Shown here: piece by piece, positions 1-64,000 of the stretch
Layout: the number at the start of each line of letters is the position of its first letter
Numbering within the stretch: position 1 is the first letter of the stretch
Assembly (NCBI RefSeq): GCF_028583425.1
Contig: NC_072801.1
Location: 64,805,766-64,869,765 of the forward strand
Direction: 5' to 3'
DNA: 64,000 bases
Source of the DNA: Eublepharis macularius
Taxonomy: Eukaryota; Chordata; Lepidosauria; Squamata; Eublepharidae
Made by a program: the position numbers and the translations under genes
Notes under the pieces: model-generated
The model's input: only the letters and a program-made list of their open reading frames with translations
The model's database searches: none
What the model was told of the DNA's origin: nothing

Positions 1-444
1 TCACAAAACACTCACATAAAGTTTGATAGAGAACATTCCGTGAAAGTCTTAAGCAGATCTCCTGCCCCATTCACAGAGGACAGCTGGAATAGCACAACAG
101 TTTTAAAAGCAGGAAATTCTCAGAGAGAGAAAGAGGTGTACAGTGTAATGTTACATTTGTCTAAGTCCATTGACTTTATTGGGTTTAAGACAGCAATGTT
201 AGCCATCTTTCCCTTTACTGTGGAGGTTCCATCCTTGTTCTAGACTCTTGATGAACCGTACAGGGAAGAAATCAGACTTAAGACTTGAGAACATCTGCAT
301 TCATTCAGTTATGATTATCAGCTGGCCTTCCTCAGGCAAACCACTGTTTATGTACCTCATTTTAATTAATGCCTGTGATGAGTCCCACATCCTGTGAGGA
401 TACAGAATCACATGGACATGCTGTTTGACTGTATCTTTTCCCAG

Positions 445-687
445 GGGGCCATTTTGTGGACAGACATCAGGAGGAGCTGATCGAACGAGTGACGGAGGTC
501 CCCCTGAACCAGCTTCGTGGGTTTGCACTGGATGAGGAGCAATATGAGACTCTCCTTCACTGCGCCACAGCCAAGATGCAGATGTTAGCCCTGTTCCAGA
601 TGGAGCAGAAGTGGAACAGGCAGCAGAAGGATCGACTGTACCGAGCGCTGGCAGAAACCAATCCAGATGTTATTAAAATTCTCGAGG
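445..687 (+). CDS. CARD exon 1 of FIIND-CARD gene
   Basis: This exon is 243 bp (81 codons), phase 1 at both ends, with acceptor TTTTCCCAG and donor GGTAAAT. It encodes one death-fold CARD: the opening GGHFVDRHQEELIERVTEV, a middle LDEEQYETLL, and the C-terminal W-N-R-Q-Q-K-D-R-L-Y-R-A-L helix. The order and spacing match the C-terminal CARD of NLRP1/CARD8, including the Leu-x-Glu-Glu-Gln-Tyr-Glu signature and the Trp followed by Lys-Asp-x-Leu-Tyr. It closely resembles the terminal CARD at 25.7 kb, so a tandem origin by exon duplication is likely. The frame runs past the donor to a stop at about 746, which is intronic read-through. A CARD mediates homotypic binding to ASC or caspase-1. Which partner this one binds cannot be told from sequence. 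Confidence 0.88.
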
Positions 688-1611
688 GTAAATCCAGAAG
701 CAGCTTTCTATACTGTGTCTTCATGAAGCTTGAATGTTTATTGTGAAGGAGAAAACACCATGTTTTGAATGAATTATCAGATTGGATCCATGGATGGACT
801 GCCATTTAACTTTAGGCCACTACTCTAGAGGGTCACCAGTGGCCCTGAGCAAACAGAACCCAGTCCCAGCAACTCCACCAGTGCCTCAGTGCCTCTGGGA
901 CCACTTTATTGGCTCAGACTGTTCCCTGGCAATGGCAGTTGGTGTCAGCTCATGTATTATCTCCTCCCACATGGCTGCCAGTTTACAGGAAGAAGCAGCG
1001 AGTGATCAAATACCCACTGCTAGATCTGCTTTCAGCAGAGCATCCCTGCATCACTAGCTTGTAGCACGGGAAGGATATTTCAACTTGCCTTCCTCCAGGG
1101 CAAATTTCACTTTCCACTCCTTTCTTATTGGGGTGGGGTAGGGGGTAGAAGTGAGGATGATCCACGATTCCTGTGGGTGTCATTCTCCATTGCTGGATTA
1201 CAGCCATACAGAATAAAGTTTGGTCAGTACTAGGGAAAAGAGAGAGAGTTTTGCTGCTTCTGAAGATTATTTCATTATGAGATACCTTAATTTGCTTTAT
1301 TGTTTAGGAAATATGCAGCATTTTTGTAACTTTTATTCGTAGCCTAGCAGAATTAAAAACAGCAGATTCCAGGACCTGTTCTGTTCCCCCCTTCCACCCA
1401 CCCCCCCACCCCGGGCCCCAGTTCTGCCTGATTGTGGTTTCCTCCTCTCTGGTGCTGCTGCACTGATAGTCGTATGCAGCAAAGAACAACATGGCATTCC
1501 CTTCGTCTCTTAAGGTTGCTTTTATCATTTTAATACACTAGAGGAGATCCTATCATGTGTCTCCTGGAGTTAAAGGTAATTTGGCACTAGGAAATTTGGC
1601 AGTAGTATGTA
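688..1611. other. Intron, no recognisable feature
   Basis: Intron after CARD 1. I see only short C-rich and A/T-rich runs and no convincing exon or repeat. Confidence 0.5.
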
Positions 1612-2445
1612 TTTATTTAAAACATTTGTATCTCACCTTTTCACCCAGTTAGGGCCTTCAAGGTGGTGGAAAATTAAAAAGACATTAAAATCAACTTTAA
1701 AACTGTATATGTATATAAAGCCAGAGATTAGACACAGAAAAGCATAAAACTGGAAGGGCTCCCCAAGGAGATTCACAGCAATTAAAAACAGACAGAAAGG
1801 TCAGGTAGATTTGAATGGGACCAGGTGATCCCTAAAGTATGCTGGTCCCAGGATGAATAGGGTTTTAAAGTCAATACCAGCAGCATCTTTAATTGGGCCT
1901 GGAAGCACATTGAAAGCCAGTGAAGACAGAACATGACTGGCATGATACGGTCCCCACAACCCACCCCAGACAGCACCCTCGCTGCAACGTTGAAGGGCAG
2001 CAGCAGCACGTAGAGAGCATTGCACTAATCCAGGGCTTTTTTTCTGGGAAAAGAGGTGGTGGAACTCAGTGGGTTGCCCTCGGCGAAAATGGTCACATGG
2101 CTGGTGGCCCCACCCCCTGATCTCCAGACAGAGGGGAGTTTAGATTGCCCTCTGTCTGGAGATCAGGGGGCAGGGCCACCAGCCATGTGACCATTTTCAA
2201 GAGGTTCCAGAACTCCGTTCGCCCGTGTTCCTGCTGAAAAGAAGCCCTGCACTAATCTAATAGGGATGATACCAGGTCATATATCAGAGTAGCAAAATCT
2301 TTCTTATATGGAAAAGGCTGCAGCCGGCTTACTAGCCAAAGCTGTTGAAAAGGACCCTGGCCAGTGCTGCTATCTGCTTATCCAACCGGAGCCTCCCTGC
2401 CCCCTCGACCCCGTACAACAGTAGCCCCAGGCTGCAAATCTGTTC
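1612..2445 (-). mobile_element. L2/CR1-type LINE 3' fragment, antisense
   Basis: On the minus strand LQRCSEGAVWGGLWGPYHAS and FNVLPGPIKDAAGIDFKTLF resemble the end of L2/CR1 ORF2. The tail (TTTAAAACATTTGTATCTCA on the + strand) is the 3' end. A hAT MITE (2031-2249) is inserted in it. Confidence 0.65.
2031..2249. mobile_element. hAT hairpin MITE, CAGGGCTTTTTT family
   Basis: Termini CAGGGCTTTTTTTCTGGG and the complement, with perfect 8-bp duplication CACTAATC (2023-2030, 2250-2257). The interior is palindromic around CTCCAGACAGAGGGGAGTTT. Confidence 0.92.
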
Positions 2446-2488
2446 CTTTAGATTGCAGTGATTGAGACTGTAATTTGTTTCATATCAG

Positions 2489-2716
2489 AGGAACATTTTA
2501 TTGAAAAGCACCGGGAGGAATTGATTCATCGAGCCTCCAGAGTTGATGCTATCTTACGTCGGCTCCAGGATCAACAGTCCCTGATGAAAGAGGGCTCAGA
2601 CCAGCAGAAAATGGAGCAGTTGTACACACAAGTGCCAAAGTGGAACAGGAAGCAGAAAGATTATCTGTACATGGTGCTGAAGACGACCAATGGACCCCTT
2701 GTTGCAGAAATGGAAG
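2489..2716 (+). CDS. CARD exon 2 of FIIND-CARD gene
   Basis: The exon is 228 bp, phase 1-1, with acceptor CATATCAG and donor GGTAAAAT. The product begins EEHFIEKHREELIHRASRVDA and ends with KWNRKQKDYLYMVLKTTNGP, a CARD of about 76 residues. It lacks the LDEEQYE loop seen in the first and last CARDs and instead reads LQDQQSLMKEGSDQQKMEQL, so it has diverged between helices 2 and 4. The symmetric phase lets this exon be gained or skipped without a frameshift. It lies about 1.8 kb downstream of CARD 1, after an intron filled by an antisense LINE tail and a hAT hairpin. Confidence 0.87.
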
Positions 2717-2932
2717 GTAAAATTACTACTTCTTAACTTAGAACTTTGAATTTGAAACTACTCCAGGGGCTTGGGCTGGAATAGATCTTGGGGCCTCAAA
2801 TAGGATTTCACTTGACCTGAAAGTGTTCTCAGACTTACGCTGCTTCTGCATCATTAGGGAACATCCATTGTTCCTGTGAAAACATAAACCTGCCCAGCTG
2901 GACTTACGTGTCTAACATCTCTCTTTTCTCAG

Positions 2933-3181
2933 AGGGGCACTTTGTTGAGAGGCACAAGAAAGAGTTGATTGAAAATGTCACTAAGGTACAAAGAGTGGCA
3001 CAATTACTGCTACGTTATATAAACTGTCGTCAATTGTATGTCAACATTGTGAAGAAGGATACAGACAAGGAACGAATGGAGATACTCTGCAACGTGGTGC
3101 CAAGCTGGAATGGGGTCTGGAAGAACCGTCTGTACCAAGAACTAAGGGCAACAAATGAACCCCTGATTAAGGAGCTTGAGG
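2933..3181 (+). CDS. CARD exon 3 of FIIND-CARD gene
   Basis: The exon is 249 bp (83 codons), phase 1-1, only 216 bp downstream of CARD 2. It has acceptor CTTTTCTCAG and donor GGTAAGTC. It encodes EGHFVERHKKELIENVTKVQ at the start and VPSWNGVWKNRLYQELRATN near the end. The Trp-Asn and Leu-Tyr-x-x-Leu positions of the CARD C-terminal helices are kept. The middle contains a basic segment (VKKDTDKERMEIL) with a few more residues than CARD 2. Together with exons 1 and 2 it makes a row of three CARDs upstream of the FIIND. That arrangement is not found in human NLRP1 or CARD8, which each carry one C-terminal CARD. Confidence 0.87.
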
Positions 3182-3523
3182 GTAAGTCAGTGGGCTGCAA
3201 TTCATTGCCAATGTTCCAAGTTCTTTGTTAATATATATTAAATAACCACATGAAATCGGAATTTAGAATACCATGCAAGTTGCTCAGTAGCAAAAATCAA
3301 ATCTCATGGTGAAGAGGAATGCAGAACGCTTCAATAATGATGTCATACAGAAAAAAATCAGTTTGATTCATCAATTAATGTGGAAGAGTCCAAATGACAT
3401 GCGACACTAAATATGTGTCCACCAGAGATGGGCTGCTAGGGTGGTGATGTGATGCTGGGATGTGAATGGGTTGGAATTAAAAAAACAACTGCTGCTGCTA
3501 TGGCCTTTGCCATGCGGTTACTA

Positions 3524-4004
3524 AGGGTCACTCTAAATGTTACTTGCTTCACGAGTTCCCTATGGAGTCAACCTGGGCTCCACACAGACACACAGCAGCT
3601 CTGGGGAACGGCTTCCATTAAAGAGAGAGAGAGAGAGAGAGAGACCAAATGGGCTCAGAAAGCTGCTGCCAGGGGAGGGAGGCCTCCTGCCTTCGTCCAA
3701 GCTTCCCCCCCCCCCCGTGCAAAAACAGTGAAGGGGGAGAGTTTTTCCATTTCTGCTGCTGCACGTGGAGGTATTGTGTGCAAGTGTGGCAGCAGAAACA
3801 GACCCCACCCCTGGCAGTGTATTTTACAGGGGGAAATGCTTCGGAGAAAGGCAAGAGCATTCCCTCCCCTGGAGGCAGCTTTCCAAGCCCATTTGGGCTC
3901 TCCTTTTTTATGTAAGCCGTTCCCCAGAGCTGCTGAGTGTCTGTACAGAGCCCAGGTTGGCTCCGTAGCAAACTCATGATGGAAGTAACATTTAGAGTGA
4001 CCCT
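3524..4004. mobile_element. TIR element with (GA)n interior
   Basis: Termini AGGGTCACTCTAAATGTTAC and the complement GTAACATTTAGAGTGACCCT, with longer inverted blocks (GCTCTGGGGAACGGCTTCC and complement). A (GA)n tract lies at 3621-3643. The overlapping open frames on both strands are by-products of this structure. No clear target duplication is seen. Confidence 0.7.
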
Positions 4005-4810
4005 AACACTTTAATTTGAGCCTAAGAAATACCATGAAGTAATAGTAGTGATGGTTTCTTCTGATAACATGATGTTTCTTTTGTAACTTTAATATGGGGG
4101 CTCCAACTAATATGGGCAGCCGAAGCTTGCTGCTTCAGGTTTTGGGCATTTCCAAATGTTTTCGGAATATTTTTGGGGTGTACACCCCTATTCATTAGAT
4201 TGGATTGGACTGGATTGGATTAGGAATTTCAGACTCTGAAATTTTGAGAAAGAATTTTGAAAAAAAAATGTCTACGCTGGCAGAGGGAATCTGTTAGAAT
4301 TCAGATTTGTGAGATGGGTTTCGGATGTTTAGAGCCCCCCTCCTTTTTGCATATTTTAAAATATGATTCCAAAGAAATGAAATGTTTGGGAAAGGGAATG
4401 GAAGATTTCACTTTTGGTAGAGGATACAGAAAAAACCCTTTCTCATAATAGTGTAATTTCCCAAGTTTACTACCATTTATCTCATCATGATGCATTGTGC
4501 TGGGTTCCGGGAAGCGGTGGCACTTCCAGGAGTGATGTCACTTCCAGGAGTGATGTGATCATACATTTCCGGGAGCAAGCACACGCACATGTGATAATAG
4601 AGAGTTCCACCACCTCTTTTCCCAGAACAAAAGCCATGGTGGGATGACCGGCATAGACATGATTTGGATAATTCTTGTGATGTTGCACCATGGGACAATT
4701 GATCAAAGAATTGGATTTCAGGGTTCCCAAGAAGTAAAGCATGCTCTGCTTGGTAAAGGGGAAATGGTGGCCCTTTCTGCTAAGATCTAATCTTTCTTCT
4801 TTTGATGTAG

Positions 4811-4887
4811 GTAGAAGAAGCAGTAAAGAGGGCTTGGTTCCTGACCCACTTGCAGAGGAGAAATGCTACTTGTGCCCAAAGGAGAAG
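4811..4887 (+). CDS. Linker exon between CARDs and FIIND
   Basis: This 77-bp exon follows TTTTGATGTAG and ends at GAGAAG|GTAAAG. It takes the frame from phase 1 to phase 0 and encodes G-R-R-S-S-K-E-G-L-V-P-D-P-L-A-E-E-K followed by CYLCPKEK. Nothing in the peptide identifies a domain. It may be a flexible linker, and the CxxC pair is too small to call a zinc site. It is placed in the model because its phases fit both neighbours and it sits between the CARD and FIIND exons. This is one of the weaker exons. Confidence 0.5.
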
Positions 4888-5578
4888 GTAAAGGTATTGC
4901 TCTTTGATGAGGGTAGGCTTTTCTGGATACTGAGTAGTTATTCTATATAAGAAACATTGCCTGGTTAAAGAAACCAAATAACCATCAGAACCAAGGTGTG
5001 TTGAAGTATATACCATCCCAATAGGGGAGATGTCCAAAGTTATCAGTAGCCACCCTGTCCCCAAGAAAGTGCCTCTGCCATCCTGGCTTCACTTGCTACT
5101 TTCTCCCTCCCCCAGGTGCACAGATGGAAAATTAAGGCTCAAAATAAATCATGATTTAGCATGTCACTGGAATTGCAAACTGTGGTTTCTTTCTTGCCAA
5201 CAAACTAGGATTCTAAATCACATTAGTGGTTTGTTCATCATACACGAATGCAGCCAGAACCTGTAAGCCAAGACTCTTGTAGGAATTTAGCTTCAGCTGT
5301 AAGAGCAATGGGTTTTAATCTTCTAACAACCATTGGAAAATGTGTATATCTTGCATTTAGGGTAGATTGATGTCCCAAGAAAAATTTCCATGTATGTAGG
5401 AATAAAAAATGTCCCACGAAGGCTGTCTCTCTCCACAGCATGTTCCCTGCATCACTTTTATTAATAAACTCATGGGAGGGTGGAATACTCCAATGGCAAA
5501 AAGGATTTTTATTTCTTACCACAGTTGCTTTTTTGTTTACAGAAAGTAATCTGTAAGTGGCTGTACTTTAGAGACATT

Positions 5579-5645
5579 GAGCCAAGCCACATGTGACAAA
5601 TTACACTTGCCAGGCAAGTGTCATTTGTCACTTGTGGCTTGGCTC
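5579..5645. mobile_element. 67-bp hairpin MITE
   Basis: Arms GAGCCAAGCCACATGTGACA and the complement TGTGGCTTGGCTC pair over about 31 of 33 positions, with 3-bp flanks ATT/ATT. This is the smallest member of the GAGCCAAGC family. A transcript would fold into a near-perfect stem. Confidence 0.75.
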
Positions 5646-5739
5646 ATTGTCACCTGTATGGTAGTAAACAATGTCCTAAGATTAAAAAGTTCTAAAGCTG
5701 CGTTTCCTCTGTATTCTACCCAAAGAAGCAAACTGATCT

Positions 5740-6965
5740 AGCTAGTTCACACCAAGGGTAATTTGAAAGGTTTTAATCTTCTCTGCTTAGTTAATGGCCA
5801 TGTCTTTCTCCAGTGCAAAGATACTTCCTTAATGCAGGAGGCTCTTCCTCTGATGTTAGAGAAAGATTCCTTGTGTTGGTGGAAAGCACCACAATAACTG
5901 AGCAGAGTGGTTGTATGCAACTCACCGTGTCCCCTGTGCTCTTCAACATCTACATGAAACTTCTGGGTGAGATTATTGGGAGATTTGTATTGTTTTGTCA
6001 CCACTATGTGGATGACATGCAGTTCTATTTCGAGCTGCTGGCTGATTCCAGTGAAGCTGTAGAAACTCTGAACCAGTTCTTGGAGGCAGTTACCGAGTGG
6101 ATGTGGGCTAATAAACTGAAGTCTAATCCTGACAAGATGGAAATGCTATTGGAGGCCGGAAGATCTGAACCAGGATTTAAGGTGTCACCTGTTCTGTTTG
6201 GGATTGCACTCCCCTTGAAGGAACTGGTCTGTAGTTTGGAAGTGCTCTTGGATCCAGACCTGTTGCTTCCTAAGTAGAGTGGAGCTTTGGCCAGAGGTAC
6301 CTTTTACCAGTTTCAGCTGGTTAGCCAACTGTGGCCTTTTATGGGTGGAAAAGATCTGCCCACTGAGGTACATGCACTCTTTGTGGGGCTGCCCTTGAGA
6401 AGTGTCTGGAAACTTCAGTTGGTGCAGAATGCTGCAGCCAGGATGTTAACTGGAGTGGGTCATATGGACCATATCACCCCCGTCATGGCCCATCCGTGCT
6501 GGCTCCCAGTCTGTTTCTAGGGACAATTCAAGGAGCTGGTATTGACCTTTAAAGCCTTACATGGCTTGGGAACACCTAATCCCGTATGAACCTACTCAAC
6601 CATGGCAGTCATCTTCTAAGGCCTTGCTTTGGGTGCCCCCACCTTCTGAGAAGGCCCCCTTAACCATGACACCAAAACTGTCAAACTCCCTCCCAGGGAG
6701 ACTCTGCTGTCCCTTTTCTGTTGCCATCTTCGGCCGGAAGGAGAGGACTTGTTTTATTTGGTATTCCCCCAGTAATCCTCCTCCCTGCCAAATTTTTTAA
6801 CTGGTTTTAGTTTTAACTTTGGTTTTGTTTCATTGATGTGTGGGGTTTTAATGGTTTTTACAATGTGATTTTATTATGCATATTTTTAATCTGTTAGCTG
6901 CCTTGGCGGCCCTAATGAGGGCAGAAAGGCTGAGTGTATGGTAAATTTTGTAAATAAATAATAAA
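5740..6965 (+). mobile_element. L2/CR1-clade LINE 3' portion, sense
   Basis: A broken RT frame (5813-6277) contains SPVLFNIYMKLLGEIIGRFV and the active site Y-V-D-D followed by QFYF, then LEAVTEWMWANKLKSNPDKM. Further on come LQLVQNAAARMLTGVG and the HITPVM...CWLPVCF block. It ends with GCTGCCTTGGCGGCCCTAAT and an AAATAAATAATAAAAG tail typical of L2/CR1-type LINEs. Frame breaks make it inactive. It lies in the intron between the linker exons. Confidence 0.8.
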
Positions 6966-7237
6966 AGTAAAGTCCTTGATCCAGTGCTTTAAAGTAATAA
7001 TGATAAGAATATCCACGTTATATCCCACCTCCCAGTCTTCTTACCCTTTATTAGTATAATATGGATGGATTAGCTACAAACTCCAGTGGGAGGCTCTGCT
7101 GTTCAGAGATATGGAATTCAGTCGGCCATTATGATTGGGAGTGCTGGAAGTATGATTGGATCCAGAGTTTCAAAGATCCTCGTGGATTCCAAAACCAAGT
7201 CCTGGCCACTTCTTAAAGTAATCTCTTGTTCTCCAGG

Positions 7238-7298
7238 GTTTTCCAGTGGTTCAACCTGAATTCATTCCAGATGCTGAAGGGAAACTGAAGACATACAG
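7238..7298 (+). CDS. Short exon leading into the FIIND
   Basis: The exon follows TTGTTCTCCAG and ends at ACATACAG|GTGAGG. It encodes GFPVVQPEFIPDAEGKLKTY, ending in phase 2. The next exon supplies the base completing the Arg codon. The Pro-Glu-Phe-x-Pro run resembles the segment just before the ZU5-like half of FIIND in NLRP1/CARD8. My base count is uncertain by one here, so the exact frame should be checked. It lies about 270 bp beyond the sense-strand LINE that fills the preceding intron. Confidence 0.55.
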
Positions 7299-8173
7299 GT
7301 GAGGATCTAGGATAGCCGTCATGGAGCCACTGAGAACCTTTAGCCAGAATTTTCTTTTGGAGATCAAAGTGCAGCACCCGTGATCTTCTGTCTAATCTCT
7401 TCCAACTACCATTGGTATGTTGTCAATGTATCAAATATGCCCTCAGAATGAGGTACGTATAAATACTTCAAAATAGCCCCTCCAACGGTTGGGAGAGCCA
7501 GGAGGCTGGCACATTGCCAGGGGGAGACTTGGAATGCTACTGGTGCCCGGATGCCTCAGAGGGCAAGGTGGGACGAAACTCATGGGTCAGGGGGGCTGTT
7601 TTCTCTGCATCATGTAGAACAACCCTGTACGGACCTCTGAGGCATCTGGGCACCACTTGCTGCCCAGCTTCCATCTGGCAAATGCCACTCACCTGGCTCC
7701 CCCAACCCTCAGAGGGGATTTTCTCTCTTCCTTTTTGTATTTCACCCCACCACTTGGTCTTTGTAGGAAAGGCCCAGCAAGAGGGCCAAGTTTCCCAGCC
7801 CCCCTGCATTGGCTTGTCGCCTTAAGGCCTTGCCTCGTGCCTGAATCTCCTGCTTGCAGTCCTTGCCCACAGGAGGAGAATCAGCAGTTTGCCAACAGAC
7901 CTCCTCCTGGTGTGCCCATTTTAAAATAGGATGTTCGAGCAGTGGAAGCCTATGCGGTACAACAGAGAACCCAAACAGAAAGCAGTGAAGGTGGTGTTGG
8001 GGAGCAAAGAAGAAAGAATGAAGAGAGGAAAAGATCTCTGAGGGCAACTATCTTCTGTCTTTTGTTAGCTATCTTCTAGTCCTCTATCAGTGCATTCTGT
8101 ACGGAGCTACACTCGTCTTAGTCCATTGAAGTGTAGAGCCTGGCCTAACTATATCTGACTCTGACTCAGATAG

Positions 8174-9134
8174 CAGTAGAAAAGAGCAAGAGCCCAGTAG
8201 CACCTCTAAGACTAACAAAATTTGTGGCATGGTATGAGCTTTCATGAGTCACAGCCCACTTCTTCAGATTCCTGAATCTGAAGAAGTGAGCTGTGACCAG
8301 GGCTTTTTTTCTGCCAGAATGCTCTGGAATGACATTCCAGCACTTCTCCGTGTGTGGTGGCTCCGCCCCCAGTTCTCCAAATGGAGATCAGTTCCCCTAG
8401 AGTAAATGGCCATTAAGGTAAGCCTGCTTCTGAGAGGGGGGGAAGCACACGCAGCAGGAGGGTGGGTGAATGGCCTGGAACAAGCCGCTGCCAGGTGGGG
8501 AAGCAATCCCCCACTTGGCAGCAGCCCAATCCAGGCCAAATCGAGCCTGATCCTGGCCATTTCAGGCGCATTTCAGCTCAATTTGGGCCCAAAACAGACT
8601 GGATCGGGCCGCTGCCAGGTGGGGGAGTATTCTCTCATGTGGCATCAGCCCATTCCAGGCTGATTCGGGCCCGATTCTGGCTGTTTCGGGCCTGTTTCAG
8701 ACCAATTTGGGCCCAAAATGGCTTGGATCTGGCCGCTGCCAGGTGGGGGAGTGCTTCCCCATGCTGCAGCAGCCTGTTTTGGGCTGATTCAGGACCAATC
8801 CTAGCTGAATTCGGCCTGATCCAGGCCGAATCAGGCCCCTTGGGGAGCACGGGAGTGCTCCCGGCGCAGCCATGACCTGTGTGATGACATCAGTTTCTGA
8901 ATGAAGTCATCATGCATTTCTGGGAGCACGTGCATGCATGTAATGACGGGCGCCACCTTCTCCTGGAAGTTGCCCAGAGTGAGAGTTCCCCCACCTCTTT
9001 CCCCAGAAAAAAGCCCCAGCTGTGACTCAAGAAAGCTCATGCCCTACCATAAATTTTATCAGTCTTAGAGGGACTACTGGGCTCTTGCTCTTTTCTACTG
9101 CTACAGACAGACTAACATGGCTACCCATCTTGAT
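8174..9134. mobile_element. Inverted-repeat retroposon-like element with nested MITE
   Basis: The ends carry inverted copies of GAGCCCAGTAGCACCTCTAA and the complement. A 13-bp direct repeat CTRACTCAGATAG (8161-8173 and 9135-9147, one mismatch) flanks it. It is the same family as 55868-56485. The class is unknown to me. Confidence 0.7.
8298..9018. mobile_element. hAT MITE nested inside an inverted-repeat retroposon
   Basis: The left end is CAGGGCTTTTTTTCTG and the right end AGAAAAAAGCCCCA. A perfect 8-bp duplication GCTGTGAC lies at 8290-8297 and 9019-9026. The interior has three repeats of about 123 bp containing CCGCTGCCAGGTGGGG. Confidence 0.85.
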
Positions 9135-9617
9135 CTAACTCAGATAGTTAGGCATCAGGAGTGTTTTCCAAATGTGCAAGGGCCCAATTTAAATTGGGAC
9201 TAGAGCCTCATCTAGTCCCTCATCTATATCCCTCATCTTCCCCCCAGCACTGTTCTGTTGACTTGAAATGGATCTAGAAGGTGCTATTTGCTACTTGGGG
9301 AGGGTGTACATGTAGCCAATCAGTACAGTTACAATAACATGTAGACCGAGCCTGAGAAATCTCATTAACTGGGCCTAGCAATCCCAGCATCTTCAGTCAA
9401 AACTGAAATCTCCCTGTTTTTCCTTGAGATTGCTCAGGAACACATGAAATAAAGTTTCTCTGACCTATTCACCTGATCAAATTGGATCCTGATTAGTAGC
9501 AGCACATCTAATCTACAGACAGCCACTCCTCCCCTAACAGTTAGTAAAGATCAAAAATCTGACATTTTGGAAAATTATTCATAATACATTCTTCCTCTTC
9601 TATCTCTGACATTACAG

Positions 9618-9841
9618 AATTCGGCTGCCCGGGGCTGGCATTTTCTTTTGCTCGGTAACTGAGCTCAAGTTTGAAGTGAGGGCAGCCGTGACTGTCAAAT
9701 ATACATACGGCTCCTGGGATGAGCACCTGAGCGAGGCTGAGATGCAGACATGGGTGGTGGCTGGTCCGTTGTTTGACATTCATGCAGATCCAGCAGGGGA
9801 GGTGGCAGCTGTTCACCTCCCTCATTTTATATGTCTTCAAG
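9618..9841 (+). CDS. FIIND exon 1 (ZU5-like half)
   Basis: The exon is 224 bp, from acceptor GACATTACAG to donor AAGGTAAGG, taking phase 2 to phase 1. It encodes IRLPGAGIFFCSVTELKFEV, then AVTVKYTYGSW, WVVAGPLFDIHADP and AVHLPHFICLQ. These are the hallmark blocks of the FIIND ZU5 subdomain: the Trp-x-Val-Ala-Gly-Pro-Leu-x-Asp-Ile motif and the Ala-Val-His-Leu-Pro-His-Phe motif are both present. Together with the next exon it forms the part that stays non-covalently attached after autocleavage. No stop or frameshift is visible. Confidence 0.93.
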
Positions 9842-10172
9842 GTAAGGCAGCTTTGAGGCAATAAGGCAATTCTAGGCTGCTTCGATGTTGTATCAGTTCA
9901 CTGTGGAGCTTGCATTGCTGCTGCAATGAAATCTCCATAGTGAATGGAGGTGCCTTCCACATGGAGTTTTGGTCCATCTTTTCTCTTCAATTGCAGAAGG
10001 GGGTGCTTCCACATGACACCATGCTCATCCCGAGCATCATGTATGTGGCTCCTGGGACTTTTCCTTTTGACCAGGAGCAATAAAATACATCGTCTTTGGG
10101 GTTTGGAAAATTTGGAACAAGGCAAAGGGGAAACCTGGATAGTGAATAATTAGGGGGAGCATCATGTGTATG

Positions 10173-11477
10173 GTTGTTGTGGGTTTTCCGGGCTGTATCG
10201 CCGTGGTCTTGGCATTGTAGTTCCTGACGTTTTTGCCAGCAGCTGTGACTGGCATCTTCAGAGGTGTAGCACCGAAAGACAGAGATCTCTCAGTGTCAAA
10301 CTGTGGAGAAGATGTTAGCAGGTAATTTATATCTACTCAGGAAGGTGGGTTTGGGTTGCATCATCCCGTAAGAGTTTCCCAGGGCGTGGAATGCTAATGC
10401 TTCACTATTTCCTGAGGAGGTTCTTTTGCATATGGATTGGTGCTTGATATGCTAATCTTATCTGCAGGGCTATTGTAAGATGTAGAGTATTTTGTTAGCC
10501 TGGTGTTTTTTAGGACTGGAAACCAAGCTCTATTCATTCTTAAAGTCTCTTCTTTCCTGTTGAAGTTGTGCTTATGCTTATGAATTTCAATGGCTTCCCT
10601 GTGCAATCTGACAAAGTAGTTGGAAGTGTTGTCCAGTATTTTAGTGTCCTAGAATAAGATACTGTGTCATGTTTGAGTTAGCCTATGTTCAGCCACTGCT
10701 GATTTTTCAGGTTGGCCAAGTCTGCAGTATCTTTCCTGTTCTTTTGTTCTTGTCTGGATGCTACACTGTGTGGTCCCGATGTAAACTTGTCCACAGCTGC
10801 ATGGTATGCGGTATACTCCTACAGAGGTGAGGGGGTCTCTACTGTCTTTTGCTGATCGTAGCATCTGTTATATTTTTCTGGTGGGTCTGAATACTGTTTG
10901 TAGGTTGTGCTTTTTCATAAGTTTTCCCATCTGCTCAGTGATTCCTTTGATATATAGCAAAAAATACTTTTCCTTTGGGAGACTGTTTTTCCTTAGTTGT
11001 TTGATTTATCCTTGGCTTAATTGCTCTTCTGATTTCATTTCTGGAGTAGCCATTTGCTTAAAGTGCATGGTTTACCTTGTTGAGAAAGTGCAGTTCACAT
11101 ATCTGTCTTGCATGGTCTACTAATGTTTTTATTATGCCTCTTTTCTGTCGAGGGTGATTGGAGTTTTTGTGTAAGTACTGATCTGTGTGAGTTGGTTTCC
11201 TGTAGACCTTGTGACCTAACTGAAAGTTTGCTTTGTGGATAACCAAGAAATGGGAGTTTACCTTCGATTTCTTTCTCCATGGTGAATTGTATTTCAGGTG
11301 GATATTGTTGAGGTGGTTTAAAAACTCCATCAATTCTTCCTCACTGTGGCTCCAAATGAAGATGCCAGTCACAGGTGCTGGCAAAACGTCAGAAACTACA
11401 ATGCTAAGACCACGGCGATACATCCCGGAAAATCCGCAACAACCATCATTCTCTGGCCGTGAAAGCCTTCGACAATA
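10173..11477 (-). mobile_element. Penelope-like element fragment, antisense
   Basis: On the minus strand, 11058-11400 encodes the C-terminal part of a Penelope RT (FIWSHSEEELMEFLNHLN, VYRKPTHTDQYL). The segment 10667-10864 encodes a GIY-YIG endonuclease (GVYRIPCSCGQVYIGTTQ). Both element ends carry the same block in opposite orientation (GGGTTTTCCGGGCTGTAT and complement), a typical inverted terminal arrangement for this class. A perfect 13-bp duplication CATCATGTGTATG lies at 10160-10172 and 11478-11490. The coding parts are in different frames with breaks, so it is dead. It sits between the first and second FIIND exons. Confidence 0.88.
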
Positions 11478-11490
11478 CATCATGTGTATG

Positions 11491-12474
11491 CTCAGAAAGA
11501 AAACAAAACTCACAATTCCAGTTTGGATAACAAATCAGAGCAAAACCTCTTTGTGAAAACAACCCCATTCTACCCTACACTTTTAAAAAAAAAGTTAGAC
11601 AAATTATAATGATTTGTTGCAACAATATACTAGTTTCGAGCTTTCTTTTTTTTTTAAAGTAAGTCTATAACCCTTTTCACTCTGGGGTTATAAAGGGAAA
11701 TGTATAGACTGCACCTTTCTACTTAAAACCCTGCAGCGGAAAAGTTTAGGGACTGACTTTTTGTAAAATGAAAGCTGGGAATTCAGAGAAACTAGTAGAT
11801 GAATTGTTATACCATTATAACATGTCAGTTGTCAATAAAAACAAAAAAGCCCTAAATGTATGCCAGTTGCCAATTTAAAAAAACAAAACAAAACCTCTGC
11901 CTCAGTTGGGACCTCCCTTATTTTTGATCAACCTGGAAACACAACTTCTGACCCATCTTCCTGCTGTCAACACCACTTGAAGCAGAGAAGGACATCCCAT
12001 AGTAGCAGTGGGAGGCCAGTGGGTCACTGAATCTCCCTCTCTCCCAAGGTGGGTCCAGCACAGTCTGGGAGGCATCGTCCCCAATCCCAAGAGGGCAGTG
12101 AAAGGGGAACATCCCTCTGACTGCCTTACCGCTCACTGCTGCTGGCCTCTGCTCTGAAGTTGCTACCACTGCTACTTCAGAGGCAACTATGTAGAGGGTT
12201 GACTCCTTTCTCCCTCGCCATCGCCTTTGCACGGGTAAGAAGCCAGCAGCTTTACTCAGGCAGCAGCCAGCAATCAGCTGTAGGCCCCCCCCTCTGAACG
12301 CCCTACAGCTGACTGTTGGCTGCCCTGAGGCTGCTCCAACTGCCACACTCATAGATCCTCAGTTCCCATCTTTGATTTTTGCTCAGGACTCCAGAATCAC
12401 TAAATTGCCCCTGCTCATGATAACGTACTTTTAAAAAAGATGTTAGCCTTTATTCCCTACTCATTTGTTCACAG
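11491..12474. other. Intron between FIIND exons 1 and 2
   Basis: A-rich runs lie at 11585-11660 and 11875-11890. A moderately GC-rich part at 11900-12350 has open frames on the minus strand but no splice or domain support. Confidence 0.45.
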
Positions 12475-12725
12475 AGGGAAAGACTGACATCTCCCAGATG
12501 AAAATTGCCCATATTGTTGAAGCTGGGATGGCTCTGGAGGCACCGTCACGGGTGACCCAGTTCCATGCGGTGCTGGAGAACCCCCAGTTCTCTCTTCTGG
12601 GTGTGCTGCTGAAACCCCTCCAGAGGTTCATCCCCATCCACTCCGTGGTGCTGCTCTATCAGACCTGCAGGAGGACTGTGACCCTTCACCTCTATCTGGT
12701 TCCCAATGATTCTTCCTTGACAAAG
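12475..12725 (+). CDS. FIIND exon 2 with autocleavage site and start of UPA
   Basis: The exon is 251 bp, between TTGTTCACAG and GTGGGT, phase 1 to phase 0. It completes ZU5 (EGKTDISQMKIAHIVEAGMA) and begins UPA (GVLLKPLQRFIPIHSVVLLY). The junction reads HAVLENPQF|SLLGVLL, so the Phe-Ser bond cleaved in NLRP1/CARD8 is conserved (Phe codon 12588-12590, Ser codon 12591-12593). A His eight codons before that Phe (12564-12566) lies at the position of the histidine needed for FIIND autoproteolysis in the family. The sequence therefore predicts a cleavage-competent FIIND. The residue after Ser is Leu where mammals usually have Pro, which changes the new N-terminus of the freed UPA-CARD fragment. Confidence 0.94.
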
Positions 12726-13211
12726 GTGGGTGAGAACCGATATAAGTCAATGAAGCCATAGAAAGAGTTTTCACCTAGAGAGCATTAAATGAGGCCCTTT
12801 TTTGTAAGGAGGAAGTGGTTGGGGGTTTAGTGTATGCACTAAATAAGGAACAAAGAACGAAAACTTCCCTGGTGAAGATCCCTTGGTTTGTCTGGGAACT
12901 GGCTGGACATGGACATGGGGAAGGGAGGGCAAAGGCTTCTGTTCAGCATTTCTGGGTGTAAGAGGATCCAAGCAGCCTATTCCATTCTCGTCTGAGCTGG
13001 GAGGTGTAGTTTAAAAGCAGGTGGCTCTGTCAATTCCCTCTCTCCACAGGAGGGTAGCTTGAAAAAACAGAGCGGGATAGCTCCTCAAAGCATTTGTTAA
13101 TTTCATCTAATTAACAAATCCTCTGAGGAGCATCTCTGCCCACTCTCTTTTTAAACTACCCTTCTGCAGAGAGGGGAAATTAACAGAGCTTTCTGTTCTG
13201 TCTTTTTAAAC

Positions 13212-13646
13212 CAGGGCTCATTTCAAGGGGGAATGCACAGGAACGCAGATCCGGCAGTTCCTCAAAGAGGTCACATGTCAGGTGGCCCCGCCCACCTGAT
13301 TCTCGGCCATTTTGGGCCCTTTCAGCCTGGATTGGGGCCGAAATGGCCCAGATCGGACCTCTGACGGGTGGTGGATCACTCTCCCACTCAGCAGTGGCCC
13401 AGTCCTGACCATTTTGGGGCCCCTTTTCGGCCATTTTCAGCCCCCTTTTGCCATTTTTGCCCCAACTTTGGCCTTGAATGGCCAGGATTGGGTCCAAAAC
13501 AGCCAGGATAGGTGATGTCATGGGGTGTGGCATATGCAAATCAATTATGCCAATGATACACTTCCAATGATGGCAAGGGGTGTGGCATATGCTAATGAGT
13601 TATGCTAATAAGTTCCTCCAGCTCTTTTTCTATGAAATGACCCCTG
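13212..13646. mobile_element. hAT MITE
   Basis: Termini CAGGGCTCATTTC and GAAATGACCCCTG are flanked by a perfect 8-bp duplication TTTTAAAC (13204-13211, 13647-13654). The interior carries GGCCATTTT-type repeats. There is no coding capacity. Confidence 0.88.
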
Positions 13647-14149
13647 TTTTAAACTATACGTCTCGGCTAACATTGCATCTCCTTTCACTTGAGCATCCTC
13701 GAGTAGGGATGTGCGTTTCGGCATTCAGAATGCCGAAAGAATGCCGAAACAAAAGTGTTTCGGCTTCTTTCGGGGAATGCCGAAACGTTTCGGGGAATGC
13801 CGAAACGTTTCGGGTAGCCGAAAGAAAAAAGCCGAAACGTTTCGGGATTCTTTCGGCTTTCTTTCAGCTTTTCTATGGGAAAATGCCTCCGTCTTCCAGG
13901 ACGTCTGGAGGAGGCATTTTCCCACCGAATAAGCCCAAAATTGGTGGGGACCTTCCTCTAACCCTTCTCTAACAACCACCCAAGTTTCAGGCAGATTGGA
14001 CTTTGGGGGGCCATGTTATGGCCCCCCAAAGCAGGTCCCCCCATCCTCCCATAAGAAAGCGAAGGAGCAGCATATTGTTAGCATGCTGCTGCTGATCTTT
14101 CTTCATTATTTCCTATGGGGAAAAAATGAAGAGGCAGGCTTCCTTTGCC

Positions 14150-14640
14150 AGGGGTGGCATTTTGCATGCAAAATGCCCCCCAGCCCTCAGGGGCCCTTCT
14201 CCCACCCCTCCTCCCACCCCCCACCAAGGCTCAGCCTGCTTCCACTTGGGGGGGCCATTTCATGGCCTCCCCAAGTAGGTGCTCTAATCTCTACCACTGA
14301 CAGCTGGGGGAGGCTTGTGTTGCCAGGGGTGGCATTTTGCATGCAAAATGCCCCCCAACCCTCTGGGGCCCTTCTCCCACCCCTCCTCCCACCCCCCACC
14401 AAGGCTCAGCCTGCTCCCACTTGGGGGGGCATTTCATGGCCTCCCCAAGTAGATGCTCTGCTCTCATCTCTACCACTGACAGCTGGGGGAGGCTTGTGTT
14501 GCCAGGGGTGGCATTTTGCATGCAAAATGCCCCCCAGCCCTCTGGGGCCCTTCTCCCACCCTTCCTCCCACCCCCCACCAAGGCTCAGACTGCTCCCACT
14601 TGGGGGGGCCATTTCATGGCCTCCCCAAGTAGGTCCTCTC
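14150..14640. repeat. Tandem ~175-bp units in left arm of fold-back element
   Basis: There are three units, each containing GGCATTTTGCATGCAAAATG followed by a CCCCCAGCCCTC-type run and CACTTGGGGGG. The mirrored array lies at about 16375-16870. Confidence 0.88.
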
Positions 14641-15150
14641 AGCCCCTAAAGTCCACCCCTTACAGCCCCACACAAACCCAATTCCCCCCCAGCTGCCACA
14701 CACAGACCCAAATCCCCACATTAGCCCCTCACAGACCCAAATCCACCCCCACCTGCCCCACACCCATAACCCCAGGAACAGGCTGGCAAAGGCCAGCCCT
14801 CTCCCTTTGTTCCCTATGCTGGGAACTTCTAAACTCTCTTTCCCTGGGCAATTCTGCACAGCCCAGGGGTGCCACAATGGTGGGCACACTTCTGAGTGCC
14901 AGCTGGTCCCTGTGAAAGAGCACCTGAACCACAGACACCCTCCCTCAAATTCCCCCACCACCTACAGAGATGGCTGGCCAGCCAGCCCCATTGTTCCCTA
15001 TGATGGGAACCAACTGCACAACAAAGAATAAAACAAGAACAACACAAAATAAAGTTTTAAAAAAATTATTTTCTCCCTTCCAAAGTACAAGTAGGCAAAG
15101 CATTATGACACATTACACCAGCAGTCCCCCACACAGAAAAATTAAAACAA

Positions 15151-15548
15151 AACTCACTTAACATCAGAGAATCACAAAGCATGATTCCTGTCAAAAACAC
15201 TTTATTTCTTGAACAGCTTTAGGTTACACAGCAGGGGGGAACACCAAAGGGCATGGCAGCACTATCTTACACAAAAATAACACAACTCACTTAACATCAG
15301 AGAATCACAAAGCACAATTCCTGTTAAAAACACTTTATTTCTTGAACAGCTTTAGGTTACACAGCAGGGGGGAACACCAAAGGGCATGGCAGCACTATCT
15401 TACACAAAAATAACACAACTCACTTAACATCAGAGAATCACAAAAACACAATTCCTGGCAAAAACACTTTATTTCTTGAACAGCTTTAGGTTACACAGTA
15501 GGAGGGCACAACAGGGCATGATAGCAATGTACTGCAAAAAATAATACA
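15151..15548. repeat. Tandem ~133-bp units near the fold-back centre
   Basis: There are three successive copies starting AACTCACTTAACATCAGAGA at about 15151, 15284 and 15417. One mirrored copy lies on the other side (about 15720-15850), so the arms differ in copy number. Confidence 0.85.
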
Positions 15549-17474
15549 ACCCACTTCATCGTTTTTGACAGCAATTGTGTTTGTGTGATTCTCTGATGTG
15601 AAGTGAGTTGTGTTATTTTTGTGTAGTACACTGCTTTCCTGCTCTGTGGTGCCTTCCTAAAGCAGTTACAGAAATAAAGTGCTTTTGACAGCAATTTTTT
15701 GGGGTGATTCTTTAATGTGAAGCGAGTTGTGTTATTTTTGTGTAAGATAGTGCTGCCATGCCCTTTGGTGTTCCCCCCTGCTGTGTAACCTAAAGCTGTT
15801 CAAGAAATAAAGTGTTTTTGACAGGAATCATGCTTTGTGATTCTCTGATGTTAAGTGAGTTTTGTTTTAATTTTTCTGTGTGGGGGACTGCTGGTGTAAT
15901 GTGTCATAATGCTTTGCCTACTTGTACTTTGGAAGGGAGAATATAATTTTTTTAAAACTTTATTTTGTGTTGTTCTTGTTTTATTCTTTGTTGTGCAGTT
16001 GGTTCCCATCATAGGGAACAATGGGGCTGGCTGGCCAGCCATCTCTGTAGGTGGTGGGGGAATTTGAGGGAGGGTGTCTGTGGTTCAGGTGCTCTTTCAC
16101 AGGGACCAGCTGGCACTCAGAAGTGTGTCCACCATTGTGGCACCCCTGGGCTGTGCAGAATTGCCCAGGGAAAGAGAGTTTAGAAGTTCCCAGCATAGGG
16201 AACAAAGGGAGAGGGCTGGCCTTTGCCAGCCTGTTCCTGGGGTTATGGGTGTAGGGCAGGTGGGGGTGGATTTGGGTCTGTGAGGGGCTAATGTGGGGAT
16301 TTGGGTCTGTGTGTGGCAGCTGGGGGGGGAATTGGGTTTGTGTGGGGCTGTAAGGGGTGGACTTTAGGGGCTGAGAGGACCTACTTGGGGAAGCCATGAA
16401 ATGGCCCCCCCAAGTGGGAGCAGTCTGAGCCTTGGTGGGGGGTGGGAGGAAGGGTGGGAGAAGGGCCCCAGAGGGCTGGGGGGCATTTTGCATGCAAAAT
16501 GCCACCCCTGGCAACACAAGCCTCCCCCAGCTGTCAGTGGTAGAGATGAGAGCAGAGCATCTACTTGGGGAGGCCATGAAATGCCCCCCCCAAGTGGGAG
16601 CAGGCTGAGCCTTGGTGGGGGGTGGGAGGAGGGGTGGGAGAAGGGCCCCAGAGGGTTGGGGGGCATTTTGCATGCAAAATGCCACCCCTGGCAACACAAG
16701 CCTCCCCCAGCTGTCAGTGGTAGAGATTAGAGCACCTACTTGGGGAGGCCATGAAATGGCCCCCCCCAAGTGGGAGCAGGCTGAGCCTTGGTGGGGGGTG
16801 GGAGGAGGGGTGGGAGAAGGGCCCCTGAGGGCTGGGGGGCATTTTGCATGCAAAATGCCACCCCTGGCAAAGGAAGCCTGCCTCTTCATTTTTTCCCCAT
16901 AGGAAATAATGAAGAAAGATCAGCAGCAGCATGCTAACAATATGCTGCTCCTTCGCTTTCTTATGGGAGGATGGGGGGACCTGCTTTGGGGGGCCATAAC
17001 ATGGCCCCCCAAAGTCCAATCTGTCTGAAACTTGGGTGGTTGTTAGAGAAGGGTTAGAGGAAGGTCCCCACCAATTTTGGGCTTATTAGGGGGGAAAATG
17101 CCTCCTCCAGGCGTCCTGAAAGACGGAGGCATTTTCCCAAAAAAAAAACCCGAAAGAATGCCGAAATAATGCCGAAAGAATCCCGAATCCCGAATCCCGA
17201 AAGAGATTCTTGTTTCGGCTTTCGGCTTTAACGGTAGACAATCTTGTTTCGGGTAATCCCGAAACAAGAAAGCCGAAAGTTTTTTCCTTGCACACCCCTA
17301 TCCTCGAGTATCGTGTAGAGTGACTCTAAGCAGGGGTGGCCATGATCCGTACTTGCCTTGGAAACCCCATGAGGTAGGGTTGCATAATTGGCTGTGACTT
17401 GGAGGATCCGAGTTGCTTGACTTCATTTCCCCCATATCAACATTGACAGTACCGTCCCTTTTCACTCTAAACAG

Positions 17475-17603
17475 GCCATCGAAGATCGTGAGAAAAGCCG
17501 GCGCTCCGTGCTGGTGGATAAACACCCTCAAACGGATGAGCCCTTGTACTATGGCTCTCGGTACATTGTCTTCAGCTCAGCAGAACTCCGGATAAACCCA
17601 TTG
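17475..17603 (+). CDS. FIIND exon 3 (UPA)
   Basis: The exon is 129 bp (43 codons, phase 0-0), with acceptor CTAAACAG and donor GTTAGT. It encodes AIEDREKSRRSVLVDKHPQT followed by DEPLYYGSRYIVFSSAELRI. It matches the UPA segment Ala-Ile-x-Asp...Pro-Leu-Tyr-x-Gly-x-Arg-Tyr of NLRP1/CARD8. It begins about 170 bp after the end of the large fold-back element at 13704-17300, so the exon itself is not disrupted. Confidence 0.88.
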
Positions 17604-17631
17604 GTTAGTAGTCACATCAGATGTAAGATTT

Positions 17632-18444
17632 ACTTATTTATATAATTTATAGTTCACCTTTCTCACTGAGACTCAAGGCGGATTACACGGTGTCTGTCAG
17701 TACAGTCAATTTCAGAGACATTTCAATAAACAATATAATAGAGTGTATAAGTGCAAGTATATAAAGATTTAAACCAGCAGAAATACAGTTCAGAAGAAAT
17801 GCTTAAACAAAGCATAAGAAATTCTGTCATATTAAACAACACGGAAACTACTGAGTAGTACTTATGGAAACAGAGAGTACATAGTAGTAAAGACTATAGT
17901 CTCTATCCTTTTATTAATATATCTCTTTTGAGACCACTTCCTTACAGTACAGCCCTCTTGTTTGTGCGAAGCCAGGAGAGTGGGAGCTTTCAAGAATGTC
18001 GTTCTATAAAGTGGGGGCCACCACAGAGAGGGCACCTGTACCGACAGCTGTTGATTGTGCCCATGTACAAGATGGCACTCTCAGAAGGCCCTGTTCAGAT
18101 GAGCGAAGCTGCTGTGACGGAACAGAGGGGGAGGGGCTATCCTGTAGATATGATGGGCCAAGGTTGTGAAGAGCTTTATATGTGATGGCCAATATCTTGA
18201 ATGGAGCTCAGTCACTGATAGGTAGGCAGTGGAGTGACTGCAGAACGAGAGTAATATTCATGCTCCTCCTGGCTCCCAATATTGACCAAGCTGCAGCGAT
18301 CTGCACCAACTTGAGTCCCCAAGTTAATTTAGAGGGGAGACCTATGCAGAGTGCATTACCGTAGTCAAGCCTTGACGTTACCAGGGCATGGGTCCAGGCA
18401 TGGATCCAGATCTGCTGTGTCGAGGTAGAGGACCATCTTCCACA
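17632..18444 (-). mobile_element. LINE-type 3' fragment, antisense
   Basis: CACCTTTCTCACTGAGACTC and CAAGGCGGATTACACGG near 17660-17700 mark an antisense LINE 3' end. The following TGAAGAGCTTTATATGTGAT and GGCAGTGGAGTGACTGCAGA blocks continue it. Related sequence continues into the duplicated part up to about 18830. Confidence 0.55.
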
Positions 18445-19784
18445 TTAGACTGAGGTGGAAGAAAACATTTTTTGAAGCTGCCTTAACTTGCTTCTCTAGC
18501 AGGAATGCTGAATCCAGTATAACTCCTATAACCTTTTGGTTGCGTCTGCAAGGGTCAAACAGATGCCATCAAAAGTGCAGAGTACAATGCCCTGCAAGGT
18601 CTCTGCCCTCCCAACCAGCATCACTTCCATCTTGTCTGGGTTCAGTTTTAATTTGTGCACTTTCAGCCATTTGACTACAGCTGTCAGACAGACAGCAACC
18701 CAAGATCTCTACTGCGTTCAGTGGTGATTTGGATAGTGAGACAGTAAGACATATTGCTGGGTGTCATCTGCATATTTGACAGCATCCAATTCCATAGCTA
18801 CGAATGAGTTCTCCTAAAGGCTTTCTATAGAGGTTGAATAACAAGGCCTCAGCAGCAGGAGGCAGGCTAGGCAGTGGCTCCTGGATCCTAGCTACCACCA
18901 TCTTCCCAGCCAAGGCTCCAGAGCAGCCCCTTTCCTCAGCCTATGGGAAGCTCAGAAGCCCAACCAGAGGGAGAGGATGCAGGAGGCAGAGACAGCCAGC
19001 CAGTGCCACCACAAGCAGCAGACCGAGGGCAGCGCAGGCGGCACCAGTCCACACTCCCACACAGAGGGAGGCAGGAGAAGTTCAGCAGCACAGCAAACCA
19101 GCAGGCAGGCCAGAGGGGGTGGGAAATAGCTAGAAGAGGCGGGCAGCAGAGCGACCACAGGTGTGACTACCTAGGGCAGCCAGGGCAATGACTAGGTTGT
19201 TGGGGGTGGGAAGAAGAGCTGGAGGCTGGGAATGATGAAGGGATAAAAGGGAAAGCAGAGGTGGAGAGGAAGGAGTTTGGAGGAGAGTACAGAACGAGTT
19301 CAGAGCATAGCCAAGAGAGTAGTGAGGGGCATCTCCGCGGCACACTCTTTCCCTGAGGCCCAGGTCACCCATCTAGGGCCTGCCTGGTCAACGATGCTAC
19401 AGCTGAACCCGCCAAGGCAGGGCCAGAGCAGGGTGAAGCCTCACAGAAGCTGATGGACAACAGGCTTAGGATGGACAAAAGGAAATGCTTCTCTACTGTA
19501 TAATTCACTGCTAGTAGACATAGTGGTAGCCGCAAGCATAGATGGCTTTAAAAGGGGGTTAAACAGATTCATGGATTATTTATGTAAATGAAATCTACTT
19601 TAGAGGGGGGCAGGTATCATCAGTATCACTGCTTCGGACCTGAGGAAGTCCAGAAATATGGGGGAGGGAAAGGTATGCACAGTTAGATCATGGGGGCCTC
19701 TTTGCTCATGACTGGCAGAATAAATTATGCTACATAAACCAAGTTTGTGTGTGTGTGTACACATACATATACTTAAGTTATATA

Positions 19785-20148
19785 TGGTTGTTGTGGATTT
19801 TCCGGGCTGTATGGCCGTGGTCTTGGCATTGTAGTTCCTGACGTTTCGCCAGCAGCTGTGGCTGGCATCTTCAGAGGTGTAGCACCAAAAGACAGAGATC
19901 TCTCAGTGTCACAGTGTGGAAAAGGTGTTGGCAGGTCATTTATATCTACTCAGGAGGGGTGGGGTTGGGCTGAGTCGTCCTGTAAGCGTTTCCCAGGGTG
20001 TGGAATGCTAATGGAGGGAGGCTTCACTGTATCCTGAGGAGGTTCTTTTGCATCTGGATTGGTGCTTGATATGCTAATCTTCTCTGCAGGGCTATTGTTG
20101 GGTATAGAGTGTTTTGATAGCCTAATGTTTTTCAGGACTGGTTTCCAT
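19785..20148 (-). mobile_element. Penelope-like terminal fragment
   Basis: GGTTGTTGTGGATTTTCCGG and the following about 350 bp match the terminal region of the element at 10173. No coding part is seen. It is absent from duplication copy 2, inside the deleted part. Confidence 0.75.
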
Positions 20149-20966
20149 GCCGCAGAAAAAGCGCTATTCTGGGCAGTGGATGAGCTCGCCTCACAGCTGA
20201 CAAAAGCACCTTCCCACCCATTGTGCCTGGTTTTTTAAAACAGGAATCCAGATTTGCTCGATATTGCTCTTTCTATATTGGAAGACTGAACCTCCCCTCC
20301 CCAACGGTTGGCTGTATTTTTTGCCCACCAATTTACTTTAAAAGACATTGGTGGATCAAAGGTTAACAGTGGGGAGAACCTTGGGAGACAGTGATCTCAA
20401 AATGGCACGCGCATGCGCAGCAAACCACTGCCAGCCAGTACGTTCCCACTCAAAACCCAGTTTGCTTTTCAATGAATTTGTGGGATTGAGCGGTCATAAT
20501 TTTTTTTTTAAGCAAACAGTCTAGGGTTGTTCTGTTATTTGCAATGCGTAACTTTAGCATAAAACATTTAATGTCCTTGGTTTTTAAAAGTTGGTTGTTA
20601 GGGCAGTCTTTCTAAACAAGACATTGCAATATCGCAACAAAGGTGTCCTTTTAAAAAAACTTTAGGCATAACTGTCGCCAGGAGTCCACAGAGGCTTGCA
20701 GGATTCCTGGTTGTGGGTGGGAAAATCTCTTCCTAGGGAGTAGAAACTGAGAAAGGAGGAGGGGTTGAGAGGGCAGTCTCTGGAGAAGCGTTTCCAAGCA
20801 TTCTCATGCATGCGAAAAAAGTGCTAAAAACGCATTGCATAGTGGAATAAATGGGAAATCTACGTTCTTGAATAAATTACAACAATGACAAAGGGGGTTT
20901 TCACGGGTGGATTATGAGGGTGTGTGTACAGCTGTGAGTATAGCGGAACAATTACAATACTGTGGC

Positions 20967-21226
20967 CAGGGCTTTTTTTCAGTGGGAACGCAGTGGAACG
21001 GAGTTCCGGAACCTCTTGAAAATGGTCACATGGCTGGTGGCCCCGCCCCCTGATCTCCGGACAGAGGGGAGTTTAGATTGTTCTCCGCGCCGCCAAGCAG
21101 CACGGAGGGCAATCTAAGCTCCCCTCTGTCTGGAGATCAGGGGGCAGGGCCACCAGCCATGTGACCATTTTCTCCGAGGGCAACCCACTGAGTTCCACCA
21201 CTTCTGTTCCCAGGAAAAAAGCCCTG
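20967..21226. mobile_element. hAT hairpin MITE, CAGGGCTTTTTT family
   Basis: Same family. Flanks ACTGTGGC and ATTGTGGC form an 8-bp duplication with one mismatch. It lies 300 bp before the last UPA exon. Confidence 0.88.
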
Positions 21227-21310
21227 ATTGTGGCACTAAAATAAGGATGTGTGGAAACGGCCCATATGTTTTAAACAACCAAGTTTTAAGCATGATATTT
21301 ACTAAAACCA

Positions 21311-21480
21311 TTGTGTGTGTGTGTGTAAAGTGCCATCAAGTCACAACTGACTTATGGCGACCCCTGCTGGGGCTTTCAAGGCAAGTGAGAAGCAGAGGTG
21401 GTTTGCCATTGCCTTCCTCTGCAGAGTCTTCCTTGGTGGTCTCCCATCCAAGTACTGACCCTGCTTAGCTTCCTTTGGCT
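21311..21480 (-). mobile_element. GT microsatellite and antisense 5S-like SINE
   Basis: A (GT)n run at 21313-21327 is followed by the complement of the same SINE family: GGTGGTTTGCCATTGCC, then CTCCCATCCAAGTACTGACC and CCTGCTTAGCTTC. Confidence 0.65.
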
Positions 21481-21527
21481 CCAAGCCATCCCCCCACTGA
21501 CATGGCTCCTTTCTACTTCTTTATTAG

Positions 21528-21666
21528 GAATTGGAATTTTCCTATAAGAATCCAGGACAACTGCAATCCTTTGTGGATATCTACCTTGGAAAAATAGAAA
21601 GAATAAACCTCAGTTTGAAAAAGAAGGAAGGTCTTTTCTCTATCTGGGATGCTTGGCTAGAATCAG
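21528..21666 (+). CDS. FIIND exon 4 (end of UPA)
   Basis: The exon is 139 bp, from acceptor TTTATTAG to donor GGTACAC, phase 0 to 1. It encodes ELEFSYKNPGQLQSFVDIYL and ends in LFSIWDAWLESG. This corresponds to the UPA C-terminus (Glu-Leu-Glu-x-x-Tyr and the Trp-x-Ala-x-x strand). It lies between two hAT hairpins (20967-21226 and 21875-22172). This exon is absent from the downstream duplicate because of a 2.8-kb deletion there. Confidence 0.85.
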
Positions 21667-21874
21667 GTACACACGATGTTATATTTTTTGAGTAGATGTA
21701 GCCTATCAGGAAGAAAATTGTGTGAGCAATTTGTTGCATAATGACGGCCTGAAAGGAAAGATGACATCAAACTTTCTCAGTTTATAAAGATTTTACTGCC
21801 TAGTAACTCTGGATGAAAACACCTGGCTCTGTACACACCTGCTGCTCTTGATGAGACAGATTAATTGCTACACT

Positions 21875-22172
21875 CAGGGCTTTTTTTTCTGGGAAAAGAG
21901 GTGGTAGAACGCAAGACTGCACAATGACATCACTTTGGGTCAGTTGGAACAACGGGGGAGTTTTTTAAAGTTTAAATCGCCCTTGGCAAAAATGGTCACA
22001 TGGCCGGTGGCCCCACCCCCTGATCTTCAGACAGAGGGGAGTTTAGTGGCGCACAGGGCAATCTAAACTCCCCTCTGTCTGGAGATCAGGGGGCGGGGCC
22101 ACCAGCCATGTGACCATTTTTAAGAGGTGCCAGAACTCCCTTCCACCACATTCCCAATGAAAAAAAGCCCTG
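21875..22172. mobile_element. hAT hairpin MITE, CAGGGCTTTTTT family
   Basis: Same family, with a perfect 8-bp duplication GCTACACT (21867-21874, 22173-22180). Confidence 0.9.
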
Positions 22173-22442
22173 GCTACACTAACTTTACAAGTACTTTCCA
22201 ATCCACCATGGTAAAAAGGAAAGGGAAATTCTGCCCTGAAGCATGCTGACACGTTTTGTGAAGTGGGGAAGAATTGTGCAGTGAGAGCAAAGTTGGCCAT
22301 ACAGGGTTTGATGAGAAGCTGGTTTTGTTTTAAAGAAATTGAAAAAAGAGGAAACAACAAATATTGTCTTTCTTGCTCTGTCATTTTCCCTCTCTTCTTG
22401 AGATGAAAACGCACAATTCATTTTTCTTTTGTTTCATTCTAG

Positions 22443-22505
22443 AGGATATCCTGGTTCAAGAGGAACATCAGGTGTCTAACAGAGAAATCAGAGAGGAAGA
22501 AAGAG
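22443..22505 (+). CDS. Linker exon between UPA and CARD (a)
   Basis: The exon is 63 bp (21 codons), phase 1-1, with acceptor CATTCTAG and donor GGTACT. It encodes an acidic peptide EDILVQEEHQVSNREIREEE. It is placed here because its phases fit the UPA exon before and the next linker exon after. In the duplicate the upstream half, including the acceptor, is deleted (junction at about 45803), so only this copy can be spliced. There is no recognisable domain. Confidence 0.6.
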
Positions 22506-23229
22506 GTACTCAGAAAATATTCTAAGGGTGCGGCCTCTGTGTACAAATCCAGGCAGTGGAGATAATATACCAGGGTCTTTGAGCACTTGAAATTAAGAAT
22601 TACAAACTGACCTTCTTCCTCCAATAAAAATTAATACTGTACATTCCAAAATATCATGGCACAGTGGAGCAAATAATGAAGATGCCCGTTGGCACTTGTG
22701 CAAGGATAGTGCACACTGTGTTGATAAAAATTATGTTCTCTGTGGGAGAATACTGCATGTCATTTACAAGTTATTGTAGGCTCATTTATTTACAAAATTT
22801 GCAAGCCAATTTTTCAAGGATCTAATTGGGCAGTACAACACAAGGTCTAATTTAAAATGTCTAATTTAATCCACATCACCAGCCTTAAACGTTAGAGAGC
22901 GAGTGGATGGTGGTGGCACTCTGCTGCATGCATTTTCCAAAGCGGTTTCTAGAACACCAAAAATAAAATGAAATCGGAGCCCTCGCCGTTCCTCAGAATT
23001 CCAAACAACTAGCTGAAGACCCCAGTCACAGGGCAGAAATAATTGTGAGCTAGGGCTTTTTTTTTTGCTACGTTTGGCTCCTTACCTCATCAGGTTTTCT
23101 TCCGAATTCTGGACATTTAACTCCAGAATTCGGAAGTAAAAAAGGCCTTGAACATCCGGAATGACTACTGAAGATCTCTGGCTTTGCCCATCAAAGTTTC
23201 ACCTATCCACTTCTCCGATTCTCTCCTAG

Positions 23230-23319
23230 CGGACCTGCACCTCAGCCTTCAAACACTTTCCATAAGAAGTGATACCAACTCTCAAACAGAATCGATTCCT
23301 GTATCTTCCATTGCAGAAG
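23230..23319 (+). CDS. Linker exon between UPA and CARD (b)
   Basis: The exon is 90 bp (30 codons), phase 1-1, with acceptor TCTCTCCTAG and donor GGTAATG. It encodes ADLHLSLQTLSIRSDTNSQT then ESIPVSSIAE, a Ser/Thr-rich stretch typical of a flexible linker before a CARD. It is supported by phase and splice sites only. The segment is missing from the downstream duplicate, where 22860-23361 is deleted. Confidence 0.5.
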
Positions 23320-24369
23320 GTAATGAAAGATGGATATAAATCCAGATAGAATAAGAATGCACCAAGCGCCTCAAACACAGCAACCCGTCATCCCCCCAAC
23401 CGTTAAGCAAGCCTGCCCTTTTGTGCCCTAATTCATAAGACGCTTATTATTCTCGCCCTCATTTTATGAATCTGTGTACAACGCAGTATACAGTTTACAT
23501 ATATCACATCATAAGGAAATAACAGAACCGATGATTGGATCAGACTAGTTGAGCTGGGAGAAGTCCATTTTTTAAACAGATGCTGGAGTCTCCCCATCCC
23601 AAAGCTAAATGCAGCAAGAAGGCAAAGACATCAAGAGTGCTTGCAAAAGTAAAAGCGCATGTTAAGGGCATAAAGCCGTTTGAGGAAATGCTTGAATAAT
23701 GGGGGACAGCAACAACGTAAACATTCCAGAAGGGATTTTAAAGAACAGTGAAGGCGTTATGAGTGGACTAAAAGCTCACCTTATAATGAAGCAGAATGAA
23801 ACAATTAACAGCACCGAGTGGATCTTACAATAGGAACAGGATAATTTAAGAAGAGTGAGGGTTGGGGCTGGGAACCAAACTCTTGGATTCTGTCCTTAGA
23901 GAACATCTGACACAAGCATACAACACACAATTTGTGATCCAAGCTGGGTAGAATCCACAGCCTATGTGATGTGGCACTTGGGTCTGTTAGTTACACACCA
24001 TTTTTACAAACCAAGAGATTATTGAGGTTATCAAGCCCTTGTTCTGCCATACACGGTAGTTGGGTTGATGCTGTTCAACTGGAAAAGTTGTGCAGGTTGC
24101 AGCCAGAAACGAGAGATAGTGGCAAGTGGAAACTGAATAGTTCCTAATTCATTTGAAGTGTCAGTCTGGTAAACATAAGAGGAATGTAAAAGAGCACATA
24201 TCTTTGCCAAGCAAACACTCTTAGCTGTTCAGATCTAGGAAGAGCAGTTGCATCTCTTCTAGTGGTATAACTACCTCTACTTCTGACTGCTAAATCTGGA
24301 TTATGAATTAGCTTTACTTTGTTTTTCATATTTAGATACAAGAGATCAGGAGGAGACAATGGTGACAAC

Positions 24370-24612
24370 CAGAGCTTTTTTCTGGGTGGTGGAACTCAGT
24401 GGGTTGCCCTCGGAGAAAATGGTCACATGGCTGGTGGCCCCACCCCCTGATCTCCAGACAGAGGGGAGTTTAGATTGCCCTCCTCGTGGTGTTGAGGACA
24501 ATCTAAACTCTCCTCTGTCTGGAGATCAGGGGGCGGGGCCACCAGCCATGTGACCATTTTCAAGGCATTCCGGAACTCCGTTCCACCGAGTTCCCGTGTT
24601 CCAGCTTCTCGG
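24370..24612. mobile_element. hAT hairpin MITE, degenerate ends (copy 1)
   Basis: The left end is CAGAGCTTTTTTCTGG and the right end is eroded (CCAGCTTCTCGG). The interior palindrome is that of the CAGGGCTTTTTT family. It is repeated in the duplicate at 47243-47485, so it predates the duplication. Confidence 0.75.
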
Positions 24613-24938
24613 AGACTGTCAAACTGCAAATGGCCAGGAAGCCAGCTAACTCAGTGCTAACTAGCTGTTGTGTCTCACTTCAGCTATGGAGGGTTTTTGT
24701 AGCTTACTCTCATTCAACTTTTTTGGTATGGAGACCCACTCGGAAAAAAGAAAAGAAAAAACACTGAGCAGATGCAAATCGATAAACCTGCAAAAGCTTG
24801 GGACGCACTTTCACAGACTTCACTACCTCCTTTTGGGTCAGGACTTACAGGTTGGAAAACACTGGTTTACACAATTCGCTTAGCTTAGCTACCACTTTAA
24901 CTGTCATGGCTTCCCTCAATGAAATCTGGAACTGTAGG

Positions 24939-25556
24939 GCCGATTCCAGATGGGCATAAATAGAGCGAGTGCTTTCACTTTTTCAGCAACCTCACTCGTA
25001 AAAACCCGCAATTTCCCGTCCCGGCTTACCTGCGGTCCATGGCGCTTGGTTGCGCTCTATAAGCGGACGGTGTGAACGCGGTATTGCGGGTTTGCACACT
25101 TCTGGACGCTTCGTCGCCACGGAGAGGCCCTCCCCTTTCCCTCCTTCCTTTGCCGGCCGGCAACAATATTCCCTTAATTTTTTTTTTAAACCGGGCGCCA
25201 TTTGCGCAGTCGCACGTTTGCGCACATCAAACTGCGCAAATGTGCACAAATGCACAAAAGCGCACAAATGTCGACGCTGCGTATTCGCATACCTGCGCGT
25301 TTGCGCATTTGCGCAAAACACATAAAAAATTTTTTTTAAAAAAACGAAATGCGAACCAATGAAGGCCCCCGACGTCAACTGTGACGGGGAGGAAACAACC
25401 AATCCCGGGTACCTCAGTTGGCCGTGCGAACATTCGGAAGCGGGACGGCACGGCACGCTGCGAGACAAAGCGGATGGAGATGAAAGTGAACGCATGGCTG
25501 GTAAGCGATTATTTCCGCAGAAAAACCTCAATTTCTGGCCATCTGGAATCGGCATA
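24939..25556. mobile_element. TIR element with alternating GCGCA repeats (copy 1)
   Basis: Termini GCCGATTCCAGATGG and the complement CCATCTGGAATCGGC. The middle (25203-25318) repeats TTTGCGCA/TGCGCAAA and GCACAAATG motifs. Open frames here with repeated Cys/Ala are repeat artefacts. It lies in the last intron. Duplicated at about 47813-48430. Confidence 0.7.
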
Positions 25557-25700
25557 GGTTGCTGAGTTGCTAAGAAATCTGTTAGATCCCTTGGAGAATT
25601 ACACTCCCTAATGCTCAGGGGATAAAGACATACCTGAAAAAGCCGTTTAAGCCTGCCGTGGCATGGATGAGTTCTTAGACTTCAGTTCTTTCTCTGGCAG

Positions 25701-25981
25701 GGAGGCAGGCGGCCTTCACACCGGAGCCTCATTTCATTGAGCAGCACCGGCAGCAGCTGATCCAGAGGACAGCCACAGTGGAGGGAGTTCTGGATTTGTT
25801 GTATGGAGTTGTCCTGGATGAAGAGCAATACGAAAGAATCTCTTCAAGGGGATCCAACAAAGAAAAAATGCGGGAGCTGTACAGGCTGGTGCCGAGCTGG
25901 AATCTCTCTTGTAAGGATCAGCTGTACGAGGCACTGAAGAAGAACAATCCATTCCTCATAGCAGACCTTGAAGGGCGATGA
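25701..25981 (+). CDS. Terminal CARD exon with stop codon
   Basis: The exon follows TCTCTGGCAG in phase 1 and runs to TGA at 25979-25981. It encodes GRQAAFTPEPHFIEQHRQQL, VVLDEEQYERISS, then LYRLVPSWNLSCKDQLYEAL and ends IADLEGR. This is the C-terminal CARD of the FIIND-CARD family, in which the CARD freed with UPA nucleates ASC/caspase-1 filaments. The Leu-Asp-Glu-Glu-Gln-Tyr-Glu and Trp-Asn...Lys-Asp-Gln-Leu-Tyr motifs are intact. A second copy at 48575-48855 differs in this exon by one silent base that I could see (ACA to ACG). Confidence 0.93.
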
Positions 25982-26283
25982 AGCTAGAAAGAAGATGGGC
26001 ACAGGAAGTCCAGAATCCCATGCCTCGGGACTCCCTCAGGACCATATAATACTCTCTCTGGAGAGTATATTATGCTCCGAGTGGAACATTATGGGAGATA
26101 CATTATCTCTTTTGCACTATGAGAAAGGAATGGTAGGCACATGGGCATTATGGGAACAATGCAGTGGGAGCAATAGCCACTGACGGAGGGAGTATTTTTG
26201 ATATCGTACTGTCTCTATCTCCTATATATCATTCTGAGTGATGCCCTTATCAGATTGAGCAAAAAACCAACGGTGGTTCTCTA

Positions 26284-26650
26284 GGGTTGCCAGGTCCCTC
26301 AACTCCACCAGTGGGAGATTGGGAGCCTGGCACTTACCCTGTGAAGGCTTGAGAGTCTTCCCTTGTGCGCACGTGCTCCCTGCGTGCATGATGATGTCAC
26401 TTCCAGGAGCGATGTCATCATGCAGGGTCAAAGGGCGCAGGCAGAAGGGTGCTCCGCATGCGGCACTGATTTGGCCTGAAACGGGTCCGCTGCAGGGTGC
26501 TGTGGGACACAGTTCAGGCTGCAGGAGCGTGCTGTACCACCTGGAGGCACCCTGGAGAGCGCCCCCTCCGCTGGCCATGTAAGTGGACACAGGGGAGGGA
26601 AGGGTGGGAGCAGGGGATTGCCTGCCCCAGGCAGGGGAATGGCACCCCTA
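26284..26650. repeat. Dispersed repeat with GATGTCACTTCC motifs (copy 1)
   Basis: It begins TAGGGTTGCCAGGTCCC and carries ATGATGTCACTTCCAGGAGC and its partial complement. Similar GATGTCACTTCC/GGAAGTGACATC blocks occur at 4510-4600 and 63130-63350. Duplicated at about 49155-49530. Confidence 0.6.
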
Positions 26651-26939
26651 GTTCTCTTAGATCTAGCCTTGCTAATTGAAGAACAAGTTGGAGTAGTTGC
26701 TACAACTGTCTTGTATCACCTACACTTAGCTCATGAACTGTCATCCTTCATAGGTGCTGCTGATCTAGCTACACTGTCCCACACATCTGTAATTTGTAGA
26801 TAGGGTTATTGTAATATGCTGTACATGAGGCTGCCCTTAAAGCTACCACAGAATCTTCAGCTTGAATGAAGATTCCCTTCTTTTGATGGGTCTGATGCAA
26901 TAAGAACTTGTACTGTCCATCTTAAAGCCACTGCACTTT

Positions 26940-27495
26940 TTACTGATTTGTTTCTAGCTGCAATTCAAGGTGTTGGTCCTTTCCTGGAAAGCCCGTTGTG
27001 GCCTGGGACCCTCGTACCTGAAGGACTGCCTCTCCACATAGCAACCCACGTGGCATTTTCAGTCTTCCCTTTGAGCCACTGGCAGTGCTTCCCTTTCACC
27101 AGCTACGGTCTTCCATAATTATCTATTTAGACAGCAGTCCTAAAGAGGTCTACTCAGAATTTAACTAAATCTTTTCACTAGGGCTTACCCTCCAGAAAGT
27201 GTTCTTAAGGTGGCACTGTTAGAGTTGTAGAACTTACAGAGTGTAAGAGCATTCTAGCGGAGAGTCACAGAGCGCCCTCTTTACTGGCCACCTGCGAACT
27301 CTGAAAGGAGGTCTTGTTTCGAGGGGCTTTCCCTGCTGAGCTGTAATCCTGGCTGTGGTAGTGCTGTTAGCCAATGCTGTGTTTGGGGCGTTGGAATGGC
27401 TGTTATCGACTCCGTTTTGGTCTTGTTTTAATTTTTGTACCGTAAGTTACTTCAAAGGGGAAAATGTAATAGACATATTTTTAAAATAAATAAAA
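26940..27495 (+). mobile_element. LINE 3' fragment, sense (copy 1)
   Basis: CTGCAATTCAAGGTGTTGGT and GGGACCCTCGTACCTGAAGG resemble the L2/CR1 ORF2 end, and the tail is TAAAATAAATAAAATATTAC. It is duplicated at 49830-50373. Confidence 0.6.
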
Positions 27496-28324
27496 TATTA
27501 CCTCAATGCTTGAGTAGACAAAATGCTAAGAGATCCATGATTGGCTCTTCCTAGCGTTTTAAGAAGCTCAATAGACCGTTCAGAGCTGCGGCACAAGGCA
27601 AGAAAGCATCTAACCCTTCTACTTACTTATGCGAATTTATTGAATGTGGCCATAGGCCTTCACAATCTCAAATCATTCATTAAAAAACAGCAACAAGATA
27701 CAAGAATACAGATATAGTTACATAGATATAAATAAAATTACTATAAAATGCATTTTACCTAAAATATAAACATTAAACAACATTAAAACCAAACGGTTTC
27801 TCATCTATGCCCTCCTACTCTTGGATGGTTTCACCAATTGAAACGGACTCCTTACTAGGCCTAGAAGGAGAAATAAACAGGCAAAGAAGGGCTGTCTGGT
27901 CCCCCGCCCTCCCGTTCCTGAGCTAATAACAGTATTGCGTGTGTGTGTTCTGATTTCAATCATTTTAACCTTTCGGGGATGGAACGCTTAGCTCTCCTGC
28001 TGTCCCTGCGTTATGTCCCGAACAGCTACTGTTGGACTTTTAAACATTCCGGGAAAAAACCCACTCCATAAACTCTCAGATGGAAATTGAGGGCTTCTCT
28101 GTTCCACAGTCTCTTTCCACAGTATCCTCCCTCATAATTAACGTTGCGAGGCTCCGCCAGGCTGTGGCGCACGAGAGCTGCCTCGTCTGAGCTGGGGCTT
28201 GGCTGGGGCGCCTCTCGTGCTGTGCAACCTGGCTGCGGAGCAGGAGAGCGGTCGCCCCAGCCAAGCCTCGGCTCGGAGCGTCTCAGCTGAGCTGGGGTGG
28301 ATAGGAGTCTGCTGTGCCTTACCC

Positions 28325-28625
28325 CTGGGGAGGCAACTTCTGCCTTACCCCGGGAAGAGTGGGGTGGGGTGGGGTGGGGGGTTGAAGGAGCGGCATGGGG
28401 GGAGGCTTGTCTGTCAGAAGACATAGTAATGCAGGAACGTTACTACATATGCTCAGAGTTTTTTTAAAAAGGTGTTGTGCAAATTGAGGTCCTGCCTTAC
28501 CCCTATGAAAGAGTGGGGTTGGGGTGGGTGGTTGAAGGGTGGGCATGGGGTGGCCTTGTCCGTCAGAAGATGTACAAATGTTACTATGCATGCTCAAAGT
28601 TTTAAAAAACCCAGCGATGACGTGC
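28325..28625 (+). repeat. Two tandem ~155-bp GC-rich units (copy 1)
   Basis: Two successive units each hold CTGCCTTACCCC, a GAGTGGGGTT/GGGGTGGG run, GCATGGGG and CTTGTC(T/C)GTCAGAAGA. Duplicated at about 52002-52302. The reverse-strand open frame of 141 codons is a product of this repeat. Confidence 0.7.
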
Positions 28626-28925
28626 ACTGCAATGCTCCAAAAGTTCGAAACTGAACAGAGGCAGGTCTGAAAGGAATCACAAGAGGCAAAATCGAAACTG
28701 TTGGGAAGCGTGAAAGGATCGGTGCTGAGCCGAAGCCACTTCAAATGCTTAAAAATGGCCCTTTAAACCGTGAGTGCGAAAGGGGCCTACGAAGCCAATC
28801 AATCGCACAAGATCGAGACTGGGGACAGTACAAAGCTTTTATTTCATGAAACAGAGGTGCAGAGCTTAGTTATCTGAAAAATCTCTGAACCTGCCCAAAC
28901 ACAGGATCTTGCTACTTTTATACAG

Positions 28926-29129
28926 TTGGTGGTGGAGAGTGCTCTCAAGTCAGAGTTGACTTATGGTGACCTGTGAGCCTGATCTTGTCAGATCTCAGAA
29001 GCTAAGCAGGGTTAGCCTTGGTTAGTAATTGAATGGAAGACCTCCAACAAAGACCAGGGTTGCAGAGCCAGGCAATGGCAAACCACCTCTGATAGTCTCT
29101 TGCCATGAAAATCCTAGCAGGGGTTGCAC
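28926..29129 (+). mobile_element. 5S-rRNA-like SINE (copy 1)
   Basis: GCCTGATCTTGTCAGATCTC, AGAAGCTAAGCAGGGTTAGC and GTTAGTAATTGAATGGAAGA track the internal promoter region of 5S rRNA. They are preceded by a GACTTATGGTGACC block and followed by GGCAATGGCAAACCACCTCT, as in 5S-derived SINEs. Duplicated at 52603-52806. Confidence 0.75.
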
Positions 29130-31600
29130 TTTTAAACAGTTAAGTAAACAATATTCTTGCGCATGTCTGTTTAGCATCCTGTCTAATGGAATTTTCCGTT
29201 ATGCTTATACTTTTAAAGCTTTCTGCGCATGATCTAAGCAAGCAGTTAAACTTGGTGAAAAACAAGTTCTAAACCGGCTTGTTCTGCTCTTAAAGTGAGC
29301 TCATGTGGCTAAGTTATCTATAATGACTTCACACCTATCTTTGTAAGAAACAGGATGTCTCGTACGGTTTCTGCTCTCAAGCATCACTAGCATCTGTGTT
29401 TCTGAGAACTTAGGAAGAGAAGACAGGAAGCTTGCTAAACTTTAGCACTGCTGAATCTACAACAGTCCTTTTCTGCTACCTTACAGCAATTTTTCAGTCT
29501 GAAGGAACTTATTTAAGCCATGACTTACTGATTACTTATGAATCCAGTTTTCTGATGGATCTTTCCATCACTACTACGAGAGTGTGCCTCCAGGTGACTT
29601 CTGCAAAATGACTTTGCCATACTACTACATTCACCAGAAGTACAAGACATACCTTACCTTTCTTTGACTTTTGTTTTACTGTAAATGCTCCATGTCCATG
29701 TCATTGAAATGCATTGCAATAAGGTTTCCTCAACTAACTGGCGCCAACTGCTAGATCCTCTGGTTGGAGGCATGGGCTGTTTGTCCTTGTGATACACTGT
29801 GACGGTCCATGGCATGCACTTTTGTTTGCCCCTTTGCTGCCAGGAACCCCCGTCATTGGGGGATGCCCGTGCTCACCCACTGACAAACAAGGCTGACCCG
29901 GTACAGTAACGCTGTGAAAAAGCGGGAAACCCCACCCGGGAAATAACAAGATCCTTCCAATATCTCTTCAATTCATACTATAAACTTGTATTAAAGTGAC
30001 CAGTGCTCAAATACACGGAAAATGTTTCATCAGTTTCATACAATTCATATAAGTGAAATCTCATCAATTTCATACAGTAAGTCATGGCTTTCATATTGTT
30101 TTCTTTCCTTCGGTTTAACAGCAAGCACTCAGGCATCTGACGAAGAGAACTTGATTCTCGAAAGCTTATGCTAAAATAAAATTGGTTAGTCTTAAAGGTG
30201 CTACTGGACTCTTTTTGACATTGGAGATCAGTTCCTCTTCAGATCATAGGTGTAAACTATGGGGGGGCTGAGGGGCTCAAGCCCCCCCCGGACTTGGCCA
30301 GGGGGGGCTGAGCCCCCCCCTGGGCAGCCAGTGAACTACATGGGGGCTAAGGGGTCAAGCCCCCTCAGATCTCAAATGAGTGTCTCAGTTACAATAGCTG
30401 ATGAAGCACAGGATTGTTCCCCCCTTCCTGTTATAATTTCTATGATTCTTTGGGGCTTTGTTCCTGGTTTTTTTGCTTGTATGTATTAGTGTGTTTATTA
30501 AGAATTTATCATTTTTAAAAGGTATTGCAGTTTGTATAAACAATTTACAAATAAATGTTACAGAAGAAATCAGGCTTCTGGAAGGCAAGATTTACACACT
30601 AGCAACAATATCTGCACCAAACAATGCAAGAGAAAGTTTTTATGAAAATGTTTTCCAATCCATTTTCTATTTTCAAGAAGATAATGATCTTCGGAGACAT
30701 GAATGGGGTAATGGATCTAAGAAAAAGATATGTGGAAAAAACAAAAACAAAGAAGGCAAACTTCCCCAAAATGTGCTTTCTCCCCTCCTATCAAGAAACT
30801 GTTTTTGAAGTAATATCTTAAATAGTATATGATGGCTTCAGTGGGTTAAATGTCTAAAAGATTTTTGATCCTACAAATGGAACACAAAGCTTACAAACTG
30901 TCAACCAAGCTTGTGTCTCTTTTACATTGTGGGTGACTGAAGCGGTTTACATAAATAAAAGAAAGGACCAGAGAGCATGTGAGATTTTGACAACCATAAA
31001 TCCAGAGAGCATTTACCTCAGAAGTCTCTCCCTTCTCTTCACTTCCCCCCATCTTCTCCAAAATGTGTTCTGAAATGTTACAATTGGAAGATTCTTGTAG
31101 GATCAAAAATCTGAATATTGGAGACTATACTTTCTTTTCGGACAGACCAAACACATTCAAGGATTGATATGTGCTGGATATAAAAAACCCGAGTTATTTA
31201 TATTGTTTGTTATATTATGTTTACTGTTTTTCTTTGGACATAATTATAATTGTGCTATTGTTTTTATTTTCTTTTTTCTGTTCTGCTTATATTTATAAAA
31301 ATAAATTTTATATAAAAGAATTTAAACACTGCCTTAAAATACCTTTGACTATGACACACTAATTAGCTTAGCCCTTAACCCTGGCTGGCTCCACCCATTT
31401 TCAATGTAGCAACAGTCAGATTGCAAGACCTCTGTTGGATATAAGTTCAATATAAGTGCTTGGCTACAATTTACATTCAGGGAATGTTAGAAGATTCCAC
31501 TTCTAATGCTGTCCCATTCCTCAGGTTTCAGAGGGGGAGAAACCAGAGAGTTAGAAAGATAGACAGGTCAGAGCATCTGCTTACTGTTTATTCCTTTACT
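29130..31600. other. Non-coding, 3' part of copy 1 and spacer before the L1
   Basis: The segment to 30079 is duplicated. After it come a repeat fragment (30133-30217), a G/C-run palindrome at 30255-30365 (GGGGGGGCTGAGG / CCCCCCC blocks) and A/T-rich sequence. Small open frames around 30.5-30.8 kb have no recognisable domain. Confidence 0.45.
30133..30217 (-). mobile_element. Fragment of the 55.9-kb inverted-repeat family
   Basis: The segment CATCTGACGAAGAGAAC...GGTTAGTCTTAAAGGTGCTA matches one end of the element at 55868-56485. It lies just past the right edge of duplication copy 1. Confidence 0.65.
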
Positions 31601-31770
31601 GCCTTTTGATGTGTAGATTACTACTCAGGAGTAGAGATGGGCATGAACCTAAATACGACCCAAAAAACCCGATGAACCAGGCTGGTTCGGGGTTCACAAA
31701 CCAGGGTATTTTCGCCACGGAGTTGCGGAAAAGAGCAGACTCGTGGGAGCGAGGGAAAGCCAGCCCCGTG

Positions 31771-32547
31771 ATGTCGAAGAAGGAGTGGCAATCGGCATTG
31801 GAGAGCTTGGATAAGAAGGTGGCAGAGGGAAATAAAGAGATCAAAGATATGATAAAAGAGATGGTGAATGATTTTAAAGAGACACTTAAAGCAGAGGTGG
31901 CAGAATTAACAAAGAGTATTGATGAGGTCAAGAAGGAATTACAAACGACACCCCAGAAAGTTAATGTAATGGAAGGTGAAGCGGATAAGCTGTCTGCTTC
32001 TTTTAAGATAGAAACCAAGGATCTAAAAGGAAGAATGGCCGTGATGGAATGTAAACATATGGAAAAACAACTTAGATTTCGTGGAGTCCCAGAAGTAGAG
32101 GGGAAATCAGCCCAAGAGCAGATAACAGAAATACTTGCAGGATTTCTGAATAAAGAGATGGAGGAAGTTGCAGCTTTTCTAGATGTGTACAGAATTAATT
32201 CAAAATATGCAGCACAAAAAAGTTTACCAAGGGATATGATAGTGCAATTTACAACAAAAAGAACAAGGGAAGACATTGTGAGTAAGCAATTTCAAAGCCC
32301 TTTGGAAATTGACGGGAAAAGAGTGCGAATAATGAAAGAACTACCCAGGGGAGTTTTGTTGGAAAGGAAGAAATATAGAGAATTGGTTCAAATGTTGAAG
32401 GAGTTGAATATTAGATACAGATGGGAGATACCAGAGGGTTTGAGTTTTGAATTTCAATCAGTTAAAAAGACTATTAGGTCCAGTCATGAGATGCAGATGT
32501 TTTTTATGGATAATGAAAAAGACTTACCTAAAAGATCCAGAATTTGA
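31771..32547 (+). CDS. L1 ORF1 protein (RNA-binding)
   Basis: The frame is open from 31609, with a likely native start at ATG 31771 (MSKKEWQSALESLDKKV). It encodes a long charged coiled coil (KEIKDMIKEMVNDFKETLKA), then the L1 RRM with FRGVPEVEGKSAQEQITEIL, PRDMIVQFTTKRTREDI and a C-terminal domain with LLERKKYRELVQMLKELNI. This is the trimeric L1 ORF1p layout. It ends two codons before the ORF2 start region. The frame is intact although the rest of the element is damaged. Confidence 0.88.
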   Translation: MSKKEWQSALESLDKKVAEGNKEIKDMIKEMVNDFKETLKAEVAELTKSIDEVKKELQTTPQKVNVMEGEADKLSASFKIETKDLKGRMAVMECKHMEKQLRFRGVPEVEGKSAQEQITEILAGFLNKEMEEVAAFLDVYRINSKYAAQKSLPRDMIVQFTTKRTREDIVSKQFQSPLEIDGKRVRIMKELPRGVLLERKKYRELVQMLKELNIRYRWEIPEGLSFEFQSVKKTIRSSHEMQMFFMDNEKDLPKRSRI

Positions 32548-32551
32548 TTAT

Positions 32552-33383
32552 GGAGTGCAAAATTATATCTTGGAATGTAAACGGACTGAATTCACCTTCT
32601 AAACGTAAAACTATCTTCCATTGGCTATCTAAACAGCATTGTAAACAGCCAGTTTGGTGTAGTGGTTAAGAGCACGGGACTCTAATCTGGAGAACCGGGT
32701 TTGATTCCCCACTCCTCCACGAAGCCAGCTGGGTGATCTTGGGCAAGTCACAGTTCTCTGGAGCTCTCTCAGCCCCACCCACCTCACAGGGTGATTGTTG
32801 TGGGGTAATAATAACACTTTGTAAACCGCTCTGAGTGGGCATTAAGTTGTCCTGAAGGGCGGTATATAAATCGAATGTTATTATTATTATAATTTGTCTG
32901 CAGGAGACCCATATTAAGAAACAAGATGTGAAATATTTGAAAAATGTGAAACTGGGAAACGAGTTTGCAGCTACATCGAAACAAAAAAAAGAGGAGTTGT
33001 TTTATATATCAAAGATGAGATGCAACCCAAAATGATATTTAATGATGTGGAAGGTAGATATATAGCTGTGGAAATTATTTGGAATACAGAAAAGATTTTG
33101 TTGATTGGGATTTATGCACCCAATGGTGCTAAGGACAATTTTTTAAAGGATCTACAGAAACAACTGGATGGACTATCTTACTCACAAATAATTCTGGCAA
33201 GTGACTTTAATGGAGTCACGACTTTAGATCTTGACAAAGAAACAAAAGGTGCTTATAAAAAAAGAGGACTTTTGCCAAAATCCTTCTTTGAAATTAAGGA
33301 TCAGGAGAATTTGGAGGACATGTGGAGGAGAAATAATCCAAAAGTTAAGCAATTTACGTATTATTCACCAAGACATTTGACAT
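32552..33383 (+). pseudogene. L1 ORF2 endonuclease part (interrupted)
   Basis: ORF2 opens at about 32552 with MECKIISWNVNGLNSPSKRK, the start of the apurinic-like endonuclease. After the SINE it resumes with CLQETHIKKQDVK (catalytic Glu in Gln-Glu-Thr) and IGIYAPNG, then SDFNGV, which carries the Asp/Asn pair. It is cut by the DIRS insertion after YYSPRHLTF. The SINE alone already breaks the frame. Confidence 0.85.
32648..32890 (+). mobile_element. tRNA-derived SINE (Sauria-SINE-like)
   Basis: It begins GCCAGTTTGGTGTAGTGGTT, has Pol III box A-like and box B-like (GGTTTGATTCC) motifs, then a tRNA-unrelated body and a tail GGCGGTATATAAATCGAATG followed by ATT repeats. The tail is shared with Bov-B-mobilised squamate SINEs. 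It is inserted in the L1 endonuclease. Confidence 0.85.
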
Positions 33384-33391
33384 TCATCTTC

Positions 33392-33582
33392 GTTCTTCTG
33401 TGCCTCCACACATGGGACTGCGCAGGCGCAGGCCAGCCGCCGGAGAATTTTCTAGAGCTTCCATGGCTCCGAAGGGGCCGTTTGTCGCGCGCCTCAGCGA
33501 CCGTTTTCCCGCCCAAACGGTCACGTGATCCTCCAGCGACCAACGGCCCCTTCCCTCAGTTCTCTTCTTGCCGCCGCTTGGA
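33392..33582. repeat. DIRS left inverted terminal repeat
   Basis: It is matched in reverse complement by 39262-39454. Shared blocks include TGCGCAGGCGCAGGCC, GGAGAATTTTCTAGAGCTTC, CGGTCACGTGATCCTCCAGC and the GCCGCCGCTTG inner end. It is GC-rich, unlike the L1 around it. Confidence 0.9.
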
Positions 33583-33765
33583 GAGAACGTGAGCTTCGTT
33601 GCTCTGTGCTTTTTTGTGCTTCGTGCTTTATTCTGACTGATTGCTTGGCTTTTGACTTCGGACTTCGTGACCTCGACTATTCTTCGGATCTCGTTTTGGA
33701 CTTTGTTGTGGACTCGGTAATTTGACTCGGACTGTTTTTGACCTTCCTTTCGCGTGCCCCTGAAG

Positions 33766-35925
33766 ATGGCCTCAAAGGCTCTCTTCAAGCATTGCCTCCA
33801 ATGCCACACGAAAATGGCCAAGACCGATGGCCATGAACTGTGCCTGTTTTGTTTGGGGGAGACCCATAATGTGTCGGCCTGTAAGATTTGCCAGGGCTTC
33901 ACCAGCAAGGCCCGGCAGGAGCGCAAGGCCCGACTGAACTCCTCCCTGTGGCAGAAGGTCATGTCCGGAGGCGCTCCGTTGCCCTCCCCCAAGGCCGGCC
34001 CTAGCCCCTCTGCCGAACGGCATTCAAGAGCTGGCTCAGTGGCCTCCGCGAGGTCGGGGTCGAAACCGCGTCCCCCGAGTACCTCGGCGTCGAGAGCGGC
34101 CTCTCCAGCGCAGGGACCGGTGCGGCCGCCCCGTAGCGCGTCATCTACCAGGTCGGATCCGAGACCAGCTTCGGAACCGAGGATCCTGGTACCGAGTCCC
34201 CGGTCGGAACCGACGACCGGTTCGATCCCGATCAAGGCGAAGAGGTCGAAGCCGAGGTCCCCTTCGAAGGCGAGGAGCGCGTCGGTTCCGAGGTCTTCTT
34301 CGGAACCAGCAAAGAAGAAGAAGAAGACCAAACATCATCGGTCGCCGCATCCCGCTCCCCAGGAGGAGGTCATCGTGCTTCCTCACACGCCTTCCCCTCA
34401 TCTGGGTTCCCCCGAACCGGAGGAACTCTCCGTGCCGGTGCCGGATCCGATGGCCTTCGAGACGGTGCCCGCAGAGTTCTCGTCGGGGCCGGAGCCGAGC
34501 CCACACCGTCGGAGCCGACCATCGCTTGCCCTTCGGTCGCCGAGGCTGGAACCGAGCCCGTCTCCTCGTCGGAGCCGTCCGTCGCCTGTCCGTCCGTCTC
34601 CACCTCCGGTCGGTCGTGAGCGGCATGGTTCCGGGGACAGTGTCCGATCAATCCGGTCCACTGCGTCCCGGCATCGACAGGCTTCCTACCTCCCCTCGCC
34701 ATACCGTTGCCAATGGGAGGGGGCACCTGCGGGCTTCTCCGTGTCGGAACCGAGGCCTTCGACATCGAGGTCGGCGTGGGCTCCCCCTCCACTCCAGGTT
34801 CCGGAATCCCAGCTCGGTTCCGATGAGGAGGATGTGGAGAGCTTTGGCGGCTACCAGTCGGAGTCCTGGTCCGAACCATCGCCAGCTGAGGAGCTAGTGC
34901 CATCTGCGGACTCGCCATTCGAGGACCTCCGCATCTACGCCGACCAGATGGCAAGGATGGCCAAGGCTCTCGAGATGGATATCTCTTCGGCAGTCCCCCA
35001 GACCAAGGACAAGCTCCTCAAGCGTATCTATGGGGATAATCCGGCGTACGTTGGCTTCCCCATGCTCGAGGGTATTGAGGAGATTGTGGAGAAGGTGTGG
35101 CAGGTGCCCTGTGATCAACCTCCAACATCTAAGCGCATCGAGCAGCTTTACAAGATCAAGCAGGGCACCTGGCCGGCGTTGGTGAAGCACCCTCCACCTT
35201 CCTCCTTGGTCACAGAGGAGTTCAACCCCCGACGATCGGGTCACTCCTCGGTGCCTGCCGATAAAGAGGGCAAGAAGCTTGATGCCATGGGCAGGCGCCA
35301 GTACATTGTAGCTTCGCTGGGTCTGAGGATTGCCAACTACCAGACCATCATGGCAGGGTACCAACTGTACCTCTGGGAGAAGTTGGCATCCTACACTCGA
35401 GACCTCCCACCTGAGCAGAAGGCTGTCGTCTCCCTGTTGCAGACAGAGGCTGTCCGGCTGTCTAAACAGCAAATGAACGCTGGGAGTCACGCTGCTGACA
35501 CTGCTGCTAGGGGGATGGCTTCTGCGGTGGTCCTCAGGCGCCACTCTTGGTTGCGGTCGACGGCCCTGTCCCAAGAGGTGCGTTCCAGGGTGGAGAGCAT
35601 GCCCTTTGAAGGGGACTCGCTGTTCTCCAAGTCCACCGACGAGACCCTGAAGAAGAAAAAGGAGGACAGGCAGACGGCGCGGTCTTTGGGTCTGGCTCCA
35701 GCGGACAAGCCCTCCTCCAGGTCACGGTACGCTCCCCGGTCTGGCCCTTACCATTACCAGGGCAGATACCAACAACAGCGGCCGGGCTACCAGCAGTATC
35801 CTGCCTACCAGCAGCGGCCTTACCCTCCCGCACAACAGCAGAGGAGGCGTCGGCCCTTCAAGCCTCGTCCGGCACAGCAACCGGCCCAGCAGAAAGATCA
35901 GCAGGGCGCTGGGAGGCAGTACTGA
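33766..35925 (+). CDS. DIRS gag-like protein (ORF1)
   Basis: The ATG at 33766 (AAGATGG) opens a frame of about 719 residues. The N-terminus carries a Cys/His cluster: C-L-Q-C, then C-L-F-C, H and C-K-I-C within residues 11-45, which looks like paired zinc-binding knuckles. Residues about 70-290 are a low-complexity Ser/Pro/Arg tract. A conserved-looking globular part follows (about 390-610), and the C-terminus is Gln/Tyr/Pro/Arg rich, suited to nucleic-acid binding. Position before the RT frame and composition fit the gag-like ORF1 of vertebrate DIRS elements. No stop or frameshift is present. Confidence 0.85.
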   Translation: MASKALFKHCLQCHTKMAKTDGHELCLFCLGETHNVSACKICQGFTSKARQERKARLNSSLWQKVMSGGAPLPSPKAGPSPSAERHSRAGSVASARSGSKPRPPSTSASRAASPAQGPVRPPRSASSTRSDPRPASEPRILVPSPRSEPTTGSIPIKAKRSKPRSPSKARSASVPRSSSEPAKKKKKTKHHRSPHPAPQEEVIVLPHTPSPHLGSPEPEELSVPVPDPMAFETVPAEFSSGPEPSPHRRSRPSLALRSPRLEPSPSPRRSRPSPVRPSPPPVGRERHGSGDSVRSIRSTASRHRQASYLPSPYRCQWEGAPAGFSVSEPRPSTSRSAWAPPPLQVPESQLGSDEEDVESFGGYQSESWSEPSPAEELVPSADSPFEDLRIYADQMARMAKALEMDISSAVPQTKDKLLKRIYGDNPAYVGFPMLEGIEEIVEKVWQVPCDQPPTSKRIEQLYKIKQGTWPALVKHPPPSSLVTEEFNPRRSGHSSVPADKEGKKLDAMGRRQYIVASLGLRIANYQTIMAGYQLYLWEKLASYTRDLPPEQKAVVSLLQTEAVRLSKQQMNAGSHAADTAARGMASAVVLRRHSWLRSTALSQEVRSRVESMPFEGDSLFSKSTDETLKKKKEDRQTARSLGLAPADKPSSRSRYAPRSGPYHYQGRYQQQRPGYQQYPAYQQRPYPPAQQQRRRRPFKPRPAQQPAQQKDQQGAGRQY

Positions 35926-36099
35926 CGGGTCACGCCAGCCGTATCCCCGAACTTTTCGGACAGACTGAGTCCACTCCTCTCTGAGTGGGAGTCAATAACA
36001 TCTGACTCATGGGTCTTAACTATTGTTGAACTGGGATACGGGCTGGAGTTTGTTGAGCTGCCTAGATGCAGTTCACCCCTGACAGCTGTCAATAACACT

Positions 36100-37818
36100 A
36101 TGGCCGAGCTGGATGCGGAGATCGTGTCGCTCTTGGCCAAGGGTGCTGTGGAAGAATTGCCCTATGAGGACTCTGTAAAGGGTTTCTTCTCTAGGTTCTT
36201 CCTGGTCCCTAAGAAGGATGGGGGCTTACGTCCCATTTTAGATCTGAGGGGCCTTAATGCCTTCCTCAAGGTGACCAAATTCAAAATGGTTACGTTGGCG
36301 GCTGTGATCGCCTTACTGAAACAGGGAGATTGGTTTGCGGTTCTTGACTTAAAAGACGCATACTTTCACGTGGGCATACGGAAGGAGCACAGGAAGTACC
36401 TGAGCTTTGTTTACCGGCAAAGGGTTTTCCGGTATAAGGTGCTCCCCTTTGGCCTGTCCACTGCCCCACGAGTGTTCACTAAATGTGTGGCCCCTGTGGT
36501 TTCCTTCCTACGGGAAGAAGGCTGTACCATCTTTCCGTACCTCGATGACTGGCTCATCGTGGCTGAATCGGAGTCTAGGCTGGTGCAGGACATTGGCTTG
36601 GTACTTAGCACTTGCCAACGCCTGGGGCTCCTGGTGAACTTGGAGAAATCCAAGCTGGTGCCCAACTGCAAGGTGTCCTACATTGGTGCACTTTTAGACT
36701 CTGTGGAGGGTAAGGCCCTGCTCCCCTTGGAGAGGGCTCGGTCCCTAAGGGGTCTAGTGTCCATGTTTAAAAGGAACCGGTTCCAGTCTGTGCGCACTAT
36801 CCAGTGCTTACTAGGGCATATGGCAGCGGCCACCTCTGTAGTGCCTTTCGCTAGGCTGCGTATGCGCCCTCTCCAGAACTGGTTTGTGCGGAGGTACGAT
36901 GCTTTACTGCACCCTCCGTCCCTCAAATTCTCTATCCCGAGGGTCATCCTCTCCTCCTTGGACTGGTGGCTGTCTGATGACAACTTGTTTAGAGGGACCC
37001 CTTTTGGGTATCAACACCATGACATCACGGTTACCACTGATGCCTCTCTGTTGGGATGGGGGGCTTACTGTGGTGATGTGTCTGTGCAAGATATCTGGTC
37101 TGACAGGGAAAAGACCCTCCATATCAATGTGCTTGAACTAAGGGCCATTCGTTTCGCACTTGTGTCTCTTACAGCACTGCTGAGAAATCGTCAGGTCTTG
37201 GTGCAGACGGACAACACGACTGCCATGTACTACGTGAATCAGCAGGGGGGCACAGTGTCCATGGCCCTGTGCCGGGAAGCCACACTCACTTGGCAGTGGG
37301 CTATCAAGAACGGCGTGTCGCTCCGTGCTATACACGTGGCTGGGTCAGACAATGCCCGGGCAGATGCCCTCAGCAGGGCCCCTTTACTAGACCACGAGTG
37401 GGAACTGAACGGAGAGTGCGTTGGGCCGATCTTCCAGATGTGGGGTCATCCGGTGATAGACGTGTTCGCCACTGCGGCGACCACCAAGGCCCACACGTTC
37501 TGTTCCAGGGCAGGGAGCGACCCCCTCTCTATTGGGGATGCCTTCCAGTTTACGTGGACGCAGGGCTTGCACTATATGTTTCCTCCGTTCCCCTTGATTC
37601 CCAGGGTCCTGTGCAAGATAGAGGAGGACGGGACGGACTGCATCCTAGTGGCCCCCTTCTGGCCACGGCAGGTTTGGTTCCCGAAGCTCCTGCGAATGTC
37701 CCAACGGACGTATGTGAGTCTGCCCCCTCGGCAAGACCTTCTCCTAAACGGGAGCCTAGTCCACCACGATCCCAGGAAGCTGCACCTGACGGCTTGGCGG
37801 ATCGTTCCTCCCCTGTAG
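36100..37818 (+). CDS. DIRS reverse transcriptase/RNase H (ORF2)
   Basis: This 572-residue frame starts at ATG 36100. The RT fingers and palm are clear: FFLVPKKDGGLRPILDLRGL, then VLDLKDAYFHV with the first Asp, LPFGLSTAPRVF, and the catalytic Y-L-D-D. RNase H follows with TTDASLLGWGAY, an L-E-L-R-A glutamate motif, VQTDNTTAMYYVN and a DNARADALSR end. The last 130 residues (VIDVFATAATTKAHTFCSRA, YMFPPFPLIPRVL) sit where DIRS elements carry a Dam-like methyltransferase-related segment. That assignment is inferred. The frame overlaps the recombinase frame by about 550 bases. Confidence 0.93.
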   Translation: MAELDAEIVSLLAKGAVEELPYEDSVKGFFSRFFLVPKKDGGLRPILDLRGLNAFLKVTKFKMVTLAAVIALLKQGDWFAVLDLKDAYFHVGIRKEHRKYLSFVYRQRVFRYKVLPFGLSTAPRVFTKCVAPVVSFLREEGCTIFPYLDDWLIVAESESRLVQDIGLVLSTCQRLGLLVNLEKSKLVPNCKVSYIGALLDSVEGKALLPLERARSLRGLVSMFKRNRFQSVRTIQCLLGHMAAATSVVPFARLRMRPLQNWFVRRYDALLHPPSLKFSIPRVILSSLDWWLSDDNLFRGTPFGYQHHDITVTTDASLLGWGAYCGDVSVQDIWSDREKTLHINVLELRAIRFALVSLTALLRNRQVLVQTDNTTAMYYVNQQGGTVSMALCREATLTWQWAIKNGVSLRAIHVAGSDNARADALSRAPLLDHEWELNGECVGPIFQMWGHPVIDVFATAATTKAHTFCSRAGSDPLSIGDAFQFTWTQGLHYMFPPFPLIPRVLCKIEEDGTDCILVAPFWPRQVWFPKLLRMSQRTYVSLPPRQDLLLNGSLVHHDPRKLHLTAWRIVPPL

Positions 37819-38834
37819 GCTTTACTGACGAGGTACAGAGGGTCCTCCTGAATGCTCGTCGGCCATCCACTAGGCGCGCTTATGCGGCCAAGTGGCGCAG
37901 GTTTGAGCTCTGGGCACTTGCCAGAGGAGTGGTGCCCGAAAGCAGTCCCTTGGGGATTGTGTTCGAGTATTTGTGCCACTTGCGTGGCCTGGGCTTGAAG
38001 GTGTCCTCCCTCAAGGTACATTTGGCAGCGATATCAGCTGCTCACGCCCGAGTAGAGGGTGCTACGGTGTTTTCTCACCCACAATCCCGCCAGTTCCTTA
38101 AGGGCATGTACAATCTTTACCCACCTGTGTCGGCGCCAGTGCCTCAGTGGTCGCTGTCCTTGGTGCTCTCACGTCTCATGTTGCCTCCATTTGAACCTAT
38201 GGCTACATGCCCCTTGGATATGCTGTCCTACAAGGTAGCATTCTTGGTGGCCGTCACATCGGCCAGGAGGGTCAGTGAGCTGTCTGCACTGCGGTCTGAC
38301 CCTCCCTTTCTTGTGTTTCATCCCAACAAGGTGGTCCTGCGTCCCTGCCTCGGGTTCCTGCCCAAGGTGGTGTCCGCCTTCCACCTCTCGCAGGATATCT
38401 CACTGCCTGCATTCTTTCCTCAACCTTCCTCTAAGGGGGAAAAGGCCCTCCATTCCCTAGACTTGAAGAGGGCCCTAGCCTATTACCTGGATAGGACGAA
38501 GGGATTCCGCTCCTGTCCTCACCTGTTTGTATGTTTTGGGGCCAAGGAAAAGGGTAACAGGGCTTCCTCACAGACCCTGTCTAGGTGGATTGTGACGGCC
38601 ATTAGCAAGGCCTATTCCCTGGCAGGGGTGGCTTGCCCGCTTCGTGTCAGGGCCCACTCCACGCGGTCCCAAGCATCCTCTTCGGCACTCCTCAGGGGGG
38701 TGCCCCTGGTTAACATTTGTAAAGCAGCCACATGGTCCTCTGCAGACACCTTTGTCAGGCATTACGCCGTTGATGTCAATGCGGAGCAGGATGTATCTGT
38801 GGCCAAGGCTGTCTTACACTCCCTTTTTTCCTGA
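37269..38834 (+). CDS. DIRS tyrosine recombinase (ORF3)
   Basis: The frame is open from 37269 to the stop at 38834 and overlaps the 3' part of ORF2. The recombinase begins near 37815 (TDEVQRVLLNARRPSTRRAY, SAM-like N-terminal domain). The catalytic residues are visible: Arg in TSARRVSELSAL, His-x-x-Arg in RAHSTRS, and Tyr in FVRHYAVDV. The region before the core (37269-37815) is proline-rich and may be only the shadow of ORF2. There is no ATG between the frame opening and the core, so initiation must use another route (frameshift, reinitiation at a non-AUG, or splicing). Confidence 0.88.
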   Translation: MPGSHTHLAVGYQERRVAPCYTRGWVRQCPGRCPQQGPFTRPRVGTERRVRWADLPDVGSSGDRRVRHCGDHQGPHVLFQGRERPPLYWGCLPVYVDAGLALYVSSVPLDSQGPVQDRGGRDGLHPSGPLLATAGLVPEAPANVPTDVCESAPSARPSPKREPSPPRSQEAAPDGLADRSSPVGFTDEVQRVLLNARRPSTRRAYAAKWRRFELWALARGVVPESSPLGIVFEYLCHLRGLGLKVSSLKVHLAAISAAHARVEGATVFSHPQSRQFLKGMYNLYPPVSAPVPQWSLSLVLSRLMLPPFEPMATCPLDMLSYKVAFLVAVTSARRVSELSALRSDPPFLVFHPNKVVLRPCLGFLPKVVSAFHLSQDISLPAFFPQPSSKGEKALHSLDLKRALAYYLDRTKGFRSCPHLFVCFGAKEKGNRASSQTLSRWIVTAISKAYSLAGVACPLRVRAHSTRSQASSSALLRGVPLVNICKAATWSSADTFVRHYAVDVNAEQDVSVAKAVLHSLFS

Positions 38835-39061
38835 GGGAGTTTTGGAATGACTTTCTTGGCGTACCTGTTGGGTACCCTTGAGTGAAAGTGTGTATATATG
38901 TACCTGGGGGTGTGTATATATGTAAATATTGAGTATTTATGTGTCCTTACACAGTATTTTTACATAGATGTATATATGCATATCTATTTATTGTTGATCT
39001 TGTTTGCTTAATAAAATTGTGTTGGACTTCACCCCCGCCTTCCTTATTGTGTGAAGCTTGG

Positions 39062-39165
39062 TACACTCCCATGTGTGGAGGCACAGAAGAACGAAGATGA
39101 AAACAGGGTTAACATACCTGTAACTTATGTTCATCGAGTTCTTCTGTGCTGACACACAACCCTCC
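39062..39165. other. DIRS internal complementary region
   Basis: The segment first gives the complement of the left end (TGTGGAGGCACAGAAGAACG...) and then, after GATGAAAACAGGG, the complement of the right end (GTTCATCGAGTTCTTCTG). In DIRS elements this region templates circularisation of the cDNA ends. Confidence 0.85.
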
Positions 39166-39261
39166 CTCCTACCCCGCTGTGAACTCCAATGCACGATATT
39201 GTGATGGCTGTAACGGAAATTGGTGTTTTTAAGGTGTTATGGCTAAAAGAAGTGTGTTGGT

Positions 39262-39487
39262 CAAGCGGCGGCAAGGGAGAACTGAGGGAAGGGGCCGTTG
39301 GTCGCTGGAGGATCACGTGACCGTTTGGGCGGGAAAACGGTCGCTGAGGCGCGCGACAAACGGCCCCTTCGGAGCCATGGAAGCTCTAGAAAATTCTCCG
39401 GCGGCTGGCCTGCGCCTGCGCAGTCCCATGTGTGTCAGCACAGAAGAACTCGATGAACATAAGTTACAGGTATGTTAACCCTGTTTT
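39262..39487. repeat. DIRS right inverted terminal repeat and terminal extension
   Basis: It is the reverse complement of the left repeat, followed by the right-end extension ending GTTAACCCTGTTTT. The extension is complementary to part of the internal complementary region at 39090-39160. Confidence 0.9.
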
Positions 39488-42400
39488 ATCAAGAATTGAT
39501 ATGATCTGGGCCTCTAAGGACTTGGTGGTATGGACAAAAGATGCAGAGATAACGCCAAAGGTAGGCTCAGATCATAATCCAATTATGTGGAAGTTTGGAA
39601 AATGCACCAAAAGGCAAGGATGGAGGATAAATGAGGACTTGCTGCATCAAAATGGAAATTTAGAACTGTTACAAAAGGAGACCAAATTTTTTATACAGTA
39701 TAATTTGAATAATACCGTTCCAACTCACAAAGTTTGGGATATGTATAAAGCAGTTATTAGAGGAGTATTAATGGACTTAAACGCAAGGGACAAAAAAAGA
39801 AAAGAGGAAAAAAAGAAAGAAATTGTGGAGAATATAAGAATTAAGGAGGTACAATTGAAGAAAAGGCCAGGAAAAAAGAAACTTTATCAGGAAATTAAAA
39901 TCTTGCAAGAACAATTGAAAGCAATGGAGAATAAAGAGTTGGAATGGGAACTTAAGAAATTAAATCAAAAGTCTTTCGAAGGGGCAAATAAACCTGGAAA
40001 ATATCTAGCGTGGCAGCTAAAAAAGAAAAGAGAAAAAAAGGCGATAACAAAGATTTAAGATAACGGAATGACTTTGATAGATCAATCAGCGATTAGCAGA
40101 GCATTTTTTAAATTTTATGTAAAATTATATCAAAGGAAGGAAGTAAATTTGGATGCTATTGAACAATATTTGGAGAGAATTAAATTACCATTGATATCAG
40201 AGAAATGGAAGGAAAAGCTGAACGCAGAAATTACAGAGACAGAGATAAGAGAAGCTATTCAGTCGACTAAATTAGGCAAAGCACCAGGTCCAGATGGAAT
40301 TACCGCTAAATTTTATAAATCACTAGTAAATGAATTGGTACCTTTTTTGAAGGTGGTAATGAATGAAATTTTAAGAGGACAAAAGGTTCCAGAATCTTGG
40401 AATGAGGCTATTATATCATTGATACCAAAGGAAAATCAGGACTTATGTGATGTAAAAAATTATCGGCCTATTTCGTTGCTGAACAATGATTACAAAATCT
40501 TTGCAAAAGTATTGGCGGAGAGATTAAAGGAGGGGCTAATGGAATTTATTGCGGAAGAGCAAGCAGGTTTCCTTCCAAATAGACAAATCAAAGACAATTT
40601 GAGAACTGTTTTAAATGCGATAGAGTATTATGATAAGCACTGTGAGAAGGAAGTTGGTTTCTTTTTTGTGGATGCAGAGAAAGCTTTTGACAATTTAAAT
40701 TGGAGTTTCATGTTTGCCGCAATGGAAAAACTGCAGATGGGAAAAGACTTTATACAAGCAGTAAGAGCGATGTATCAAGACCAATGTGCAGCAATTGTAG
40801 TTAACAACAATTTGACCAAAAAACTGGAAATTAGAAAAGGTACAAGACAAGGTTGCCCACTATCTCCATTGTTGTTTATTTTGATTTTGAAAATGTTATT
40901 GATTCAGATTCGAGAGAATGATGCTATAAGAGGCATAAAGATTAAATATTTTACCTACAAAGTTAGAGCTTTCGCAGACAATGTGATGGTTATTGTTGAA
41001 GACCCAATACAAAATATGCCAAAATTGCTTGATAAAATAAAGGAATTCGGACATCTGGTGGGATTTTATGTTAATAAGAGAAAATCAAAGATATTATGTA
41101 AGAATATGATTAAACAAAAGCAACAGGAATTGATGGAGATTACAAATTGTGAAGTAATGCATAAAGTGAAATATTTAGGAATTGAGATTACTGCGAAGAA
41201 TATTGATTTGTTTAAGAATAATTATGAAAAGCTGTGGCAGCAGATTGATAGAGATTTGTTTAAATGGAATAAATTAAATTTGTCATGGCTGGGAAGAATA
41301 GCAGCAGTCAAGATGAATGTGTTACCACGGATTATGTTTTTATTACAAACAATTCCAATTATTAGAGACAATAAGCAATTTGAAAAGTGGCAGAGGAAGA
41401 TTTCCGACTTTGTGTGGGCAGGCAAGAAACCTCGAGTAAAAATGAAAGTATTATGTGATGCCGAAGAGAGAGGTGGACTGCAGCTGCCAAATATTAGACT
41501 ATATTATGAAGCAGTTTGTTTGGTCTGGCTTAAAGATTGGATGTCTTTGGAGAACTCTTAAGTTACTAACTTTGGAAGGCTATAAAAAACTGTTTGGATG
41601 GCATGCCTACTTGTGGTATGATAAACTGAAAGCTGATTCTATGTTTCTGCATCACTATGTTAGAAGAAGTCTCTTCACAGTCTGGAAAAAATACAAAAGT
41701 TATTTTGGTGAGGGTATCCCCTCGTGGGTGGTACCATTTGAAGTTATCGATCCGAGAGTTATCTACAATAAAGACCAATGTTTGTCCTATAAGAAGATTC
41801 TTATTCAGGAGCAGAATATGATAAGAATTTAATCAGAAGAAGAATTAGCTTTTTGTTATGGATGGTTCCAATATAGGCAGATAAAGGACTTATATAACTC
41901 GAATCGTGCTAAAGACAGAATTAAATGGAAAGATTCAGAATTGGAAGAAATCATATTACAAGAAAGTAAGAAGAAAATTTCAAAAATTTATAAAATGCTT
42001 TTGAAGTGGTATACAGAAGATGAAGTTGTTAAAGTCCAGATGGTGAAGTGGGCTATAAACTGTCAAAGAGATATAACAATGGAGGTGTGGGAGCATTTGT
42101 GGAAAAATACATTGAAGATTTCAACTTGTACCAGTATTAAGGAAAATGTCTTTAAGATGATATATAGGTGGTATTTGACGCCAAAAAAAATTGCTTATGG
42201 AAACGCTAAGATGTCAGATAAGTGTTGGAAATGTAAAAAGCATGAAGGATCACTGTATCATATGTGGTGGACTTGTGAGGTTGCTAGGCAGTTCTGGGGA
42301 GATATTTTAGAAGTGATAAATGAAATTTTGCAGATTTCAATAATAAAGAACCCAGAACTCCTGCTACTGAACTTAAATATGGAAGATGTTCCTACACAAT

Positions 42401-42895
42401 ATAGAACATTGTTATTTTATATGACAACAGCAGCAAGAATTTTATACGCGCAGAAATGGAAAGTGCAAGAAATACCATCTATAGGAGATTGGATACAAAA
42501 GTTGCTGTACATGGCAGAAATGGACAAAATGACAAGAAGGCTGAGAGCGGGACCACAAGTGACGCCTGACACAGGTTGGACACTTGTCTGCTTCCCTCAA
42601 GTTTTGATGGGAAATGTAGGCATCCTGGTCTTGCAGCTTGACTCTCTGACTGCTGTCCAATGGACTTTTCAACTGTCACTCGTCCAACATTCCGCCAAGC
42701 TGCCTACATTTCCCATCAAAACTTGAGGGAAGCTGGCAAGTGTCCAACCTGTGTCAGGCGTCACTTGTGGTCCTGTTCTGAGAGACCAGAATTCTGAAGA
42801 TTTTTTCAAAGACTGGGGTAGATTGAAGGAGTAATTGGAGAAAAAGTGGGACGTGAAGGGGAAATTGTGGCAATTTGAAAGTTATTAATTGGAGA
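39488..42895 (+). pseudogene. L1 ORF2 reverse transcriptase and C-terminal part (decayed)
   Basis: The frame resumes with SRIDMIWASKDL (endonuclease end). It holds a lysine-rich linker and the RT: GKAPGPDGITAKFYK, LIPKENQDLCDVKNYRPISL and GTRQGCPLSPLLFI. Visible defects are an in-frame TAA at 40056-40058, a frame change near 41555, another in-frame stop at 41830-41832, and a hairpin MITE from 42545. The RT active site reads F-A-D-N instead of the usual F/Y-A-D-D, losing a catalytic Asp. A C-terminal Cys/His motif (CWKCKKHEGSLYHMWWTC) remains. The copy cannot be active. Confidence 0.9.
42545..42778. mobile_element. Hairpin MITE (Harbinger-like) in L1
   Basis: The two arms are inverted copies: GGACCACAAGTGACGCC...CAGGTTGG against its complement, with 3-bp flanks TGA/TGA. 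It is the same family as 53853-54054. Confidence 0.8.
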
Positions 42896-43195
42896 ATTTA
42901 GCGGGGATAGTAATCTTTACCATTTAAAGAGAAGCTTTAATTATTGTAAAGTTTAAATTTTGAATAGATTTGAGTTTAATGGAAATTATTTAGTTTATTA
43001 ATGAAATATGAGTTAATTATATAGAGAGAGAATAGAAAAGTAAGTTATAGAATAGGATATGGGTTGGAAAACTGTTGGAAGTCACCAGAAAAGGGGGGAG
43101 GGAAAGGGTGGGGGGAAATTGATATTTAGGTTTTTGAACTGAAATAATGTTTGTAAAAATGTACTCACCTAATAAAAATTTCTTTAAAAAAAAAA

Positions 43196-44162
43196 GTCTA
43201 TGAACCAGGAAGCCCTGGCATGGAAACTTGCGGATTTTCAGCACAATGGTAAGTAATGAACTGGGAACAATAGTGGGAAACAGCATGACTTCCTGCTGCT
43301 GATCCCAACAGCATGTTTTCAGGGTTTTGTGTGACAGCTGCTCGTGCTATTTCACCCTTATTTCATATTTTATGACCCAGTCTTATTTCTTTGACAAACC
43401 TCTTTAATAAGGACAAGCTCTGAGAGCCTTTCTTGAAACTAACCCTCCAACAGTTATCTGTAAATAAGCGGGAAAGCCTGTTTGAGACTCCCACCTGGCC
43501 TGTTTCAATGCTTTCCATTTCTACGTAGTACAATGATTAAAAAATGTGTTCCTAAAACACCCTCTGCGTGCCCCCCCCCCCCACCATTTTGCTGGCCAGG
43601 TCTTCCTGCATTGCGTTGTTTTTTAAAATCATTTTTATCTGTAATGACTTGAAAGTTCTGTATAAATTTTGCAGCATAGTGTATCTTTCCCTGACTCCTC
43701 CTCCTCTTTCTCCTTAGCGTATTAAGAGGTGTGTGGAATCTCCAGAAATTTTCATGTTTAAAGATGGATTTTTTTAAAAAAAGTATGACCTTTATGGACA
43801 ACCTAAAGCTTTTGAGGCCACTGATTTTCTCATTCCCTCGACCTCTCTCAACTTTCTAGTTGTTTGGCTCCAAGCAGTCTTTGTCCCTTTTGGGTGTGGC
43901 CTGGCAACAGGATGGGAGGTAGTAAGCTGTTGACCTGCTTTTGCCAGACAAATGAGCATAACCAAGAGCTTGAGTGCTCTATGCTGGGAACTTAATGACT
44001 CCTTTCTTCAGCCTCCTTTTTCTTGCCAGCTATTAGTTTCTATCTGGATCCCTGAGCAAACACACGATGTAGTCTCCATGAATGAATGCAATAATGCTTA
44101 ACTTCCAAGACCTGATGAGATCGCAAAGCCAAAGAAAAATATTCTGGGGAAATTGAATAGCT
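43196..44162. other. Spacer between L1 and tandem repeat
   Basis: A C-run at 43569-43581 and T-rich stretches. No gene recognised. Confidence 0.5.
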
Positions 44163-44615
44163 TTGAACCCCACAGGGACTGTCCCCTACAAAAGGACATG
44201 TGCTGGTGCTGATCCAGTCACTGGTAATGGAGCTGAGGTCTCCTATTTCATTTTTCTCCTAGAACCTTGTATTAAACATTGCTGTCAGTAAGGAACTGGG
44301 AAACATAAGAGCCCTCTGCACCCCCAAATAATCTTTGGATCACCCCAAATCTCACAGCCCTGAACTCCAGAGACTGTCCCCTAGAAAAGGACATATGCAT
44401 GTTCTGATCCAGTCCCTGGTTCTGCAACTAAGGCTTCAAATGTGGCCTGCCTCCAAGAATCTTGTATTAGACATTGCTTTGAATAAGGAAGTGGGGAAAA
44501 TATAAGCCCCCTGCACCCGAAAAACAATATTTGGATCACCCCAAATCAAACAGCCCTGAACTCCAGAGACTGTCCCCTACAAAAGGACATGTGCTGGTTC
44601 TGATCCAGTCTCTGG
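44163..44615 (+). repeat. ~197-bp tandem repeat, 2.3 units
   Basis: Units begin at about 44163, 44361 and 44558, each with GACTGTCCCCTA(C/G)AAAAGGAC and CTGATCCAGTC. The third is cut at 44615 by the start of duplication copy 2. Confidence 0.85.
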
Positions 44616-47242
44616 TTAGACTGAGGTGGAAGAAAACATTTTTTGAAGCTGCCTTAACTTGCTTCTCTAGCAGGAATGCTGCATCCAGTATAAACCCCTA
44701 GGCTTTTGGTTGCGTCTGCAAGGGTCAAACAGATGCCATCAAAAGTGCAGAGTACAATGCCCTGCAAGATCTCTGCCCTCCCAACCAGCATCACTTCCAT
44801 CTTGTCTGGGTTCAGTTTTAATTTGTGCACTTTCAGCCATTTGACTACAGCTGTCAGACAGACAGCAACCCAAGATCTCTACTGCGTCCAGTGGTGATTT
44901 GGATAGTGAGACAGTAAGACATAGAGCTGGGTGTCATCTGCATATTTGACAGCATCCAATTCCATAGCTACGAATGAGTTCTCCTAAAGGCTTTCTATAG
45001 AGGTTGAATAACAAGGCCTCAGCAGCAGGAGGCAGGCTAGGCAGTGGCTCCTGGATCCTAGCTACCACCATCTTCCCAGCCAAGGCTCCAGAGCAGCCCC
45101 TTTCCTCAGCCTATGGGAAGCTCAGAAGCCCAGCCGGAGGGAGAGGATGCAGGAGGCAGAGACAGACAGCCAGTGCCACCACAAGCAGCAGACCGAGGGC
45201 AGCACAGGCGGCACCACTCCACACTCCCACACAGAGGGAGGCAGGAGAAGTTCAGCAGCACAGCAAACCAGCAGGCAGGCCAGAGGGGGTGGGAAATAGC
45301 TAGGAGAGGCGGGCAGCAGAGCGACCACAGCTGTGACTACCTAAGGCAGCCAGGGCAATGACTAGGTTGTTGGGGGTGGGAAGAAGAGCTGGAGGCTGGG
45401 AATGGTGAAGGGAAAAAAGGGAAAGCAGAGGAGGAGAGGAAGGAGTTTGGAGGAAAGTACAGAAAGAGTTCAGAGCATAGCCAAGAGAGTAGTGTGGGGC
45501 ATCTGGGCAGCACGCTCTTTTCCTGAGGCCCGGGTCACCCATCCAGGGCCTGCCTGGTCAACGATGCTACAGCTGAACCTGCCAAGGCAGGGCCAGAGCA
45601 GGGTGAAGCCTCACAGAAGCTGATGGGCAACAGGCTTAGGACAGACAAAAGGAAATGCTTCTCTACTGTGTAAGTCACTGCTAGTAGACATAGTAGTAGC
45701 CGCAAGCATAGATGGCTTTAAAAGGGGATTATACAGATTCATGGATTATTTATGTAAATGAAATCTACTTTAGAGGGGGGCGGGTATCATCAGTATCACT
45801 GCTCCTGGTTCAAGAGGAACATCAGGTGTCTAACAGAGAAATCAGAGAGGAAGAAAGAGGTACTCAGAAAATATTCTAAGGGTGCGGCCTCTGTGTACAA
45901 ATCCAGGCAGTGGAGATAATATACCAGGGTCTTTGAGCACTTGAAATTAAGAATAACAAACTGACCTTCTTCCTCCAATAAAAATTAATACTGTACATTC
46001 CAAAATATCATGGCACAGTGGAGCAAATAATGAAGATGCCCGTTGGCACTTGTGCAAGGACAGTGCACACTGTGTTGATAAAAATTATGTTCTCTGTGGG
46101 AGAATACTGCATGTCATTTACAAGTTATTGTAGGCTCATTTATTTACAAAATTTGCAAGCCAATTTTTCAAGGATCTAATTGGGCAGTACAACACAAGGT
46201 CTAATTTAAAATGCCTCAAGCGCCTCAAACACAGCAACCCGTCATCCCCCCGACCATTGAGCAAGCCTGCCGTTTTGTACCCTAATTCATAAGACGCTTA
46301 TTATTCTCACCCTCATTTTATGAATCTGTATACAACGCAGTATACAGTTTACATATATCACATCATAAGGAAATAACAGAACCGATGATTGGATCAGACT
46401 AGTTGAGCTGGGAGAAGTCCATTTTTTAAACAGATGCTGGAGTCTCCCCATCCCAAAGCTAAATGCAGCAAGAAGGCAAAGACATCAAGAGTGCTTGCAA
46501 AAGTAAAAGCGCATGTTAAGGGCATAAAGCCGTTTGAGGAAATGCTTGAATAATGGGGGACAGCAACAACGTAAACATTCCAGAAGGGATTTTAAAGAAC
46601 AGTGAAGGCGTTATGAGTGGACTAAAAGCTCACCTTATAATGAAGCAGAATGAAACAATTAACAGCACCGAGTGGATCTTACAATAGGAACAGGATAATT
46701 TAAGAAGAGTGAGGGTTGGGGCTGGGAACCAAACTCTTGGATTCTGTCCTTAGAGAACATCTGACACAAGCATACAACACACAATTTGTGATCCAAGCTG
46801 GGTAGAATCCACAGCGTATGTGATGTGGCACTTGGGTCTGTTAGTTACACAGCATTTTTACAAACCAAGAGATTATTGAGGTTATCAAGCCCTTGTTCTG
46901 CCATACACGGTAGTTGGGTTGATGCTGTTCAACTGGAAAAGTTGTGCAGGTTGCAGCCAGAAACCAGAGATAGTGGCAAGTGGAAACTGAATAGTTCCTA
47001 ATTCATTTAAGTATCAGTCTGGTAAACATAAGAGGAATGTAAAAGAGCATATATCTTTGCCAAGCATATATCTTTGCCAAGCAAACACTCTTAGCTGTTC
47101 AGATCTAGGAAGAGCAGTTGCATCTCTTCTAGTGGTATAACTACCTCTACTTCTGACTGCTAAATCTGGATTATGAATTAGCTTTACTTTGTTTTTCATA
47201 TTTAGATACAAGAGATCAGGAGGAGGACAGTGGTGACAACCA

Positions 47243-47485
47243 GAGCTTTTTTCTGGGTGGTGGAACTCAGTGGGTTGCCCTCGGAGAAAATAGTCACATG
47301 GCTGGTGGCCCCGCCCCCTGATCTCCAGACAGAGGGGAGTTTAGATTGCCCTCCTCGTGGTGTGGAGGGCAATCTAAACTCTCCTCTGTCTGGAGATCAG
47401 GGGGCGGGGCCACCAGCCATGTGACCATTTTCAAGGCATTCCGGAACTCCGTTCCACCGCGTTCCCGTGTTCCAGCTTCTCAGAG
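47243..47485. mobile_element. hAT hairpin MITE, degenerate ends (copy 2)
   Basis: Duplicate of the element at 24370-24612 with a few base changes. Confidence 0.75.
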
Positions 47486-47812
47486 ACTGTCAAACTGCAA
47501 ATGGTCAGGAAGCCAGCTAACTCACTGCTAACTAGCTGTTGTGTCTCACTTCAGCTATGGAGGGTCTTGTAGCTTACTCTCATTCAACTTTTTTGGTATG
47601 GAGACCCACTCGGAAAAAAGAAAAGAAAAAACACTGAGCAGATGCAAATCGATAAACCTGCAAAAGCTTGGGACGCACGTTCACAGATTTCACTACCTCC
47701 TTTTGGGTCAGGACTTACAGGTTGGGAAACACTGGTTTACACAATTCGCTTAGCTTAGCTACCACTTTAACTGTCATGGCTTCCCTCAATGAAATCTGGA
47801 ACTGTAGGGCCG

Positions 47813-48430
47813 ATTCCAGATGGGCATAAATAGAGCGAGTGCTTTCGCTTTTTCAGCAACCTCACTTGTAAAAACCCGCAATTTCCCGTCCCGGCTTACC
47901 TGTGGTCCATGGCGCTTGGTTGCGCTCTCTAAGCGGACGGTGTGAACGTGGTATTGCGGGTTTGCACACTTCTGGACGCTTCTTCGCCGCGGATAGGCCC
48001 TCCTCTTTCCCTCCTTCCTTTGCTGGCTGGCCGGCAACAATATTCCCTTAATTTTTTTTTTTAACCGGGCGCCATTTGCGCAGTCGCACGTTTGCGCACA
48101 TCGAATTGTGCAAATGTGCACAAATGCACAAAAGCGCACAAACGTCGATGCTGCGTATTCGCATACCTGCACGTTTGCGCATTTGCGCAAAACACGTAAA
48201 AATTTTTTTTAAAAAAAACGAAATGCGAACCAATGAAGGCCCCCGACGTCAACTGTGACGGGGAGGAAACAACCAATCCCGGGTACCTCAGTTGGCCGTG
48301 CGAACATCCGGAAGCGGGACGGCACGGCATGCTGCGAGACAAAGCGGATGGAGACGAAAGTGAACGCATGGCTGGTAAGCGATTATTTCCGCAGAAAAAC
48401 CGCAATTTCTGGCCATCTGGAATCGGCCTA
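47813..48430. mobile_element. TIR element with alternating GCGCA repeats (copy 2)
   Basis: Duplicate of 24939-25556 with scattered base changes. Confidence 0.7.
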
Positions 48431-48574
48431 GGTTGCTGAGTTGCTAAGAAATCTGTTAGATCCCTTGGAGAATTACACTCCCTAATGCTCAGGGGATAAA
48501 GACATACCTGAAAAAGCCGTTTAAGCCTGCCGTGGCATGGATGAGTTCTTAGACTTCAGTTCTTTCTCTGGCAG

Positions 48575-48855
48575 GGAGGCAGGCGGCCTTCACACCGGAG
48601 CCTCATTTCATTGAGCAGCACCGGCAGCAGCTGATCCAGAGGACGGCCACAGTGGAGGGAGTTCTGGATTTGTTGTATGGAGTTGTCCTGGATGAAGAGC
48701 AATACGAAAGAATCTCTTCAAGGGGATCCAACAAAGAAAAAATGCGGGAGCTGTACAGGCTGGTGCCGAGCTGGAATCTCTCTTGTAAGGATCAGCTGTA
48801 CGAGGCACTGAAGAAGAACAATCCATTCCTCATAGCAGACCTTGAAGGGCGATGA
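48575..48855 (+). pseudogene. Duplicated terminal CARD exon (orphan copy)
   Basis: This is the copy of the 25701-25981 exon inside the downstream duplicate. It keeps the acceptor CTCTGGCAG, the full CARD frame and the stop, and its protein is identical. The FIIND exons are absent from this copy and both linker exons are lost or broken by deletions. It can therefore be expressed only as an alternative last exon of the upstream gene, or as a short CARD-only transcript. I call it a pseudogene fragment because no upstream exons accompany it. Its coding identity could reflect recent origin rather than constraint. Confidence 0.75.
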
Positions 48856-49829
48856 AGCTAGAAAGAAGATGGGCACAGGAAGTCCAGAATCCCATGCCTC
48901 GGGACTCCCTCAGGACCATATAATACTCTCTCTGGAGAGTATATTATGCTCCGAGTGGAACATTATGGGAGATACATTATCTCTTTTGCACTATGAGAAA
49001 GGAATGGTAGGCACATGGGCATTATGGGAACAATGCAGTGGGAGCAATAGCCACTGACGGAGGGAGTATTTTTGATATCGTATTGTCTCTATCTCCTATA
49101 TATCATTCTGAGTGATGCCCTTATCAGATTGAGCAAAAAACCAACGGTGGTTCTCTTTAGGGTTGCCAGATCCCTCAACTCCACCAGTGGGAGATTGGGA
49201 GCCTGGCACTTACCCTGTGAAGGCTTGAGAGTCTTCCCTTGTGCGCACGTGCTCCCTGCGTGCATGATGATGTCACTTCCAGGAGCGATGTCATCATGCA
49301 GGGTCAAACGGCGCAGGCAGAAGGGTGCTCCACATGCGGCACTGATTTGGCCTGAAACAGGTCCGCTGCAGGGTGCTGTGGGACACAGTTCAGGCTGCAG
49401 GAGCGTGCTGTACCACCTGGAGGCACCCTGGGGAGCGCCCCCCCCCCCCGCTGGCCAAGTAAGTGGGCACAGGGGAGGGAAGGGTGGGAGCAGGGGATCG
49501 CCTGCCCCAGGCAGGGGAATGGCACCCCTAGTTCTCTTAGATCTAGCCTTGCTAATTGAAGAACAAGTTGGAGTAGTTGCTACAACTGTCTTGTATCACC
49601 TACACTTAGCTCATGAACTGTCATCCTTCATAGATGCTGCTGATCTAGCTACACTGTCCCACACATCTGTAATTTGTAGATAGGGTTATTATAATTTGCT
49701 GTACATGAGGCTGCCCTTAAAGCTGCCACAGAATCTTCAGCTTGAATGAAGATTCCCTTCTTTTGATGGGTCTGATGCAATAAGAACTTGTACTGTCAAT
49801 CTTAAAGCCACTGCACTTTTTACTGATTT

Positions 49830-50373
49830 GTTTCTAGCTGCAATTCAAGGTGTTGGTCCTTTCCTGGAAAGCCCGTTGTGACCTCATACCTGAAGGACTG
49901 CCTCTCCATATAGCAACCCACGTGGCATTTTCAGTCTTCCCTTTGAGCCACTGGCAGTGCTCCCCTTTCACCAACTACGGTCTTCCATAATTATCTATTT
50001 AGACAGCAGTCCTAAAGAGGTCTACTCAGAATTTAACTAAATCTTTTCACTAGGGCTTACTCTCCAGAAAGTGTTCTTAAGATGGCACTGTTAGAGTTGT
50101 AGAACTTACAGAGTGTAACAGCATTCTAGCAGAGGGTCACAGAGCGCCCTCTTTACTGGCCACCTGCGAACTCTGAAAGGAGGTCTTGTTTCGAGGGGCT
50201 TTCCCTGCTTAGGTGAGATCCTGGATGTGGTAGTGCTGTTAGCCAATGCTGTGTTGGGGGCGTTGGAATGGCTGTTATCGACTCCGTTTTGGTCTTGTTT
50301 TAATTTTTGTACCGTAAGTTACTTCAAAGGGGAAAATGTAATAGACATATTTTTAAAATAAATAAAATATTAC
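49830..50373 (+). mobile_element. LINE 3' fragment, sense (copy 2)
   Basis: Duplicate of 26940-27495 with a short internal deletion. Confidence 0.6.
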
Positions 50374-50588
50374 CTCAATGCCTGAGTAGACAAAATGCTA
50401 AGAGATCCATGATTGGCTCTTCCTAGCGTTTTAAGAAGCTCAATAGACCGTTCAGAGCTGCGGCACAAGGCAAGAAAGCATCTAACCCTTCTACTTACTT
50501 ATGCGAATTTATTGAATGTGGCCATAGGCCTTCACAATCTCAAATCATTCATTAAAAAACAGCAACAAGATACAAGAATACAGATTTA

Positions 50589-51392
50589 GAGCCTCGCTAC
50601 AAGTGACATCTTCCACGCGAACAGCACTTGATCATTTTCGCAAGTCTTTCTGGGTACTGAAGTCCCTCTCCCACACCCCTTTTCCTTCTGTTCCTTCCCC
50701 TCTCCATTAGCACGGCTGCCTGAAGAGACGGAGAAAGCCTACGACAGCAGCTTTTGCAAATCGTCTTGCTGGGGGGTGGGGGATGCTCTGGAGAAAGCTG
50801 ACATGTCGGTGAAGTCCTCCCCTCTCTGTTAGAACTGTTAGGATCGCTGCCTTAAGAGTCAGAGAAAGCCTGCGTTTGCAAATCATTTCTCTAGTCACAA
50901 GCCTGCTCTCAATGATCTTTGGGGGCGGGCAGCTGCAACTTTCTTAGCTTTCTCTAGAGTATTCCCCCCCTCCCCAAGCTGCCCGCTGCAATTTTGCTAA
51001 TCGTCTTGCTCTGGGAGGGGGGGAAATACTCTAGAGAAAGCTAAGAAAGTTGCAGCTGCCCACCCCCAAAGATCATTGAGAGCAGGCTAGAGAAACGATT
51101 TGCAAACGCAGGCTTTCTCTGACTTTTAAGGCAGCGATCCTAACAGTTCTAACAGAGAGGGGAGGACTTCACTGACATGTCAGCTTTCTCTAGAGCATCC
51201 CCCACCCCCCAGCAAGACAATTTGCAAAAGCTGCTGTCGTAGGCTTTCTCCGTCTCTTCAGGCAGCCGTGCTAACGGAGAGGGGAAGGAACAGAAGGAAA
51301 AGGGGTGTGGGAGAGGGACTTCAGTACCCAGAAAGACTTGCGAAAATGATCAAGTGCCGTTCGCGTGTAAGATGTCACTTGTAGCGAGGCTC
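50589..51392. mobile_element. 804-bp hairpin MITE, present only in duplicate copy 2
   Basis: Two arms of about 400 bp are imperfect reverse complements, with termini GAGCCTCGCTACAAGTGACA and its complement. The empty site is seen in copy 1 near 27717 (CAGATATAGTTACAT). Flanks are TTA left and ATA right. It inserted after the duplication, or differs between two haplotypes. Confidence 0.88.
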
Positions 51393-52602
51393 ATAGTTAC
51401 ATAGATATAAATAAAATTACTATAAAATGCATTTTACCTAAAATATAAACATTAAACAACATTAAAACCAAACGGTTTCTCATCTATGCCCTCCTACTCT
51501 TGGATGGTTTCACCAATTGAAACGGACTCCTTACTAGGCCTAGAAGGAGAAATAAACAGGCAAAGAAGGGATGTCTGGTCCCCCGCCCTCCCGTTCCTGA
51601 GCTAATAACAGTATTGCGTGTGTGTGTTCTGATTTCAATCATTTTAACCTTTCGGGGATGGAACGCTTAGCTCTCCTGCTCTCCCTGCGTTATGTCCTGA
51701 ACAGCTACTGTTGGACTTTTAAACATTCCGGGAAAAAACACTCCATAAACTCTCAGATGGAAATTGAGGGCTTCTCTGTTCCACAGTCTCTTTCCACAGT
51801 ATCCTCCCTCATAACTAACGTTGCGAGGCTCCGCCAGGCTGCAGAGCACGAGAGCTGCCTCGTCTGAGCTGGGGCTTGGCTGGGACGCCTCTCGTGCTGT
51901 GCAACCTGGCTGCGGAGCAGGAGAGCGGTCGCCCCAGCCAAGCCTCGGCTCGGAGCGTCTCAGCTGAGCTGGGGTGGATAGGAGTCTACTGTGCCTTACC
52001 CCTGGGGAGGCAACTTCTGCCTTACCCCGGGAAGAGTGGGGTGGGGTGGGGTGGGGGGTTGAAGGAGCGGCATGGGGGGAGGCTTGTCTGTCAGAAGACA
52101 TAGTAATGCAGGAACGTTACTACATATTCTCAGAGTTTTTTTAAAAAGGTGCTGTGCAAATTGAGGTCCTGCCTTACCCCTATGAAAGAGTGGAGTTGGG
52201 GTGGGTGGTTGAAGGGTGGGCATGGGGTGGCCTTGTCCGTCAGAAGATGTACAAATGTTACTATGCATGCTCAAAGTTTTAAAAAACCCAGCGATGACGT
52301 GCACTGCAATGCTCCAAAAGTTCAAAACTGAACAGAGGCAGGTCTGAAAGGAACCACAAGAGGCAAAATCGAAACTGTTGGGAAGTGTGAAAGGATCGGT
52401 GCTGAGCCGAAGCCACTTCAAATGCTTAAAAATGGCACTTTAAACCGTGAGTGCGAAAGGGGCCTGCGAAGCCAATCAATCGCACAAGATCGAGACTGGG
52501 GACAGTACAAAGCTTTTATTTCATGAAACAGAGGTGCAGAGCTTAGTTATCTGAAAAATCTCTGAACCTGCCCAAACGCAGGATCTTGCTACTTTTATAC
52601 AG

Positions 52603-52806
52603 TTGGTGGTGGAGAGTGCTCTCAAGTCAGAGTTGACTTATGGTGACCTGTGAGCCTGATCTTGTCAGATCTCAGAAGCTAAGCAGGGTTAGCCTTGGTT
52701 AGTAATTGAATGGAAGACCTCCAACAAAGACCAGGGTTGCAGAGCCAGGCAATGGCAAACCACCTCTGATAGTCTCTTGCCATGAAAATCCTAGCAGAGG
52801 TTGCAC
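52603..52806 (+). mobile_element. 5S-rRNA-like SINE (copy 2)
   Basis: Duplicate of the SINE at 28926-29129. Confidence 0.75.
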
Positions 52807-53852
52807 TTTTATACAGTTAAGTAAACAATATTCTTGCGCATGTCTGTTTAGCATCCTGCCTAATGGAATTTTCTGTTATGCTTATACTTTTAAAGCTTTC
52901 TGCGCATGATCTAAGCAAGCAGTTAAACTTGGTGAAAAACAAGTTCTAAACCAGCTTGTTCTGCTCTTAAAGTGAGCTCATGTGGCTAAGTTATCTATAA
53001 CGACTTCACACCTATCTTTGTAAGAAACAGGATGTCTCGTACGGTTTCTGCTCTCAAGCATCACTAGCTTCTGTGTTTCTGAGAACTTAGGAAGAGAACA
53101 CAGGAAGCTTGCTAAACTTTAGCACTGCTGAATCTACAACAGTCCTTTTCTGCTACCTTACAGCAATTTTTCAGTCTGAAGGAACTTATTTAAGCCATGA
53201 CTTACTGATTACTTATGAATCCAGTTTTCTGATGGATCTTTCCATCACTACTACGAGAGTGTGCCTCCAGGTGACTTCTGCAAAATGACTTTGCCATACT
53301 ACTACATTCACCAGAAGTACAAGACATACCTTACCTTTCTTTGACTTTTGTTTTACTGGAAATGCTCCATGTCCATGTCATTGAAATGCATTGCAATAAG
53401 GTTTCCTCAACTAACTGGCGCCAACTGCTAGATCCTCTGGTTGGAGGCATGGGCTGTTTGTCCTTGTGATACACTGTGATGGTCCATGGCATGCACTTTT
53501 GTTTGCCCCTTTGCTGCCAGGAACCCCCGTCATTGGGGGATGCCCGTGCTCACCCACTGACAAACAAGGCTGACCCGGTACAGTAACGCTGTGAAAAAGC
53601 GGGAAACCCCACCCGGGTAATAACAAGATCCTTCCAATATCTCTTCAATTCATACTATAAACTTGTATTAAAGTGACCAGTGCTCAAATACACGGAAAAC
53701 GTTTCATCAGTTTCATACAATTCATATAAGTGAAATCTCATCAATTTCATACAACTTATACAAAAGATATATACAGTAATGATCATGAGAACACTCCCCC
53801 TAAGGTTTCCAAAGGAACCAGGGTAGTTGACTCTGCCCTCCCAGTCAACTAA

Positions 53853-54054
53853 GAGCTAAGCTACAAGTGACGCCTGACACAGGTTGGACACTTGTCAGCT
53901 TCCCTCAAGTTTTGATGGGAAATGTAGGCATCCTATTCTTGCAGCTGTAATGGAGAGCCAAGCTGTAAAACCAGGACGCCTACATTTCCCATCAAAACTT
54001 GTGGTAAACTGACAAGTGTCCAACCTGTGTAAGGCATCACTTGTAGCTTGGCTC
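53853..54054. mobile_element. Hairpin MITE (Harbinger-like)
   Basis: The inverted arms begin GAGCTAAGCTACAAGTGACG and end with the complement CACTTGTAGCTTGGCTC, flanked by TAA/TAA. A 3-bp TWA target fits PIF/Harbinger. No transposase is present, so the class is inferred. Confidence 0.8.
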
Positions 54055-54159
54055 TAAGAATCACTGAGAGAAATTAACAAAGAATAGAAGTTACATGAAC
54101 TTCAAGAACTTACAGGAACTGACTCGTACTCATTTTGTGTGGTCCAGGAGCAACAACCC

Positions 54160-54500
54160 AGCAAAGGCTCTAAAAGTTTTTATTAAAGCACGGCTGTAAA
54201 TCACTATCAGTCTCTGACACCTGCCAAACATTAAGAAATCCTAGATCAATTCAAACGGAGTCTTCTAAATGATAACATTTGAGCTGACTGAGTCTCTCTT
54301 GGGACAGTGTTCCATAATCTTACTGCTGCCGCCAAGAAAGCTCTGCCTTGCTACCCACCATAACTCCAACCATGGGGGCATTTGGAACAAGAACTCTTAT
54401 CAAAACAGCGGCTGGAAAACTGTCAACATGGAAGGATCAAAGTTTAGGCCCAATTTTTTCCATGTGAAACAACTGAACATTTGGGGCATCTTCTGAGTTC
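54160..54500. repeat. Dispersed repeat, uninverted version
   Basis: CTCTAAAAGTTTTTATTAAA to TCTTCTGAGTT is shared with 59485-59813, except that the last about 100 bp there is inverted. Confidence 0.8.
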
Positions 54501-54779
54501 ATAAGCCTAGAATTCATGGCTAGCAGACATTTGTGACGGCCGCTAGCATACATAGCTTTAAAGGAAGATCAGATGCACGGAGAAGAGGTCCTTCAGTAGC
54601 TATTAGCCATGGTGATGAATGGGACCTCACACTAAGAGGCAGTCAGTGGCTGAATAGCTGCACTAGAACAGAAGGCATGTGGGGGGGGGAGGAATTGGCC
54701 TCTATGCCCTGTGATTGGCCCTCCCGAGCAACTGATTCGTATGAAACAAGCCCATGTTGTGATCCAGCTGGGCTCTTCT

Positions 54780-55420
54780 TATTGAGTTGAATTTGAGGAG
54801 GGGAGCTCGGAACTGGCTTTTTCCAACCTGGAAATGGCAGGGACGGGACGGGCTTAACGTTTCCTTTTCTTCCCGCAGCTTTCTGCGTTTGGTCAAGTTG
54901 GTTAGCGAGGGCTGCAAAAGCCGCCCGTCCTCTCTTGCTTACGGGCGTGCCTGGGAGCTCGGCGCGAGTTCTGAAGCAGCAGATCTCTGCCCTCGGAGCC
55001 TCGGCATCCGCTGCCGACTTGTTGCGACGGGTGGGTAGGGAGGGACGGCGCTGCCGGAAGAGTTTCTCCCTTGGAGGTAAATCGGGGGAGGACGGGTTGG
55101 AAACTCCCCCCCCCCATCTTCGGGAATGTGGGTTAGGGGTCTTGACGCCCGTGGGGGGATAAAAGGACGTTGATCCGGGATAAAGGGGGGTGGGGGGAGC
55201 AAAGGCTCCGCCTGCCACGGTTGCGAGGAGGACGCCTCGGCTCGTCTTCGGGGACGGCAGTGAGAACATTCAGGGATCTGGCCCGCAGGATCTGAGAACG
55301 GTAACCGGGAGTCCCCGCGGGGGAAAGAGGACCGCAGTTTTGACTTCCGCCGAATGCTTTTTGCAGCGGCCGAATTTGGAAGAGGGGGTTCGAGGTCTCC
55401 CTTCATGCCCAGTCGCAGAG
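54780..55420 (+). promoter_or_regulatory. CpG-dense segment, possible promoter and 5' non-coding exon
   Basis: This stretch is clearly richer in CpG dinucleotides than its surroundings and has no recognisable repeat. It contains possible splice borders: a CTTTTCTTCCCGCAG acceptor near 54880 and donors such as GGAGGTAAAT near 55078, plus a GGGATAAAAGG box near 55158. It lies upstream of the candidate coding exon at 61.9 kb and just beyond the segmental duplication. A promoter role is inferred from composition only. Confidence 0.4.
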
Positions 55421-55867
55421 ATGGAGGGGGGCTTTATTGGAGGGGGGTTTGTTGTGCAGTTGAAACAATTCAGATGCTAGTAAAGCTGCGCAACTGTCCC
55501 TGAGCACTACTCGAAAGTAAGGCCCGCTGAGCTTAAAGAGACGGGCTCCGCTCAGCAGGCGCTCAGCGGCATTGTAAGAGAGGAGCCGAGTTTCTTTGAG
55601 CACAAATCAAAGCTGCCTTTATCAAATGCATCCCCTGATTGCAAATTGGAGTGCCTCGGATGGCACCCTGTGTAAATAAGACGAGCTTCCCTCATCTAGT
55701 TTCTTTTGTGCGGGTTAAGGCAGGTTCAGGAAAGCGGAGAATGAATCACCACCGATATTTTGCATCTATCTCGTTTTCCCTTTCTGCAAAGGGTAGAGAC
55801 TACAGAGGTTGGATCTGGAAGACCGAGAGGTGCGTGACCTCGGGCCATCACTCTCTCAACCTAACCT

Positions 55868-56485
55868 CAAAAAGAGCCCAGTAGCACCTTTAAGACTAAC
55901 CAATTTTATTGTAGCATAAGCTTTCGAGAATCACAGTTCTCTTCGTCAGATGCATGGAGGGCAAAAAGAGAAACTGGTCAGATATAGAGGAGGAGGGGGG
56001 GCGGGGTAGATGCAAACATCTCCTTCTGATATGCAGATGCAAACAGCTCCTTCTGATGTGGAGATCAGTTTGCTTCTGTAAAAGTTCAGAGGACTTAGCC
56101 GTGTTAGTCTGTAGTAGCAAAATCAAAAAGAGTCCAGCAGCACCTCCAAGACCAACCAATTCCACTGCAGCACAAGCCTTCGAGAACCACAGCTCTCCCC
56201 GCCAGATGCATCTGACAAAGAGAACTGTGATCCCCTCTGAACCTTTACAGAAGCAAACTGATCTCCACATCAGAAGGAGCTGTTTGCATCTGCATATCAG
56301 AAGATGTTTGCATCTACCCCGTCTCCCCCTCTCCTCCTCTATATCTGACCAGTGTCTCTTTTTGCCCTCCATGCATCTGACGAAGAGAACTGTGATTCTC
56401 TACAATAAAATTGGTTAGTCTTAAAGGTGCTACTGGACTCTTTTTGATTTTGCTACTACAGACTAACACGGCTAACTCCTCTGGA
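55868..56485. mobile_element. Inverted-repeat retroposon-like element
   Basis: It begins CAAAAAGAGCCCAGTAGCAC and ends with the complement plus TTGCTACTACAGACTAACAC. A perfect 14-bp direct repeat TCTCAACCTAACCT lies at 55854-55867 and 56486-56499. Internal blocks (CATCAGAAGGAGCTGTTTGC) are also inverted. The long target duplication points to LINE-like integration. Confidence 0.75.
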
Positions 56486-56499
56486 TCTCAACCTAACCT

Positions 56500-57520
56500 G
56501 TCCCCCCTGTGAGAATACAGTGGAAAAGAGGGTGATCCAGGTTGCCCTGAGTTCCTTGAAAGTGTGTGTGTGGGGTGTGTGTGTGTGTGAGTAAAATGTA
56601 CAGAATAAATAATCCCCAAAAGAAGTAGTTGAGGGTGGCAGTTAAGTTGGCTAAGCAGCAGGAAGGGAACGGTCATCCTCGCCCTCCTCCAGTATAGTTG
56701 GGGCTTTCAGGAAACTTTCAAAACCAAACTCAACGCATATAACTCTGTTGCCAGGCCTAAGTGTCTCTGTCTTAATAAAACGTATCTATGGGCTGTTAGC
56801 ATTAGGGGTGCATAAATTGGATTTTAAATCTACCTTTCAGTTCGGAAGCTTCTACCTGTTTATAAATAATATCCTTTGCAGAAATTGTTCACCCTTCTTA
56901 ACTTACTTGTTTATCCTTTCCTGTGCTTTCCCCCACCTGCATCTTTCTCATATTAGCTACCAGGAGATCTTTTCCCCCCATAATGTCACTTGAGGACAAT
57001 CAAGATAATGGTGATTTTGAAAAATCCACCCTGAGCCATAGAATCTTAGGAGGGCCAAGCAGTGGAGAGAGGCATGTTAGTGGATCTTGGAACAGTATTG
57101 TTTTGGGGAACACAAACCACCATTTTCAGCCATTTAACTTTTCTATTGTGAAAACAAGCTTTCATTATTTATTTAGAAAATTGTTTCAGAAATGTCAAAC
57201 ATAAAAAATTCCCCCTCCAAATTGAAGGTGGGCTGAACTGAGGTTCTCGGTGGGCATTGCACCCGCTGACCTCTTCCCCAATCTTTAAAGCAACCAAAGG
57301 GAGGGGTGATCATTCCTCAGTCTCTCTTGGCTCTGTGGCCTAAAGAGATAAGGGGGAAATAGAGTAGTGCACACCATCCGGTTTCCTGTTTTGCATGCGC
57401 TCTCATTTCACACTCTTGGAGAGGTAAAATCACAATGTGGCTTCATTCAGCTGGGCTTGGGTACACAAGCCTAAAATGGGTTGCCTCTTCTCTTTTTGCA
57501 GTTCCTGGTTCATCTTTCTC
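56500..57520. other. Non-coding spacer
   Basis: A (GT)n microsatellite at about 56563-56591. Otherwise I see nothing I can name. Confidence 0.5.
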
Positions 57521-57537
57521 CAATCCGGCTACAAATT

Positions 57538-58981
57538 TTTTTTTTTGAAAAAATTTTTATTGGGTTAGAATCCGTTATTTTTTCATTTACATTCAATTTT
57601 CCCCAAATTTTTCATTTCTAACCCCCTCCCTTTCCCCCCCTTTTGTTGACTTCCAACAGTTTTCCAACCCTTTGTCCCTTTTCCCTTACTTCTATTAAAT
57701 TCCTCTATCTAAAACAAATATATATTCTCCATTATACTAAGCAGTACATCCTTAACTATTTTTCTTATTATATACCCAAACTGTAAGTCTTTGTTCCATC
57801 TTAGATAAACAATTTATCCCATTTTCCAATTTTAAATATTTCTATATATCATAAACCATAAAAACCTTACACATTTAAATCAAACAATTTGACTTATTCT
57901 CTATATATTACTCATTCTGTCTTTTTATAGTAATTCTATATAACTCTCATCACATAGTCAATCAATTTGACTCGTCTATACCTTCAGACATTCAGTTTGG
58001 TGCATTATACAAATCTTATCAAAGAAAGAAAATATTGTTGGTTACTCAATCCTTATATTTAATCCTTATAGTTAATTATTTTCTATCAATATTCTATTTG
58101 TTAACCTATATATATCTATATATATGTCAATCTGTTAATCTAACTGCTCATAAATTCACATTTATCTCTTCTCCCCCCGGTAAAGTCACCCCCCTCTACA
58201 TTTTACTATACTTCAGTAGTTCTCAAACTGCCACAGTTTTCCTCCCACCTCCCATTTCTTCTCCAGATATTGTTTCAGCTTCTCCCAATCTGTGTTAAAC
58301 TGCCCTGAGTCCAGATTTCTCAGTTTTCTTGTCATCTTGTCCATTTCAGCCATGTACAGCAATTTGTAAATCCAATCTTCGATAGTTGGCACTTCTTGTA
58401 CTTTCCATTTTTGCGCATACAAAAGTCTAGCTGCTGCCGTCATGTAAAATATCAGCGTCCTGTGATGGGCTGGAATTCCCTCCATTCCCAAGTTCAGTAG
58501 CAGGAGTTCTGGGTTCTTATTAATTTGAAATTGTAAAATTTCACTCATTTCTCTTATTATTACCCCCCAGTACTGCCTGGCTACCTCACACGACCACCAC
58601 ATATGATAGAGGGAGCCCTCATGCTTCCTACATTTCCAGCATTTATTAGAAATGTTCAAATTCCCTAGCGCAATCTTCTTTGGTGTCATGTACCAACGAT
58701 AGATCATTTTGTAGATGTTCTCTTTGATATTTGTACATGTCGTTGTCTTCATTGTAGTCTTCCACAAGTATTCCCATGCCTCCATTGTTATTTCTTTGTT
58801 AAAATTTATAGCCCATTTCACCATTTGTGTTTTAACTGTCTCATCCTCAGTATACCATTTCAACAGTACTTGGTATACCTTGGATATTCTTTTCTTATCC
58901 TCTTTAAGAAGGGTCTGCTCTAGTTCCGAATTCTCTATTCGTATACCTCCTTTTACAGAGTCCGAGTTATACAAATCTCTG
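57538..58981 (-). mobile_element. 5'-truncated L1, antisense, with 17-bp target duplication
   Basis: The element is antisense, with a poly(T) at 57538. A perfect 17-bp duplication CAATCCGGCTACAAATT lies at 57521-57537 and 58982-58998. It contains the L1 3' UTR and the C-terminal part of ORF2. Confidence 0.93.
58213..58974 (-). pseudogene. L1 ORF2 C-terminal fragment
   Basis: This is an open frame of 253 codons equivalent to the C-terminal part of the L1 ORF2 at 41.9-42.9 kb. It has ISKVYQVLLKWYTEDETVK, the Cys/His motif CWKCRKHEGSLYHMWWSC and the end EVGGKLWQFENY. There is no RT domain because of 5' truncation. It is uninterrupted, so the insertion is younger than the L1 at 31.7-43.2 kb. Confidence 0.9.
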
Positions 58982-59484
58982 CAATCCGGCTACAAATTGA
59001 TGACATCTAAATAGATTTGCATGCCAAAATAAGCTTTGGGCCCTCAAGCTCATACATCCATGCAATCATGACACAGACTTCGACAAGGTGTCATGTGGTT
59101 GTACCAGTCCAAAGCCTAGGGAGTCCCCAGGAGGCCCTTTGGATTCTGTTACTAAGCGTATGAAGAAGAAGGGCATGAGGAGACTGCACCCAAAAATGTT
59201 TTTGAGCCACCTAATTCATACATCCATGGAATAAGGAGACAGTGCCCTTGCAGTATCATAGGATGGCACCCAGTCCTGTGCCTGCTTCTGTGGGGAGATG
59301 TAAATACTATCCATCTTCAACACAGCTGTGTAATTATTTGTGGTGGACACTGGACAGACGGATGCAAATAAAGTATCTGTGCATTCTATGTAGGTAATTG
59401 CATTGCTTTCAAACTGCATCTTGATAAAATTTATGTTCTCTGTAGTATTGCAGCAGCAACCTGCATCTCTATTTCACCAGCATA

Positions 59485-59813
59485 TGCTCTAAAAGTTTTT
59501 ATTAAAGCATGGCTGTAAATCACTATCAATCCCTGACACCTGCCAAACATTAAGAAATCCTAGATCAATTCAAACTGTGTCTTCTAAATGACAACATTTG
59601 AGTCTCTCTTGGGACAGCGTTCCATAATCTTACTCCTGCCATCAAGAGAGCTCTGCCTTGCTACCCAACATAAGTCTAACCATGGGGGAATTTGGAACAA
59701 GAACTCAGAAGATGGCTCAAATGTTCAGTTGGTTCACATGGGGAAAATTGGGCCTAAACTTTGATCCTTCCATGTTGACGGTTTTCCAGCAGCTGTTTTG
59801 ATACAGTCATAAT
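59485..59813. repeat. Dispersed repeat with inverted distal part
   Basis: The first about 220 bp match 54160-54397 in the same orientation. The rest (59705-59813) is the reverse complement of 54398-54495. Confidence 0.8.
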
Positions 59814-60885
59814 TTGCTCCAAATAGTTTAGCCATTGCATTTTGGGCCAGCTGCAGTTCCCAGTCACTTCCAGTCAACCCATGGAGAGCTGTAGTCTAGT
59901 CTGGAGATCATTTGGGGTGTGTATAACTGTAGACCAATCCTTACTGTGCAGGAACAGACACAACTAGCAGGCCAATCATATCTGCAAGAAAACATTCCGG
60001 TCCAGCATTGGATCTCCCAGATTACAACCAAAGTGCAGATCTAAGTCTTGGGAGTGCTAAACCACATCAAACAGACAGCATACCTGGATTAAACACCTGT
60101 GACCAACAGTACACCTGTCTTTTTATGTCTCAGCTTGTTTTTTTCCCCAATCCAGTGCCATCACTGACCCCATGTGCTGATTCAGCTCCTTCACTAGCCC
60201 TCTATATATGTATCTATACCTAACAGAATTTTCCTTGTTAAAATCTTAATGCAATGCCATGGCTTCACAGACAGGCCACTTGCCAGCAGAGATGCTAAAT
60301 GAATCTGAAGTCGTTCTTGCGGGTGCGGGGGTGCCAAGTGCCACCTGCCTGCTGCACCTGCAGTTTTCTTTGCCCCTGGTGGTGGCAAGAGTGGAACTCC
60401 CCAACAAAGGCAAAATTTTTCCTGCTGCTGCTGCTAAGCAGGTGACAAGAGCAACCTGCATCGGTATTTATGCATGCTGAAGTCAATGTGCATATAGAGG
60501 GAGTGGGCATCGGCATGTTGGCTCTATACCTCGCTTACATGTGATTGCTGACTCACAAACACAGAGTCTGTGTAGGTTCCCTCCACACAGTCAGGCATGT
60601 TGGAAAAAGCAGAGTTTCTGATCACCAGGACTGTGCCTACGTGCTTAGACTCTGTGCTTATAACCAGTGATCATAATAGATGGCTTTGGGTGGGTCTAGA
60701 GCTCATACCCTCTCCCTCTCTGTGTATTGATTTTAAGACAAATAATACTGTGTGTAGAGCACTACTCTGTTCTTACAGTCAGATGATCAAAAGGAGAAAT
60801 CAGGTTGGCTGTTTGCTTACCTTGCCCCAGATCTCGGAGAATTCTATGGCCTCGGTCTTGCAGTTGTCATGCATGAAGGTGGAGT

Positions 60886-61090
60886 TGCCAACCTTCAGGT
60901 GGGACTTGGAGTTCTCCCAGAATTTCAGCTGATTTCCAGACTTCCTTCTATGGAGAAAATGGCAGCTTTGGCAGATAGACGCTTTGCCATCACTTCCCTG
61001 CTCAGCAACCTCTCTTCCCCAGACTTCACCCTCTGTGGCCTCCACCCTCAAATCTCCAGGAATTTCCCAAGCCAGAGTTGGCAACCCTAA
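60886..61090. mobile_element. TIR element, TAGGGTTGCCAAC family (eroded left end)
   Basis: GTTGCCAACCTTCAGGTGGG begins it and AGAGTTGGCAACCCTAA ends it. Same family as 62455-62658. Confidence 0.6.
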
Positions 61091-61363
61091 TGAAGGCTGC
61101 AATGGAATGTTTTAAGAACAATGATGGCATAGTTCTTGCCTTACTTCTGGTGTAGTGTTTTCTGAAAATAATTATTTTAAATCCATTGATTTAACAAATA
61201 CATCAATAAATACGATTTATTTTTTTAAGCAAAAAAGAAGCATTTAGCATCATTCAAGGCAGGGAATCCTGTATATTATAGGTAGGAGACCACAATAAAG
61301 GTGTATGCATTGTGTATTTGGATAATGCGTACCCATAAAGAAAACTCAGTAAGAGGTCATAAG

Positions 61364-61763
61364 CAGGGCTTTTTTTCTGGGAAAAGAGATGGTGGAACTC
61401 AGTGGGTTGCCAGCACAGGGGCAATTCCTGGCAGGAGGCAGTGCCCCTGGTACCACATGCGCACACGCAAAACGTGCATACGGTCCCAGGACCGCGCAAT
61501 GATGTCACTTTGGGTCAGCTGGAACTAGGGGAGGAGTTTTTAAAAGTTTAAATAGCCCTCGGTGAAAATGGTCACAGGGCTGGTGGCCCCGCCCTCTGAT
61601 CTCCAGACAGAGGGGACTTTAGATCGCCCTCCACGCCATGGCGCGGAAGGCAATCTAAACTCCCCTCTATCTGGAGATCAGGGGGTGCAGCCACCTACCT
61701 CATTTTCAAGTGGTGCCAGAATGGAACGCCATTCCACTGCATTCTGGCTGAAAAAAAGCCCTG
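61364..61763. mobile_element. hAT hairpin MITE, CAGGGCTTTTTT family
   Basis: Termini CAGGGCTTTTTTTCTGG and the complement, with flanks GTCATAAG and ATCATAAG (8 bp, one mismatch). It is a longer variant with extra sequence before the palindrome. Confidence 0.87.
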
Positions 61764-61880
61764 ATCATAAGAGTGATGCCCTAACTAAGTGCGCAGGGGA
61801 GGAGGAAGGAGGAAGATTTAACAATATACATTTCTGGTTTCAGTGGGAAACTTCTCAAATTTTTGTTTCTTTTTCCTTAG

Positions 61881-62111
61881 GCCTTGGATCTGGTGGTTTG
61901 ATTTAAAATTCCAATTTCCATGGCAGAGCAGCACTCCCCGGAAGAGAGGAACAGGCTGGGGCCACTGATAACTGGGATTTTGCGTGTCCTGTCTTCAATT
62001 CCCCGCCGCCCTGGATCCTTCACTGGGCTTTCCACTGAAAACTTTGCTGGCGAGTACGGTTTTGAGTTGGCACTCCAGGAGTTGCAGTTAATCAGGCCCG
62101 AGACCTGCAGG
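61881..62111 (+). CDS. Candidate first coding exon of an unidentified downstream gene
   Basis: An acceptor CTTTTTCCTTAG precedes 61881. A start codon at 61920 lies in a fair context (CCATGG), with an in-frame TGA upstream within the exon. The frame encodes 64 residues beginning MAEQHSPEERNRLGPLITGI and ending LQLIRPETCR, closed by AGG|GTATGG in phase 0. I do not recognise the family. The peptide is leucine-rich and lacks repeat signatures, unlike its surroundings. It directly follows a hAT hairpin (61364-61763). The CpG-dense segment near 55 kb could supply the 5' untranslated exon. It could also be a chance open frame. Confidence 0.45.
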
Positions 62112-62454
62112 GTATGGATATGGTTTGTGTGGGATTGATGCAGAGAAGGGACTGGTGGAAAGATCTAGCTTCTGAGCCAGACCTTGCATTACAACATTGT
62201 GGGAGCACCCAAAGATCATGTTTCAACTTTATCTGTTACTCTTAAGGTGGCTTCTGAATGGACTTTGTCACTGTGGAATTGTACATTCGTGATGTATAGT
62301 TTTACTCCAGACGAAATCCTAGATCCTCCTGTCCATAAGGAGTTGCATGCCACCTGAAGGAGCCGTTTCATGGCTTGTGGAAGCTACTGGATCCTGACCT
62401 ACAGAGGCACAGGTCTTTCCATGGCACATAGTACTTTTATCAGCTAGGGTTGCC

Positions 62455-62658
62455 AACTCTGGATTATTAATTTCCTGGATATTTGGGGGGGGGGAGTCTG
62501 AGGAGGGGGGGTTGAGGAAGGGAGGGACCTCAGCTGTGTATGCTATAGAGTCCATCCTCCAAAGCAGCCACTTCCTCCCAGGGAACTGATCTCTGTCATC
62601 TGGACACCAATTGTAATTCTGGGAATCACTAGGCTCTACCTGGAGGTTGGCAACCCTA
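62455..62658. mobile_element. TIR element, TAGGGTTGCCAAC family
   Basis: TAGGGTTGCCAACTCTGG at the left and GGTTGGCAACCCTA at the right are inverted. A related element lies at 60886-61090. Class not determined. Confidence 0.65.
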
Positions 62659-62659
62659 T

Positions 62660-62960
62660 CAGTTTCAGCTGACATGCTCGCTACAGCCATTCTTTCCAAA
62701 ACATGATTTGTGCCAAAAGGATCTGTACTCTGACCATATCTGGGTTTGATTACTGTAATGCATTGTAGGTGGGGATGCCTTTGAAACTGCCCAGAAACTT
62801 CAGTTGGTCCAAAATGCAGCCACCAGGTTATGGTTGAAGGATGCACCAAGAGATTGTGTCAGCCCTGTGCTTGTGATCCAGGCACAATTCAAAGTGATCA
62901 TTCTTATCTTGAAGGTCATAAATGGCTTGGAGCCAGGGACTCCCCCTTCCTGTACTACCC
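62660..62960 (+). mobile_element. LINE 3' fragment, sense
   Basis: KLQLVQNAATRLW-like coding (KLQLVQ at about 62800) and FKVIILILKVINGLEPGTP match the L2/CR1 ORF2 end. Confidence 0.6.
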
Positions 62961-63439
62961 AGTCCTCAAGTTCTCAGGTGCCCACTGCCCACTGGTGGTG
63001 GGCAAACTCCAAGGGGGTTGCCTCCTTTCCTGACAATCCACCAGTGATCATTGGGAGGTGGGAAGGTCGCAGAGGCTGCCTGCCACTGGCAGGCATCCCA
63101 GGAACGTGCACTGTGTGCGCACTCCCAAGGAGCACGATGACATCACACCCGGAAGTGACATCGTCGCACCAACAGCAGGAGCATTCTGGTGGCCAGCGCG
63201 ACATCATCATTTCCGGAAGCGATGTCATTGTGCAGGTCAATTTGACCCGATTTGGGCCCCGAACGGGCTGAATTGGGCCTGCACAGAGCTCAGGAGCACT
63301 CCAGTGGCCGGAGTGACATCATCACTTCCAGAGGTGATGTCATCGCACAGGTGTAAAGCGCATGTGCAAAGAAGAACTTGCTGCCAGCACAAGGTAAGTG
63401 CCAGGTGCCCCCCTCCCAGCTGGAGTGTGTAGGGACTGG

Positions 63440-64000
63440 CAACCGTACTGTCCACCTGTTAAGATCTATCTCTCAGTCCCTGCAGGACTTTTTCTTCTTG
63501 AGAAATTGTAGTTGTAATTCCATAAGCACACCATGCCTGAAGATTGAGTGTTTTATTAGAACAAAAGCAGGGCCTTTCCTGGTCTCTGCCGATAGAAACA
63601 ACCAGCCAACAACCAGAAGAGGAAGTGAAACTGAAACTACAGCATAGTCTTTTGGCCCTAAGGGATCGGTGGGGGGGGGGGGAAACTAAACAGTCCAATA
63701 AGAGAGCATCACCAAATTCACAACTTGCCATGATAATACAATGGTGGTTTGATTTGTGTATGTTTATCCAAGTGGAGGGGAGGAAGGAAGAGGACATGAA
63801 CAACTGTGTGTGTATATTTTCTTTTAGCTAGAGCTATAGTTTTACCCTAAACAGAGGACATTGATGGGTTAAAAAAAACTATTAAAAGAAACCCCCAAAT
63901 TCCTTTCACTGCTGTAACTTAGCCATCTGTAGCAGGAATCTTGGGAGCCATCTTGGATGGAGGAACGAATGGTGTGAGTAGTTCACATTGCAGGTTGTAA
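63440..64000. other. Right end of window, nothing recognised
   Basis: A G-run at 63671-63682 and an AT-rich tail. The open frames here lack domain or splice support. Confidence 0.45.

What the first reader, a model, noticed from the sequence alone, without database searches (positions are those of the whole stretch)
445..25981. A FIIND-CARD sensor with three extra CARDs in front of the FIIND
Sequence: three CARD exons, then FIIND, then the usual C-terminal CARD, in one phase-consistent model. Known: mammalian NLRP1 is PYD-NACHT-LRR-FIIND-CARD and CARD8 is disordered-FIIND-CARD, each with a single C-terminal CARD. Inference: after autocleavage the upstream CARDs would stay on the N-terminal fragment. 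They could act as decoy, scaffold or sensor modules, so the protein could hold CARDs on both sides of the cleavage site.
Basis: partly seen in the sequence, partly recalled or inferred. Interest (0 to 1): 0.75.

Follow-up and report, generated by a model that had tools for sequence, protein, structure and literature searches.

The report
Gecko inflammasome sensor with stacked CARDs
A leopard-gecko relative of the human danger sensors NLRP1 and CARD8 is predicted to carry a row of extra CARD modules in front of its self-cutting domain, and the gene next to it a p53-like module in front of a similar row, so reptiles seem to have built new trip-wire sensors on a known chassis.

Summary
Twelve exons (445-25981) spell 677 residues identical to residues 531-1207 of a predicted leopard gecko (Eublepharis macularius) protein, LOC129339545. 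That prediction is PYD, six CARDs, FIIND, UPA, CARD; the window holds the last three upstream CARDs. CARDs lie upstream of FIIND in 30 of 129 collected homologues: 13 squamate, 16 turtle, 1 alligator. Squamate upstream CARDs form position-specific clades shared by geckos, skink and snake. Autocleavage residues are kept. In this protein the last CARD keeps 6 of 6 filament-critical charges, the six upstream CARDs 0-3. Best reading: an NLRP1/CARD8-like functional-degradation sensor whose upstream CARDs are non-signalling sensing modules, probably baits. The next gene starts at 61920; its predicted product has a p53-like domain, with DNA contacts lost, before six CARDs, FIIND-UPA and CARD. Ten full-text searches listed no paper on this. 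Function is untested; no transcript or whole genome could be examined.

The parts
445..687 (+). CARD exon a (third upstream CARD counted from FIIND), phase 1-1
   Evidence: Pfam CARD E 6.3e-9; model; clade m3
2489..2716 (+). CARD exon b (second from FIIND), phase 1-1
   Evidence: Pfam CARD 21.0 bits, below cut-off; clade m2
2933..3181 (+). CARD exon c (next to FIIND), phase 1-1
   Evidence: Pfam CARD 19.0 bits, below cut-off; AlphaFold plus Foldseek match to NLRP1 CARD; clade m1
4811..4887 (+).
   Evidence: tblastn with P0002, P0003, P0005; model
7237..7298 (+). first FIIND exon, phase 0-2
   Evidence: tblastn; model
9618..9841 (+). second FIIND (ZU5) exon
   Evidence: PF13553 E 4.9e-29
12475..12725 (+). 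third FIIND exon with the catalytic His, the F|S cleavage site and the start of UPA
   Evidence: PF13553 E 8.4e-13 and UPA-FIIND 3.8e-7; residues
17475..17603 (+). UPA exon 1
   Evidence: tblastn; model
21528..21666 (+). UPA exon 2
   Evidence: tblastn; model
22443..22505 (+). linker exon 1
   Evidence: matches P0121
23230..23319 (+). linker exon 2
   Evidence: matches P0121
25701..25981 (+). C-terminal (effector) CARD exon with stop codon
   Evidence: Pfam CARD E 3.3e-17; 6 of 6 filament-critical charges

Best explanation
The exons form one gene, LOC129339545 of the leopard gecko, predicted to encode PYD, six CARDs, a Cys-rich linker, FIIND (ZU5 plus UPA) and a CARD. Shown by sequence: domain order, splice phases, the cleavage residues, the fixed order of upstream CARDs among squamates, intact filament residues in the last CARD and their loss in the upstream ones. 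Inferred from NLRP1/CARD8: the FIIND cuts itself at F|S; the N-terminal half (PYD, six CARDs, ZU5) stays bound and restrains UPA-CARD; when the proteasome removes that half, UPA-CARD is freed, assembles and recruits ASC or caspase-1. The upstream CARDs keep the fold but not the NLRP1-type filament surfaces, so they most likely do not signal; they are exposed sensing modules of the inhibitory half, most likely baits that resemble signalling CARDs or carry cleavage or ubiquitin sites.
For: One open, phase-consistent chain equal to P0121 531-1207. Bridging exon in relatives. CARDs before FIIND in 30 of 129 homologues. Position clades m1, m2, m3 without foreign members: 12, 13 and 14 sequences, FastTree support 0.997, 0.992, 1.0; UFboot 100, 92, 100. 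Cleavage F and S in 30 of 30 and His in 28 of 30 multi-CARD proteins. Six filament-critical positions keep charge class in 82/96 cells of C-terminal CARDs against 106/330 of squamate upstream CARDs; 15 other charged positions 121/224 against 365/793; hydrophobic core 411/416 against 1315/1445. P0121: last CARD 6 of 6, upstream 0, 2, 3, 3, 3, 3. Critical positions from PMC7794386, passages.
Against: No transcript, expression or assay data were examined. Turtle and alligator upstream CARDs keep more of the critical charges (144/289), so loss is not general. One critical position, E1414, is kept in only 0.31 of C-terminal CARDs. P0121 has H-P at the UPA site where human NLRP1 has PP1278-1279, a pair whose mutation blocked UPA oligomerisation (PMC7794362, passages). 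Two multi-CARD proteins have Arg for the catalytic His. P0021, P0059 and P0107 are predicted without FIIND. The bait role itself has no direct support.
Confidence: 0.6

Rival explanations
1. Signalling scaffold: the upstream CARDs are active and recruit CARD partners other than ASC (as the tandem CARDs of RIG-I do with MAVS, recalled), so the two halves of the cleaved protein signal differently.
For: The CARD fold is kept (hydrophobic core 1315/1445). In the CARD next to FIIND the type I pair is reversed rather than merely lost (R1427 to E in 12 of 12; E1397 to K or R in 9 of 11 with a residue), which could serve another partner.
Against: NLRP1-type filament residues are largely gone (106/330), most of all in the CARD next to FIIND (0 of 6 in P0121).
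Confidence: 0.17
2. Intramolecular cap: the upstream CARDs bind one face of the protein's own C-terminal CARD and hold it inactive until the N-terminal half is removed.
For: They would lie on the half that stays bound after cleavage; some faces are partly kept (in P0121 m3 has R1392, E1411 and E1414).
Against: Type I residues are lost in most upstream CARDs and reversed in the one nearest FIIND. The AlphaFold model of P0122 has pTM 0.34 and says nothing on packing.
Confidence: 0.12
3. Separate CARD-only products: the upstream exons are mainly used in transcripts without FIIND, giving a free CARD decoy.
For: P0021, P0059 and P0107 are predicted with CARDs and without FIIND.
Against: The bridging exon and its relatives; the joined model P0121; 30 of 129 joined homologues. 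P0059 and P0107 are unverified Gekko kuhli models.
Confidence: 0.07
4. Artefact or dead gene: a chain of unrelated exons or a pseudogene.
For: The locus holds a partial tandem duplication and retroelements.
Against: All 12 exons are open with canonical splice sites and fitting phases; the same order recurs in other species.
Confidence: 0.02

Closest known systems
Human CARD8
   Same: FIIND-UPA-CARD with F|S cleavage, no NACHT-LRR in P0121's precomputed Pfam list.
   Different: CARD8 has one CARD, at the C-terminus; here six more lie on the N-terminal half together with a PYD.
Mammalian NLRP1
   Same: PYD first, FIIND-UPA-CARD last; the C-terminal CARD keeps NLRP1's six critical charges.
   Different: No NACHT or LRR listed for P0121; a CARD array instead.
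Zebrafish GBP-NLRP1-like protein (PDB 4irl)
   Same: Its CARD is related by fold; FIIND-CARD joined to a different N-terminal module (recalled).
   Different: The N-terminal module is a GTPase (recalled), not a CARD array.
Turtle and alligator multi-CARD FIIND predictions
   Same: Several CARDs before FIIND-UPA (16 turtle, 1 alligator protein).
   Different: Their upstream CARDs do not join the squamate position clades; several end in PYD instead of CARD.
Eublepharis LOC129338333 (P0122), the next gene
   Same: Six CARDs, FIIND, UPA, CARD.
   Different: Starts with a p53-like domain instead of PYD.

Membership tests
FIIND-UPA-CARD sensors (NLRP1/CARD8 kind) | FIIND with UPA followed by a C-terminal CARD | tested here: met
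   Pfam on window exons; P0121
FIIND-UPA-CARD sensors (NLRP1/CARD8 kind) | autocleavage residues His and F|S | tested here: met
   present in P0121
FIIND-UPA-CARD sensors (NLRP1/CARD8 kind) | actual autocleavage and activation by N-terminal degradation | not testable with these tools
   needs expression
FIIND-UPA-CARD sensors (NLRP1/CARD8 kind) | C-terminal CARD with filament residues | tested here: met
   6 of 6 in P0121
FIIND-UPA-CARD sensors (NLRP1/CARD8 kind) | UPA self-association patch (PP1278-1279 in human NLRP1) | tested here: inconclusive
   H-P in P0121, P-P in P0122
NLRP1 | NACHT and LRR | tested here: not met
   absent from P0121's precomputed Pfam list; the N-terminal half's DNA is outside the window
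CARD8 | disordered N-terminus and a single CARD | tested here: not met
   seven CARDs and a PYD
p53 family (neighbour P0122 only) | p53 DNA-binding domain by sequence | tested here: met
   mouse p53 core E 3.6e-51 over residues 38-228
p53 family (neighbour P0122 only) | DNA contacts R248, R273, R280 and zinc ligands C176, H179, C238, C242 (roles recalled) | tested here: not met
   H, W, L at the three contacts; E at H179, three Cys kept

The most novel reading that the evidence does not exclude
Squamates turned the FIIND chassis into integrated-decoy inflammasomes: CARD arrays imitate the host's own signalling CARDs and, in geckos, a p53-like domain without its DNA contacts imitates p53. Pathogen factors that cut, bind or degrade host CARD proteins or p53 would instead remove the N-terminal half and free UPA-CARD, so that an attack on p53 is read out directly as inflammatory cell death.
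Probability: 0.25. Interest if true: 0.93.

Novelty: new variant of a known kind. Interest (0 to 1): 0.77.

Why it matters
NLRP1 and CARD8 are known with one CARD, at the C-terminus. A squamate-wide design with several CARDs on the inhibitory half would show that the sensing half of these sensors is exchangeable, and it offers natural variants for testing whether death-fold domains serve as baits. The p53-like neighbour makes it testable whether an inflammasome can guard p53.

Tried and rejected
Rejected: a separate upstream gene; an in-frame stop in UPA suggested by tblastn at 21504-21668, which is the TAG at the intron end before the exon at 21528. My first start of the first FIIND exon (7247) was wrong and was replaced by 7237; the end of the first CARD exon was set one base short and mended.

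Led nowhere: the genome search did not complete. The AlphaFold model of P0122 is poor in the p53 part and has pTM 0.34, so neither the p53 fold nor domain packing is argued from it; the p53 matches rest on that weak part. The third homologue search (p53 region of P0122) gave 2 proteins among 685 candidates, itself and P0021; its length limits leave out proteins of normal p53 length. Rfam gave two 5S-like matches just above threshold.

Rows left out before counts: the Eub334X2 and X3 isoform rows, human NLRP1 as the reference, and Tiliqua m5 (which groups with C-terminal CARDs) from both sets; gap cells are left out and counted as different. The means 0.36 and 0.72 were taken from rounded values typed into the script. 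Of the 133 proteins only the 120 listed were used. The 30 multi-CARD proteins include isoforms and paralogues of one species, so they are not 30 independent cases.
Full report
WHAT IS THERE. On the + strand the window holds twelve coding exons with canonical splice sites and fitting phases: three CARD exons (445-687, 2489-2716, 2933-3181), a Cys-rich exon (4811-4887), three FIIND exons (7237-7298, 9618-9841, 12475-12725; the last also starts UPA), two further UPA exons (17475-17603, 21528-21666), two linker exons (22443-22505, 23230-23319) and a last CARD exon with a stop (25701-25981). Pfam gives CARD E-values of 6.3e-9, 3.5e-4, 1.5e-3 and 3.3e-17 and FIIND E-values of 4.9e-29 and 8.4e-13. 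The second and third CARD are below Pfam's cut-off. The third was folded (best model pLDDT 85.8; the other four 52-63) and its best solved match is the NLRP1 CARD, TM 0.91, rmsd 1.4 A. In the model of the neighbour protein P0122 the CARD regions have block pLDDT of 70-96.

WHOSE IT IS. The 677 spliced residues are identical to residues 531-1207 of P0121, the predicted protein LOC129339545 of Eublepharis macularius. P0121 is PYD (181-266), six CARDs (268-769), FIIND (799-929), UPA (930-1064), CARD (1124-1205). Residues 1-180 of P0121 look repeat-derived by eye, and the real start may be nearer the PYD, as in Gekko kuhli P0123.

ONE GENE OR TWO. Relatives carry a short Cys-rich stretch between the last upstream CARD and FIIND; its exon is at 4811-4887 (tblastn with P0002, P0003 and P0005, E 0.004 to 1e-5; sequence). 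In 30 of 129 collected homologues at least one CARD lies upstream of FIIND in one predicted protein: 13 squamate (Eublepharis, Gekko, Tiliqua, Elgaria, Liasis), 16 turtle and 1 alligator; no bird or mammal protein among the 129 has it (names, domains). These include isoforms and paralogues. Against: P0021, P0059 and P0107 are predicted with CARDs but no FIIND, Gekko kuhli models are marked unverified, and no transcript was examined.

AGE AND CONSTRAINT. In a tree of 141 CARDs the squamate CARDs nearest FIIND (m1, here 2933-3181) form a clade of 12, m2 (2489-2716) one of 13 and m3 (445-687) one of 14, each without foreign members. FastTree supports are 0.997, 0.992 and 1.0; IQ-TREE UFboot 100, 92 and 100. 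Each clade holds geckos, a skink (Tiliqua) and a snake (Liasis); m1 and m2 also hold Elgaria. If geckos split early from these other squamates, as generally held (recalled), the order is that old. Turtle and alligator CARDs do not join these clades. All upstream CARDs group apart from C-terminal ones only weakly (0.688; UFboot 59).

MECHANISM. The cleavage residues F and S are present in 30 of 30 multi-CARD proteins and the His in 28 of 30 (Arg in P0016 and P0019); P0121 has all three. Mutating this His abolished autocleavage in NLRP1 and CARD8, and the FS motif is essential (PMC8081665, passages). After cleavage the CARD array would be on the inhibitory half. Six positions whose mutation compromised NLRP1 signalling (R1392, E1397, D1401, E1411, E1414, R1427; PMC7794386, passages) keep their charge class in 82/96 cells of 16 C-terminal CARDs, 106/330 of 58 squamate upstream CARDs and 144/289 of 55 turtle and alligator upstream CARDs. 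For 15 other charged positions the figures are 121/224, 365/793 and 343/667; for the hydrophobic core 411/416, 1315/1445 and 1135/1253. Among positions at least 0.8 conserved in C-terminal CARDs, mean retention in squamate upstream CARDs is 0.36 at six interface sites and 0.72 at five control sites. In P0121 the last CARD has 6 of 6; m1 to m6 have 0, 2, 3, 3, 3 and 3. The fold is kept and the filament surface is not, so NLRP1-type signalling by the upstream CARDs is unlikely. Related sequences are counted as separate cells, so the figures are descriptive. A result against an unchanged effector half: P0121 has H-P where human NLRP1 has the PP1278-1279 pair, whose mutation blocked UPA oligomerisation and ASC specks (PMC7794362, passages).

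A detail worth testing: in m1 the type I pair is reversed, R1427 to E in 12 of 12 and E1397 to K or R in 9 of the 11 with a residue there; P0121 itself has Q and Tiliqua N. This could insulate the CARD next to FIIND from the effector CARD or serve a private partner.

THE NEIGHBOUR. At 61920-62111 the next gene starts on the same strand; its first 64 residues equal those of P0122, LOC129338333, predicted as p53-like domain, six CARDs, FIIND, UPA, CARD. The p53-like domain matches the mouse p53 core over residues 38-228, E 3.6e-51, with 47% identity. It has H, W, L at R248, R273, R280 and E at zinc ligand H179; C176, C238 and C242 are kept. R248 and R280 are changed in all four gecko copies (P0122, P0021, P0059, P0107, two of them partial), while R273 is kept in P0021 and P0059. 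The roles of these residues are recalled. p53-like matches occur in 4 of 129 proteins, all from geckos. The slot in front of FIIND thus takes different modules: PYD, CARD arrays, a p53-like domain and, by precomputed Pfam, ubiquitin (PF00240) in birds and C2H2 zinc fingers in turtles.

KNOWN OR NEW. Functional degradation of NLRP1 and CARD8 is established (PMC8591160, passages). The fish NLR review gives the NLRP1 order as PYD if present, NACHT, LRR, FIIND, CARD (PMC12436146, passages). Ten full-text searches listed no paper whose title or abstract concerns CARDs upstream of FIIND in reptiles or a p53-FIIND protein. Only the listed top results were seen, and the library lacks most subscription journals. 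The sequences are already in NCBI as uncharacterised predictions.

VERDICT. A real, conserved gene and a new variant of the NLRP1/CARD8 kind. The architecture is near certain, functional degradation is likely, and the bait role of the upstream CARDs is the best guess, not shown.

Noticed in passing
61920-62111 (+): First exon (ATG) of the next gene, identical to residues 1-64 of P0122: a predicted p53-like domain, six CARDs, FIIND, UPA, CARD. The p53-like domain has lost R248, R273, R280 and zinc ligand H179.
   Followed up: yes
18445-30076 and 44616-53753: Partial tandem duplication (96-99% identity). The copy at 48575-48855 repeats the last CARD exon with acceptor and stop kept, 1 of 281 bases different and the same protein; FIIND and most UPA exons are not repeated. 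Orphan exon, alternative last exon or assembly effect is open.
   Followed up: partly
2933-3181 and its squamate orthologues (m1): Type I interface charges reversed relative to the effector CARD: R1427 to E in 12 of 12, E1397 to K or R in 9 of 11 with a residue.
   Followed up: partly
13840-15465 and 15561-17177: Inverted repeat, 1.6 kb arms 96% alike and about 95 bases apart, in the intron between the third FIIND exon and UPA exon 1, with roughly 175-base sub-repeats.
   Followed up: no
33742-38834 (+): Retroelement with a reverse transcriptase (PF00078 E 6.6e-25) and an upstream frame weakly like LAP2alpha (24.1 bits, cut-off 25); a DIRS-like element would fit (recalled).
   Followed up: partly
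39390-42726 (+) and 58213-58989 (-): LINE-like frames; reverse transcriptase PF00078 E 1.8e-35 in 40059-41561; the 58 kb piece matches 42001-42546 at 76%.
   Followed up: partly
28953-29069 and 52630-52746 (+): Two 5S rRNA-like matches, 38.2 bits against a threshold of 38, inside the duplicated segment; perhaps 5S-derived repeats.
   Followed up: no
homologues P0005, P0006 (Tiliqua) and P0008 (Elgaria): The C-terminal CARD is replaced by a PYD; Tiliqua's first CARD groups with squamate C-terminal CARDs.
   Followed up: partly
homologues in birds and turtles: Many bird FIIND proteins list ubiquitin (PF00240) and some turtle ones C2H2 zinc fingers in their precomputed Pfam domains.
   Followed up: no
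homologue P0123 (Gekko kuhli): Predicted with ten CARDs upstream of FIIND, the most among the 30; the model is marked unverified.
   Followed up: no
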